Positions 1 to 64,000 of a stretch of 64,000 nucleotides of DNA are shown here, piece after piece. The stretch's first letter is position 1. Every line of letters starts with the position of its first letter. The stretch is from positions 5,213,315 through 5,277,314 of the forward strand of contig CM041199.1 in assembly GCA_023078555.1 (NCBI GenBank), read 5' to 3'. Source of the stretch: Ulva prolifera (lineage: Eukaryota; Chlorophyta; Ulvophyceae; Ulvales; Ulvaceae). The position numbers were made by a program, and so were the translations under genes. Below the pieces are notes generated by a model that saw only the letters and a program-made list of their open reading frames with translations, searched no databases and was not told where the DNA came from.

Positions 1-75
1 GTGACATGCCAGTTCTGGCCATGCACTGCCATGATCGCGCCGTGTCACCGCATGCCTCCCGTGTGCCCCGCCGCT

Positions 76-211
76 ATGCCACCCACACCGCCATGCCACC
101 CACACCGCCATGCCACCCACACCGCCATGCCACCCACACCGCCATGCCACCCACGCCGCCATGCCACCCACGCCGCCATGCCACCCACGCCGCCATGCCA
201 CCCACACCGCT
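76..211. repeat. 17-bp minisatellite in SMC5 intron
   Basis: About eight head-to-tail copies of a 17-bp unit (CCATGCCACCCACACCG, with C/G variation at one site) lie immediately upstream of the last SMC5 exon. ATG triplets recur exactly every 17 bp (76, 93, 110, 127, 144, 161, 178, 195). Because 17 is not a multiple of 3, the apparent Pro/His-rich reading frames across it are an artefact. It is intronic and ends about 25 bp before the splice acceptor. Confidence 0.9.
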
Positions 212-236
212 GACGCCGTGCCCTGTGCCCGCACAG

Positions 237-671
237 GTCAAGTTCCGCGACGAGGGCAGCGTGGAGCGGCTGTCGGCGCAGTGCCACAGCGGCGGCGAGA
301 AGAGCGTGAGCACGATCATGTACCTCCTCAGCCTGCAGCGCATCACTGACACGCCCTTCCGCGTCGTCGACGAGATCAACCAGGGCATGGACCAGACGAA
401 CGAGCGCGTCGTGTTCCAGGCGATGGTCGACGCCGCGACGGAGAGGGGCACCGCGCAGTGCCTCCTCATGACGCCCAAGCTCCTGCCGCAGCTCAATTAC
501 AGCGACCATGTGAACGTGCTGAGCATCGTGAACGGGGCGTACATCGGGGCGGCGGTGGACCGGCTCGTGCCGAGCGAGCAGCTGTCGCAGCTGCTGGGGA
601 CACACTCGCAGCAGGCGTCGCAGGCGCGGATGATGTCGCAGCCGAGCGCGAAACGCGCGCGGGCCGCGTGA
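237..671 (+). CDS. SMC5: SMC5, last exon (partial gene)
   Basis: This is the C-terminal ATPase half of SMC5, the partner of SMC6 in the nuclear SMC5/6 complex that handles recombination intermediates and replication stress. The exon starts at 237 after a CCCGCACAG acceptor and ends at TGA 669-671, giving about 144 residues. Visible are the ABC signature (SGGEKS), followed by Walker B and D-loop as PFRVVDEINQGMD, and the conserved TPKLLP stretch. These are characteristic of SMC5 rather than SMC1-4 or SMC6. The last 40 residues are a Gln/Ala/Ser-rich, basic tail. The Walker A end and coiled coils must lie before the window. The identification rests on family motifs; the exon start is supported by frame and splice consensus. 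Confidence 0.9.
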   Translation, partial: VKFRDEGSVERLSAQCHSGGEKSVSTIMYLLSLQRITDTPFRVVDEINQGMDQTNERVVFQAMVDAATERGTAQCLLMTPKLLPQLNYSDHVNVLSIVNGAYIGAAVDRLVPSEQLSQLLGTHSQQASQARMMSQPSAKRARAA

Positions 672-1154
672 GCGTGGCTGTGCCGGACGCGCCTGGCGTG
701 CGCGCGCTCCCGCCGCGGCCGGTGCGATGGTTTGCAGCGGCGCACCTGTGCACACACTGAACAGCTGCGCTGCGGACGTGCGGTTGATTGACGCAGTGGA
801 GCGTGAGGCGGACGTGAGATGCCTGTGCATAGCGTATCCTTCGAAGCGCGGGGCCCTCGAGTGCGACATGGCACCGTGATGTGTGCCGTGGAGGGGTGGG
901 ACCGCGGGGCGCGTGGGTTTGATTCTTTGGATTTGTAGATTTTTTGGCGTTGTGGTGGGAGGTTGGCGAAGCGGCCGCTTTGGCGAAGTGGCCGCTTTGG
1001 CGAGCCGCTCCGGGGCAGCGGCGTGGGGTGCGAAAGTCTCGCGGCAACGATGAGTTGCTGTGGGAAATGCAGCAAAGCCACGGGGGTGGGGATGGTGGCT
1101 TGTGTGGTAGAGAGAGAAGGAGCTCGGTTCATGGCATGCATGAGCTGCTGTAGA

Positions 1155-1514
1155 TCAGACCTGGCCGTAGCCTGGATATTTGCATGGCTGGCCAGTTTGG
1201 GTAGCTGTGGGAGATGATGATGTTGTCGGCCGGTGGGGGTCATCCATTCGACTGCGCCATGTTTGCTCATGGCAGAGCTGGCTCAGCCTGAGCAGCATAG
1301 GAATGTTCGATGCGGAAGGCTGTGATTCTGTGTTCACAAGAAATACTTCATGATGGTCAACTTGAAGGCTCAAAATGACCGCCAGTCTCATGTCAATCTG
1401 TACAGCTTGCGCTTGCATAATGCCACCAGACTGCACGATTTCAGTCTTTGACGTGCATGACCACCCTGTCCAGAAAAAATGGCAGTCGATGGAATTCTGT
1501 GTGTAGTCCAACAC
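1155..1514 (-). CDS. Antisense ORF paired with the one at 7110-7457 (hypothetical)
   Basis: An open frame of 119 codons on the minus strand, upstream of LRR gene A. I do not recognise it. Its C-terminal half aligns by eye, residue for residue, with the minus-strand ORF 7110-7457 upstream of LRR gene B: LAVILSLQVD versus LAVIFSLQAD, and LSQLCHEQTWRSRMDDPH versus LSHFCHEPEWRSAMEDPH. That pattern (conservative replacements, frame kept) suggests it codes or coded for protein. The N-terminal half is less well kept. It may be an exon of a decayed divergent gene carried along with the tandem duplication. Confidence 0.35.
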   Translation of the reverse strand: MLDYTQNSIDCHFFWTGWSCTSKTEIVQSGGIMQAQAVQIDMRLAVILSLQVDHHEVFLVNTESQPSASNIPMLLRLSQLCHEQTWRSRMDDPHRPTTSSSPTATQTGQPCKYPGYGQV

Positions 1515-2164
1515 AGTGAGTCAACGGCTGAAGCCTTTGCAGCTCGCTCACTTGCCAAACAGCACAAGTGGGCCCGATGTGTCGCCACTACGGCGGTCGG
1601 TGTTCAGGCAGAAAACAAGACGATGGCGTGGAACACTATTGCTGCACAAGTACGGACGTGCTGCATGGACTGCGCAGGGGGGCACAACGGCTGTGCACCC
1701 GTGGGCAGAGCGCAAAAAGCTCTTCGAAGGTGTACCGCTGCAGGCGCAGCGCCACGTCTTGCGTGCCTTGTCTGAATCGTCACTGAAGACGGGGGGAGAA
1801 TCAACTGGCGTGGACAAACCACGGCACAAGAATCTCTTCCAGACAAGGGTTTGCACACGCAGCCTTGAATTACGCTGGATGATGCTACGTGTGCATTCTC
1901 TGCACTGCATGAAGCAGCGGGGTCTTGCCTGCATGCGTTCCGCGCGAGACGAGCGCCCAGCCTACGCATTGGGAAATGGAGCCTCATGTGCACTTGCTTT
2001 CAAATTCGTCCAAGGAAGTCGCCCAAGAGTCACGCCACAGCAGAATCCGGCACTGTTCTCAAGCGTACGTGCTCGTAACGCTACCCGGGTGCACTTTTCT
2101 GCAGACTCAGACTGACACTACACATACAATCTGCAGATTGTTCTCATTTGTATTGCGTCTCGCG

Positions 2165-5100
2165 ATGCCCGCGAAGTCACGCAACACCGCGATCGTGTGC
2201 CGGTTCCGCGAGCACCGGATCTCGTTCATGCGTGGCTCCGTCTGTCTAGATATACCGCACCTGCACGCTGAGCGCAGCAAGCTACTCTGTAATCTCAGGG
2301 AGGAGGCGGAGGCGGATGTGGATGTCCCGCTCGCGCTGTCCGTTCAAGAGCTCCAAGCGTGGAAGGCGTGCGTGAAGGCCTCGGCCAATCCACGCCTAGG
2401 TAGGGCACGACCACTGTCATCTCTCGGCGAGGAGACTATTGTAATGGCACTGCGGGTGTGGCTTCTGATGCTGTATGTGTGGTCGGCGGATATGGAAGCC
2501 CGTTGTGCCGAGGCGGCATCTGCTTGCGTTGTGCTTAAAAAGGATGCTGATACATGGTTACCGACGATGCCGATGGCCGTCTTGCGAAAGTGGCACTGGT
2601 TTGTAAATTTGCGCAGGTTCTAGCTTTGGAAAGGACTAGTCCCTCGTTTACGCTGGCTTACGCCGCATATCTGTGGTTGCCTGTACCAGCGTCCGCAGCA
2701 GCAACAGCTACCACTTGTAACAGCACAGCGGGCAAAACCCACAGCTCTGCCCACACTGAGATCAGATCCAATTGACACAGATCCATCTTGCAGGCTGCAG
2801 ATTTTCTACAGGATGATGACATGGTGTGCAGCCTGACACGCATGCTGAGCCAGGCTTTTCTCCCAGACTCGACAGCAGTGGAGATCTACGATATGGATGT
2901 ATTCATGTGCGACCTAGGACCGGTTTCCTTGCCAACTCAGCGGCAGCGCACTGTGGCTCGCAAGGTGCTCACCCTGGTCAAGCCTCGCATCTGCCACTGA
3001 CGGAAGCATCATGATGGCAGGTTGTTCATGTCACATGAACCATGTAGCCACCTCTCGGTTGATCAGGCTCACAACTGCATCGAAACAGCACCTGTCTGCG
3101 CCACAGGCCAGCGATGTGCCTGCATCATAAGTCATTCAGCGCCGCATCAGTGCCGAGGACGATGTCAGGCCGCCACAGCTCCTCAGGACCCTCCCTTACA
3201 CCAACACCTGCCACAACTTCTCAGGACCTTCTGTCATACCACTTCTGTCATACCAACGCCTGCCACAGGGCTGTGCAGATTGCCAAGGCAGCTCCGCCAG
3301 AGGTTCTCCTGTCCATCCTCTCTGCAGCCGAGCCCACGCCTGAGACAGACTGCGACTCCAGCATGGCAGTATTGCAATGGACTCAGCTGGTATATATGCT
3401 CCTGCTGCTGCCGCCGTCTTGCCACCCCGCAGTCGTAAACGCCCGCCTCCCGGAGGTCCACCTCAGCAGGAGCCTCACCATCCCACTGCTCCCGCGCTAC
3501 CCTGCCCTCGACGATGCCTCCCCAGCGCGGGCGTCTCTGCTCGTGCAAGTCCTCTCCGCCGCGGCGGTCCTCTCCGGGGGCCACCCACACCGTGTCTGGA
3601 GGCCCGACGCCACCCCCACCGTGCCCCCCCACCTTCAGCTATCCCCTCATGGACCCTCCCTCACTGAACTACGGTCCCGAAATGAATCGCGTAAGCGCCC
3701 ACGCGAAGAGCCGCCGCTGCCGGTGTCCCCTGAAGACATCGCGCCCGCCGCCACGCACGCCTCTGCGCCGGCGCTGACGTGCCTCCGGCTCGACACGCTG
3801 CTCACTCACTACTCAAGCAGTGCATGCATGCACAGCGTCCGTGCGGCTGCCCAGCTGCAGGGGCTGCGGGAGCTGGAGCTCTGGGGCTGGCACGCACCGT
3901 GCCTCAGCCCGCATCTGCCGGCCACCCTGCAGGCGCTCCCGGAGCTCACACGACTGGGACTGCGCGGCAGGGCACACTGCCGCCTCAAGCGCTGCATCGT
4001 ACAGAAGCTGCTGTTCGCCGTGACGTCCACGCCGCAACTCGAAGCCCTCGCGCTTGAGCAGTGCTTCGACTGTGACACCCTTCCCGGCGCAGCGCTACCC
4101 GAGGCGGCCCGGGAGGCGCTGCTGAGCCTGTCGCGGCTGACGCGGTTGACGCGTCTCGGGCTCGCGGGCAACAACGTGCCCCCGCTGTCGGAGGGGGTGT
4201 TGGTTCGAGCGCTCGAGGGTCTCCCGCTCCTGCAGGAGCTCAGCGTGAGGCTGCTCAGTGCACTCACCCGGTGGCCGTGGCCGCCGTCCGCCAAGCACAG
4301 GACCCTGTCGGAGGCGGACAATTCAGACTCCGAGTCCGAAGAGCCGTACGCGCGAATGCATTTTAACGAAAGAGGAGAGCCCGGGATGTTGGTGCTGCAG
4401 CTGTTCCGCTCCACAGCTCTGCCGGCCCTGCGCTCGCTCGATGCCGCCGCGAAGGGCTGTCTGCGGCCGAGGGAGATCCTGGGCTGCCTGGATGCCGGGG
4501 AGGGGGGAGTGCTGACTCGGCTGACTGCCCTGGACCTGTCAGACATGGGGTCCTCAAGCTACAGCCAGGCAGAGGGTCTCGCGTCGGTGCTCTCTCGCCT
4601 TACCGGCCTACAGAGCCTGAGCCTCGTCAGACAGCACGACATGCGTGATGCTGGTCTCGCGGCGGTCGCTCATGCTCTGCCGAGCATGAAAGAACTCACC
4701 GCCCTCGACATCAGCCACAACTATGGGACACAGGAGGGGGTGGAGAGCGTGCTGGAAGCGGCGGAGCAGCTGGCTGCCGCCGGGGGGGGCCTGCGGCAGC
4801 TGGCGCTGGCCGACACACCGCTCGGGGACTGGGCCGCGGCGGCCGGGGAGCGGCTCGCGAAGTTGTCGGGGCTGCAGGAGCTGGTGCTGTGCCATACATG
4901 CAAGGACGAGGAGGACATCGTGGCGGTGCTCGATGCGCTGCAGGCGCTGCCGCGGCTGCGGATGCTGGACGTCGCTGGTATTGCCGGATTGTTGCCGGCG
5001 TCGCCGGCGGCGGTTGCGGCTCTCGCCGGCCTCAGCTCCCTGCGCCGTCTCGAGGTGGGCCGCATCCGCCCCAGGATATCCATCGGCAAATACCTTGCTG

Positions 5101-5267
5101 CGGTCACTGTGGCAGAGGCGCGGGCTGCGAAGGCGGCGATTGAGGGTGCGGCGCCATGGATGACGGTGGCGATGGAGTCATCCTGGGATAGAGCACAGGC
5201 GCGTCTGAATGAGGGCATCAATGATGGCACTTGCAGCAGCCCACTGCGCATTGGGCACCTGTTCTGA
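2165..5267 (+). CDS. SKP1/BTB-like + F-box-like + LRR protein, copy A
   Basis: Model: exons 2165-2455, 2794-2964 and 3279-5267, all phase 0, about 816 residues. The ATG at 2165 (MPAK) is preferred because it is also present in copies B (8071) and C (12919). Exon 1 reads like the start of a SKP1/BTB fold (IVCRFREHRISFMRGSVCLD, then DVDVPLALS). Exon 2 opens with AADFLQDDDMV, the usual late helix of that fold. Exon 3 begins with an F-box-like helix (APPEVLLSILSAA), then about 550 residues of ribonuclease-inhibitor-type leucine-rich repeats (LTRLTRLGLAGNNV, LTALDISHN), and ends AIEGAAPWMTVAMESSWDRAQ, as in copy B. Likely role by inference: a substrate-recognition subunit with its own adaptor-like domain. 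Domain names are by-eye pattern matches; the LRR call is firm, the N-terminal modules less so. Confidence 0.75.
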
Positions 5268-5540
5268 GCATTGTCCCGACGCGGATACTAGCTTGACATG
5301 TGGGAGCTCTGGTGCACAATCCGTGATACTGCTTCGGCTCGAGAGATGAGAGCTGACAGCCCATTTCTTTTTCATTCTGTACAGCTTGCACTCGAACACC
5401 GCACCCCGATTTGCAACAACGAAGTCGATCATACTCATCAAAACTCTGTCCGATAGAATGTAGTGGTCAGGTTGCCGCTTGCAGTCCCAGAACAGTGGGT
5501 CAGTGGTCAGAGGGGGCTGCACCTCGCGGAGCTGCCCCAT
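5178..5540 (-). CDS. Antisense ORF overlapping the 3' end of LRR copy A (hypothetical)
   Basis: An open frame of 120 codons on the minus strand. The part from about 5290 to 5540 (DPLFWDCKRQPDHYILSDRV, then ECKLYRMKKKWAV) matches the decayed minus-strand sequence upstream of copies A (about 1380-1520), B (about 7300-7430) and C (about 12370-12590). It is the most intact reading of that shared block, so it may show what the ancestral exon encoded. The last 30 codons overlap the LRR gene on the other strand and are probably not translated. No family recognised. Confidence 0.3.
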   Translation of the reverse strand: MGQLREVQPPLTTDPLFWDCKRQPDHYILSDRVLMSMIDFVVANRGAVFECKLYRMKKKWAVSSHLSSRSSITDCAPELPHVKLVSASGQCSEQVPNAQWAAASAIIDALIQTRLCSIPG

Positions 5541-5559
5541 GAGAAGGGCTGCTGCATTG

Positions 5560-6600
5560 GGTTTTGATACGAATCAAAGCGGGAATTGAAGAAGCTCTTT
5601 TGCCATAGTTCGATTCCGCGATTAAGGCAACGAAGATCAATTAAACCTTACATCAAAACTTGCCTAAATTCGGTTTCGTAGCAAACGAGTTCATGTGAAT
5701 GGCCCACCTGATCGTCATCGATAGTGCCCTGGCGAGTCCGACAAGGTCTGGGTCTGGATCCCCTGAGGAACCGGCCACGTTGAACAGGAGCCTGAGTGAC
5801 GTCCCGGTGCTGCAAGCTCGGCTGTACAAACTCCACGCGACCAGGCCAGTTCGCAACACATGCAACTGTGAAGCCACATGCCATAGCTCTGCTGCAGCTG
5901 CTGCTGCATCTCAGTAGGCTGTGGTCATCAGAAGCAGAATTTGTGCCTCGGACACGATGTCTGCCGCCGAGAGCATCGAACATGTGCCGTAGCTGCAGAT
6001 TAATCTAATCTGTTGCAACGTTCTTCAGCACCACAGCAATGATGGACAGAGTGCACTGTGCCCAGCATGCTGTGGGATTCGATGGGCCTTGTGATACGTT
6101 CATGTGAGACACACATCAAGCCGCGGCTCCCATGCTGGACCAGTACCTTGTTCCCACGGTCACTCTGCAAAGGCTGAGACGGTGACATGCTGTGCACTTG
6201 TTGCCTGCTAGTGTGCGCCCCAGCCCCATGGCCATTAAGCAGCATGGCAGGGTGTCCATGTACTGCACTGAACCTGGCGCTGCATTCGAGCTCCTACAGC
6301 GCGCTGCGTGCTATGTGTGCTTTGCGTGCTGTGGTCTTGTGGCACTCCACTCGAGTGATGACCGGCAGCGGCAGCCGTGCATGCATATGCACCTGTCAGT
6401 TGTGCTTGTAGAGCGGTCCTGCAAGAGTCTCTGCTACGTGCCAGGCTTCCTGCTGCTTCTGCCCATTTGGGATATCTGTGCATACTGTCTCTATAGAGGG
6501 AGTATCAGGTGCAGCAGCGCTGCGTGCTGCGTGCTGGGGGTGGTGGAGGGGGTGGGGCCGCAGGGCGCGTCGGTTTGATTCTTCAGATATGCAGAGCTTC
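5560..6600. other. Intergenic, no gene seen
   Basis: Between the antisense ORF downstream of LRR copy A and the start of duplicated block B. Several short open frames exist on both strands, but none shows a conserved motif, splice-linked partner or paralogue. The stretch at 5560-5660 is locally AT-rich. Confidence 0.5.
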
Positions 6601-7022
6601 TGGTGGTGTGGTGAGAGGTTGGTGAAGTGGCCGCGCTGGCGAGCCGCTCCAGTGCGGCGGCGTGGGGTGCGGAAGTCTCGATGGGCTGTTACTGCAACTG
6701 CAGCGAAGCCTCGGGGGCGTGGGCAGTGGCTTGTGTGATGCAGATCAGATCGTGGCATGCATGGGCAAACCCCCCCCTGTGTGCTTTCTCCCACCGCTGT
6801 GGTCACCACGCCACCCTCGCCAGCGTGCAGTCACGTCCGAAAACCATTCACAAGCATCAAGACAGCAGCAGAAGTACCAAAAATTGCTCCTGTTCCTCCA
6901 AACAATTGGCATTGGCTTGGAAGCTGACGTGCGTGTAGATACCATGGCCCATTCGATTGTCACTGCGTTGCCGGACCTCACCATCGCGGCAGGTCCGAGT
7001 GGCTGCAGATCGGACCTGGCCG

Positions 7023-7080
7023 TAGCTGGACTGTAAAGTAAAGTAAAGTAAATCTGAATTTACTGAGCCGTATCCTATTG
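7023..7080 (-). repeat. SINE-like repeat copy 1, 5'-truncated
   Basis: Read on the minus strand: CCAATAGGATACGGCTCAGT, then AAATTCAGATTTAC and three more TTTAC units. The paralogous position upstream of copies A (about 1155-1190) and C (about 12245-12270) lacks it, giving an empty-site comparison: GTAGC...GCATGGCTGG is interrupted only in B. A short CTGT may be duplicated on both sides. Confidence 0.7.
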
Positions 7081-7109
7081 GCTGTTAGCATGGCTGGTCA
7101 GTTTGGGTA

Positions 7110-7457
7110 TTAATGTCGATGGCCGTGGGGGTCCTCCATCGCGCTGCGCCACTCTGGCTCATGGCAAAAATGGCTCAGTTTGAGCACCACCAGAACGTTT
7201 GACATGACAGGCCGTGACGCTGTGTGACTATCATGGCAAGCTTGGTCAGCTTGAAGGCTGAAAATGACCGCCAGGCTCCATGACATGCTGCACAGCTTGC
7301 ACCTGCACGTTGAACACAAAATGCATGATTTCACTCTTTGACATGTACGACCGCCCTGTCCAAATAGAATGGAGTTTGATGGAGTGCTGTGTGCAGTCCC
7401 CACGCAATGGGTCAGCCTAAGTTGCCAGATCGCCCTCTTGCAATTGATGGACAACAC
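7110..7457 (-). CDS. Antisense ORF paired with the one at 1155-1514 (hypothetical)
   Basis: A 115-codon open frame on the minus strand, upstream of LRR copy B. It aligns with the minus-strand ORF at 1155-1514 through its C-terminal half, with amino-acid identity concentrated in LAVI-SLQ, the CHE...WRS motif and the terminal DPH. It ends HGHRH-stop, about 10 residues earlier than its partner. Function unknown. Retention of frame in both copies argues against chance, but both could be decaying exons. Confidence 0.35.
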   Translation of the reverse strand: MLSINCKRAIWQLRLTHCVGTAHSTPSNSILFGQGGRTCQRVKSCILCSTCRCKLCSMSWSLAVIFSLQADQACHDSHTASRPVMSNVLVVLKLSHFCHEPEWRSAMEDPHGHRH

Positions 7458-8070
7458 ACCCGAGCCGATGTGTCGCTATCTAGAGCTCTCGAGATGCTGC
7501 TGCGTTCGGCTCTCTGGCAATGCTCCATGGCGTACGGCACATTTGCCGCTGAGGTGTGGACGTGCCATGGTGGGCGTCAAGCCCCACCATGGCTGCGCAC
7601 CCACAAGTACCGCGCAAAGAGCTGCGCAGACGTTCACTGCTGAAGGCGCCTGCTGAAGGCGCCACGATGCGCAGACCTTGTCGAAATCGTCACAGAAGAC
7701 GGGAGAAAACGAATCAGGGCTAGAAAAATACAGCACAGGATTGTCTCTCGAAGCTGCGTCCGCACACGCAGCCTTGGGACATTTGCGCATGAGCCCACCG
7801 GTGCCTTGTCAGCATAGCATGAAGCAGCTGCGTCTTCACCGCATAAGGAGGGACTGCCAGCATTTGCGTGGGGCAGCATCTCATCAGTGTGCCTCATGTG
7901 CACTGTTTTAGAGCTCGCTCTCGTCAAATAAATACCTGTAGAGACTGTCCATAGGCACAACCGAGCCCGGCACTGATCTCAGGTGAACTCGGTCGCAACG
8001 GAGTCTGGGTGCACTTTTCTTCAGAGCAAACACGATCCCTTGGAAAATCCATTTGCTAATATACCACGTG

Positions 8071-11000
8071 ATGCCCGCGAAATCAAGCGTTACCGCGATC
8101 GTGTGCCGGTTCCGCGAGCACAGGATATCGTTTATGCGTGGCTCCGTGTGTTTGGACATACCGCAATTGCACGCTGAGCGCAGCAAGCTACTCTGCAGTC
8201 TGAGGGAACAGGCGCAGGCGGATGTGGATGTTCCACTTGCGTTGTCAGCGCAAGAGCTCCAAGCGTGGAAGGCGTGCGTGAAAGCCTTGGCCAACCCACA
8301 CCCAGACAGGCATCTACCACTGTCAAATCTTGGCGAGGACGTTTTTGTGTTGGCATTGAAGGTGTGTCATCTGCTTTTGCGTGCGTGGATGGCAGTTATG
8401 GCAACCGGTTGTGCCGAGGCGACACCTGCTACCTGTCTTCGACGTATGGATGCTGGTGTACAATCCGTCGACGACGCCGTTCACCTTCTGAGACTCTGAT
8501 ACGGTCAGTTGTGACATTTCACAAGTGGATGCTTGTGGCCCGTGCTGCAGCACCTCTCGTGTACCTACATATACACACGACACCTGTTGTGCCCTTGCAG
8601 CGCACACATCTTGCTCCACCGCATGGTGGCTGTCATGCTATGCTCTGCCAAGACGCAGTACGAAAGCCCACGCGGTCGAGCCTGTCACAGGCTTCTCTTC
8701 CGATGGCAGGGCTTTCGCTGCCTTTCCATGCAGCCCCAACTTGGGTTTGAATTCATCCCCCTCTGTGCGCTGCGCTGCACATCTGCTGTCGCCTACATTG
8801 TTGCAGGCAGCGGCAGCAGCCATAACTTGTATGTATGCATGATGTATGAGCACACAGTCGGGCAACAAGAACCACAGCTCCACCTGCATCGGGACTTAGG
8901 AATTCATCCGCATGCTTCTTGATGATAGATCTGTCATGCAGGCTGCAGATTTCCTACAGGACGACGACATGGTGGGCAGCCTGACCCGCATGCTGAGCCA
9001 GGCGTTTGTCCCAGACTCAACAGAAACGAAAGTCGTCGGTGGTGGCCTTGCTGCATCCTGCGACCTTGAATTGAAGGCTGTGCCGACTCAGCGGCAGCGG
9101 ACTCGGGCCCGCAAGGTGCTCGCCCCAATGCACCCATCATCGGGTTCTTCAGTCCATCATCGAGTTTGCCACTGCATGTCAAGTCAAGTAAAGGCAATCT
9201 GAATTTACCGAGCCGTATCCTATTGGACATTGACATGTGGTTCCGTTCAGCTGCACATTTCAATGTCCTCCATGAGTCGCGGCTCAGTAGACCCATGTCC
9301 ATTTGGCTTTACTGATGCATGAAGATGGCAGCCTGTTCTCAGCATCCTGTGTTTCGATACCGAGAGCGAGCCGGGACGGCTGCTAGGGGCCCTGAGCAAT
9401 GCCGTCGCAGCTGGCCGGAAAGCCGGCTTGGCAGATGCAGGAGCCAGCATGCATGCTGCTTGTTTCATTTGTTTTTCCTTTCGTTTTCTATTGTTTTAAC
9501 AGCACGTTGAGTTGCAGATCGTCAAGGCAGCTCCGCCACTGCTGCTCCTCTCCATCCTCTCTGCTGCCGAGCCGATGCCTGGAGCCCACCAGGACTCCAA
9601 CTCTGGCATGGTCTTCTTGCAGTGGAAGCTGCTACTGTTCATGCTGCTGCTGCTGCCGCCCTCTTGCCACCCGGCCGTCCTCCAGGCCCGCCTGCCGGAC
9701 GTCCACCTCAGCGGAAGCCTTACCGTTCCACAGCTCCCACACCACCCCGCCCTGACCAACGCATCTCCAACGATAGCTTCCTTCCTTGTCCAGGTCTTGT
9801 CCGCCGCGGCGGTCCTCTCCGGGGGGCACCCACACCGTGTCTGGAGGCCCGACGCCACCCCCACCGTCCCCCCCCACCTTCAACTGGCCCCCCTTGGTCC
9901 CCCCCTCACTGACCTGAAATCTCTCACTGACTCGCGCAAGCGCCGCCGCAGCTCCGGCGGAGAGCCGCTGCTGCCGGTGTCCCCTGAGGACATCGCGCCG
10001 GCCGCCACGCACGCCTCCGCTCCGGCGCTGACGTCCCTCTGCCTCGACGCGCTGAACGCTCCAGACAGCGCCTGCATGCACAGCGTCCGGGCCGTCGCTG
10101 AGCTGCGGGGGCTGCGGGAGCTGGGGATCTGGGGCTGGGACGCACCGTGCCTGAGTCTGCATCTGCCGGCCACCCTGGAGGCCCTCCCGGAGCTCACGCG
10201 GCTGCAGATACGCTGCGCGAGATCCTGCCGCCTGAAGCGATCAGCTGTACACAAGCTTCTGGCCGCTGTGACCGCCCTGCCGCAGCTCGAGTCCCTGGCG
10301 CTTGAGCACTGCATCGACTTTGACTCTGTTGCTACAGCACGGCTGCCCGAGGCGGCCCGGGAGGCGCTGGCGAGTCTGTCGCGGCTGACGCGGCTGACCC
10401 GTCTGGGGCTGGGGCGGAGCAACGTGACCCAGCACCGGGAGTGGGTGTTGATGCAGGCGCTCGAAAGGCTCCCCGCGCTGCAGGAGCTCAGTGTCAGGTC
10501 GCCGACCGCATGCATACGGTCACCGCATGCGGCAGGCAAGCACATGCCTCCGCCGGACGCAGACTCCTCCGACTCCGACTCGCCAGTGGCGGACGCCGCG
10601 CCGAGACGCCACAGGGTTACTCAGGCGCCTAGTGCGCTGCTGCTGCATTTGAGCCGCTCCGCCGCCTTGCCCGGCCTGCGCTCGCTTGACGTCGCGGGAG
10701 TGGACTCGCACCTCCGGCCGAGGGATATCGTTCGCTTCCTCCATGCGGAGGGAGGGGGGGTGCTGACTCAGCTTACTGCCCTGGACCTGTCATACATGCG
10801 CATTTGTCGACGTGACGCCGAGGCCCTGGAACTGTTGCTGACACGCCTCAGCGGTCTGCACAGCGTAAGCCTGATCGGCGTGGAGGCATGCGATGCGGCG
10901 CTCACGGCGGTCGCTCGCGCTCTACCCAGGATGACAGAACTCACCGCTCTCGACATCAGCGACAACGACAGGATGCGGGCGGGGGTGGAGAGCGTGCTGG

Positions 11001-11476
11001 AATCTGCAGAGGAGATGGGAGGCGGCCTGCGGCGGCTGGTGCTGGCCGGGACGGATCTGGGACCCTGGGCTGCGGCGGCCGGCGAGCGGCTGGGGCGGCT
11101 GGTCGGGCTGCAGGAGCTGGTGCTACACGACACGTGCCGGAGGGAGGCAGATATGGTGGCACTGATCGGTGAGCTGCAGGCGCTGCCGCGGTTGCAGATG
11201 CTGGACGTAACTGGCAATGCTGGGGGCATGCTGGCGTCGCCGCGAGCGCTCGCAGCGTTCGCCGGCCTGGCGTGCCTGCGCCGCCTGGAGGTGTCTGGCT
11301 GCCGGGCCCGCACCACGCGCTCTTGCAGGCGACTTGACGGAGCAGATGCTGCGGCGGCTGGGGCGGAGTCGTGGGCTACGAAGCAGGCGATCGAGGGGGC
11401 GGCGCCGTGGCTGACCGTGGCGTTGGAGTCGTCCTGGGATAGAGCACAGATGCGCCAGTGTGAGGCTGTGGGGTGA
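8071..11476 (+). CDS. SKP1/BTB-like + F-box-like + LRR protein, copy B
   Basis: Model: exons 8071-8361, 8942-9115 and 9518-11476, all phase 0, about 807 residues, collinear with copy A in exon borders and domain order. Exon 1 has the SKP1/BTB-like start, exon 2 begins AADFLQDDDMVGSLTRMLSQ, and exon 3 begins IVKAAPPLLLLSILSAA, followed by LRRs (LTRLTRLGLGRSNV, LTALDISDND) and an acidic Ser/Asp patch (PDADSSDSDSP) in the middle of the array. The C terminus IEGAAPWLTVALESSWDRAQ is shared with A and with pseudogene C. Donors AAG|GTGTGT and AAG|GTGCTC and acceptors TGCAG are consistent. No frameshift or stop is visible, so this copy looks functional. Function is inferred only from domains. Confidence 0.75.
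9176..9232 (-). repeat. SINE-like repeat copy 2
   Basis: Lies in intron 2 of LRR copy B. On the minus strand it reads TGTCAATGTCCAATAGGATA, then CGGCTCGGTAAATTCAGATT and a TTTACTTGACTTGACA-like degenerate tail. It is truncated at the side opposite the tail relative to copies at 13735 and 33608. Copy A has no such sequence in the equivalent intron. Confidence 0.65.
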
Positions 11477-11664
11477 ATAGCGCGCCGTGAGACGGTCGTG
11501 GCAGCATGCCTGTGCGTGTGCTTGGACGGCAGCGTCAGCCTGAGACGAGTCGAGTCGAGTCTCTTTCTTTTGTGAGACTCGGCAGCCAGGAGTGTCTTGG
11601 TCCTGGTGGTGGGCCTGACTGTCGGTTGCGGAGCTGTACATGTAGGGCTGGGGGAGGCGCCCGG

Positions 11665-11702
<38 letters not shown>

Positions 11703-12080
11703 TGTATGGCTGGGGAAGGCCGTGCTGGGCAGGCTTGTACATTCTAAATATCATTCCACATGTTTTGACCCGGTCGTCCAGAGTCGTCAGTGTCTTCTTC
11801 CGGACACGGCTAAGTGAACCCAGACTTACTTTACATCTGCATGCCGGTCTTGAGCTCTGAAAAGTGTGACACTGCGTGTGTGTGAAATCGGAAGTGCTGA
11901 TACAGAGTGGCGGCGCATTGTAGGGGAGTGTCTCCCCGAGAGATTGTAGGGGATGCCAGAGCTGCACTCAGTACATCGATGCTTTTTCGATGGGCAGCCT
12001 GCTGGGCTGTTTCACGAAACACAGTCGTCAGTCTGCTGCATGAACTCTCGTCCCACATGTGATATTTAAAGCACACATGT
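11477..12080. other. Intergenic with long G homopolymer
   Basis: Contains a run of 34 consecutive G at 11668-11701 and a degenerate copy of the SINE-like repeat at about 11765-11840 (ACGGCTAAGTGAACCCAGAC then TTACTTTACA). No convincing gene. A 399-codon minus-strand open frame that crosses from the LRR exon through the G-run is a shadow. Confidence 0.6.
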
Positions 12081-12087
12081 GCATTCG

Positions 12088-12170
12088 GGACATGTGGTCG
12101 AGTTAATCCGGAGTTGTCAATGTCCCTTCAGAGTACGGCTCAGTACATTCAGATCTACTTTTACATCGGG
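12088..12170 (+). repeat. SINE-like repeat copy, plus orientation
   Basis: Reads ACATGTGGTCGAGTTAATCC, then GGAGTTGTCAATGTCC, GTACGGCTCAGTACATTCAG and ATCTACTTTTACA. It is the same unit as at 13735-13825 but in opposite orientation, so the two bracket pseudogene C like inverted repeats. Confidence 0.65.
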
Positions 12171-12918
12171 GCGTCTCACGCTCAGGATGTGTGATAGAGA
12201 GAGAAGGAGCTCAATTGATGGCATGCATGAGCTACTGTATGTCAGGCCTGACTGTCAGCATGGCTGTTCGGTGTGGGAATTGACGTGATGGTGGCCGGGA
12301 CGCTGTGTTGACATACTTATAATATTATATTATAATTCACTCTGTGTGGGTCAGCTGGAAGGCTGAAAATGACCCCCAGTCTCTATGTCAATCTGTACAG
12401 CTTGCACACTCACACTGCTCCCAAACTGCATGGCTCCAGTCTTTGGCATGTCAGGCAAGCCTGTGTACGTAAAACGGACTACCTATGCTATCGTCCTATA
12501 CTATCGACTATACTAACGGTATATATGATGGAATGCTATGTGCAATCCCAACACAATGGTTCAGTGGCCGGAGCCTTGCAGCAGCTCGGCCACTTGATGG
12601 ACACCACATCCGAGTCCGATGTGTCGCTGCCTAGAGATACTGTAGCAGCTGCACTTCTATGCTACAGTATATACTTTAGCGTTTGCCGGCCGCGAGCGGG
12701 GTGCCCGCTCTAGACGCGGAGCGTTCAAAAATGCAGCTTATTGATCGTGTCTCTCGAGTTCACCCACGCACACCACCTAAGGTTAAGCTTGTGCCACGGA
12801 GACAGTCCAGAGCTCTGCACAACCGTCTCCAGCACTTTCTCGGTGGCAGAGGTGCCAAGTATACTGCTACTCAAAGAAAACAGCGACGTTGCGCATCTGA
12901 ATCATCGACAATTCACTT

Positions 12919-13400
12919 GATGCCTGCGAAACGAGGCGGTCCCGAGATCGTGTGCCGGTTCCGCGAGCAGCAGATATTGGTTATGCACGGCTCCGTCTGC
13001 TGAGACATCCCGCACCTGCACGATGAACGCAGCAAGCTACTGCGCGATCTCAGGGAGCAGACGCAGGCGGATATCCATACGTGGACGTGCCGCTCGCGAT
13101 GTCCGCACAAGAGCTGCAATTGCTTAAGCGCGGAAGGCGTGCACGTGCTTTCGCCGCCTCAAGGTGTTCATGCATATGAACAGCGGCCGGCGCGCCATGG
13201 CAAAGACGTGCACCCGTCCGGGCACGAACGAAGCCGCGGCCGCTGTTAACAGCGGCCGCAGCCCACACCTCCACAATTGTGGAGGGGTGGGCTACCAAGC
13301 ATGCGATCGAGGCGGCGGCGCCGTGGATGACCGTGGCGATCGATGGAGTCGACCTGGGCGCGGGCAAATCTGCGTCAGCATGAGGGCATGGGGGGTGAAC
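12919..13400 (+). pseudogene. LRR family copy C, gutted pseudogene
   Basis: Starts with the same MPAK ATG and reads IVCRFREQQILVMHGSVC as in A and B, then hits TGA where A and B continue DIPHLH. The next part (ERSKLLRDLREQTQAD) remains legible. An 8-bp insertion near 13070 then shifts the frame before VDVPLAMSAQELQ. The AADFL exon, F-box-like segment and the whole LRR array are missing. Sequence rejoins the family only at 13291-13400, matching the last 30 codons (AIEAAAPWMTVAI...). Two adjacent perfect or near-perfect palindromes (13236-13292) sit exactly at the deletion joint. Clearly dead. Confidence 0.85.
13236..13292. repeat. Two adjacent zero-loop palindromes at pseudogene C joint
   Basis: 13236-13259 is a perfect 24-bp palindrome built as GCGGCCGC-TGTTAACA-GCGGCCGC. 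13261-13292 is a 32-bp palindrome centred on CAATTG with one A/G mismatch per arm (arms GCCCACACCTCCACAA / TTGTGGAGGGGTGGGC). One base separates them. They replace the missing middle of the LRR gene. Confidence 0.9.
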
Positions 13401-13734
13401 GTCGTGCGGCGCTGTGAGTGGCTTACACGGGTGTATCCGTTTGAGGCTCAGAATTTGTGGTGAATGTTTTGGGAGCGGTGGGCCTGATGGTGAATTGCCG
13501 CTGATCAGCCTTCATGAAGGTTGAGGGGCCAGGCTCGGAGGTTGTCACTGTGACCTCGACAGGCCGGAGAGGCTTGTGCCAGGCAGACTTGTACATCAGA
13601 TACATCATGCTGCATACGCGGTCCCGGTCATGACCACGGGAGGCATGCATCCGGAGTTGTCCGCTGAGGATGTAGCCGAGCACCTCCAGAATTGCTGGAT
13701 GTATGCAAATCGGACGCAAGCTCGATCGAAGTAC

Positions 13735-13825
13735 TGTAAAGTAAAGTAAAGTAAATCTGAATTTACTGAGCCGTATCCTATTGGACATTGACAACTCCGA
13801 ATTAACGGGACCACATATGCCGACT
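13735..13825 (-). repeat. SINE-like repeat copy 3, longest in the array
   Basis: On the minus strand: TCGGCATATGTGGTCCCGTT, AATTCGGAGTTGTCAATGTC, CAATAGGATACGGCTCAGTA, AATTCAGATTTAC, then (TTTAC)3. It matches the copy at 33608-33680 almost base for base over its whole length. Confidence 0.75.
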
Positions 13826-14577
13826 GTAGAGTCTGGATATGCGTATGTCAGGAACAAGGGTGAAAGTTCTGTGTCTGATGTAACGGAGTGTCCTGCGATC
13901 GCGAAGAGATTGTGTAGCGGATGCCAGCGCAGCACAGTGCATTGATGGTATTTGATGGGCAGCTTGCCGATTGAGCTCATGAACCCACGCCATTACTGCA
14001 TGCACTGCACTCGTAGTATGTAAGGAACACATGCATGACTGCCACATCGCCGTGCGTGCTGCATCACCGCAAAACGCAGACCTGGGACAAGCGATTGCCG
14101 CTGATGTCGCTGTAAGCGAACGACACCTACAGCCTTCCGCGCAGTCGACTGCCTTCACCGGTGAGTCGCCGACGCCGAACGTGCCGGTCGGCTTGTGGCC
14201 ACAAACCAATCGGTGATGCCCCTGCAGAAATCCAATATGTCTCGTGTGCTGAAACTGCCGCTTCATTCACGGCAGCGGACACGTGAGTGCACTCTCTCAA
14301 GTGGCCACCGGTGGCGCGCTACATTGGTCATCTGCAAAGCGTCCCTTACAGCTGTTAACATCCCATGGGGCAGCACGGAACATCAGCTAAGAGAATCGAT
14401 GCGCAGCGTCCGTATGGTTGAGATTGAGATCATATGCTGTCGTCTCCGGGTGACAGCTGCAAGGGCTGGCAACTTGAATACACTGGTGCCTCGCAATCAT
14501 CTTTTCAATTGGTTGTTTGAGGTGACAGCAACCGTCGTCACATGCACAGTCATCGTGCAACGGCAGCCTGGGTCCCC

Positions 14578-14645
14578 CCCCACCCCCCCAACCTGCATGC
14601 AGCTGTTCCCTAGGGAACAGCTGCATGCAGGTGGGGGGGGTGGGG
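14578..14645. repeat. 68-bp near-perfect palindrome
   Basis: Centred on CCCTAGGG between 14611 and 14612. The inner 21 bp of each arm (14591-14632) match perfectly. One A/G mismatch follows, then 12 more matching bases (C7-A-C4 against G7-T-G4). There is no loop. Immediately downstream, GGGCCCAA...TTGGGCCC forms another small inverted repeat. Confidence 0.9.
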
Positions 14646-14760
14646 CCCAAAAGCTCTTGGGCCCCCCCTCATCGACCTGCGATCCCGCAAGAACGCGCGG
14701 AAGCGCTGCCGCAGCCCGAGCGACAGGCACAGTGCCCATGCCGTTGCGCAGGGGTGGGGG
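14640..14760 (+). pseudogene. Scrap of an LRR family gene (copy D)
   Basis: The sequence TTGGGCCCCCCCTCATCGAC, followed by CTGCGATCCC and the CGCGGAAGCGCTGCCGCAGC stretch, matches the segment of LRR exon 3 that encodes GPPLTDLKSL...SRKRRR in copy B (about 9890-9960). No other part of the gene is found next to it. It begins right at the 68-bp palindrome, the same association seen at pseudogene C. Confidence 0.6.
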
Positions 14761-14799
14761 CTGCCGGAATTAGAGGCACGCTTGTACTGCGCCATCTGC

Positions 14800-16054
14800 C
14801 TCTGCTGTGCCAACCCCGGCCTGGCCCATGACCTCGGGAAAACGAGCGTCGTACGATTTTTGGAGGCGGTGCATATTGTATACAGACGTATAGGTATGCA
14901 TACATGTGTACACAGATGTCTTCTTGATCAGGTCGCCGCTCGACTCACAGGGACACAGCCACTTGCGCGGGATGTGTCTCAGAGCAACAAATTACACGCA
15001 GAGCTTCAGTCACAAGTTCGTCTCACACCAGATACCTTTAGGGAGACCTCGAGTATTTGCGACTACAGACTCAATTGCGACGGCTTGAATGTGTGACAAG
15101 AGTGCATCAAATGTTTCGTTCACAGTCATAGTGACAGTGTGCAAGGCTAGTGGTGAAAGCAAGCAGAGCCAGCAGCAGTAAGCCATATGGACAGCACATC
15201 ATGATGGTCAGTAACGACCTTTTAGGACATCATAGATGCCTGTGGCGTGTGTCTTGCCCATATCGTTTGCTCATTGCGCTGCGATCTCATGCATGTGACA
15301 CAGTGAAGGCATGATGAAAGCCACATGGTTGTGCACATACACATAGAAACACAAGCACAGGTTCACGTTCCGCAACTGCGCTTCGTGTCAGGTTGCAGGC
15401 GTTGAGGCCCTGCAGTAATGGTGTCAAACTACTCTTGCCGTCAATGTTGCACTGTGAGAGTTCGTGATGACCACGGATGCCTGAAACACTACGCCTTGCA
15501 TCCAAAACCATCATTTCTGGCTGTGCTGTGAATCTCCGGGGTGGTCACTTGTGCTGTGTCATCAGTGACACTGGAGTCAGGTGCACGGTTGACAGCCCGA
15601 GCGCCACTGGCGTGCCGCACGTCGCTGTGGCGTACTGCTCCAGGCGCATACCGTTCGACAACATTCAACGGCTGCTGCTATTTGCTCATCGGCAACGGCC
15701 CTGCGGTAAAAGCCAGTAAAACACGGCCAGGGAGGCCATCCAAATCGGCTCATTCTGTGTGCGCACTCAGCCTGCACTGAAGAAGCATATAAACACGTAA
15801 GGACAATTTTGCCGATTGCACCGACGTCGCATCGTGAAGCTTCGCTGCTTCCTTTGTGCCACTGCAGTGCACTGCAACACCCAAAGCCAGTTCGCACGTC
15901 AAAGGCCGCAATACTTCACCTGACGCCACTTGAGCACGTGGCGCCCAGGCCTCCTGTTTCTGGTCCAAAACTGAGCACTCCGGTCCAAGCCATATCTACG
16001 CAAGTTCCACATGTCGCCCCAGCTCTTGCCCTTTGTCACTTTATTTTTTTCAAA
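14800..16054. other. Intergenic, 5' flank of ribosomal protein L1 gene
   Basis: No gene seen on either strand. Short open frames lack motifs or splice partners. The last few hundred bases should hold the L1 promoter and 5' UTR; a run of T (16042-16050) precedes the ATG. Confidence 0.5.
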
Positions 16055-17423
16055 ATGTTGTGCCGTCCGTGTGTGCGGGTTGTCCGGGCCCCTGCCCTCA
16101 ATGTACATGCCCCGCCGGCTCGTATCATTCGGGTGCAAGCTGCAGCACCAGAAGCACTTACCCCTGAAGCAGAAGAAGTAGAAGATGACGATGAGGAGTA
16201 TGTGATCGCTGGGTCACCTCCGCAGGGCAAGAAGAAGTTCCGCTCCAGGAGGTGGCGTGACATGTCTCTGCGAGTTGGCGATGCCAACATACAGGATACT
16301 GACCCCAGTGAGGCCATTGACCTTGCGAAAAGTGTCTGCTCCGTGACATTCAACGAGACAATGGAGATGCACGCGCGCATGAACCTCGAGCCAAAGTACG
16401 CAGACCAGCAGCTGCGTGCCACAGTGCAGCTGCCGGCAGGAACGGGCAAAACACTGAAGGTGGCAGTGATTTGCTCCGCCGAGAAAGAGTCTGAGGCATC
16501 CGAAGCAGACTATGTGGGTGGCGAGGCATTGATAGATGAGATTGCTGGCGGGATGATGGACTTCGACAAGCTGGTCGCCACACCGGACATGATGCCCAAG
16601 ATCGCTAAACTGGGACGTGTACTGGGTCCTCGTGGGCTGATGCCCAATCCAAAGGCAGGCACAGTCACGGCCAATATTGCCGGGGTGAGCTCCGTTCTAC
16701 CCTTCGCTTGCTGTAGACGCTGCTCAACAGTAATGCAGACAAAATGATCTGCGGAGTGACACAGCAACAGTTGGCTTTGCATTCGATGTTCTGGGTGTGA
16801 GAGCTTGTACACTGTCGTCACGGGCTGCTCACAGCACGGCCAATCATGCAATGTGTCAAATCATGCGGCCCGTCTATACTAAACAAGCCATGGCAGATTC
16901 ACACGGCATAACTATGATACAAACAGTCAGCCTTAGTATCACACCTGGCGTCAGAGCCTCGAAGCTGGCCACACAGCAGCTGGTTGACGTACCCACCAGC
17001 ACCAGCACTGCATGCGTGCTAGCATGCTTGCTGGCGCTCTGTCTTGGCCATGCTTCACATAGACAATTCATTGCATGCTTGCAGGCAGTCAGTGACTTCA
17101 AGGGGGGAAAGGTTGAGTATCGCCTAGACAAGCAAGGCAACCTTCACATTCCGTTCGGCAAGGCTGAATTTTCCAGTGGTGACCTCATGACCAACCTGAA
17201 GGCAGTCTTTGTACGATTTATTTCCCCTCGTGCTGTCGTGTGAAGTCATGAGAAAGGCGCCTCTTCTGCACTAATGTTCTGCATGCAGGAGTCGGTAGAA
17301 GCAAACCGGCCACCAGGCTCAAAGGGCATTTACTGGAAGTCCATGTATGTATGCAGCTCAATGGGACCTTCTATCAAGCTTGACATCGCAGGCATGAAGG
17401 CGATGACTGCCAAAGCAGCATAA
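16055..17423 (+). CDS. rplA: Plastid 50S ribosomal protein L1
   Basis: Nuclear gene for the chloroplast-type L1 protein, which binds 23S rRNA at the mobile L1 stalk near the E site. Exons 16055-16684, 17085-17210 and 17289-17423 (TAA), all phase 0, about 296 residues. The first 45 or so residues are basic and Val/Ala/Arg-rich without acidic residues ([16 protein letters not shown]), as in a transit peptide, followed by an acidic linker. The L1 core is unmistakable: [20 protein letters not shown] at the end of exon 1, [20 protein letters not shown] in exon 2, and [15 protein letters not shown] at the C terminus. Donors are GTGAGC and GTACGA, acceptors TTGCAG and ATGCAG. The ATG at 16055 is the first that gives a plausible presequence; the open frame continues upstream to 15809. 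Confidence 0.9.
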
Positions 17424-17880
17424 TTCTGGAATTGTGCTTGGGAGAGCTGTAACATGAATGCGAGCCTCCCATGTGCAAGCTTCAGCAGCATCACATGTAG
17501 AGGTATTATTGTGTCGATAACTTATTCTCTGCTCAGTGTGGTGTATGTACGTATTATTTTTACGTGTCCGGGATCCTACCTAGCAGTGCATGGCAGAGAC
17601 TGGGATAACGGGAACACAGATCCGCTCCGGCTTGGCCTGTGGAGCCCACAAAGACTACCAACCTCATCTTGCACGGCTCACTCGAAAACAGGCTGATGTG
17701 TAAACGACGCAGCTGGCATGAGACGGCAAATGATCCTGCACGCCCGCGCAGCTTGCCGGCTCATGGACCGCACTGCATGCTACCTCGACGCAATAATGTT
17801 GCCACTTTGTAAGCTCTGCATAGCATGAGGCCTTTTGGTTTGTAATCACTCGCATAGGATTCCTGGGTCCTGATGTTGGT

Positions 17881-20295
17881 ATGCGGCATGTCGCACTGGG
17901 CCTGGTAATATGGACAAGGAGGGCGTCAGAACGCCATGGGTTGCCGAGCACCAAGGCCAGGCAGGTCCGCAGCTCAGGTTCATCTTGGCTCTATTTATCG
18001 TGGACAGGCGGCGTTTGCACCATCGATGAACGCGAAGCTGGCCAGCGCGATGTAACCGAGCTGACCTTACAGTTGTCCTGTGTCGCTCACGGGCAATTCG
18101 AACTGTATGCAGATGTCAGCGATTGTGTATCCGTTGGCCTTGGTAATGGCACAGCTGTCTCTGCTCCGGAATGGTTCAAACGGCTATCTGGGTGGATGGG
18201 GATGGCGCCGGAAGCATCGGATGGCTGGGCTACCATTCATGTGAAGCCTCACATCGCGTGTTTTCTTTTGATCACAAGTAGAATTTTCTGTGTTGTTGTT
18301 TGGACTGGGATCTTCGTTGGCGGTTTCTCTGAGCTTCGTTGGTTCCGGCTTGTCCCTGTTGTTGGATTTGTGCTGGCTTTTCTGATCAACACAGGCATGT
18401 TTTGGAGACTGGGACCACAGTGGGCAGCCACCCCAGTTCACACCTTGTTGCGTGTCACTGCTATCGTATTCCTTGCTTTCCTTTCTATTCCTGCCTTTGT
18501 TGGTCCAGAAAGCATGACGCCATTCGGCTCCCGATCAACATGGATCTTGACTGGGGCGTTTGGCCTATGGCTGATGGTTGTCGGGGCACAACTGGGTGCG
18601 GCAAAGCAAAACCTTTTCCCTGAGCCTCTCAAGTCCCTAGGGCCTCCTTTGATGAACTCTGTGTGGAATTCCATCCGCATTGTGGATCCTATGACAGACA
18701 TGTCACTCATCAGGATCGTGCTCAACCAAGTGTGCCACCCAGCCCGACCTGCACCGTCCTGTGAAATTTTCTTGGCAGAGCCTGCCTGGTATTGACCAGT
18801 GAATGGCTGATTGTCTGTGTGCATCACAGTAGACCAAGCCACCGTGCGCCAACAGTGCTCCCATCCAGGAGCTTCAGTCTAGCCAGTGCTACTGCTGCTG
18901 CTTAGGCTAGCACCATGCCGACCTCATGTTGTGTTGAGATCGGGGCGCACAGCTACGCCGCACTTCCCTTGGAGGGTTGCAGCGCGTCATTCTACTCATG
19001 CTAGTCAGCCTCTAGTCAACAGGTCAGCCTCTGTTTACCAGTTGACAACACAGTGTGCGTCTGCAGACCGAGCCGCCATGCTTCTGGTTCGGCGCGCTCT
19101 GCCCCTGCTCCCGATACATCATCATGGCCTCAGCGATCGGGGTCTTCACGTTCATCTACCTCCTGGCCAGCATCGCGATCACCTTGGGAGAGAAGAAGCT
19201 GTCGGAGCGGAAACTCGTGGCTGGCCTCACGTGCGCTCCCACCACCCCGCTGCACATCAACATTGATCTGTTTGTGTATGCACATACGAGCAGAAGTATC
19301 ACAACAAGGGTCTGCAATAGGACGGGGCTCGACGTACCACCTGCACTCGAACATCTCCACCCGGCAGTCGATCATGGTGGCGCGTGAGCGGACCCCATTG
19401 CCCTGTCTGCATCGCCCGCATGATGCTGAGCCACATGCACCACTGTTCGGATCTCTGACCCGCAAGCAAGTGGCCCACCCCCTCTTGTCCTGTGCCACTC
19501 ACCGGTCCCTGCCCTGCCGATAGCTTTCTACACCGCACGAGCACGCCGCATCTGTGCTGCATGCGTGCATGCATACACACGTCCACGTCCACGCATACAC
19601 AGCCGCTTTTCCTCCTGCAGTCGTACCTGCGATCATGCCCGGCCTCTGTCCTTTGTAAGCACATAGCACATGGTGCGCCATGCAGGGCCCAGGCGCTGGT
19701 CTTCTGCATCTCCTTCGCCTGTGAGACCCTGCTCGTCGCGCTCACCGTCGTGCAGCTGCTGACCGCGTCGAGCGACCCACGGCTGCACGCGAGCGGCGCC
19801 GCTGGCGATGCCGAGCAGGACCGCCTCCGCGGCGACATCCTCGTCACCGCGCTCTCCTTCTCCCTGACCTGCGCCGCCTTTGGGGTGATGCTCGTGATGC
19901 AGGTGGGGCGGCTGCGCGAGCGCGTGCTGGCGGGCGGGCGCGTGATGCATGCGTGCGCGCAGCGGGCGGTGTCCACCGCACGCCGGTCACTCCACGCCGC
20001 CCCGCGGTCACTGCCGGGCATCGCCGGCAGTACCGCCGCTGATGAAGGAGGCCTGTCTCAGGCGGCTGTGGGCGTTTTGGATACAGAAAAGCGTCTTGAG
20101 CATGCACATGAACAGCGGCATGCGGAGGTCGAGGCTGCAGCGCTCAACGCAGTGAGCGACAGCGGCGCGATCAGTGGCGATGAGGGCGTGAGTGGCAGCG
20201 TGCCTGGTGCGCAGTGCGACAGTGCAGCTGTTGGGGGCTGGTGTGGGGAGCCCGGCGTTCACGAGGACACAGGGGTGGACACTGGGCGCCTCTGA
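17881..20295 (+). CDS. Multi-spanning membrane protein, unknown family
   Basis: Three exon-like segments join in phase: about 17881-18729 (ends LIRIVLNQ before GTGTGC, phase 0), 19067-19230 (starts TEPPCFWFGALCP, ends before GTGCGC, phase 2) and 19686-20295. Exon 1 has four hydrophobic stretches (ACFLLITSRIFCVVVWTGIF, LVPVVGFVLAFLI, VTAIVFLAFLSIPAF, FGLWLMVVGA). Exon 2 has one (YIIMASAIGVFTFIYLLASI) and exon 3 two (ALVFCISFACETLLVALTVV, ILVTALSFSLTCAAFGVMLV), so about seven membrane spans. The N terminus and the last 120 residues are weakly supported. A further hydrophobic segment at about 20620-20690 may belong to it. I do not recognise the family; transport or scaffold roles are both possible. 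Confidence 0.5.
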
Positions 20296-20299
20296 CGGC

Positions 20300-23200
20300 G
20301 GACGCTCCGGGGCGGGCAGTCGCCCAGCACACCCCTGGGGCCGCCGCTGTGATGCCGCAGGGCGGAAGTGGCTGGCGCGAACAGTGGCTCTGCATCGTTG
20401 TGCCAAGCATGAATCACGGCATTGTTGTGCCAAGACGGTGATGACTACGATGGGCTGCGGCAGGCGTGGACGCTGAGTGGAAGCGGTCTCAAGGCGCGGT
20501 GGTAGCGCGTCCTCGTGGCCCGGGGGTGTGCCTGGTCCTGGTACATCAGCGCAAGTTCACATGGAAGTGCTGTTGGCCCTGGAATGTGATAGTGAGACGA
20601 AGCTTCTGGGAACCTTTGTGACGGAGTCCAGCCGACTATACTGGATGGGCATTTCGGTACTGCTCGCTTGGTGGGTGTGGAGTGTGCGGGCCGAGGGCGT
20701 GGCTACAGCAGTTTACCTTCAGCTTCAGGATCAAGAGAGGGATGTGCCATGCACATGGGCACAGCCGCTCGGTGTCTGGACCCAGCGATTTGGAGAAGCG
20801 CAAGAGTGATGCAGTGCGGCTGGTGATGGTCCTATGGGGTAGTTGATGGGCACTGACGCAGCGGACGAACGAACAGTGCTGGTGCAGGCCACGCTCTGAC
20901 ATCGCGAGTGTGGGCTGTCCTGTGCTGAAATCGTGTTGCTGGAATCATTCATAGAGCTGGCGTCTGTATCAGTGTATTTATCAGCTTATTGGCTGTAGAC
21001 AGCAGTGACTCTGAAATGCCACAGTGGGCAGTGCATTCACTGTTGGTGGGGACTGTGTCCCAGCTCGCATGCCCGTGACTGCCCCTCAAGCTTTCAAAGC
21101 GGCACTCCAGGCCATGACTCCTTGATATTCTTGAAATTGCGGTTTGCAGGAGCCTGTCCTGTTGAAGCATTTTCACAAACTGCACAGGTGGCTGTACTTT
21201 CCAGTTGTCCACATCCAAGCAGCCCTCCCGCACTGAGCATCAGCTGCGTTGCCTTAATGCAAGCACAACTAATGTGCTGAGTCAATCTGCGCTGTCGATT
21301 TGGCATGCTTCTAGCTAGGTGCTTTCAGTCGTCCCTGCTGATGGTTAGAGCAGCAGTGCTACAACCAGCTGTCATGCAATGTTCTGCACTTGCTCTGTTG
21401 CTTGAAAGGCAGGCAGAGCTGCAGTACAGTTGATCTTGCTGTCCCATCACATGCATACAATGCCTCTAAGCCAGAGTTGCACACATCTTGTTTGCAATTG
21501 CTGCCCCAGTGGCGTCCATAAAACAGGGAGCACTGTATAGGCTGTGCATGATGATGAAGCTAGGTCAGTTCCAATCATTGTGCCCGTGATGTCAGGCACT
21601 TGGGGTTGGTCCTGCTTCGGGGAACCTCCAGTGCAGGCTTGCACGTTCCAACAAAAATCATTACACATCTACAAGCTCTGCACTGCAGGTTGAGGCAGCT
21701 ACGTTTTGCTCTGCCTCGATCGCGAATTCCCTGGTTCACAAAATTGAGCGGATCGCCACGATTCAGCTGCTTGCAGCGTTGTCTCCACTGAGCTCGCGGG
21801 TGCGCCTGCGCTGGCGCCCGAAGCCTGGTCCAGCAAGCATGCTTTGCGTGCCTCAGGGAGAGTGCTGCAGTGCCCACATCTGCAACTGCATGGCCCTCAG
21901 AAGCTGTCTTCCTCAATGAAGCCTCGCAGCCGGCCTGCACATATGTAATATGTAATATTGTCCACTCTGTCGCTGGCAAGTTGTCGCCTCGCTCAGCGGG
22001 CAGAAACCATCATGTCAGTTCAGCATCATGCGATTCCCAGTTTCATTTCTGTGCAGTATGGCTTTCGTCGTCAATAGCAATGCCCGGCTGTTGCAGCTGC
22101 TATCAGTGAATCATGCAGCACACTCCATTCGTGTTGATGTGTGCACAAGTGAGCTGCGGCGACCTATTCCAGTCGTCTATGATCAATGTGAGTGTCATCT
22201 GCAGCATCCTCGAGCTATAATGCAACTGGCCTGCTGCCAGCTGCCCCACTTTTCTGCGGCATTGGCCAGCCTAGGTGAGCCCCAACAGCGTTGGGTCATC
22301 GGGCCCGATCACATGGAACAATTCCGAATATCCAGGTCTATTTTTTGGGTGGCAGCCCTGCAAATGCTGCAAAGCGACCCAACACTGGCCCCCAAGCACA
22401 TCTCACAGTCACCAGCATACAGCCATACACTCAAACACATCATCATTAGCACTGTTGCTGCCATGCCAGGCTGCAGCTCTGCTGGCACGTGCCCCGCCTC
22501 AGCCCGACCCGCTTCCCCTCTCTCAGGCTCACATGTGATGTATCACTGCTTCAGCCCCTCCATGCATGTGGCTACGCACGTGTGCTACGCAAGTGAAACC
22601 ACTTCACAGATGCACAGCCATGATTAGAGCACTATGACACCGTCAACTACGTCGCGCCGCCGACGCCTTCAGCCCATAGCATGCGCACACGTACTCTGAT
22701 CGTCTGGGTGATGCGCTTGACCGTGACCTCAGCGCTGTCCCCACTGAACTCACATCATGCATTCAAATGCATTCACGCTGTTGGAGCCATGTACGGCGCA
22801 CGTACGCACAAACAGGCGTCCGTGCCGCGGAGATACCGGGACGTGGCGCGGCACGAGGTCGTGGTGTCGCCGGCACCGCCGCCGGCGCGCCACGGCCCGA
22901 AATCCACATGGCTACGGCGCTCTATGGTACACACAGCCACATCGCGGACAGCTGCTCTGGCTCAACTCATCCCACCCCATTCATACTATGTGCACACGGC
23001 CATGGAATGCATACAACCGCGCGCGACGTACACAGGCGCCTCTCAAACATCGCTTTACGTCCCGTCGGGCAGGAAGTGTGGTCAAGCATGCAGACACGCA
23101 TACAAATCCTGGACAGTACTGCCTTGTGGGGCCCCAAATGACCAGAGTCTCGCCTAGCTAGGCAGCAGCCAATCAGCAGCCACATGCTCTCCAGCCACCG

Positions 23201-23428
23201 CAACACCAGGCCGGGGCCTGCCTGGCCCACGCAAACCGCCGCACCTACGCCACAGAACTGCAACTACTGATTCAATGGCCTCGATGCTGCTGTGCCGCAT
23301 GCTGCTTCCCGGATCGCGCCCCCACAACCCTGACCCGGCAGGGCGGTCACACACACGGCCGCCACCCGGATGACCTGCATATCTTGACAGAAACAGGTAG
23401 CTGCATGCGCACGGCTGCAGCCCCCACG
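20300..23428. other. 3 kb without a confident gene
   Basis: A 110-codon plus-strand open frame (20477-20809) contains one hydrophobic stretch (LYWMGISVLLAWWVW) and might be a last exon of the upstream membrane protein. A GC-rich patch at 22810-22920 looks exon-like, but no frame is convincing. A dispersed repeat copy lies at 22273-22390. Nothing else is recognisable. Confidence 0.4.
22273..22390 (+). repeat. Dispersed repeat shared with nuclease introns
   Basis: About 110 bp containing GTTGGGTCATCGGG, AACAATTCCGAATATCCAGG and TTTTTTGGGTGGCAGCCCTG, then AAATGCTGCAAAGCGACCC. The minus strand at 26655-26775, in intron 3 of the nuclease gene, is a close copy. Shorter, more diverged pieces are at about 26070-26100 (plus) and 27130-27190 (minus). 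Confidence 0.75.
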
Positions 23429-26400
23429 CTACATTGCCGCGCCGAGCGCTGCCAGCACGGCGGCGCCGATTCCCGCTGTGAAGCACGCACCGCGAGCTGC
23501 CGCAGCAAAGCCCCGATCTGCCTGCCGGCACGCGTCATCACAGACGCCGTCGGCCGCGGTCGCAGAGAGGGTGACGACAATCGGCCAGTGGTCGCTGAGC
23601 GCGCCGCCGTCGACGCCGGGGGGTGCGTCACGGATGAACCGCACATCCGAGACGCGGCCCCACAGGCCCGGCGACAGCAGCACGTGGTCGATCGCGGAGT
23701 TCTCGCGGCCCGCCAGGCCGTCGTCGACGCCGTCGCGGTCGCGGTCAAACCTGCGCGCTCACCATGCATGGGGCACATGCATGCATTCAGGCGTGCCGGA
23801 CGCCGGTGTGAGGCCGGGCGGGGCGTGTGCATGAATGAATAACACACTGACACAAGCACACGTTGAGAGAGCGCTGCAGAGGGGTGCCTCCCGGCTTCAG
23901 CTTCCTACTTTGCCTGCACTCCGCGCAGGCATGTGCCTGGTGCCGGGTCGTGGCACGAGCTGCTACCACTATACATGTGTATGCACCCATGCACACTGCT
24001 ACACGTAGCGCTGCATGCATCGCTGTTGCATGCACACGTGCGTACATGTGGGCACCCGGCTGTGCAGCGCCCGTGGCCCGCCTCCCCTGCCGACCGCCCG
24101 TTCATTCAGTGCATTGCGTGGCGCGCATGGTGCTGCACAGTGGCATACTTCATGCTGTGCGTGCTGTGCATGCTGCGCGGCGCACCAGGACGTGATGCGC
24201 TCGGCCTGCGGCACGAGCTCCATCACGTTGCGCAGCACCGGGCCGCCCTCGAAGCCGGCGGCGGTGCCGGCCAGGATGTCGAGAACCCTGGAGGTCGGCA
24301 TGCTGCCCGCGGCGTCCGGGGGGTCGACGGAGAAGTCGTTCACGTCACCCATCACCACCACCTCATACCCTGCATCCCACACTCATCTATACTCACGATG
24401 AGGGGCCCGGTGCATCACGCTATCAGAGGCACTGAGCTACCTGGTCACATGCATGTCAGATCACCCCTGTGGCCAAATTATACAGGCACATCATGGGACC
24501 ATCAAGGACGCAGCACCTTGCACCTTTGCGTTGCTGCTTGCCGCTGAAGCCACATATGTAGTGGGAACAAACATTGTAGGTGCCTCTTGCGTTGCTCGAG
24601 CATTCGCTCAAACGAGCGCCATGCCCAGTGCAGTTATCTGTGAGAGCAGAGCCACGCGCCACACGCAGGAGAAGATATTAACCAAATAGTAGTAAAAAAG
24701 AGAGGAAATCGCTGTGGCAGGGCACTCACTGCAAAGGCGGGGGCAGGGCGCGTACCAGCGGCGGCGAGGGCGGCGACTTCGCGGCGGACGAGCGCGGCCT
24801 GTGCCTCGCGCTGCGCGCACGACCGGGGGTCGGTGGGGAAGGCCTTGAAGTGCACGGCGACGATGGCGAGCCGGAGGAGCGTGCCGCCGAGGCGCACGCC
24901 GTCCCAGCGCGCCACAAAGTGCTTGCTCACCCCCGTGTCCCCTACACCGGTGTGAAGTAAAGCGAAACTGATGATTTTTTTTTTTCCTGAGTCGTGTCTT
25001 GAAGAGGACATTGACAGTGTGTGTTCACGGGGCCACACCTGCCAGTGTGAGCAGGGTTCTTTTTTCAAACATTCTGAAACACCTCGCCTGGTGTTCTTCG
25101 CTTCGCTTGTTGTGATACGTGTGAAGGATGAGATGCATCTGCTAGGGTTGCACGATGCACTGTGAGGGGTGGTGGGCGGGCAGAATTCTGCCCGTGTCAA
25201 ACCTAGTTCGGACGAGGGTTGACACTGTGTGGGTTGACCACGCTCGGTGGCCAGGTGCGGCTGAAGAGGTAGGCGGCCTCAAGTGCCGAGCCGATGCGCT
25301 GTTGTGGATGCATGTGAGAGAATTACAGCATTGTGACCATTGGCACGCATGGGGCAGATTGGAGGACGGGGCTCTCGCTAGGGGAAGAGAGCCGTGACGG
25401 GGCGCACTCTCGTCGTCAAAGCCGCAGCCGGAGTCCTCCAGGGGATACGCCAGTCGATCCTCAACCCGCGTCAGCTCTGTCGAAGGGTCAACCCTGCACG
25501 CACATGGTTTCAGCGTCACCGCAGTCCCCACCTTTGCGCCCGAGGCGACATCTGACCGTTTCAAACAGCTCACTGTATGCACCGACCAAGTGGCACTCTT
25601 GCACAGCACGCACAGCACGCAAAGCACGCAAAGCGCGCACGTCGTCAGCAGCGCGACGTCCTGCTCTGTGAACGAGTCGGTGCCCTGCAGGAGGTACCCC
25701 GTGGCGACGTCGGCGGCGGACTCCGGGTCAGGGGCCGCGCCGGCGCCGCCGCCGCCGCGGGGCAGCGTGCGTAGCACGGCTGCGAGCTCCGCGAGGCTGC
25801 CGCAGCCCTCGACCTCAACGAGGGCGACGACGTCGGCGACCCACGTCGCCACGAACGCCGCGACGGCCTCGAGGTGCGCCTGTGCCCCTGCACCCCGCAT
25901 GCATGCGCCGTGCGGGAGGGCTCACGGAGGGTATGCTTGCGGCCCGCTGGCGGGGTGGAGTGATGGGTTTACCGCGGGTGGCGTAGGGGTGTCAGCAGGA
26001 GATGCAAGCTGGGCCTGCCCGCCAGCACGCTGGCCAGCATGAACCCCACATGAGCTGCTGGAATATCGGCGGTGCAGATCCTTTTTTGGGTAGCGCCGCA
26101 GGTACGTAGATGCACTCCTGTTTCATTGAACAAAGCTATTCCAGCGACTCATTCAAATGAAGATTCGATTCTGTTTTCGGGTTCCGAGGGGAGCCTGCGG
26201 CATGGAGGCCGTGCTGTGCTGTGCTCAGGCTACTTGAAGGGAGATGTATTACAAGAGCACTTGCCATTGCCTGTCACAGCACCGCAGCTCACTGCAAGGC
26301 GATGCTGTTGCGACGCGTCACAGACACGGACGCACCAACGGGATCCCCACGCCACCGCGACACCTGCGAGTCGTCCACGCCGTCAAATAGGAACTCCGCG

Positions 26401-29400
26401 TTGTACACCGCCAGCCGCAGATTGGCAACGTCGCTGCGGCGGTCGCCCTCCACGCCCGCCGTGGCCGACGGTGCCGCGCAGCTGCCGCTGTTTGACGCGC
26501 CTGCGCCCGTGCTACTGGAGACGGCGTCGCCGGAGCCGAGCAGCGGCACCGGGCCGAGGGCGGCGGTGGCGGAGGGCGGGGTGGGGGCGGGGCTGGCGGG
26601 TGGGGAAGGGGTGGTCGGCCCCGCGGTGCAGGTGGTGATGGGCTGCCGCTGCGGGTCCGCCGCTGCACACACCAGTGTCGGGTCACTTTGCAGCATTTCC
26701 AGGGCCGCCACCCAGAAATTCGACCTGAATATTCGGAATTGTTACATATGGTTGGTCCCGATGACCCAACCCTGGCACACCCGCATGATTCTGTCAGTGC
26801 TTGCTGCAGTGTACGTACATGTACCTTGCCGCAGCTGGCACGTACGGGTGCCAAGACAAGCCCGACCATGATCACCGAACTCTGCTGCAGGCCGCTAGTG
26901 GGCCCGCTGTAGCTAGCATGCTAGCGGGTCCCCGGGAGCAATACGCATGCACACACGCCCCGCCGCCCGCCCGCAACCTGCTGCATTGCTGTGGTACCTG
27001 ATGCGGACCCGGTGACACCAAAGGCAGAGCAAGCCCGTAGGAGCACATGCGCACAGGAGTACATGCACAAGTACGCTGCCGTTGATGATTGTACGTAGCA
27101 CATTACACCCGTGCCGTGTTGCTTTGATCCTGCAACTGCAGAACCGTTTTGGCCGCCGTCCAGAAATACGACCAACCTACTCGAAATCGTCATTCGCCGC
27201 TCTTTCAAGTAATCTACAATGGCAATAGAAGACATCGAGGGCCTGCTTGGTGAGCATTAAAAACGCTAATCCGAGTGAATCGGCCTGCCGACCTAACGCT
27301 GGATTGCAGCACAGCGCAGTATCCAGGCTTAAGCCAAGCAGGGCGCACCGCCAGACTCTACGTCGAAGGCCGCGCCGGAGGCGTCGATGAAGGTGTTCTG
27401 GGGGTACACCACCCACGCGCCCAGGCCGCGCTGCTCCCACGCTGCGTCGGAGGTGACTGCGGCCGTCGCGTTCGCAGCGCGCAGCGCGGTCGCTTCTTTG
27501 GAGGCGCCGGCGATGCAGCTGAGTGGCCAGGTGGCGCTGGAGAGCGTGGCGCCCGAGACGTCCCCAAACTGGTCCTGCTTGCACGAAATGCACGCATGAT
27601 GTTTATGAACAATACTGTAACAGGGGCTGCGCTTGTGCCGATCGCACAAAGGTAATGACAGGCTGCACCTGCACTTTTGAGCTCGGGCATGTCCCTATAG
27701 CGTACACAGCAAGTGCTGATCGTTTGTAGCAAGAACGTCTGCTCTATTGGGAAGTGATGCTCAGCCGCTTTCATTGAAGTAGTGTCATTGAAGCAGTGCA
27801 GCAGGGCAGCAGGCAAGTGGTGTGGGTGCGCAGCACCTCGAGCAGCGGGCATGCATGCATGCTCGGGCGGGGTGCTCAATTGCAGCTTAGAAAAAGAACT
27901 AAAACTAAAATCCGGTAACTCAAAAACGAAAAGCCATACCATCAGGATTAAAAACGCTCCTACGCCGATTAAAAAAATTAAAATTTGAAGGCCAAACAAA
28001 ACAAGTAAATCAAAACTGACTTATAAACTATGTAATATCATCATCCATTATAAGGGTATTCGGCGTGTGGTCGTTGAGGGGTTATGCAACAGAAACATAT
28101 CAGTTGCTTGACCTTCCTTGCTGATTGCCCGCAAGCACATGTGTCAACTACTCATTTCACCGTCCCCATCAATAAAGCCAATAATTGAACTTATAATTAT
28201 TAGATGATTAATTTCTTTTCAATAAATATCCTTTGAATTAATTGCAGAGTGTCGATGAATCTAAACACTCTGAATCTGAGCACGCGTCGCGAGTGTTTGG
28301 TGTGCACTGTGCGTTGCTGCCGAGGGAGGTGAGATATCTCTAGACGCAGGGGCATGTGGATGAATGCGAGGTTTCAGTTGAGTAGCCTAGCCTAGACTGC
28401 CTGGACTGGTTGTTCAGATCACAAGAGCTCGGGCGATTACATGGCAGGGCAGCAAAGCATACTCCCAGACACACGGGCCTAGCACAGACTGGCAGTGCTG
28501 GGAGGTATGCCTGTGTCTGTGAGGGAAGTGACACTGGTTTGTGTCATGCAGAGAAAGCCTACTTTGAACTTGCCCTTGTGAGCCAGAGCAAGTCTGCCAT
28601 GTTTTGGAGTGCACCTGTGTTGCGAATGACGAACTGTTCAAATGCTCCAGTCGCCCTGACTGAAGTGCTTTTTGTTCGTCAGGAGGACAGGATGTATGAG
28701 CTTGGGACCATTGCCTGCGGCTCCACGAAGGGCAACTATCCAGGCAATTCATGCAGCCCAACTTAACTTGAGCACGTGACAGTCGGCATGGCATGAGGTT
28801 ATGCAAGGGGCAACAATGAAGGCTGAGACATGGACAGTGGCAGGACGAGATGAAGAATGTGTGAGCAGATGAACAGACGGTCGTGGGAGGAGTGAGCTGA
28901 ATCACTATCTTGCTGATCAGGTGCACATGCTTAGCACAGCCTGGACAGGCTATGCTGAACAGCCTGTATGCTACATGCCGGCCTGAACCAACGAAAGCAT
29001 CGAAATTGCAGGTCACAATCAAGCCAGCAAGTGTTCGTCTAGTCAATGTCACGGGAAGTCTATTTCTGTGGTCCTAGCAAAGTTGTGGCCTTGGGCGCAC
29101 CATGACGTCACCATCTTGAGAGTACAACAGTAGCGCATCGTTGCCATTGATGCCAAGGCCCGCTGTCTCGTTGCACTGTTGAAGCAGGAAATCGACAGCT
29201 TGGCTGTTGCACAGTGCAAAGACCTGTCCTGGCTGCAGGACAGTACTGGTGCCCCAGGTGTACCGGTCAAATGTAATGTCAGATGGGACATTGACTTGCT
29301 CTTGAAGTCGCCATCCAGAGATGTCCTGCGCATCAGTCTCACTATTGCATGTTTTGTGCCTATGGTTTGTTGTGAAATAGCGTTTGTTGATCTTGGCTAG

Positions 29401-29828
29401 CCTGGTCAACAAAATGTTCGAATGACCACTTGTAAGTTTGAAATTGAACATTAGAGACCAAAGGCAGAACACCCTTCTTTGAGCACTGAGAATCAAGGCG
29501 CATGCAGAAAAGGGAACAGATACTATGCAGACATTATGTTCGGACTTCAGAGCCTATCAAATGGTTCGGGATTGTGTCGCTCACCACAGGCCGAGGCGTC
29601 CATCCCCGCTTGGTGCAGCACACTACGTGGCAAGCGCTGCGAGAAAGAACGCACGATGGCGCTAGATCCCGAATTAGCGAATATTATGGCTTTGTTGAAC
29701 GAAGAGCCTTCTATGTACTGCTTTATGATGACCGCTGCATGCGTTGGCAGGCACATGTAGAGTGTCGAGACAACCAACGCCGGTGCCCATGCCCGGCAAT
29801 TCCTGGATTTAAGCCTCCGTTGCGACAT
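23429..29828 (-). CDS. Secreted nuclease: lamin-tail domain + EEP endonuclease domain
   Basis: Nine exons, phases matching at every join: 29655-29828, 29101-29325, 27349-27574, 26336-26662, 25641-25887, 25408-25493, 24756-24941, 24186-24369, 23429-23750; about 659 residues. The N terminus is a signal peptide (basic start, ALVVSTLYMCLP, THAA). Residues 32-200 resemble a lamin-tail domain (YIEGSSFNKAI, DISGWRLQ, GINGNDALLLY, WVVYPQNTF). A Pro/Ser/Thr-rich linker follows, then an endonuclease/exonuclease/phosphatase domain with its catalytic set: YNAEFLFD, VALVEVEG, VAVHFKAF, MGDVNDF, AIDHVLLS, and the terminal LSDHWPIVV. The C terminus ends in a hydrophobic segment that could anchor the protein. 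This order is that of bacterial extracellular nucleases of the ExeM/NucH type; secretion and DNA scavenging or defence are inferred. Confidence 0.85.
27880..28260. other. AT-rich island inside nuclease intron 2
   Basis: A markedly A/T-rich stretch (for example TTAATTTCTTTTCAATAAAT near 28208) interrupts otherwise GC-rich sequence. No open frame or repeat is recognised in it. A plus-strand open frame of 118 codons follows at 28410-28766 inside the same 1.5-kb intron, with no recognised motif. Confidence 0.5.
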
Positions 29829-32210
29829 GCTCCAGAAAGTAACTGCTTTCTACTTTCTTAGCTGTGATTCATATCCCCTTTGCATACGCTGAAGTTGGCT
29901 GACCGCTACGGCATGTTACCGCACGCGTTGTCGAGGTAGCCAGTGACCTCTGCCGTTGCTACAGCTCGTTCGCTGATCCGGCTCATCCAGTCAAGATTAT
30001 ATACAAACTCATGTTGCCGTGGGTCGGGAATCTGCGTTGTGAGCCAACCGGCCGACCAAGTGCACTTGCTGGTATCATCGCTGTGGACCACTAGCCTCGG
30101 AGAGCTGTGCGTGAAGCTCTGCGCCAGTCAGGCCTGCGATGCATCGCATCGATAATTACGGATTTGTGCCGTAAAATGTATCATGAAAGGACTGTCCAGC
30201 TAGCTGGCATGACTGCATGTGACTGCCTCAAGCAGGCGCTTGTGCAAGCTCATGGCCCACAGCGCCCGCCCGAATATTGCACCGCGTTGCCACGACATAG
30301 ACGCAAACGCAAGGCCGAACGATGCCCCATTCTCAGGCGGCGTCCTTAGGCAGGATCAGAAACGCATATGCGTGTCGCGAAACAGCGCCATCTACCTCGA
30401 GATATAAATACGCCATAGCCACTATTGCACTGCGGTCGGCAGTATACGCAGTACGTACTGCGGTGAGTTGTGCACGTGTGCTGTCTTTGTGAAGATTCAC
30501 CGCCGTTGTCCCAGCGCACGACAGATGATTTTACTAATCTGTCAAGTCCAACATCAAGCTTTCATAGTGACATACGTGACTGCCGATGGAATCTGTGTAC
30601 CGCGTCGACGTCCTGCCACGATGTGTACACCGAACCCAGGTTCAAGGCATCGCATTGTCCTCGATTGGCCAATGTCCTGCATCGACCGGCAGAAACACCC
30701 ATGTGTACTTTGTTTACAAAAGAGTGAACTGAAGAAAACACCCATGTGTATGTCGTGACTGAACCTGAGGTACCACAAAGCATGCTCACGCGTCTTCTGG
30801 GTCGGGCATATATGCAGTTCTTGTAAACGTCGTTCATCTCTGTGTGCTGAATCACTGGAGCCGGGGGTGACTGAGGGATACGTATTCAGCAGCCGCTTCG
30901 GCCTGCATGCATTCAGCTGCATCCCGGCCACGTCCACTACCGTCCACGGCAGCCGGTCGCTGGTTTGGCTTGATGTATTTCTTTGCTTTGCCATATGGTG
31001 GCCCGAAATGTGTAACTTAGTGTACCGTCCACGGCAGGACGCGGTCAGTCTGTCACACCCAGGACTAAGCCACAGTTAAATGCATGTAGTGCACCACCTG
31101 AGGCTCAGAACAGACCCCTGTTACTACATTCCACTGCAGGACGTGTGTCAGAACCCCTGTGCAGTGCTCCCCTGTCCACGCCCAGTGATGACTGTACAGG
31201 CCATGCTAGCATAACCTAATTGTCAAACCAGTCGCACTAGCACCACCTGCATCTCTCACAGCTTGCCGACAGCAGGGAGGCTGCCCATACCTGCCCATGC
31301 TAATCCTGTCTACTCCATTACACTGAAACCGCTCAAGCAGAAGTTGCCTGTCCCCCGCGCCAGGCAAGCAGCTGACGACCTCAGGCTGCACACCCACTGA
31401 ATCTACAACTCCACACATCTACCTACAGCTCTGGAAACAACCCAGGCAGGCTTCCCCATAACAGGGTCGGCACTGAATCCGGTGAGGCGATACTTCTGAC
31501 GCCGTTCTCTCTGCCCCCTCCCGGCGGGGATTAAAGCGGCCCGAGCTTGCTGCAAGCGTTCCCTGCTGATTGCCTTTTGACCTTGGACGTTGACAATAAA
31601 TCTGCACACAGGTGGGGTGCCCCCCGGCCGCAGAAAGGCACGAGGGGACGGAAAGTGTCGAAAGGGACTCACTCTGGGCTGCTGGCGCACCGCCACAGCT
31701 GTGACAACGCCCACGCAATCGTGCCGAGCTTCAGGTGTTCGCGCCGGCCCCGCCTCCACTGTGGCCCCAGCAGCCACGGCCAATCTCCCATGCCCAGCTG
31801 CTGTACAGCATCACACTCCAGCAGGAGCACATGCCTGCTGCACAGGCCAGACCTGCTGCGGACAGCAGCCCGCAGCACGCTCCTCCATGCATGCAGATCG
31901 ATGCATGCCTGCGCTGCGCATGCTGTGATCCGCAGCACAGCGCGTCCGCAGCACGCAGCACGAGGCGGGTGGACTCGCAAACGCCTGACACATGCGTGCC
32001 ACTGCTACCACGTTCTCCATCCCCCGTGAGCCACCGCGGCCGCCACGCAGCTTCGCAGCGCACAGAGCGTGCCCGACGCGGCATGCACACGCCACAGCTT
32101 CACAGGCGACGCGTTCAGCGGCCCACAGAACAAATTCCACGGCGAAGTGCGGTGCGCAGCGCCGCAGCCTGCATCTGGCGTTGCTTGCCGCGTTTTCGTT
32201 GTGTCCTCGC
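29829..32210. other. 2.4 kb without a recognised gene
   Basis: 5' flank of the nuclease gene and 3' flank of the minus-strand gene ending at 32211. Open frames on both strands show no motif and no consistent splice partners. It holds one ultra-short retroelement-like insertion (30693-30750) and, from about 31860, GC-rich sequence with recurrent GCAGCACGCAGCAC-type words like those seen inside introns. Confidence 0.45.
30693..30750 (-). mobile_element. 28-bp retroelement tail with 15-bp target duplication
   Basis: Perfect direct repeats AAACACCCATGTGTA at 30693-30707 and 30736-30750 flank a 28-bp insert. On the minus strand the insert contains TTCACTCTTTTGTAAA near its end. The insert matches the shared end of the copies at 48069, 48901, 49587 and 49839. 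Confidence 0.75.
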
Positions 32211-32581
32211 CTAGGCGGCAACCCCAGGGTCCCCGGGGCGCCTATGGATCAGGGTGTACTCATACGTGGCCCCCTCAATGACCCCCGTAGCCACAATGTG
32301 CATCTCGCCGTCGGGCGTGAGGCGGAACAGCTCCCGCATGTAGCCGGCGTGCGGCGCGCCCCAGCGGTAGTGCAGAACCATGCCCTCCGGCGTCGGCTCG
32401 GCGCGGCCGAGGCTGCCGCCGCCGCGCTGGTCGCGCCGCCGATTCTTCGTCTCACTCCCGTCCAGCGGGTACCTGCATGTGGCAGCCACTCAGCGAGTGT
32501 GAGGGAGCACATACATTGGGGTGCGTGTGCGGGTGATGTGCGCGGGGATAACCATGGCGTAGGGGGTGGCTACAAGGTTCA

Positions 32582-32616
<35 letters not shown>

Positions 32617-33594
32617 CGCTCGGAGATCTTGAGCAGGGGGATGACCGACACCGCGGCGACGTCAAAGTTGCCTGCGGAGAAGCTGACGTGCGAGCCGCGC
32701 AGGATCTTGATGGCGTGCCGTAGCAGGCCGAAAAGGTGCATCGCGTCGCATACCGGCGCCATGCTGTCCGAGCGCTTGCGGTCCTGCACGCAACAGCGCA
32801 GCACGTCACACAGCGCAGCACGTGATAGCGCAGCCTCGGCGGCGCCTGCGGAATGGACATGACCACCCCTGATCCGATACAGTGAATTGCGCGCTTTGGG
32901 TCGGAGCTTACGCAGCGCAGGTCAACAGAGCCCGTTGACAGGAGGCTGCAGGGAAGCACGGCGTCGGTGGCACGACTCCCAGCTGCGTGGCGGTGCAGGC
33001 GAGCAGCTGCGGAGGCACAGAAAGAAAGGGGACCCATCAATGGCACCTGGTACAGGGGCGCGCATGTGGCGAATCTGCAGGCTTCCACCACGTAGATCGC
33101 GAGGATATCTGTCGTTGGCGCCGGAGCTGGAGCTCCCGGGAGCCTCGTGGCCAGCCCACCGCTGCCTCGGCCCACACCACCCACACAACGCCTGTGCGAT
33201 GCAGCCTCGCGGGCAGGAGGCGTGCAGACAACTGTATGCACCGGTGCACTGTCACGAGATTTTTTTATTTTTTTTGGAAGGCAGAGAGCAGGAGTGCGAG
33301 AGGAAGGATCATGAGTGCAGTCTCAGCCGCATGCATGCGCAGTGAAGGCCCGCCGGGCTGCCGCACCTTGACCCACATGCCGCTGATCTGCTCCGGCGTG
33401 TACGGCAGCACGTCCGTGATGGCCGCGGGGACACCCCCGGCCGCCGCCGCGACCACCGCGGCCTCCTCCGCCCCGGCACCGGGCGCCGGGGGCGCGTCAA
33501 GCGGCGGCGCGTCCGCCGCGGCCACGTCCACGGCGCCGACGCGCGCGTGTGTGGGCGCCCGCGTCTTCAGGCGGCGGACCGTCAGCAGGATCGC
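32211..33594 (-). CDS. Conserved-looking unknown protein, 5' partial
   Basis: Exons 33367-33594, 32617-32783 and 32211-32472, joined in phases 0 and 2; stop TAG at 32211-32213. After an Ala/Pro-rich N-terminal part, the joined protein reads as one domain of about 150 residues: YTPEQISGMWVK-DRKRSDSM across the first join, ILRGSHVSFSAG, then ISER-YPLDGSETKNRRRDQR across the second, GMVLHYRWGAPHAGYM and MHIVATGVIEG. The smooth reading across both joins and the density of Trp, Arg and Asp residues suggest a real conserved domain. I recall plant and algal proteins of this general look but cannot name the family. Intron 2 begins GTG followed directly by 32 C (the G run at 32582-32613 on the plus strand). 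A SINE-like repeat lies in the intron upstream of 33594. Confidence 0.65.
32582..32613. repeat. 32-bp G homopolymer beside a 5' splice site
   Basis: 32 consecutive G on the plus strand, i.e. poly-C on the transcribed strand of the minus gene, starting at intron position 4 right after the GTG donor. Confidence 0.9.
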
Positions 33595-33607
33595 CTGCAC
33601 AGCGCAC

Positions 33608-33680
33608 AATCTGAATTTACTGAGCCGTATCCTATTGGACATTGACAACTCCGACTTAACGGGACCACATATGCCGAAGG
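33608..33680 (-). repeat. SINE-like repeat copy 4
   Basis: Nearly identical to the copy at 13735-13825 over CATATGTGGTCCCGTTAA...CAGTAAATTCAGATT, but without the repeated TTTAC tail. It lies in the intron just upstream of exon 33367-33594. Its 5' side extends into GGTGGTTTACCCCTTCGG, which is shared with the copy at 38650-38745. Confidence 0.75.
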
Positions 33681-35304
33681 GGTAAACCACCTGGGAATCC
33701 CCCTCAGACGACCGTACACAACTCACAGGGCCTCCACCTGTGCTAAGCGCGGTGGTCACGTACGGCCGCTTCGATTCCCCAAAGCGCACACATGTTGTGC
33801 ACAAGAAGGTGCCACATGCACCTGTAGCCACAACCCCTGCTGCCTTGCAAGGACAGAGGCAGAGAGATAGCACTTGAGGAGCACATGCAGCTAGTATTCG
33901 GGCCTTGTGAGGTCAGGTTGTGCGTACTTGAGTTGGGAAGGAGCGGCCGCGGGGTTGCGGTCGGTGCCGGCGTATGCTGTGGTGACATGCATTGCGTGTG
34001 GTGCGTTCTGCATGTCTGACTGTTTCCATGCACACCCACAACCACCACACCCACACCCACATGCAGCGCTAGCCCGTGAAAGACAGCCTGTGAAAGACGG
34101 CCATGTGCGAGGGTGGAAAATGTATGTCAAAGCGTCTGCATGTGTGTGAGTTCATTCGGCACACTGCGGATTGGGGGAAGACGCCGCATGAGGCTCTTGT
34201 GCGAGGTGAGTAAACTGCAATTCACAAGCCCTGTTTCTGGCGCTGAGCTGTGAGTGGTGATGCATGTGAGGCCGATTCTGCTTCAGCATCCCAGTGGCCA
34301 CGGAGCCTGTCACTATCCACTCTGAACACTGGTGTCTTCTTTATTGAGATACAGATGGCACCATACAGAACATGCTGGAATTTGACAGGGGAGGCAAGCA
34401 AGCAAGCACCAGGTGGATGGCACTCGCCGAAGTGAGTTGAAGGCGTTGATGCATAGCTGTTGCGACTCTCTGGAGGTACTACAGCGTGGGTTGGCATGTG
34501 TGGAGTGGCGATTCATGGCTGAGCATAAATGTGCAGCCCGCGGACTGCCAAGGAAGTGCAGCCAGCACATGCCTTGCAGGAGAGGTGCATTGGGACGTGT
34601 AGACGTAGACACGTCGACATTGTTGGATCATCGCGCAGTCCTAGTTGAGACATGGCAGCCCCGAATGGTGGGAACGCCACGTGCTGTTCAAAGGATAGCC
34701 GCTTCAGCAGCGGTGTGGCTGATTCAGAGGCAACATGCACAGCTGCGTGGGTGACATTGTTGCTCTCCGAGAGTGGGTGATGGGTGAGTTCGGCCCATCT
34801 TCGATTTGTGCTGATCATTCTTTCTCAGTGTGATAGCACCTGACATGATGTTGGGCAAATAAGACGAAGATAGCAGAGGTGGTGAGCCTAGCCTTGCGGC
34901 GAGCGATCCCTGCTGCAAGCGCATTCTCACGACATCCATTTGGACTTGAGTTGCCCTCAACCACTCGGGCTTGCAATCATTTGCATTAGCTGTGCAAGTG
35001 ATACATGGTGCGCTGGTCGGCTGAGAAACAGTGAGAAGGGATGCAGGATCGAATGGCTAACTTCGGGAATCGATCAGGAAGCATGTGCGTTGCAATGGAT
35101 GCTACTGTTGTTCTTTGCATGTGGCATGGCTACACGTTTCCTGAGGGAGCCTGACCTGCCCAACAACCCTTTGGCAGTGCCTTAGCATAGTATGTGTGCA
35201 CAACTCTGACGTTGTAGGGGAGCTTGTCAGGTGCGTGCAGTTCGTGGGTAGAGCAGCCTTCTTCGGCAGGATGTGAATGAGAACTGTGTTGCGAAGGCAG
35301 TGAA
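33681..35304. other. 1.6 kb without a recognised gene
   Basis: Should contain the missing 5' exon(s) of the minus-strand gene at 32211-33594. No frame stands out, and short open frames on both strands lack motifs. Confidence 0.4.
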
Positions 35305-35852
35305 TCACAACACACTGCCGTCGACGCTGTGCAAACAGATGGACACTGAAACATTCACAGTAGCTAAGGTGGGAATGTTACGAACCTCCAGCGTGCCAAC
35401 GTGCAGCAATCCCATCGCGACGATGAGCCCAGCGATGGGTTGTCCTCTGCTGAACGTTATGCCGTTGAGGGCGGACCCCGCGATCGTCAGCAATGCCAGA
35501 AGCATTTGCGCAACACGAACGTAGAAGTACGGTTGAAATACCACGGGGATGGTGGCTGTCCACGGCTTTGTCGCAGCACCCGGGAGATGCGCTTGGATAA
35601 CCTCCACATCTGCAGGGAAGCAATTCTTGGCCAATAAGCAACGCGATCACGCAGCCATGGCGAAGCAGGGGCAGTACCTCTGTCACCTTCAGGCTCATTC
35701 TGCACATCAACATCTGCGCGTCCGGGCACAACTGGCTGCACAGCTGGCTCATCGGGTTCTACATTACGACGTGCCCGTCCTCGCCGAAGTACGCGCAACG
35801 CAAGCGCCCCAATCAGCAAGCCACTTAGAGCCGCTTGCGTGTTACGTTTCAT
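35305..35852 (-). CDS. Small two-exon membrane protein
   Basis: Exons 35678-35852 and 35305-35609, split by a 68-nt intron (GTACTG...CCTGCAG) in phase 1; about 160 residues. The ATG at 35850-35852 gives MKRNTQAALSGLLIGALALR, a basic start plus hydrophobic helix. A charged loop follows (EPDEPAV...DVDVQNEPEGDR), then VAQMLLALLTIAGSALNG and IAGLIVAMGLLHVG, so two or three membrane spans. The last 25 residues, after GTLE, may instead be intronic because a GTTCGT donor-like site is there. Family not recognised. Confidence 0.55.
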
Positions 35853-36450
35853 ATCGAAATAATGCCCTCCTTCAGATCTTAACTGACAAGTGCTCCTTCC
35901 TGCTGCAGCGCAGACAGCGAATTGCTGACACGGCTGTTACAAGGCTTCAAAACGGGACTATCGAGCCTACTTGAATGGCGTAAAGCTAATGATCAAGATG
36001 GATACAGCTGTGTAGCCGATGTTTCAGTGGATGAAGGGCTGGGAACAGGCTTTGCGCGCGGTGCTGTGCTGTAGGCATGCCGGCAACAGTCCCTCCGCAG
36101 CGTGTCACTCTGCTGATGCCGTATCTCGACCTCAGTGAATACCCAGAAGCGCTACTGGCACGCGTGCACAAGGCTCACAGCACCCATCTGCGGAATTGTC
36201 ACATGTGTTCCGCGTTTGTCCGCGGCCAGGATTGGAACGGCTCTCGAGAGGCATCGATGCATTCTGCCAGGTCAGCCGGGGCAGCGTCGGAAGGTTGGGC
36301 ATCCACAGCATGCCGTGAACTCTATCAAAGCTGATCGATGCAAAGGACATTTTCGATGGCATGCCCACATCTGGTGCAGCTGCTAGTGCAAGAGCGCATA
36401 CCGACACACAGCTGAAGCTCAAGGGTGCCGATATGCACGGGGCACTTTGA
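35853..36450. other. Intergenic, no gene seen
   Basis: 5' flank of the small membrane protein gene. Open frames of up to about 116 codons on both strands lack recognisable features. Confidence 0.4.
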
Positions 36451-36831
36451 CTAAGTGGTGCAAATACATTTGATGTGGCCATGTTGACAAATTGTAATTG
36501 AATTGAGGCTGAGTGGGACGGGTGAGGGACCGAACGCCAGTGAATTTGACATATGGGTCGACATGGCGTCAGGTCCTTGGCCTAGCAGGCGCCAGGCAGG
36601 AGACTCTGTACGAGAATCTTTCACCAAAAACTTTTTTGTTTGCGAAGCGATGGTGTTGATCCCGAATAGCGCTATTCCAGCTCCATTTGCGTTGGCAATG
36701 CTCCAACCCAGGCAAAGCAGGCAACCATCACAGCCCGAACCCCACTCAGCGGCATGCTTAGTACAGAAAGACAGGAGTTGCCACATGCTCCTCGCTGTCC
36801 CATCTGTTGTTCGGATAGCATGCAGCAACAA
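36451..36831 (-). CDS. Cys-containing hypothetical ORF, paralogue of 39322-39873
   Basis: A minus-strand open frame of 126 codons. It carries GSGCDGCLLCLGWSIA, which matches GSGCDGCLRCFGWRIA in the minus-strand ORF 39322-39873, and the two remain alignable for about 60 further residues to PSPVPLSLN versus VQPLSALRTK. Upstream nucleotide similarity (GACATTGTAGCAGGTTG against GACATTGTAGCACGTTG) extends to about 36940, so the true gene probably starts upstream and is frameshifted or spliced. The CxxCxxC-like motif might bind a metal. Unknown family; could be a degenerate duplicate. Confidence 0.35.
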   Translation of the reverse strand: MLLHAIRTTDGTARSMWQLLSFCTKHAAEWGSGCDGCLLCLGWSIANANGAGIALFGINTIASQTKKFLVKDSRTESPAWRLLGQGPDAMSTHMSNSLAFGPSPVPLSLNSITICQHGHIKCICTT

Positions 36832-37073
36832 TTGACAAGCACATGCTCACAACACACTCTGCCATGAACACACCCAGCGATGGATACACCAGGACTACAA
36901 CCTGCTACAATGTCACCGCAGTTGTGACTCTGAACAACACACACCAATTCAGCATTGTAGGGTAACAAACTTTGACTGCTGACAGCTGGAAGCTACAGGC
37001 ACAGGCCCCGCAGCTCGGTGAACGCTGACAGCCGCTGTGGCTAAAGCGGCGCCGAGGACGGGCCGAGCGTCTA

Positions 37074-38330
37074 CCCCTCAAACTCCAGGCGTGCCAGGTG
37101 CGTCAGCTGAAGTAGCTGCCGGCTGAGGACGGGATCAAAGGCATGTAGCACATCATCGACCCCGAGCACCTGCGACATCGAGCACCTGCGGATGCCCCCA
37201 CGGCACGAACATGCTGAGCTGCTACAGCTGCAGGCCCGGAAAATCCCCCAGCGCAGCAGTCGCGACCTCCACAGCATGCATGGCGTCGAGTGGCTGCATC
37301 GTCAACGATGAGACGACGTCGTTTGCCGCACGCGTGGCCATGCATGCCACAGGCGCGCACGTGAGGCCCCTCCACGACGCCTCAACTGTGGCGGACTCAT
37401 AGTCGCCCCGTCCTTATTCTTTGTCTGTGCAGTGCGTCAGGTGAAGTCGTGGGGTCGCAGCACGCAGCGCTCCCAGCACATTGGCCGGGCACCAGTTTCC
37501 ACCCTGGGAGAAGCACCGCTGCCGCGCTGCGAGACTGCCCCGCTTCTCTGTCACAGCACGCAGCACGCAGCGCGACGGGCTCCGCAGCATACGCATGTGC
37601 ATGGCTGCCAACGAATGCCGTACATTCCCAATAGTGAGTATCCCGGCTTCGAGGGCAGTCAGCGCGGCGCGCTCGCGCACGGCACCGGCGCCGCCTCCCC
37701 CGCCATGCACCATCAGCGGGGCTTTACTGAGGCCCAGGGGCAGTGCCTGCAGCTGCAGCATGCATGCCAGAGTGGCTACGAGTGCTGAAAGGCGCCGCTG
37801 TGCGTCGGTGCCGATCGCACGGAGCTGTGCACCATGGCCGCCATCGCCGCCAAGCCTCTCAGGCCATGCATGTCCCCGTTCTCGAGCCAAAGCTTAGCTC
37901 GATCCTCCGGGTGTCAGGCAGCGGCGGCTGAGATGTGGCGCAGATGGCCTGCAACAAGGTATGAAGCAAAGTCAAGTAAACCTTGTGGTAGTCTACGGGC
38001 TTCGGTATCCTGTGCGCCGCCGGTGGCAAGCAGCAGGCTCGGTGCCAGCAGGGTGCAGGTGCTCACGCGTCGTGCATGAGTCGCATGCTGGCGAGAGCAA
38101 TCACAGCACGCACAGCGTGGCAGAACGGCTGCGGAACAAGCCGAATCGGAGCAAGCCAAGCTGCTGCCCGCACGGAGCGAACCGGAACGTCCAGCATCTA
38201 TCTCGGGGTGGACCGCGACAACAACGGCCGCATGCATGCGGCGCCAGAGCGTGGCGAGCTGGGTGTCTAGAGGGGCAGCGCAGGCGCGCAGCACGCACAG
38301 CAGGATATGCTCTGGGACAGTCCCCAGGGC
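37074..38330 (-). pseudogene. F-box-like/LRR gene remnant
   Basis: From 38330 downward, right after a CCACTGCAG acceptor, the frame reads ALGTVPEHILLCVLRACA, then ATLWRRMHAAVVVAVHPEID. This is the same F-box-like opening, at the same exon border, as ALPEHLLLATLARV in the LRR genes at 45668 and 51127. Further down, leucine-rich pieces persist in different frames (37800-37890, and 37080-37180 ending LTHLARLEFEG). They are separated by stops (for example after FPGLQL near 37230). No upstream adaptor-like exon is convincing. A decayed third family member is the best reading. Confidence 0.5.
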
Positions 38331-39321
38331 CTGCAGTGGCACAAGCGGGTGTTGAGCAGCGCTGGATTGCGGCATGTCGTCTGGTGCCACGCCGCGGACG
38401 CGCTTGATTGCTCGTCGAAGCGTTGCCATGCAAAGGTCTCTTCCCGATGTCACGTTTCTTCACACGCATGTGAAGGGAGTCGCTGTGCGCAGCAGGGTGG
38501 GTCGTAGCCTACTTGGTCTTTGAGCCCCAGCACATGCACATGCATATGTCGAACAGCACCGCCTTCCGGATGTCAGCACCGAACGAGGGGACAGGCTGAC
38601 GTAGGAGTGCAGCAGAGCCCTCGGCAGCTGCCGCAGCATCACGTGGTTTACCTCTTCGGCACATAAGGTCCCGTTGATTCGGAGTTGGCAGTGTCCTCTT
38701 CAGGATACGACTCAGTGAATTCAGATTTACTGTACTTTGCTTTACGAGCAGCTACCGGTGAATGGTGAGGCCTGTGTCAACGTTATGTCAGTCAACGTTA
38801 TGAGCCACAATCTTGGCATCAGAAGAGGACGTCCCTGGAGCACTGCGCTTGACTTGCCAGATGTGTCCCTGGGGCGGTCAGCGGCGGTGTGGACATGTGG
38901 AGGGGCCTGAGCTTGGACAGGGCGGCTGTGCGTGCAGCAGCTGCAGTGTGGAGGCTCCGCATGGCCGACGTCCCTCAGCGACGCATGCGAGCTCAGCCCT
39001 GCGCCCCAGAGACCCGCGTTGCAAGTTCCCGGGCGCGGCTGCGGGCATGTCGCGAATGGTGCTCTCTCTACCTCAGGTGGCACGTGGTGCTCGCGGTTGC
39101 ACACCGGCTCAGCCAGTGCTCAGCTGCAGCTAGGTCGACAGAGGAAGGCAGGACAGCTGATCAAGGTCTGCATGAAGTATGATAGAGAGATAATGATTAA
39201 GTTTGTGGAGTCCACGCGTGCAGTCGGGTGCAGCTGCTGCAATTGAGTACATTGCAACAGAACACCCACACGCTGAGACAGGCCGCGCCGTGAAAGAGTC
39301 GATACACAGTTTCAAATTTGC
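38331..39321. other. Intergenic with SINE-like repeat
   Basis: Upstream of the F-box-like remnant. It contains a SINE-like repeat copy at 38650-38745 in plus orientation; otherwise no gene is seen. Confidence 0.45.
38650..38745 (+). repeat. SINE-like repeat copy 5, plus orientation
   Basis: Reads GTGGTTTACCTCTTCGGCAC, ATAAGGTCCCGTTGATTCGG, AGTTGGCAGTGTCC, GGATACGACTCAGTGAATTC, AGATTTACTGTACTTTGCTT, TAC. The 5' extension GGTTTACC.CTTCGGCA is shared only with the copy at 33608-33680. Confidence 0.7.
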
Positions 39322-39873
39322 TTAGGCCGCACGATTAGATTGCATCGTCTTGGTTCTCAAGGCAGAAAGAGGCTGAACGCCAGTGAATTCGGCATACAAG
39401 TCGTCATGGCGACATTCTGCTGGGCTCGCAGGCCATACAGCAGAACTTGGAATCGAATCATGCACATAGCAATCATGTAATTCCTTAGCTTTGAATCTGT
39501 TCATCGCTGTTTCAGCTCTATCAGCTCTGTCTCTGGCAATGCGCCAGCCAAAGCAACGCAAGCAACCATCACAACCAGAACCAGAATCAGCGGCATCCTG
39601 TTTCAAGGTGCGCACATAAACTCGAGATGCCTTTTTCCCCGTATCCATGCATGTCGGTGAGACGCTCGCAGGCTCACCGACAGCTGACAAGCGCTTGCGA
39701 TGCGCAAGACAAGCACTCAACACACCATTGCTGCAACGTGCTACAATGTCAACACTCACGCAGCGATCATTCTTGCAAATCCAAACATGTTTCATATCAA
39801 GCAATGAAGCATACAGAGATAAGATACACCGTCTATCCTCTTGTGGCATTGCTCCTGCCGGGCAGTGCCACAT
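39322..39873 (-). CDS. Cys-containing hypothetical ORF, paralogue of 36451-36831
   Basis: A 183-codon minus-strand open frame starting MWHCPAGAMPQ. It includes HVWICKNDRCVSVDIVARCS, then DSGSGCDGCLRCFGWRIA, matching the ORF at 36451-36831 both in nucleotides and in protein, with the reading frame preserved. The Cys pattern (C-x5-C, then CDGCLRC) is the most noticeable feature. The 5' end overlaps the upstream part of the plus-strand TPR gene model on the opposite strand. No family recognised. Confidence 0.4.
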   Translation of the reverse strand: MWHCPAGAMPQEDRRCILSLYASLLDMKHVWICKNDRCVSVDIVARCSNGVLSACLAHRKRLSAVGEPASVSPTCMDTGKKASRVYVRTLKQDAADSGSGCDGCLRCFGWRIARDRADRAETAMNRFKAKELHDCYVHDSIPSSAVWPASPAECRHDDLYAEFTGVQPLSALRTKTMQSNRAA

Positions 39874-42800
39874 TCAAAGCAGTCACCCCAGACAGTCAGA
39901 CATCGTGTGCTCCAGGCTGCAGAACAATCACAGCAACGTGGAGAGCGTCGACGTGGCAAGGAGGCCATTCCTCACTATCAGCAGGCGGTGGAGCGCTTCC
40001 AGCGGGCCCTTGAGCTCGGGCTGGATGGGGAGAAGCGCGGCCACGCCCAGGTCCTGTGTGCCGAGTCTCTGCAAGGCTGGGCCCAGAGCGTGCTCGCAGC
40101 AGAGGCCTGCCTGCCTGACGAAGAGCAGTCGCTGGCAGTAGAGGCGGCTGCGAAAGGCGAGGCGTCCCAGTTGTACCAGCAAGCCATCCAGGTGATCACG
40201 ACTCGCTGCTTACAGTCACCGCCTCAACGCAGACCACCGTGTTTCCAAGCCATCACTCTGCACGAGCCACAGTGAAAGCCTGACATTGCAGCATGTAGCA
40301 GCCTCCGTGCGGACAGCTGCTTGTGGTGGAACTCCGTGCGCCTGCAGCCCTGCACACGTGTCCGTCGTGCATGCCGCACAGCCGCAGCGTGGAGCCGCTG
40401 CCTGTACCATGAGCACCGCAGGCCTACGACATGGCTGTCGTTGTCCTTTGCAGCTGCCACACATGTTCAACGAGCCTGTTGCACGTCATGCACATAGCTG
40501 CTGCCTGCTGCAGCGTCTCTATCAGGAAGGCACACTCTTTCTGGAGCCTTGCGAAGTGCCGCACGCAGCGTGCGTCGCCAAACGCCCACAGCAAAGGTGG
40601 CACTCACGGTAACCTTTCCCGAATGACCGCGTCCGAGACGCTCTCCACACCTGAACGAAGATCATTGTGGGCGGAGAAGCGCGTGTGGCAGGATGACACT
40701 GCGTGAGCTAGGAAGGTACCATCGCACCGCCGACACTCGCCAAGCGCCTCCCTACACAGCACAGGCAGCACTGGCCAAGCTCCCCTGTGCTTGCGACGGC
40801 GTCGTCCATGCGTTACTCACCTGTTCCGTGGGTCACCCCTCGAGTGCATCCAATGCTAAATCCCGACAGCCCGTGCCCGTGTTCTCCCATGCGGCAGCCG
40901 GCGTGAGCAGGTCAATTCCGGGCCATGCCACACACACATACCAACCCCCCAATTGCATCCTGTTTTGCAATGCTGCAACGGCGTGGCTTGAGGTGCAGGC
41001 GGCGCGGGCGCTTGCGGGAGCGAACGCGGGGGACTGGAGCCGCGCGGACGCCGCCACGAACTGCGGCAACTGCTTCGCGGAGGCCGCGGAGCTGCTGCCC
41101 GCAGCACAGCAGGCGTCGGCGCTGGCAAAGGCGGCTGCATGCTACCGTGCCGCGCTCGCCCTCGAAGAGGACGCCCTCGTGCGCACCTCCCGCCCTGTTC
41201 CAGCACCCCCCCCTGTTCCAGCGGCCCCTCCTGGGGGCGCGCTGACCCCCCCGTCATCCCCTGAGAGCACTGTTCAACCCCCTGTTTGGGCACCCGGTGT
41301 GTTTTGCGGTTCAGACAGGCATCACCTTCTAAGCCTGTGTCTCTGGTGGCTCTGTGGTGTGAGTGGTGTCGATTGCGATGCTGTGCTGTCCATTTGGATG
41401 CTGCGCCAGGCAGGGTCCCAAGCTCGTGTAGCTGGTCCTCTGCTTTGGTGTGATGTCATGCAGCGGCCTGCGCCGCTTACGATTGACCTTCAAAACAAGG
41501 AGGCAGATGTGGCCTTCAAAACAAGGAGGTCATGCGTTGGGGCGTGAGGTGTTGTGCAGGCGCTGCCGCCAGCTGGAGCTGCCCCTCGGCGGATGGCGGA
41601 GCTGGCGGCACAGCCGGGTTCGTGGTCTGTGTGCGGGCCCATGCATGCGAGCACGCCTGTGAGTGTCCCAATCAGTCTAGTTGAGAGCTGGGGGCACAGT
41701 CCGTCGGCTGCGAGAATGCGACATTCCCGGCTGAACTCACCTCATCAGCTTGAACCCAACTGCACATGGATTCCGCCACGTTGCATCAGGAATATAGAAT
41801 ACTCTGTCGAGTCAATCTTGTCGCCGCCTTGCGGGGAGAGGGCACTGTATGCTGCGTGCTGTGGTCTGCCGACGCGGCGGCCGACACGCTCTGCCGTCAA
41901 GATGACCACAGAGCCATGCGCCGTGCACACCCCATGCGTTGCCGGAGGCTGCGCGCGGATCCACGGCGTACACGCCATGCACGCTCGGGCTCCTCATGCA
42001 TGCATCCTCCCCCCTTCAAAGCATGCATGCGCGCATCCCGTGCAGACGTGGAGCAACCTCGCGGACGCGCTGATCCAGCTCTCGCAGGCGCACGCCGCGC
42101 AGGGCGCGCACAGCGACGCGCGCGCGGCCGTCGTCGCGGCGCGCGCAGCGTACGTGTCGTCCACGGCCCTCTCCTCCTCGGACGCGGGGGACGACCTGCC
42201 GGGGCTGCTGTGCAACTGGGGTGCGGGGCTGACGGCCGCGGGCGGCATGCTGCGCGAGGCAGGGGACGCGGCGGGCGCGCTGGAGGCGCTGCGGGATGCC
42301 GTGCGGCGGCTGGAGTGCAGCGCGGACCTCCAGCGCTCAGACATCCAGGTCTGCCCGTTGATTGTTTTTGTTCCTTCCGTTGATTGTTTTTTTGTCCTTC
42401 CGTTGATTGTTTTTGTTTCCTCCCAAAACTCATAGGTTTCATTTTGGAATAGTTGTATGATGTGCCCTCTCAGCGGTGCATGTCCTCGAATTGCGGTTGT
42501 CGCCGTGTAGCGCATCGGCATGTCGGGTATGATTTGCAGCATCGTCCTTTCGGCGGCACACATGCATTGGGGCGCCCGTAGCCGCTGCACGCATGTGTCG
42601 CCCGCGTGCCCCAGAGTACACCCGCGCCTCCTAAGCGATACTGCTAGCCTGGAGACTGAACACCGAACATGCATGGCTACAGGTGCACATGGCACTGGCG
42701 GAGGCGCGGTGCGGCCTCGCCGAGGCCCTGTTTGCGTCTGCGGGGGCCGCCGCCGCGGAGGCGTCTGTGGCGGAGGCGGTCACGGCGTCGGAGGCGGCTA

Positions 42801-43562
42801 TGGCGGGCGCCCTCGCGGCGTGTGACGCAGCGCAGGGTATCACGCGGGAGCACCCTGCAGCCACGCTCGTCCTTGCAGAGACCCTCACCGCTGCCTCCAA
42901 GATGAGTGGTGCGCCCTGCTGAGTCCCTTCTGTGCCACGATCGCCCGCAGATGTGTGGTAGCTCATGCAGGCCGCGTGTGGCGGTGGAGGACAGAGGCTA
43001 GGTCATGAACATGCAGTAGTCTGAGTGCGCTGGTCGCTCAGAATCAGCTCAATCGAAGTCGGTGGTGGTTGTACAACCCACATTCGCCAGACCCGGGGTG
43101 TGTGCCCCGGCAGCACATGCGATGTGTTCACGCCCTGAACGTGTTCGTGGACCATTCTCTGCCCTCCACCGCCACAACCAGTCATTTTCGCATGATCTTC
43201 TGAGGCGAGCCGTCGGCCGCTCGATGTGCTGTGCATGCTGTGCATGCTGTGCAGTGGCACGCCAGTCCGCCGAGCGGGCGACGGAGTTCGCGATCCGCGC
43301 GTGGGCCGCGTACGTCGTCGTGCTGCGGAAGCCGAAGGAGCTCGGCAGCTGCTCGGAGCGCAGCACGACGCGGTACAACGCGGCGTGTGCCGCGGCGCGC
43401 TGCGGCGCGGCCGCCGACGCGCTGCGGCTGCTGGAGCAGGTCGCCGCGAAGGACCCGGCCGCGCTGCGCGACGCAGCAGCCGATGAAGACCTGGAGCCCC
43501 TCCGCAGCACGGCGGAGTTCCAGGCTCTGCTGCAGAAGGCAATGCATGGCGCGAGTGCGTGA
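39841..43562 (+). CDS. Tetratricopeptide-repeat (TPR) protein
   Basis: Five exons joined in phase: about 39841 (or 39916 if an upstream exon exists)-40191, 40999-41178, 42046-42348, 42683-42908 and 43255-43562 (TGA); about 455 residues. The protein is nearly all helix with TPR-type spacing: KEAIPHYQQAVERFQRALEL, NCGNCFAEAAEL with AAACYRAALALEEDAL, TWSNLADALIQLSQAHAAQG with DARAAVVAARAAYV, LCNWGAGLTAAGGMLREAGD, then RYNAACAAARCGAAADALRL near the end. The open frame continues smoothly over each join (for example YQQAIQ-AARALAGANAGD and ALEEDAL-TWSNLAD), which strongly supports the model. TPR arrays bind partner proteins; the partner is unknown. Intron 3 starts with three copies of a T-rich 22-24 bp repeat. 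Confidence 0.75.
42361..42430. repeat. T-rich tandem repeat in TPR gene intron
   Basis: Three imperfect copies of a unit of about 22-24 bp, GTTGATTGTTTTTGTTCCTT, begin about 10 bp after the 5' splice site of intron 3. They differ in the number of T. Confidence 0.8.
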
Positions 43563-44847
43563 GGCGTGCATTGCTGCAACAGCTTTGGTGCCACGGCGGC
43601 GCATACGTAGGTTGCACTTCAGCGCGCACTGTCAGACCTGGAAATGTCTAGCATTTACATGGCGAAATTTGTATAGCCACGCGCCCGGCAGTGCCGTGTG
43701 CCTGGGGCGCCTGTGCGAGCTGCCAGCACATAGCTTCGTACCCTGGCATCAGGGCTTAGGTGCCAAATCTTAAAGTCGTGTTTGATGGACGACCTCAACA
43801 CTTGGGCGCAGAGGGCCAGGAGCTGATGTGCTAGGACTGCATCCGAGAGTGGTGACTCAGGTGCACATGACAGCGGCTCTGGAGGGCAGGCATCGCGGGC
43901 AGCGCTTCAGTGTGCAACATGACGTCTATGCGTGCATGAACATGTGTACCGGGCACCAGCTGTTCTTCCTGGAGGGTCGGGGAAATGTTGCAAGGGGCAC
44001 CCATCCGCATATAGCAGCTACACTGCGATATTCATGCTGTGCAGCCGGACAGTCATTGCAATGCTTTGCGTCGCAGAGCAGTCGTAACTGCAGGTCTTAC
44101 TTTCTCGCTCTTGATGCGCATGATCGTGTGCATTCATGTCTCCGACACATTCCAAGCTGTCGTGGGTGTTCTGCAGTAGATGGCTGTGGCATGTACCGTT
44201 GTGCCCACAGTGGCTTTTGTGTCCATTACCGTATACGAGAATCAAAGTACCGATTGGCTCACTTAGACGGTATAACACCTGTCACAAGACGTGTGAAGCT
44301 TTCTTGTAGTTGAGAACTAGTGTCACTAGTGTCACTAGTGTCATGATCTGAAGTGCGGTGCAGGGAGGCTAACCAGCCTTAAACGTCATGGCTTGCGAGG
44401 GCTGTGGAGCTGTCGATGTCAACAATTTGTTTGACTGCTGTATCGAAGCGTCTCCTGTGTCTGGCGCCGAGTTTACGTGCAGCGTGTCTCTCAAGGCCCG
44501 GTCCACGTTGGCATCGTCGTGTGGTTGCAGGGGTACAAGCATGAACAGTTGTTGATCTTGGTTGTGCAAAGGACCATCGATGATTCAGGTTGAATATCTG
44601 CACCACACGTAGACAAAAAGCTACAGAGAAAGGTTTGTCCGCATGTGCGTGCGAAAAAGTCGTAGCTCGGATATTGCGTTGCAATTGAGCACCTTGTCCG
44701 TAGGGAAAGGCAGCAGTGCAGTGGCCCCGCATGATTCAACGCTATGCTCTGTTGACAACGCAAGAACATCATAGGGCACGTGCGGCGACCTGTAAGACCG
44801 GTCCAGTCTGTATCTCGCGTCGCGCAAATTGAGACTCGCTGGTCGAG
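43563..44847. other. Intergenic; duplicated 5' flank of LRR pair 2
   Basis: Nothing recognisable from 43600 to 44360. A short ACTAGTGTC repeat (about three copies) lies at 44317-44343. From about 44366 on, the sequence resembles 49620-50259 upstream of the second copy (for example the GAAGCGTCTCCTGT / GAAGCGCCTCCTGT segment), so this is part of the tandem duplication and may include promoter sequence. A short minus-strand frame (44379-44569) is partly conserved between the two. Confidence 0.5.
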
Positions 44848-47800
44848 ATGTTTCACGCCGAGGCAGTTTGCAATTCTGCCTCAACAGTTCTTCAGATTGC
44901 CGTTGACGGTATCTGGTTGGTGCACCGCAACGGAGAAAGAAGCCATTGCGGGCCAAGCTGTATCTCCCGGAGCCAGCTACTGCAGGGCATCCACAATAAT
45001 TCCGAAGCTGGCGAAGAAGCACATGTGCCGCTGAGTGAGGACAGTTTGTTACAATGGATATCCCAGGTATCACATTTTGATGACGGCTTTGTCGCCGTTC
45101 AGTTCTTTCCGCAAAGCAAGTGGTGCTTCACCTGTTGCAATCTCGAACGCCGGATCAGTTTTAGTGGCATCATGCAGGTCGCCAATCATACCTCAGCTGG
45201 AGACACGGGCAACGAGACTTCGGGGAATACGTTGCAAAATGCTGCATCGATGTGCACACTCCTCATGGTCAGCCCCTGACTACAAACACACACAGCCATG
45301 TTGTGTTCCTGAGGCCAGGGACATACCACTGCGCTGCACAGGCAGCTTCACGAGCTGTTTGGCTGTCACCGGTGCTTGATCGACTCGCTGGACTGCAGGC
45401 TGCTGATGTGTTGATCGATGAGGCAGGCACCGCAACCGCTGCAGAGAGGCTGGCAGAGCTGTTGCAGGCACAGGACGCTGACCAAGACAGCACCAGGAAG
45501 GTGCAACACCGCACTGAGCACGTCTGTACCTTCAGTCTGCACTCCCATCCTCCTCTCATGCATTATGCATGCAGTCGTATCAGAGCATCATGCCACGTCA
45601 TCCTGGCATTACGGGCTGCATTGCACTGGTACACGCAACCCTTTTCTTGACACCCCCGCATGTACAGGCGATACAAGCTCTCCCAGAACACCTCCTGCTC
45701 GCCACCCTCGCGCGTGTGCCATTGCCGCACTGCCTCCGCCACCTCCCCCTCCCCTTCCACCAGCCCGCCCTCCGTGCCCACCATCCCTCGACTGACTCCC
45801 ATCGCTCCCTCCGCCTCTCCCACATCCCGCCCTCCCTCATGCGCCCCGTGATGCGTGCTGCGGCCTCGCTGCATGGCCTCCGCGCCGTGTGCCTCGCCGG
45901 CATGACGCTCTCCGGCACCGCGACCCCTCTGGCCGCAATATTGCAGGGCCTCACCGGCGTCACCGCCCTTGACCTCAGCAACACGAGCCCCTCACCGGCG
46001 GCATGGGCGGCACTCACGGCCGCGCTGCCCACGCTACGGCAGCTGGAGAGCCTCGACATCAGCTGCAACCGCCTGTGGCTGCTATCGTTGCGCGGCCTCG
46101 TGCGTGGCATCGCGCAGTGCACCACGCTGCGCGCGCTGCGCATGCTGCGCACGGTCAGCATCCATCGCCCGGCGTTCGGCGGTGGCGCGGTGCTCGCGCG
46201 GTGCCTGCCGGCTCTGCCGCGCCTGACTGAGCTCCGCTTCGGCTCCATCTTTGGCATGCAGTCGGGGGTGGACGCCCACGGCATCAGCAACGGCCTGCTG
46301 AGCATGCTGCATGCCCTGCACGCTGCAAGGGACCTGCGCAACCTAGCACTAGAGTATCTGAACATCCAGGTGCGGGCCATGCATGCTGCGTGTGACCTGC
46401 AATGAGTGCAGCTGCGGACTGTAGACGAGCATAAAGCATGCATCTCATCAACAACACGGCCCATACTGCTGGCTGCGTTGCTCCCTCAGGCCGGGGTGGG
46501 CAGTGTGCTGTGGGTTACAAGGACAAAGCAAGTGAGGCAGGTAGCACCGCGAGCAAAAACCAGAGGAACCGTGGGCAGTGTGCGTGTGTAGCGCATGCAA
46601 GAGCAGCAGACCATTGTGGCCACATGTGGCAGACTCGGCGCTGCGCCCCATGCAGGTGCTACACAGGAGAGTCCTGTAGTGTCAGGTTTGCGGCCTCTCA
46701 CTTCTATGTGATGTTCATGCAGGTGCAGTTTCCGCGCTCTGATGCAATCGCTCGAGCTCTGGGGCGGCTGACGCAACTGTCTCAACTGAGCATGTGCCTG
46801 CCGATGATCCGGGGTCAACATGAGGAGCCCAGTGCTGCCCCCTCAGAGCAGAGCGTGAGGCAGGATTATGGGATTTGGGGCGCCGAGCTCGGGGGCCTGA
46901 CGAGCCTGGCCGCACTTCACTTGAACATCTGGGAGTGGGGGTGGGTCACGGCCCTCAACCTGCTGCACGAGACGCTGCACACCGTCAGCGCGCTGACAGC
47001 GCTCGAGCAGCTGACGCTCGATGTTTGCGAGATCGAAGATCTGCCGGCACTGGCGAAAGACGCGCTGGCCAGCCTGCCCCGCCTGACGAAGCTGCGCGTC
47101 CTCTGCGGGATGGACGAAGCCTGTGTGGAAATGGTGGACGCGGCCTCGGCAGCGGCGCTTGCGCGGGTGGCGGTGTGCGAGCTGCCGCAGCTGCGGGAGC
47201 TGCACCTGCCCGTCACAGCCGCACCAGGCGGTGGGGAGGAGCTCGTCGCGTCGCTGCTGGGCGCGACGCACCTGCAGCAGCTCACTCTCGATCTGTATGT
47301 GTCCACCGCGCACTTTCTTGATGGCTCAGGCGACTTCCTGGACGATCCGGACCTGCCTGAGCCATCTGACTTCCTGGCTCAGTACACCCCGTTGTTCCCC
47401 CATCTGTGCACGGTCAATGCGTTTTGCTGGAGGGATTGTCGCTGGATGCAACCTCTGGTGGCGCAAGCGAGCCAGCTCACCCGGCTGCATGCCTTGCGCC
47501 TGACCTGTGAAAGACCGTTGGAGTACTATGGGACTGTGAACGCCATCTTGCAAGCTTTGGTGTGCTTGAGCAGCTTACGAGAGCTGTCGCTGTGTGGCTT
47601 TGCGATACCGTATCATGCTGGGGCGGAGGCATTGCAGCGCTTGACACAGCTCACTGCCCTCGACATCACGGGCCAGACCCTGGCGAATGTCGGGGAGGAC
47701 CCAAGGCTGGCCCTGCCGCGCTCGCTGGAGAAGCTGACAGTGCGAAACTACCTCGCAGAGCATGCTCAGCAGGCTGATGCGCATGTGAGCGCGTTAGCTC

Positions 47801-48000
47801 CACTGCACCTGAAGATGATGCTCGTACATCCCAACTCTGAGGATGACGGTGGCCACTCGCTGCGGATGCTGGTGCAGCAGCTGCCGCGACTGGAGTCGAC
47901 AAAGCATGGGTGCTCCGGCGACGGAGAGGGCGTGGCTAGCACAGCTGACCTGGAGGCAGAGCATCAACTATCCATAAGCATGATGGCTGTTGAACTCTAG
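44848..48000 (+). CDS. SKP1/BTB-like + F-box-like + LRR protein, second family copy A
   Basis: Exons 44848-45066, probably 45103-45267, 45399-45500, 45668-46369 and 46723-48000 (TAG), phase 0 throughout; about 820 residues. The ATG at 44848 aligns with that of the tandem copy at 50260. Exon 1 suggests a SKP1/BTB-like start (STVLQIAVDGIWLVHRNG, then AHVPLSEDSLLQWIS). Exon 3 begins AADVLIDEAGTATAAERLAE, the late helix. Exon 4 begins AIQALPEHLLLATLARVPL, F-box-like, then LRRs (VTALDLSNTS, LESLDISCNRL). Exon 5 continues LRRs (LGRLTQLSQLSMCLP, LRELHLPVT, LTALDITGQT). Exon 2 is the weak point: its 36-nt upstream intron is unusually short, and its frame disagrees with the other copy. The LRR body is intact. 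The role is inferred from architecture only. Confidence 0.7.
46512..46555 (+). repeat. Dispersed short repeat (GTTACAAGGACAAAGC)
   Basis: GGTTACAAGGACAAAGCAAG, then TGAGGCAGGTAGCACCGCG, inside intron 4 of the LRR gene. A close copy is at 48252-48292 (GTTACAAGGATAAAGCGAAC...GGCAGGTAGCACCGCG) and an inverted one at about 62190-62236 (rc of CATCCTGCCTTGCTTGCTTT...GTAACACATA). Confidence 0.7.
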
Positions 48001-48056
48001 TAATACACGCCCCGCCGCCTCCATCTTGCATCTGGACCTGTGCAACCATGACCATG

Positions 48057-48118
48057 ATGCCGGCATGCTTTTTACAAAAGAGTGAACGGGAGAAAACAAA
48101 CACTGAATGCCGGCATGC
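48057..48118 (-). mobile_element. 38-bp retroelement tail with 12-bp target duplication
   Basis: Perfect direct repeats ATGCCGGCATGC at 48057-48068 and 48107-48118 flank a 38-bp insert (48069-48106). Its minus strand reads TCAGTGTTTGTTTTCTCCCG, then TTCACTCTTTTGTAAA and a few A. Confidence 0.8.
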
Positions 48119-48897
48119 ATGTTTTGCCGCTTCCATGCCTGCAGAAAAAAGACTGCAGGCACATAGAGTGTACAGAATGCGCGTACATGTCCCTGAGTGT
48201 GGTGCACAAAATTGACAGGTAATTAACCCGTGGTGGGGGGTGCGGCTGTGTGTGTTACAAGGATAAAGCGAACGAGGCAGGTAGCACCGCGGCAAACACA
48301 CGGCTTGGCGTGTGGCGTGCTGGCCTGGGTGCCTGTGCATGCAGGGCCGGGCGTGCTAGCGTTTGGTGGCGGAGCTACCGGCTTCATGATGTAAGCCCGC
48401 CAACTCAATAATTACATGATTATGACTACAATGATTACATGCCTTAGTTTCGTCTGAAAGGGTATGAAGCCAAATGTGCTGGCAGAGCTCACGCTGCTCA
48501 CCTGCGCCACATGATGTAAGCCCGCCAACTCAGGAGCGCCATGCCGCGCGACGTCGACACGCTGGCCTGAACCCAATCGCCAGCATCGGCATGCAGCCAC
48601 CGCTTGTGCATGGCCATGCCCTAGGCCGGCTCATCTGGCGTGGTGCACCATCCTCTCATTCATGGCCGTTTGTATCATGGTTGGTAGCCTGAGGCGATGA
48701 AAACTGTGAAATGGCGTTCAGAGACAGTATACAGGTCCGATATGTCAGGAATGTGTACATATGGCATGGAGAGGCAAAGCGATGTCTCCAAGATCAAGGC
48801 ATTGTCACTTTCCGAGAAGATCGATCTGAGGTAGAGGTAGTTATTGTGCCAATTGCTGGGCTTAAGGTACACATGGCATGGGCATTCAGCATGCGCA

Positions 48898-48943
48898 GTC
48901 TTACAAAAGAGTGAACGGGAGAAAACAAACACTGAAACCGAAT
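48898..48943 (-). mobile_element. Retroelement tail copy, target duplication not found
   Basis: About 43 bp whose minus strand reads ATTCGGTTTCAGTGTTTGTT, then TTCTCCCGTTCACTCTTTTG, TAAG. It matches the longer copy at 49839-49888 to the same 5' extent (ATTCGG). No flanking direct repeat was seen, so the insert may extend further 3' on the plus strand. Confidence 0.65.
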
Positions 48944-49572
48944 CTCATCCGTATCAACAGCAACATACACTCACACACACACGAACACTACAACCGCACT
49001 CACAACTCAGTCCGGCAGGATCGCGTCCTCCAGGCTACACACGTGCTCCCGGATGATAACATCCTGTGCCCTGGGTAGACGTGGCTGCACCTAGACCTCT
49101 TCTCGATGCGCATGCTTGTATGCTTTCATTTACCCGTCCGCTTCCAAGGTGTGTACATGTGTCCTTCGTGAGGTGGCCTTGCCTGATACAGCTGGGACCA
49201 GAACGGCTTGCGCCAAAACTGCACCGGCAAACAGTGCTCACCGGCGGATGAAGACGTTTCAAAGCACTGTTGTAGGCGAATTGCGCACTGCGACAGCCTG
49301 AACACAGAACCAGTGCTCTACAGGGCCCTTTTTTCCTGCAGGGATTCCCGCTGGACTTTTTCAAATTCTAGCTAGCGGTACTGCACCGCTGAGAGACAGC
49401 GTCGAATTCAAGCAGGACGCGCGCTTCAAGCGAGCGCTCGCTTTCTCTAGAGACTGTTGGCTTAAGCTTTGACGGCTCATTTTCAGCGGCGAAAACCGCT
49501 GCTGTTTCAGAAAAATCGTCTGTTTCAGCGGGAAAACCGCCGGGTTGTAGAGCACTGCCAGCAGTGCACACA

Positions 49573-49613
49573 ACTCTGCAGAACTATTTACAAAAGAGTA
49601 CTCTGCAGAACTA
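49573..49613 (-). mobile_element. 13-bp retroelement tail with 14-bp target duplication
   Basis: Perfect direct repeats ACTCTGCAGAACTA at 49573-49586 and 49600-49613 flank only 13 bp, TTTACAAAAGAGT (49587-49599). That is exactly the shared terminal bases of the other copies, the shortest insert of the set. Confidence 0.75.
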
Positions 49614-49823
49614 GTTCTAGTACTCTGTTCATGGACACCCTGGCCTGCCAGCTGGCAGGGCTCTGAAGTTGACCTAGGGCTTTGAAGTTGACATCACTGC
49701 ACGTAGCTACTAGAGGTAGTACTAGAAAATCGAAGCGCCTCCTGTATCCGGTGCCCGCTGAACGTGCAGTGTGGTTCGTCAAGTTTTGAGATATCTCGAG
49801 GTACGATCATTCGGCCATGTTCG

Positions 49824-49903
49824 TTGTGTTCCAGGTCGCAATACAAAAGAGTGAACGGGAAAAAACAAACACTGAAACCGAATGTTTGCTGTGTTTCAGG
49901 TTG
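49824..49903 (-). mobile_element. About 50-bp retroelement tail, imperfect target duplication
   Basis: Imperfect 15-bp direct repeats (TTGTGTTCCAGGTCG at 49824-49838 and CTGTGTTTCAGGTTG at 49889-49903, 12 of 15 matching) flank the insert. The paralogous sequence upstream of the first LRR copy (about 44550-44600) lacks the insert, giving an empty-site comparison. Confidence 0.65.
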
Positions 49904-50259
49904 ATATGTGCATCTCGTGGCAACCGGTACCGGCACAAACATGACCGACATCAGACCTTGGTGGATCACAGGAGCCTCGAATATTGTGGCCGAGTCAGTA
50001 CGCCGTATGGAGGTGAACATCCTAAGGGACCGCCTCCGTGTGCCCGCATGCCAATGGGACGTGTTTCAGATGCTGCGTTGCATGCGGAATTGATCGCCTT
50101 AAGGGTATACGTACGGAAAGGCAGCAGCGTTGTAGCGCGACATCGTGCGTCATTGGGCAGGACATACACCACAATATCTTGCGGACTACGGATATTGGAA
50201 GCCTAGAAGCCCAGTTTACATCACGTTCCCCGTCGAGCACCTGAGCCTTGCTAGTCTCG

Positions 50260-53200
50260 ATGTACCAGGCCAACGCAGCTTGCAATCCTCCGTCAACGGT
50301 GCTTCGAGTTTCCGTTGACGAAATTGTGCTGTGTCACCGCAATGGAGATACAAGCCATTGCGGACCTAGCTGTATCTCTCGGAGCCAGCTACTGCAGCAC
50401 ATCCACAGCAATTGCAAAGCTGGCGAGGAAGCGCAGGTCCCGCTGAGCGAAGACTCATTTATCAAATGGATGTCCCAGGTAAACCTACTTGGACGCGGCT
50501 GTTTTGTTGTTGAATTAATTTTAATTGTCTCCGCGCAGCAAGTGGTGCTTTGCCTGGTCCTGTGCCATTCTCGAAGACGCAGGCTCAGCTTCAACAGCAG
50601 CATGCAGGTCACGAAGCATGCGTCAACTGGAGGCATCGATCTCGACGTCTTTGAGAGTCGGGAGAACGATGCGGCGTCCATGTGCACACTCCTCACGGTG
50701 AGCATCTAGGCCTGCTGTAAACACCGACACAGCCACATTGTTTCTTAAGATAAATTTAGGGCCATTGGGATGACTGCGCTGCACAGACCGATGCATGAGA
50801 TAGAGCTTGTCACCCGGGGCTTGATCGTCTCTGTGGATCACAGGCTACTGATGTGTTGATTGATGAGGAAGGCATGGCAGGCACAGCAGAGCGGCTCGCG
50901 GAGATGCTGCAGGCACCAGGCGCAACCGAAAGCAGCACCAGGGAGGTGCAGCACCCATGATGAACACCTCTGTGCCTTCTGCAACCACCATCCTCCGCTC
51001 ATGCTTCACGTGTACTCTCGTATCGGACAAGCATGCAATGTACGCTAGGGTGTGCGCCAGACTGCTATTCAGATCATGATGTGATGCACACGCGTACGAT
51101 GCTGGTGCACATGGCCATACCTGCAGGCGGTACAAGCTCTCCCAGAACACCTCCTGCTCGCCACTCTCGCACGTGTGCCCCTGCCGCACTGCTTCCTCCA
51201 CCTCCCCCGCCCCTTCCACCTGCCCGCCGTCCCCGCCCACCACCCCGCAACCGACTCCCACCGCTCCCTCCGTCTCTAGATCTCCCGCGTCCCCCCCTCC
51301 ATCATGCTCCCTGTGCTGCGTGCTGCGGGCTCGCTGCAGGGCCTCCGCGCCGTGTGCCTCGCCGGCATGACGCTCCCGCGCGCCGCGACCCCTCTGGCCG
51401 CACTTCTCCGTGACCTCCCAGGCATCACCGCCCTCGACCTCCGCGATACAGGCCTCTCATCGGCGGCCGTGGCGGCCCTCACGGCCGCGCTGCCCACGCT
51501 GCGGCAGCTGGAGAGCATCGACATCAGCGACAACCGCGTGCGGCTGCTGGCACTGCGCGGCCTCGTGCGCGGCATTGCCCAATGCACCACGCTGCGGGTG
51601 CTGCGCATGCTGCGCACGGTCAGCATCGATCGCCCGGCGTTCGGCGGCGGCGCGGTGCTCGCGCGGTGCCTGCCGGCTCTGCTGCGCCTGAGTGAGCTCC
51701 GCTTCGGCACCATCGGCCAGATCCCGGACACGATGGACGCGCGCGGCTTCAGCGACGGCCTGCTGAGCTTGCTGCAGGCCATGCATGCTGTGCGTGACCT
51801 GCACTGCCTTGAACTGGAGTATCTCAACGCTCAGGTGTGGGCCATGTGGGTTCTTAAGTTTGTGCTGTACATCTGCTGGCAACATGCATGCAGGTGCACA
51901 ACATGCATGCCGGTTTTGCCAATGCTCGCTGCACTGAATGCAATCTATAATGTGTACTCCATAATGTATAACTATACCGCGCTCTGGCGTGGGCGGGGCG
52001 TCCGTCAGTCCGCAACGTTGTGTCATTTTCTGTGTACACACGTGTTCGACATGTGCGGTATCACTGCCCGTTTGCGATAGACGACACGTGCGCAGTGTGA
52101 TCCGGCTGCTCGTTGCGGCAGCCTTACACACCTTCCGATGTGGTGCTTCTTCGTGAGAGAACTCGGTTCAAGCGTGCGATCGACGTCGAGCCACTCTCTT
52201 GTAACGTGCACGCAGGTGTCTGCCCCTCTCTCTGCCGCAGTTGCTCAAGCTCTCGGACGGCTGACACAGGTGTCACACCTCAGCATGTGTGTTCCGCTAA
52301 TACAACAGGATGTGGACGACGCGCCGGAGGGAGCGATTCAGAACGATGGGATCTGGGGCGCAGCACTGGGGGGCTTGACAGGCCTCTCATCTCTTCACTT
52401 GAACGTGCGGCGGTGGGGGCGGTTCGAGGGGCACCAGCTGCTGCTCGAAACTGTGCAGTCCCTCAGTGCACTGACGCGACTTGAGCAGCTGACGCTTGAC
52501 GTCTGCGGGCGGCACCGCCTGCTGGAGCTGCATGGCGTGTTGGCGCACCTGACGCGCCTGACGAAGCTGCACGTCTACAGCAGGCCGCATAGGCCCTACC
52601 TAGGCGCCGTCCACGTAGATGCGGTGTTGGCGCTTGCACAGGCTGCAGTCAGCGAGTTGCCGCAGCTGCGGGAGCTGCACCTGCCGGTCACGGCGATTCC
52701 GCGGGGTGACGATGCGCTCGTTTCGGCGCTGCTGGGCGCGACGCACCTTCGGCAGCTTACCCTGGATCTGTTCGCCTCCAGCGCGCACATCCTCGATCCC
52801 TTGATCGATGTCATCCCGGACGACTGGGCTGTGGATGATGTCCCTGAGGTTGCTGATTGCCTGGGTGAGTACAAGCCGCTGTTCCCGCACCTCTGCACCG
52901 TGAACGTGTTTGCTAAGAGCTCCTTCTGGTGGCTGTACCCGCTGGCGACTCGTGTTGACCACCTTTGCCAGCTGCACGCCTTACGCCTGCAGAGCTCAGA
53001 AGAGGACTTCGTCGATCCCGCTGTGAGACAAATCTTACAAGCTCCGGAGTGCTGGAGCGGCCTGCGAGAGCTGTTGGTGGGTGACTGTATGTCCCTACCT
53101 TGTCCACTTTCAAGTTGTCGCCATCCTGTAGAAATGTTGCAGAGCCTGACACGGCTCACCTCCCTTCACATCCCAGGGGTGTGGCTCACGCATGTGCGGG

Positions 53201-53415
53201 CTGCGGAGGGGGTGGCCCTGCCGCCCTCTTTAGAAAAGCTGGCGCTGGTAGACTTTGAGGCAGACCATGTTGATGCCTACGTCAGTGCACTAGCTCGTCT
53301 CTTCCTGAAGACGCTGGTCGTTTTCACGGACTGTTCGATTGCCCCCTCGCTCAAGACGCTGCTCCAGGAGCTACCGCACTTGCGTGACGTGGCTGTGCGG
53401 AACAAAAACATGTAG
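50260..53415 (+). pseudogene. Second family copy B of the SKP1/BTB-like + F-box-like + LRR gene, with in-frame TAG
   Basis: Tandem duplicate of the gene at 44848-48000. Exons 50260-50478, 50539-50697, 50844-50945, 51127-51834 and 52216-53415 (TAG), all phase 0. Exon 1 is intact (STVLRVSVDEIVLCHRNG), exon 3 begins ATDVLIDEEG, and exon 4 begins AVQALPEHLLLATLARVPL. In exon 4 the codon at 51277-51279 is TAG, where the sister copy reads serine in RSLRLSHIPPS; six extra bases follow. The frame is otherwise continuous on both sides, and LRRs run intact to the end (ITALDLRDTG, LESIDISDNRV, LRELHLPVT). It is either a very young pseudogene, a gene producing a short SKP1/F-box-like piece, or one restarted at ATG 51304. 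Other genes here use TAG as a normal stop, so reassignment is unlikely. Confidence 0.7.
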
Positions 53416-54505
53416 TGTACCAACACGACACGGTGAAAGAGGTTGCGATGCTGTCACTGCTGCCATGGAGGCAGGGGGTGGACTATCCAGGGAGTATCTG
53501 GTCCGATGTAGCCTAGTACAAGCATGCTATGTGTATAACACTGTAGCTGTGTATAACACTGTAGCTTCATGTCCCGGCCGCGCCTGTTTCTCTGCGGCCC
53601 TTCATCCGAGCATTCAAGCGATTGCCGCCGGCATGCATGTTGTTCATGCCAGACAGCTTCTCCATGCCCGCGAGGCTGCCACTGACAAATGGTCAACAGG
53701 CCAAGTACAAACAAGCCATCCAAGCCCACTGCAATCGGCAATGCAGCACCGCGGGCATGCACCGTTGAACATCAGGATTTTACATGCCCATGGCCTGGCG
53801 GATTTTCACCGTGGTGCCTTCCTCAACTCATGGCCTAGTTGTTGATCCTGTGGCTGTGTGGTTGCCCTGGCGTTCACTGGAAGCATGCTTATGAGCATGG
53901 CCACGACTGAACGCTGTGTTGTGTCGGCCTGGAATGCCACAGCAACTGCTACCGGCAGCATCAAGGGCTCCTGTTTGCATGCGAATAATCGGTGCTCACG
54001 TGAGGTGATGGTGTGGGTATCGTGCAGGAATGGTGCTGAACATTGTGTGGAACCACTTCAGGGCTGCAGGGGTGTTACATTGCAATCTGCAGCGGGAGTC
54101 TGCGATGCAGGTGTGCACAGATTCTGCAATGCAGGCGCCTGGTTACATGCATGGTGAGGCGATGCAGGTGTGCAGGCGCCCGGTCATCGCGCAAAGCATG
54201 TGCCATGGTGTCACTCCGGACGCCCTGTGTCAGTCCAGTGATAGGACCGCTGACCCACTGGACTGCCATACGCCCGCAGATCGCTGCATCACTCACACAA
54301 CTAAGCGCACACCTGAATCCGCTAGTGCTTCCCTGCCTACGGCCGCCGCTGCCAGTTCACGGACTGACCGACTGCGAAGCATTTCAAAACTGAACAGGAA
54401 GTTGCAGTACAGAATTGCTACTCTATACACATTGAACAGCTTCAAGGTGGGAGTTTTCCAGCATGTTCCCCTAATGATGCCTCGTCGACTCCCGATGTAC
54501 CTCTG
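53416..54505. other. Intergenic, no gene seen
   Basis: Between converging LRR and cyclophilin genes. Contains an 18-bp unit repeated twice (GTGTATAACACTGTAGCT, about 53530-53565). Plus-strand open frames extending to 55010 are shadows. Confidence 0.5.
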
Positions 54506-56711
54506 TCACCGGGAGAGGACGCCACAGTCGATGATCGTGACTGGGGCAGCGGGCGTGCCAGCCTCCGAGGCCGCCTCAGCATCTGCACACAGCAGGTGCC
54601 TCGCGGAGACTTGCAGGGGTGTATTCCTGGAACGCGCTCTGGGCTCCCAGGCTCATGCATCATGCAGACACCCACATGTGGGGCCTCATAGCGGCATCCA
54701 CAGCGCAAGGAATCTGATGATGTGTTCAACACGGGGTTTCAACAGACATGCTCCGCTGGCGGCACCCCTGCTCGGCCTGGGTAGCGCCACTCATGTCTGG
54801 CGCACGCCACGGTCACACACAGGATGGGATATGCGCTGCGGCCAAGCAGCCCCTGATTGGAGCTGCACATGCATGCGCGCGACAATCAATTCGAACAAAC
54901 AAGCTCGACCGCACGCAACATCATACTCCGGCGTTCTCTTGACACGTCATGCAGACCCGCTGCCCCCGTCCGGCCAGTGGAATTGCAGATTGGGGATGCT
55001 GTACGTGTGACACCAGTGCAGCTGTGCAAGTGGCTGTGGTGTCTGGAAGGCCTCGCTGGGGCGGGAGCTGCACCTATCCGCTCGAGCACCTCGAGACCTT
55101 CTACGACCTTCCCGAGAACCACGTGCTTCCCTGCACACACCTCCGCTGCTGGTGAGACTCACTTCGTGATCACGCCAAGCAGGCGGCGCATCGAAGCATC
55201 GCCTGTGTTTGTTGCATCAATTGAACTTTAAAGCAACGGTGGCCCCTCGCCCTGGTGGCCGCACATGTGACCAGAGCCCAGCTGAGCGCTGTTGGGTGCG
55301 TTGCGGGTGCCATGCACTGACACCCGGCTGAGCAGTGCCCCCGATGGCCGGAACAAGCACGGTCTCAGAGGTCGGCGGCACAAGGTATGGTACGGCGCGA
55401 GGTCGGCGTCAGTGCGGCGCTGTCAACACATGCCAATTGCGCACAGACCCCCGGTGTGCGCTTGCACCCATACTTGATGCATGAAACGCCGGTGCATCGG
55501 CCGCGCCTCTGTGACCGCACACTCCACAAACACATGCACAGTGCCCTGGCTAGCCAATGCATCAACCGCGTCTCTGTGGCCCGCTGTGATGGTGCAGTGG
55601 CGTGGAGCTCAGGCTGTGTGTGTGTGCTCGGAGTCATCAGGGCGCTAGCGGCCGCGTGTACTCATGTGATCTACGGTCGATGCCAATCACGTGGATCACG
55701 CTGGCATGTGGCACCAACATCATGCCCATGAGCATGTCACAGAACCTGCGCCGTGTACCGGCTAGCACACGCATCAACCGCGCCTCAGTGACCCGCTGTG
55801 CTGGTGCGATTCCGCAGAGCACACCGTCGCACTGCGGCGCAGCCGCGAGCGTGAAGAAGAACTGGCTGCTGTTGGTGTTCTTGCCGGAGTTGGCCATCGA
55901 GAGGACGCCGGCGGCGGCGTGCGGCAGCTTGAGGGCGGGGCGCTCGTCGTTGAAGGTGCGGCCGTGGATGCTGTCGCCGCCGCTGCCGTCGCCCTTCACG
56001 ACGTCGCCGCCCTGGCAGCAGAACCCCCGCACGATGCGGTGGAAGCGGCAGCCCTGCACGGCAAGAGGAGTCTCGTGGGAGATATTCAGGCAGCTGGCGT
56101 GAACCGTCCGCCACACAGCGGTCGGCAACTCTTGCGTTGAGATTCCAGCGGTAATGGTGATATTACCGCTGTGACGAATACATCGACGATCGGGGCCGCT
56201 GCAATCGAGGAGCATGGCGCATGGAAGCTCGGCGTCGGCAGGGCAGGATCACCCCAAAAAACAGCAAGCAAACGGTTTCGGGGCAACAGGTCGAGCGCCT
56301 GAAGAGCTTGCTACATGCAGAGCGTCCGTGCTGGAGCTTGACGGAGGGTGTGCATGCGCATGGGGCGAATGCAGCTCACTCGAGTTTTCGACTTTCAGGG
56401 TGTTTTCGGTGCTCAAGTAGCACCAAAACCAAAAGGTGGGGCAGCGGCGGAGAGCGCGCCTTGTAGTGCAGGGGCTTCTTGCTCGCCTTGCCGACACCGC
56501 GCTCGCCGGTGCATAGGCACAGGAAGTTCTCTGCGGCCCGGGGGCAGACGTCCCGGAAGACCTCGACGACGATGCGGCCCGCGACTGCGCTGCCGGGGTC
56601 CTCAAACACAAGCGTGCCCCGGGCCACCCACTCCGGGTTGCTGCTGAAGGCGTCCGCGAGCGTCTCCTGGTCGTCTGGGCTGACTGCTGTGACGTCTGCC
56701 GGCAGGCCGTA
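54506..56711 (-). CDS. Cyclophilin-type peptidyl-prolyl isomerase, 5' partial
   Basis: Exons 56460-56711, 55825-56053, 55074-55130 and 54506-54582 (TGA), phases 0, 1, 1; at least 204 residues. The cyclophilin core is complete: [41 protein letters not shown] across the first join, [59 protein letters not shown] across the second, and [12 protein letters not shown] at the end. The active-site Arg, Phe and Gln (FHR, QGGD) and the His of KHVV are present. The usual Met before Gln is Cys, and the Trp of many cyclophilins is absent before DGKHV. About 28 residues precede the domain ([15 protein letters not shown]...) after a CTGCAG acceptor, so at least one upstream exon is missing. Intron 1 starts GC, not GT. 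Role: prolyl isomerisation in protein folding; compartment unknown. Confidence 0.85.
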
Positions 56712-57854
56712 CTGCAGATGTGGAGATCTGGTTGGGAAGACTGTGATTGAGTGGTGACATGGGGTAGACAGTGAGCTGTACGGTCAACAGTGATGCCCCA
56801 GATCGTCTGTCATGGATGATGTGGGGCAATGCGCCAGCCGTGCTGACAGGACGTTGGAACAGCCAGCTGACACATGAGCTTGTTGCGGCGTCGGTGATTG
56901 CAGGACAAGGCTGAGGGCTGGAGCAGAGAGCTCAGTCTGGGCAACAGCTGCAGCACATGGCAGCAGAGCGACTGAAGACATGGCACCAATGTGACCGGTG
57001 GGAATGAGCGGACCATAGGTCCGAACTTTGCGCAGAAGTCTTGCGAAACTTCAAAGTCCTGCTGGCGTTGAGCGTGCGCCGCGAGGTCGCCTATGCCAAT
57101 GTCCAGGAACGCGGTGGGTCTGCATGCGGCACTCGTGAATGCGGATATGTAAACAATCCGATTCGGTTATCGTGTACGACAGCATATCTACAGAGAGCGC
57201 ACAGTAGATCACCTGTTCGCCATCGCGTATGCTGGGCCGGTCAAGAGCTGCACAGATCAGCAGGTCCGGTCGCGGGCGCGAGATACTTGCACAACAGCTC
57301 CGCTTTCTATAGATAGACAGCAGCTATAGCTATTTGGACTGTCAAGCGTCAACTTCTGCAGAGCGTGCCGTGTACAGGTTCTGATACGCTTGCAGCAGCA
57401 GTGCTCGGCTCATAAATGTCAACTGCTAAAAGAGCGCGCGTAACGAACGCTTGTGAGTACAGACAAGACGGTGACAGCTAATCTGCACTACTTCACACAT
57501 CGGGCTTGCCCTGCATAATCTGGACTTCCTGTATACAGCCGTGCAGTGTACAGGTGTGCAGCTGCCGCTGCTCGGCATCGTGGCTTAGGCTGAATTAGTG
57601 CTCACTATCGTGATGTGGGGCACACAGCGCGCTGAAATTGAACGAACACAACATCAGAGACATAGCGAGAATAGTCGCTGGCAGATAGACAGTTGCACAT
57701 TATCTGTCGTCGAGATGTTCATGTTGTTATCTGCGATCGCTGGTCATTTTGGCGCGCTTGCGATCGGGCGAAACTGATCCACACTTCTCAGACCTGAGTA
57801 AACACTGTGATTCAATGGCTGTGAATGTTCAATAGAAGCGGCTCAGATCCGCTG
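56712..57854. other. 5' flank of cyclophilin, no gene seen
   Basis: Should hold the missing first cyclophilin exon. Minus-strand frames at 56784-57016 are possible, but none joins in phase with a recognisable sequence. The region 57300-57850 is lower in GC and looks non-coding. Confidence 0.4.
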
Positions 57855-58124
57855 CTAGTGCTTGAGGCATTCGCGCTGGTCGCAGCATGCCTCGCGGGCT
57901 GCCCCAGTCACTAGGGAAGCAGAATACTGTCCTTCCACCTCTTGCCCTTCAGTGCTCAGTAGAGTACCTTTTTCAATATCAGGTAGGCCGAGCTCATCGT
58001 AGATAGCATTGAGTAGTGCCCCCACCTGGCGCGTTCTGTTCGAAACACTCTGCAGCACGGTGGCATGGTAGTCACTGAGGGCCTCATCTATCACATCATG
58101 GCCCTCACTGAGTTGCCATGACAC
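57855..58124 (-). CDS. Small hypothetical ORF
   Basis: An 89-codon minus-strand open frame, MSWQLSEGHDVIDEALSDY..., divergent from the exonuclease gene that follows. Composition looks protein-like (mixed charged and aliphatic residues, LLNAIYDELGLPDIEKG) and lacks the Ala/Arg bias of shadow frames here. A donor-like GTACTC follows GAAAAAG inside it, so it may be one exon of a spliced gene. No family recognised. Confidence 0.3.
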   Translation of the reverse strand: MSWQLSEGHDVIDEALSDYHATVLQSVSNRTRQVGALLNAIYDELGLPDIEKGTLLSTEGQEVEGQYSASLVTGAAREACCDQRECLKH

Positions 58125-58187
58125 CTACTAGTGTAGTGTTGGCTACAAATCATATGTTGTTGTGAGGTACCAAGCCCCATTGTGCAG

Positions 58188-59958
58188 ACGATCGAAGAGG
58201 CTTGCCAAAGCCTCCTTGACAGTCATGTCGACATGGTGGGCTTCGATATGGAATGGTGGACACAATTCAAGACTGGTGTTGCGCCAAGAGAGGTTGCCTT
58301 GATTCAGCTGTGTTATGATAGGCCGCAGCAAGAGAATGCCCAGCGCAATGCTCTACACAACGCCCAACTGATTGAGGGCGAAGCAGCCTCAGCAGAAGGC
58401 TGGCCGCTACAAAGCCGTCGCATTGCAGAGAATGCGACAGAACAATCAACTTCTGGCCTGCAGCCTCCCTGCAAGCGGTCCTGCTCAGCCTCAAGGGCTG
58501 ACAAGGTCGATGTGGTCAACAGTCACCCGCATAAGCCACAGTGCCACTGCCTCCTGCTTCACATATCCCGGACTGGTGCGACAAAACGAAGCAGCTCCTC
58601 ACCATGTTCATGTCACTCCATGTCCCCGCAGCGAGTGTTCGTTGCACTGCTGCTTGCTGCCCCCCGGGGGGGCTCTGCAGCCCGGGTATTGTTTGGCATC
58701 TCAAGCTTGACTCCTGCCTCAGGCTCCCCATGTAGCTAATCATCAGCAAACCTTTGATGCTGCTGATTAGTCAGGCTGTGCAAGCATCAAATTTGCCGTC
58801 TCGGCTGAATCCCCAGCTGAAGCTCAAGTGGGGCTTGCAACATCAACCGTGTGCATGCACCACGGTGACGCTTCTGAGATGTCACGTTGACTACCGTAGG
58901 CAGATCAGGAGTAATTTGAGCCTCTCGCTCCATACAGTGGTGTTCCGGTTCCTTCCAGTGTTGCCCTTGAGCTCACACAGGCCTCTTGACTGTTCTCATC
59001 CCTGCTACACTTGCTTCTTCGTCTCAGCTGGCCCACATGGTCCGACTGCTGCCAGGCCGAATACACCACCTACATGTCTCATGTGACGGTATATTGTAGT
59101 GGCGTAGTCCTGCCTGCTTCAGCGAGAAGAGAAGAGAAGCGCATGTGAACCATGTGCTCACGTAGCATAGGGGGGGGGGGGTCGGGTCCGGGCATTTGCT
59201 CCCGACAGCAGCGATCCAACGCCGATCTCCACTGTCATCCGCAGATTTGATGTGGAAGATATGCAGCATAAATCACAATGACATCACGCGCACGGTCACG
59301 ATCACGAGCAACCAACAAATATCCCACCAAGCACACGCCAGCTTGACCAGGTCGAATCTCCGCCGGCATCGCCGTAGCCCAGCTATCGCACGCCACCTTA
59401 CATAATCCTGTCCCCCCGTCCCGTCCTGCGACAAACCCACTCATCCCTCGCACACACACACACACACACACACACTACGCATCCGCACGGCTCAGCATAA
59501 CTGCCCATGCTGCGTGCTGTGCAGGCGTGCCGCCCGCGCTGCGAGAGGTCCTCGAGAGCGGCGCGATCGCCAAGGCCGGCGTCGGCATTCACGGCGACAC
59601 TGAGAAGCTGGCCCTCGACCACGGCGTGCGGCTGCGCGGCACGCTCGACATCGGCGCGGAGCTGAACGGCCGCGTGCAGCCGCAGGGCTGCGAGCTGGTG
59701 GAGCGCACGGCGTTCACGCTCGCCGACGCCGTGGCGCGCCTGCTGCGCGCCGCGCTGCCCAAGCCGCAGCGCCTGCGCTGCAGCAACTGGGAGGCCGCGC
59801 CGCTGAGCGGCGAGCAGCGGCGGTACGCGGCGCTCGACGCGCTCGCGTCGCTGCGCTGCGCGCAGGCCGCGCTGCGGCTGCCGCGGCGCACGCGGGGGCC
59901 GCTGCTCGACGTGGGGCCGCCGCCGTGGCAGGCGTCGCATGCGCTCGAGGGCGCGTGA
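58188..59958 (+). CDS. WRN-like 3'-5' exonuclease (DEDDy), 5' partial
   Basis: Exons 58188-58575 and 59525-59958 (TGA), joined in phase 1; at least 273 residues. It is a DnaQ-like 3'-5' exonuclease of the Werner exonuclease type. Motif I is GFDMEW (Asp, Glu); the join gives LLLHISRTG-VPPALREVLE; motif II is VGIHGDTEKL (Asp); motif III is YAALDA (Tyr and Asp, spacing of the DEDDy class). There is no helicase domain, so it resembles the stand-alone plant/animal WRN exonucleases. About 70 residues of low-complexity sequence lie between CYDRP and CHCLLLHI; they could be an insertion or a missed intron. The exon begins after a TTGTGCAG acceptor, so an N-terminal exon is missing. Likely role: DNA end trimming in repair or recombination. 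Confidence 0.85.
59451..59475. repeat. (CA)n microsatellite
   Basis: About 12 CA units, intronic, 50 bp upstream of exon 2 of the exonuclease. Confidence 0.9.
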
Positions 59959-61495
59959 GGTCGCAGGCGGCCAGGTTTGCGGGGACGAGGCTGGTGCTGG
60001 TGCCATGCCAACCCCCTGGACGTGCACCGGTGGTGGACGCTCCCTGCGAAACGTGGAAATGCTGGGAGAACGTCGCATGTGTTCTGAAGTATCGATATCT
60101 TGGCGGCTGTGGGAGGGGGGGGGGGGTAATGGGGTGGCTGCCTCGGCCTGGTATGCAGCCCTGTCAGCGGCACACATGTGTGTACCCGCGGATGGCCTTT
60201 GTTTTGTTGGCGCCGGCCGGCTTCCACGAGAGCTCGAGGAGAGGTCGGCCACACAGTGCTGCTGTGTTTGTTGATGTAGAGTCCCACGGTGGGAGATACA
60301 AGACGAGAACAAGATAATCAGATAGTGGTGGAGTCGGCATCTTCTGCAGGACGGATCGGGCGGTTGGCAAGTGGGGTGCTCAGCTGCAGCGGGGGGCTTG
60401 GAGGGGGGGTCTGCTGCCCAGATATAGCCGTGCTGCGATGTGTCTGCTTCGTGTCTGCTGACGTTGTGTGTCGAATCTGCTCCATGAGAGTGGTACCACA
60501 ACATGAAGTGTTGATCAGACATAGCTGACAAGCATGCAGAATACCACACACACCCTCCTCAGAAAGCCACGTCTGAGTCCTGGCTTTCAAGGATCACAAG
60601 TTCATGCTGATCGATCAGTGTTAAGGGTCCAGTGGTATAGCGGCCATATCACTGGATAGCCATTATCAGCGTGTTGGTGAGCAGGTCTCAGCCAAACTGC
60701 ATGACCCACATATCAATGCATCGCCTGCTGGGGGGGGGGTGCTTGGCTCTTGCACATGTTGCCACACCCATGGTTGCCGTCCATGTACATCGCAGTCCTA
60801 TAAGATATTCTACAATCTCACACAGCCATAGTCCACCAAACTACCGGCTATTCTGCTCCTTGCAATGTACAGGATGGTATTTAATATAGCATGCTCCGCA
60901 GCACAGATACTTGCAGGCGTGCAGAGCAATTGCGTATGTGGCCATGGCCTGTATCTTTGCCGCCATTTGCCAGCCCCGTGTAGTGTACGTGAGTGCGACA
61001 CGAATGCCAGGCCATCAGTTCCGACTTTTTGAAATGCAGTTGAAAATAGCCATAGATTGCCAGGCTGGCTGGCTGGCTGGAGGTATTGTTGGGCATGCTG
61101 CTGCCTGCTTGGCTGTAGTGTCAATCTATCACCGGATTGGCAGTCTCGGGACAGCTGAGATGATCACACGGCGAGATGAGTGACGACCGACGAAGACGGG
61201 ATAACACATGTCAGCTCTCGGATATGAACATGCCCTCGAGGAAGCTTGAGCTGGGGGTGGCAGTGACAAGCTGATCTGCACGATCACTCGAATCGACACG
61301 CTCTAATCGACATCCCCACACACCACCAAGGAGTAACGGCTATTGTGAAACCTCTCTCGAGGTGTGTGCACACAGGGTTGCGCATGCACCGTTACATAGC
61401 CACCAGAAGCCCACATACATTCTGGACAGAATCAGACAATTACATAAGGATGTAAAGGCTGGCTGAAGAGAGCACGCATGGAGCAGCAAATGTCA
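59959..61495. other. Intergenic between converging genes
   Basis: No gene recognised. Simple runs include G runs near 60115 and 60735 and a short GGCT repeat near 61065. Confidence 0.5.
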
Positions 61496-63961
61496 TTACG
61501 CACGCTGCCCCGCACCCAGTCCACAGATGGGCAGTGGCCGCCGATGTGGTGTCAGGGGGCGCGACCATGACACTGCGACTCTGGATGTCACCGCCGTCGT
61601 CGCCTGAGGGGGCATCAGCGCCGTGGCCGCCCAGGGGGGCATCAGCGGCGCCTGCGCCAGCGCCGCCTTGGACACCGAGCGCAAAGCTAAATGCCTCTCG
61701 GCCACTGTGGTACGTGAGGGCGGGCGAGCGACGAGCGCGTTGACAGGCGCCGCGCCGTCAAACTCATCATCAAAGTCACGCGTGAACTTGAGTACCGTGC
61801 TGCTCCCATCGCGCACAACCTCCACCTGCACGCCGCTCCGGCCTGTCACAGCATGCACAGCACAGCGAGCACACACGTGACTGATCATATGCCACAGCAC
61901 AACACGCATGTGCGTGGGGGCCAGGGCGTACGTTGTAGACGGTGAAGGGGGACTCTTGAGAGGGGCGGCGGCTGCAGCGCCGGTGGTGATGGCGGACAGC
62001 ACTTCGACGACACCTGCGTCGCTCTTGGCACCGAGGGAGTACACTCCGGCCTCGCCGTCAGAGGCACTGGAAGTGGCAATGACAGCGGAAGAGCCGACCA
62101 TCTGGGTGGGGCTGCCAGGATCGGCAAACGCAAACGCGACATACGTGTCTGCCGGCGTTTCGACTGCAATTGTCGCAGAGGTGTCTGCACGCATCATCCT
62201 GCCTTGCTTGCTTTGTCCTTGTAACACATAGCACCCTCCATCTCAGGTAGGTTCACTCTGCTCGAGGCTGTTCTGAGATCCGGTGCGCGCCCTTCTCAGA
62301 GACAAGGGTGCCACGCCATCTGCGCAGCGCACAGCACAGTGCACAGGATGCGCAGCACATAGCAAGTTCAGCGCATCTCTGGCAGCGACGGGGTTGTAGT
62401 GCACGATCGCCTGGCCGCCGAGGCGTGTGATCGAGCAGGAGAAGCCCTTCTGCGTGGAGGGATCGCATGCACCGCCCTCCTCCTCAATCTCAAAGAGGTT
62501 GACACTGGTGGACAGGGAGCCGCGGCCGTCGTACGACACGCCGATGCCGCCGCCGTGGAACTTGAGGACGTCCTCCTTGTAGAAGTCCGTGTTGGAGATG
62601 GCGCCGGCAGGCAGGATCTCGAGGGAGGAGTCGGGCACGTGCGTCGCGGCCGTGGTGAGCTGGCCGTAAGCAAAGATCATGTGGTACGTCTGGTCTTCGG
62701 ACAGGCAGACGTCGGTCGCCTTGTTCGCGTCCGCCGACTTGTTCTCGCGCACGTACTTGATGTACGTCTTGCCCTCTACCTGGACACCTGCACGGCGGGG
62801 GAGGTGAGCAGTCAGAACCCTACGGAGCGGTACAGGACACGTCGAATGGTCAGCACCGGCACATACGGAAGCAACAAGTGGGCGCCGCAACCGGCAATGC
62901 ACATAGCACAACCAACCATATACACGGACAACACACAGCGCATAGCAAGGCCGCGGGTGGGGCTGTTGAGAGCAGAAGCAGGGGCCGGCGGCGCACCGAT
63001 GGCATCGACGATATTGTCAGAGCCGCAGGTGCCGGCCTCGCAGAAGACGGCGTCCGGCAGAGGCTTGGCACGCGACGGTGTGAACATGTCAACGACGCGG
63101 AAGTACTGCACGCCGTCCACCTCCCGTGCCGCGGCAAACACGACGTCCTGGTTGACCATCGAATGCGCGGTGGCGCCGGCCGGGGTCGTCGGGTAGCCGT
63201 CGCACGGGCCGCCGGAGACAGCGCCGGCGATCGGGTCCGCCGGCATCACAATCGCGCCAGAGTATGCCTCGATCTTCACGTCCTTGGCGCCACCGCTGTC
63301 GCCCTCGCCCTCCACGGCGGGCGTCTCGGCGCCGGCCGCAGGCACGGTGGGGGGTTCACCAGCTCCGGCGGCGTTGAGGAGCATGCGGCGGACAGTCAGG
63401 CGGTGTGCGCCCGGGGCGGCCTCCGCCTCCACTGCCGGCATGCTGAGCACGCGGCGGCGGCTTGTCGGTGCGCCCTCTGCGGTTGGGGCTGCAGCGGTAG
63501 CTTCGCCCTCAGCAGGAGCGTCGCCTTCAGCGGTCGCGCCACCGCCGGCGGCGGCGGCGGCGGCGGCGGCAGCCTCGGCGGCGTTGACGACCCATCCCAC
63601 CCCGAGGGCCCCGGGGGTGAACATGTCAGCAGCAGCAACAGCACAGCACGCCGACAGCGCAGCACAGACAGTGTTACTACCACTGTCCTGACCCTCAGCC
63701 GCAGCACCCCCGTCCTCCGCCGCAGGCGCAGGGCCATCCTCCGCGAGAGCGCGCATGAACAGGCGCCGGCGGCCTCCTTCACTGGCAGCCTCTGGCTCAG
63801 CTGTAGGCACCGCCACTGATGCGCCAGCGCGAGCACTGGGTGCTGCAGCCTCTGCAGCAGGCTCTGCGAGGGCACCCTCTCCCGCCACGGGAGCACTTTC
63901 TCCCGCTGCGGGGGCGCCTTCAGCCGCTGCGGGAGCGCCGGCGGCGGCGGGGGCTGCAGCC
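61496..63961 (-). CDS. DOMON-domain secreted or membrane protein, partial at window end
   Basis: Exons 62997-63961 (opens after a TGTGCAG acceptor, so more lies beyond the window), 62359-62787, 62184 down to about 61935, and 61842 down to a stop at 61496 or further splicing. The first two joins match in phase 1. The N-terminal 190 residues are Ala/Glu/Pro-rich with three RR(R/M)-Leu type motifs (GRRRLFMRA, SRRRVLSMPA, VRRMLLNAA). A Cys-containing region follows (PCDGYPTTPAGATAHSMVNQ, FCEAGTCGSDN), continued by VQVEGKTYIKYVREN. The third exon is DOMON-like (ATIAVETPADTYVAFAFADP, MVGSSAVIA, GVYSLGAKS) and the fourth supplies the usual end (VEVVRDGSSTVLKFTRDFDD). DOMON domains bind haem or sugar and often precede cytochrome b561 domains; none is visible here. 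The join between exons 3 and 4 could not be fixed. Confidence 0.6.
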
Positions 63962-64000
63962 CTGCACACTCTCTCGCTATGTCAGCCGATACGCATGCAT

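Follow-up and report, generated by a model that had tools for sequence, protein, structure and literature searches.

Extremely short 3'-end copies of a probable non-LTR retrotransposon in the genome of Ulva prolifera

Closest described systems

The closest described systems to the insertions analysed here are the LINEs, or non-LTR retrotransposons, of several groups. According to PMC4640811, most RLE-type elements (the R2, R4, CRE, NeSL and HERO clades) are target-specific, with HERO less so, and Dualen encodes an APE as well as an RLE. In PMC3747384, truncated LINE copies are usually 100 to 1,000 bp long, the terminus of UnaL2 is formed of TGTAA repeats, and green-algal RTEX LINE tails include (CTTGTAA)n. 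For ZfL2-2, PMC2666801 gives 5' microhomology in about half of the genomic copies, and insertions that are longer when the cells are deficient in Ku70 or Artemis. The cause of LINE truncation is an unsettled question. In mammalian L1, the 5'-truncated copies have a fixed 3' end, a variable 5' end and target duplications, as is the case here, with the duplications being of similar length to those of the present element and the copy lengths being bimodal. By contrast, the copies studied here have a median length of 64–68 nt, are supported down to 12–14 nt and carry no poly(A) tail. We found no description of LINE insertions this short in titles and abstract openings, a scope outside which most subscription journals lie, and this is weak evidence of novelty.

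Insertions in the window and the parent element

In the window, i.e., the whole 64-kb stretch of DNA that was analysed, five minus-strand scraps have one fixed end, ...ACTCTTTTGTAA, in common (Table 1). The first-pass annotation had already pointed to five scraps with the same terminal sequence at the right coordinates, and their matches lie far above shuffles: the 16-mer TTTACAAAAGAGTGAA gives 4 matches with at most 2 mismatches versus a mean of 0.00 over 100 shuffles, while the fifth copy, of only 12–13 bp, has just ACTCTTTTGTAA(A) in common with the others. The fixed end is thus real, with the correction that its constant part stops at ACTCTTTTGTAA, beyond which the third A varies, as do up to about 10 of the next bases. 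Scanning the window for ACTCTTTTGTAA with at most 2 mismatches gives seven sites, namely the five copies together with 2606 and 52204, where no flanking repeat was found, as compared with 0–3 sites for each of five shuffled words. The three perfect flanking repeats were all recovered where they had been placed. Among the claimed insert lengths, those at 30693, 48057 and 49573 hold, while the copy at 48901 that had been put at about 50 bp is much longer; similarly, the imperfect repeat of the copy at 49841 exists, but not with the 15 bp ascribed to it. The longest copy is 98.5% identical to the parent element (L031:6645-6779), and the search of its flanks gave no target duplication above background (best score 7). 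Note also that in micro-insertion 4 the insert is shorter than its own target duplication. Micro-insertions probably escape ordinary annotation, and where the insert is shorter than the duplication LINE activity may evade the standard procedures.

Table 1. Copies of the fixed 3' end in the window, with their inserts and target duplications
Feature	Positions (strand)	Insert	Target duplication
Micro-insertion 1	30693..30750 (-)	core 22 bp, 30714-30735, + 6 extra bases, 30708-30713	15 bp, perfect, 30693-30707 / 30736-30750
Micro-insertion 2	48057..48118 (-)	core 35 bp, 48072-48106, + 3 extra bases, 48069-48071	12 bp, perfect, 48057-48068 / 48107-48118
Insertion 3	48901..49035 (-)	135-bp 3' fragment extending into ORF end, 0 extra bases	
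Micro-insertion 4	49573..49613 (-)	core 12 bp, 49588-49599, + 1 extra base, 49587	14 bp, perfect, 49573-49586 / 49600-49613
Micro-insertion 5	49817..49901 (-)	core 41 bp, 49841-49881, + 4 extra bases, 49837-49840	20 bp, imperfect, 17/20, 49817-49836 / 49882-49901

The genome contains a longer element with the same 3' terminus, as the first-pass annotation had envisaged. It is about 3.8 kb long, with the 5' boundary taken from a two-copy comparison, and has one ORF encoding a reverse transcriptase (Pfam RVT_1, E 5.4e-11), preceded by a leader of only about 125 nt and followed by a 3' UTR of about 106 nt with the terminus TTTTGTAA. Among the 15 fetched 3' ends, 14 show CTCTTTTGTAA; in 14 of the 15 long copies TTTTGTAA gives way directly to unrelated flanking sequence with no poly(A), in agreement with the earlier claim that the tail is not poly(A). 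The genome has at least 78 reverse-transcriptase matches, uninterrupted frames of 1,199–1,201 codons are present in 10 among the 78 matches listed, and the family, which includes young near-identical copies, is autonomous-looking. In the self-comparison of L031, the 3' region does not recur at the 5' end as expected of LTRs, and the only repeat is a flanking pair of inverted duplicates. The search for a structured 3' UTR gave none (fold z-score 0.36).

The features of the ORF make it possible that the element is an R2-group-like LINE. It is like the RLE-type elements in having one ORF and no APE endonuclease, with RVT_1 alone being matched in Pfam at E<=1 in the 1,012-aa frame. When the reverse-transcriptase part alone was searched against PDB, five matches were obtained at E<=10 (E 5e-4 to 6e-3), of which three are named R2 and the other two, labelled reverse transcriptase-like protein, are presumably Bombyx R2. 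A synthetase that stood above the three R2 entries in the search with the whole frame was rejected as a chance match to the low-complexity N-terminus. In the translation, as read by eye, a C-terminal Cys/His knuckle is followed by RHD and a D-X13-D pattern, residues that resemble the zinc knuckle and PD-(D/E)XK endonuclease motif of the RLE family and make it a candidate RLE; the C-terminal piece gave no significant match in Pfam or PDB. Unlike the RLE-type elements, the present one is dispersed, has weak target preferences and extremely short lengths, and inspection by eye showed no zinc finger at the N-terminus. With Dualen/RandI of Chlamydomonas and relatives it has in common the green-lineage host and a LINE with an RLE-like region; however, it differs from that group in that the APE which Dualen encodes has no match over the 1,012-aa frame, and the sequence before the ORF measures only about 125 nt. 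With UnaL2 and ZfL2-2 (L2 clade) and RTEX it has in common a 3' end built on TGTAA, but here TGTAA is single rather than repeated, no known RNA family was found by Rfam in L031:6500-6800, and there is no APE match.

One intact copy, on C1, differs from the ordinary long copies in that its 3' end continues with the 13 nt TGAGCGCAGGTGT and then 54 A. The same 13 bases also follow another copy (the C4 copy), as its flank, and the 21-base word across the C1 junction occurs at 2 places in the genome. The C1 copy is a polyadenylated 3' transduction, and since it carries the flank of another copy plus poly(A), it is evidence of an RNA intermediate. Only one such case was found, with its target repeat falling within family sequence.

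Length spectrum and target duplications genome-wide

The 13-base end occurs at 522 exact places in the genome versus 2 for the reversed control, and exact 20-mers at 350 versus 0. Some of the 13-mers that lack flanking repeats may be chance words, as about 2 are expected genome-wide from the reversed control; but as a general account, chance words or debris from internal deletion of longer insertions are hardly credible, being contradicted by the reversed-pattern controls and by duplications lying flush with the truncated end.

The evidence on these duplications is as follows. Among the 72 copies testable for flush duplications, 32 have a direct repeat flush with the truncation point at score >=9, versus 4/576 in a swapped-flank null, in which the offsets were equal to those allowed for the real flanks. 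At the looser score >=7 the numbers are 41/72 versus 33/576, and with a broader null that is not tied to the truncation point they are 33/75 versus 26/1,500 at score >=11. The duplications are 9–18 bp long, flush with variable 5' ends, and perfect in 26 of the 32 flush cases. Flanking repeats are thus frequent, but at score >=9 they are not found in most copies: 40/72 have none (31/72 at >=7), and these copies may be read as older copies, nested insertions or products of other joining. Given the longer parent with reverse transcriptase and the flush duplications, it is very probable that the scraps derive from the 3' end of a non-LTR retrotransposon and were inserted by target-primed reverse transcription, as the first-pass annotation had proposed.

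For the lengths, 75 distinct copies were sampled. The lengths of these unique copies are continuous, with a fixed 3' end and no common 5' end, and their extents range from 16 to at least 400 nt; 72 of the 75 reach at most 172 nt, three reach at least 399 nt and none lies between. The inserts of the 32 copies with flush duplication are 12–166 nt long (median 64). The copies are short and numerous with a common 3' end, as would be expected of a SINE or another non-autonomous family with a LINE tail, but the 75 copies have no common 5' end, and in the longer of the short copies the upstream part comes from the LINE itself, namely from its UTR and the end of its ORF. We thus consider such a family very improbable; the defined 5' end or small-RNA promoter of a SINE is at odds with the length continuity, and Rfam has no match in L031:6500-6800.

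That the template was short 3' RNA fragments, either decay products or a short transcript, which were copied to their 5' ends, would be consistent with 72/75 sampled copies being confined to the 3' UTR plus the terminal ~65 nt of the reading frame. However, the truncation points are spread without obvious pile-up, and the 5' microhomology is above chance (1.07 versus 0.49 bases over 28 junctions; p 5e-5 by permutation), which points to the joining of unfinished cDNA rather than to a template end, so we regard this origin as quite unlikely. The microhomology is weak: it had been suspected to be strong at first, and the careful count gave an average of 1.07 bases only, with 10/28 junctions having none.

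Ordinary LINE truncation followed by purifying selection, such that mainly tiny insertions survive in a compact unicellular genome, is a rather unlikely account, with points on both sides. The data comprise only assembled, surviving insertions, selection would be expected to be efficient in a unicell, and on C1 22/70 matches lie within 2 kb of another versus about 1.5 expected, which fits survival in tolerant regions. Selection on length, however, should be graded, at variance with the gap between 172 and 399 nt in the sample. Moreover, there are recent insertions among the short copies: 8 of the 28 measured copies have no difference from a reference copy, each of the 8 having a perfect duplication.

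Target-specific insertion, as usual in R2, R4, CRE and NeSL, was not found, the preferences over 28 sites being weak; the strongest for single bases are T at the duplication end in 17/28 and A at the duplication start in 16/28, the latter being partly forced by the search word. By eye, the extra bases at the 3' junctions have no visible match to the sequence flanking the long copies that were fetched.

Proposed pathway of micro-insertion

Based on target-primed reverse transcription, the pathway may be described as follows. A staggered cut of the target would expose a primer, on which the enzyme would begin to copy the RNA from its TGTAA end and not from within its poly(A) tail. In most events the synthesis would stop early (for the best-supported cases, the median is about 64 nt), after which the short cDNA would be joined to the target, in keeping with 1–4 bases of microhomology in 18/28 junctions. 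The few complexes that go beyond roughly 170 nt would tend to continue for hundreds to thousands of bases. As the cause of the early stop, host end joining with Ku-type capture of the nascent cDNA is our preferred candidate. It is noted that the mechanism is known while the length spectrum is unusual, and that this spectrum, being drawn from insertions that have survived, may owe its shape to selection. For the study of LINE truncation the genome offers a rich data set, with hundreds to about two thousand products that arose naturally in the earliest phase of target-primed reverse transcription and in many of which the junctions can be read.

A further reading, which we consider speculative and unlikely, is that the micro-insertion is the default product, with a two-phase enzyme or a host block aborting most events within ~170 nt and a minority running on, and that the family continuously seeds transcript 3' ends and minisatellites at a scale which annotation usually does not reach, because with each event the fixed end TTTTGTAA would plant a direct repeat together with a poly(A) signal of the green-algal type. 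The micro-insertions themselves suggest a possible route for the spread of poly(A) signals and tandem-repeat seeds. The minisatellite scan of 127 fetched loci and the window gave one array only, 29 bp x 3.2, which is built on such an insert and appears in three overlapping loci.

Micro-insertions in the window and in the genome

The five scraps sharing one fixed end that were claimed in the first-pass annotation are indeed present: all are on the minus strand and have the common end ACTCTTTTGTAA, with the final A replaced by T in one of them, and four of the five have at least 16 matching bases with at most two mismatches (shuffle mean 0.00). With at most two mismatches, ACTCTTTTGTAA occurs at seven sites in the window, i.e., the five scraps and two others having no duplication, as compared with 0–3 sites for each of five shuffled words. 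Three scraps are flanked by perfect direct repeats of 15, 12 and 14 bp, the same lengths as claimed before, another by an imperfect one of 20 bp (17/20), and the duplication sought for the fifth was not found. The copy at 48901, which had been put at about 50 bp, is 135 bp long.

The genome search with the terminal word that the annotation had proposed, made on 88.9 Mb in 44 contigs, in which the window is C4:5213315-5277314, gave 522 exact places for TTTACAAAAGAGT versus 2 for the reversed control, and 350 for TTTACAAAAGAGTGAACGGG versus 0. For 18-mers (at most two mismatches) set at growing distance from the 3′ end, the matches fall from 2190 (control 5) at 18 nt to 1045 (3) at 40 nt, 534 (14) at 118 nt, 144 (26) at about 500 nt and 41 (5) at about 3,500 nt; as the drop combines the length effect with uneven subfamily divergence, it is a rough survival curve only.

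The parent element and its RNA intermediate

A longer element with the same 3′ end and encoding reverse transcriptase (RT), which had been anticipated before, is found. Its full-length copy in locus L031, about 3.8 kb long and with bounds from comparison with a second copy, holds RVT_1 within a 1,012-codon frame and is interrupted near the C-terminus; its two frames were searched separately. Searched against PDB with a cut-off of E ≤ 10, the RT part gives five matches, whose E values run from 5e-4 to 6e-3; three of them are named R2 and the other two reverse transcriptase-like protein, which we take to be Bombyx R2. The RT piece has at least 78 genome matches, a lower bound because 75 of 634 candidates were scored; eight of these keep a frame of 1,199 codons open throughout and two one of 1,201 codons. 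The C-terminus of the C1 copy has a Cys/His knuckle, an RHD triplet and a D-X13-D pattern, presumably resembling motifs of R2-type endonucleases; the Pfam and PDB searches gave no confirming match for these motifs, and the parent frames gave no match to an APE domain. HERO elements are described in PMC4640811 as dispersed RLE-type LINEs.

About 16 of the 78 matches, at 41–44% identity, belong to another RT family, a related one, in which several frames of about 1,200–1,270 codons are open. Near the element 5′ end in L013 and L031 there are repeated units like TGTTTGTTGCTGGTCG, differing in number between the two copies, which might reflect template jumping or be 5′ monomers.

Sequence was retrieved at the predicted 3′ ends of fifteen long copies, and in 14 of them TTTTGTAA runs into unrelated sequence, the next base being A in 9, T in 4 and C in 1; in one of the 14 (L126) the match is displaced by about 119 nt from where it was predicted, and no more than 7 UTR bases can be seen. 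The exception, L116, diverges after CTCT. A poly(A) tail is absent from all fifteen, in agreement with the first-pass annotation.

In the intact C1 copy TTTTGTAA is followed by TGAGCGCAGGTGT and then by 54 A, past which comes an 18-bp repeat of its 5′ side, AATCAAATGCAACATACA, with the 5′ partner lying 67 nt before the 5′ boundary that this copy shares with L031. Both flanks are family sequence, as would fit an insertion into an antisense copy that was already there, and for the same reason the repeat counts for less than one in unique sequence would. In a C4 copy, too, TTTTGTAA is followed by the 13 bases of TGAGCGCAGGTGT, and then by other sequence; a 21-base word across this junction (at most two mismatches) is found at two places, the C1 and C4 copies (control 0). 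The C1 copy, which is full-length, apparently carries a 3′ transduction of 13 nt from the flank of another copy, with a 54-base poly(A). This is most simply explained if transcription of the C4 copy read through TGTAA, the transcript received its poly(A) about 13 nt further on, and the product was inserted on C1. TGTAA is the principal poly(A) signal of Chlamydomonas, where cleavage takes place 14 nt beyond it on average (PMC3439250), and we infer that it would serve so in this element too.

Copy lengths, junctions and the proposed early stop

From 100 listed TTTACAAAAGAGT places, the census took 81, namely all 70 on C1 and 11 of 30 on C2; removal of 6 segmental duplicates left 75 copies. The extent, i.e., how far a copy matches another copy, measured up to 400 nt, has a median of 68 nt, with 72 copies at 172 nt or less, three at 399 nt or more and none in between. 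While 5′-truncated LINE copies are standard, their usual length is 100–1,000 bp (PMC3747384), whereas here 61 of 75 are below 100 nt; the unusual point is the predominance of events this short in the sample, together with a few inserts no longer than their own duplications. Our search of one open-access library found no prior description of LINE insertions this short.

Duplications were tested independently in the 72 short copies by comparing the right flank with stretches whose end falls no more than 14 nt from the truncation point, with flanks swapped between copies as the null (n = 576). A score of at least 9 is reached by 32 of 72 copies versus 4 of 576, and at least 7 by 41 versus 33. The flanking repeats claimed earlier therefore hold well above the null, but most copies have none at score 9 or more. 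In the 32 copies the duplications are 9–18 bp (median 13.5; perfect in 26) and the inserts 12 to 166 nt (median 64).

In 19 of the 28 best-supported cases, TTTTGTAAA is separated from the right duplication by 1–10 extra bases. The 5′ microhomology averages 1.07 bases, more than the 0.49 obtained when junctions are re-paired (permutation p 5e-5), being 1–4 bases in 18 and none in 10. Target preferences are weak: the duplication ends with T in 17 and starts with A in 16, the latter partly forced by the search word.

The insertions form one family with a reverse transcriptase, a fixed 3′ end, a variable 5′ end, target duplications and one polyadenylated transduction. The enzyme would normally begin at the TGTAA end of the RNA rather than in a poly(A) tail, because ordinary copies are without the flank and tail expected on transcripts. 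Synthesis would then have two phases, usually halting within ~170 nt, with the events that pass going far. The main rival is that selection against longer inserts shapes the length spectrum. For the early stop we prefer capture of the nascent cDNA, to which we give about an even chance here, similar to zebrafish ZfL2-2, for which PMC2666801 describes longer insertions in Ku70- and Artemis-deficient cells and 5′ microhomology in about half of genomic copies.

Clustering and other features

On C1, 22 of 70 matches lie within 2 kb of another, with about 1.5 expected, and some copies are nested inside others. Among the 127 fetched loci and the window, only one tandem array built on micro-insertions is found; its unit consists of a ~14-bp target repeat, ACTCTTTTGTA and a junction varying between units, and it would have arisen either by successive insertions into a single site or as a minisatellite for which a micro-insertion was the seed. 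That micro-insertions disperse poly(A) signals or seed minisatellites are speculative functional readings.

Coordinates and sizes of the features
Feature	Location	Size	Remarks
Full-length parent copy (long census copy 2)	L031:about 2966-6779	~3.8 kb	
Inverted duplicates flanking it	L031:532-1773 and 6863-8101	1.25 kb	95.6% identical
Long census copy 1		810 bp	10-bp repeat at its end
Long census copy 3		>=501 bp	reaches edge of fetched stretch
C1 copy, 3′ end with 54 A	L012, C1:1592120-1592204		
C4 copy, 3′ end	L115, C4:3275329-3275349		
Shortest insert	L035	12 nt, to TTTTGTAAA	duplication 16 bp, one mismatch; within the tandem array
Second shortest insert	L057	14 nt, to TTTTGTAAA	duplication 13 bp
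Third shortest insert	L098	18 nt, to TTTTGTAAA	duplication 11 bp
Tandem array	L035:1437-1530 (C1 near 632523)	29-bp unit	3.2 copies
Repeated word CATGATGTAAGCCCGCCAACTCA	window 48385-48407 and 48510-48532	23 bp	identical, spacing 125 bp, between micro-insertions
Leucine-rich-repeat-like ORFs	window 3114-5267, 9512-11476, 46438-48000, 51304-53415		alike

The source genome is probably that of a green alga: matches to small-subunit RuBisCO lie on C1 and C9, both large contigs, and each is split in two, as would be the case for intron-containing nuclear genes; and an L1-family ribosomal protein is encoded in the window, with an N-terminus that predicts plastid targeting. Of the three leucine-rich-repeat-like ORFs searched (those starting at 3114, 46438 and 51304), two have matches to Pfam LRR models, none of which reaches its curated cut-off.
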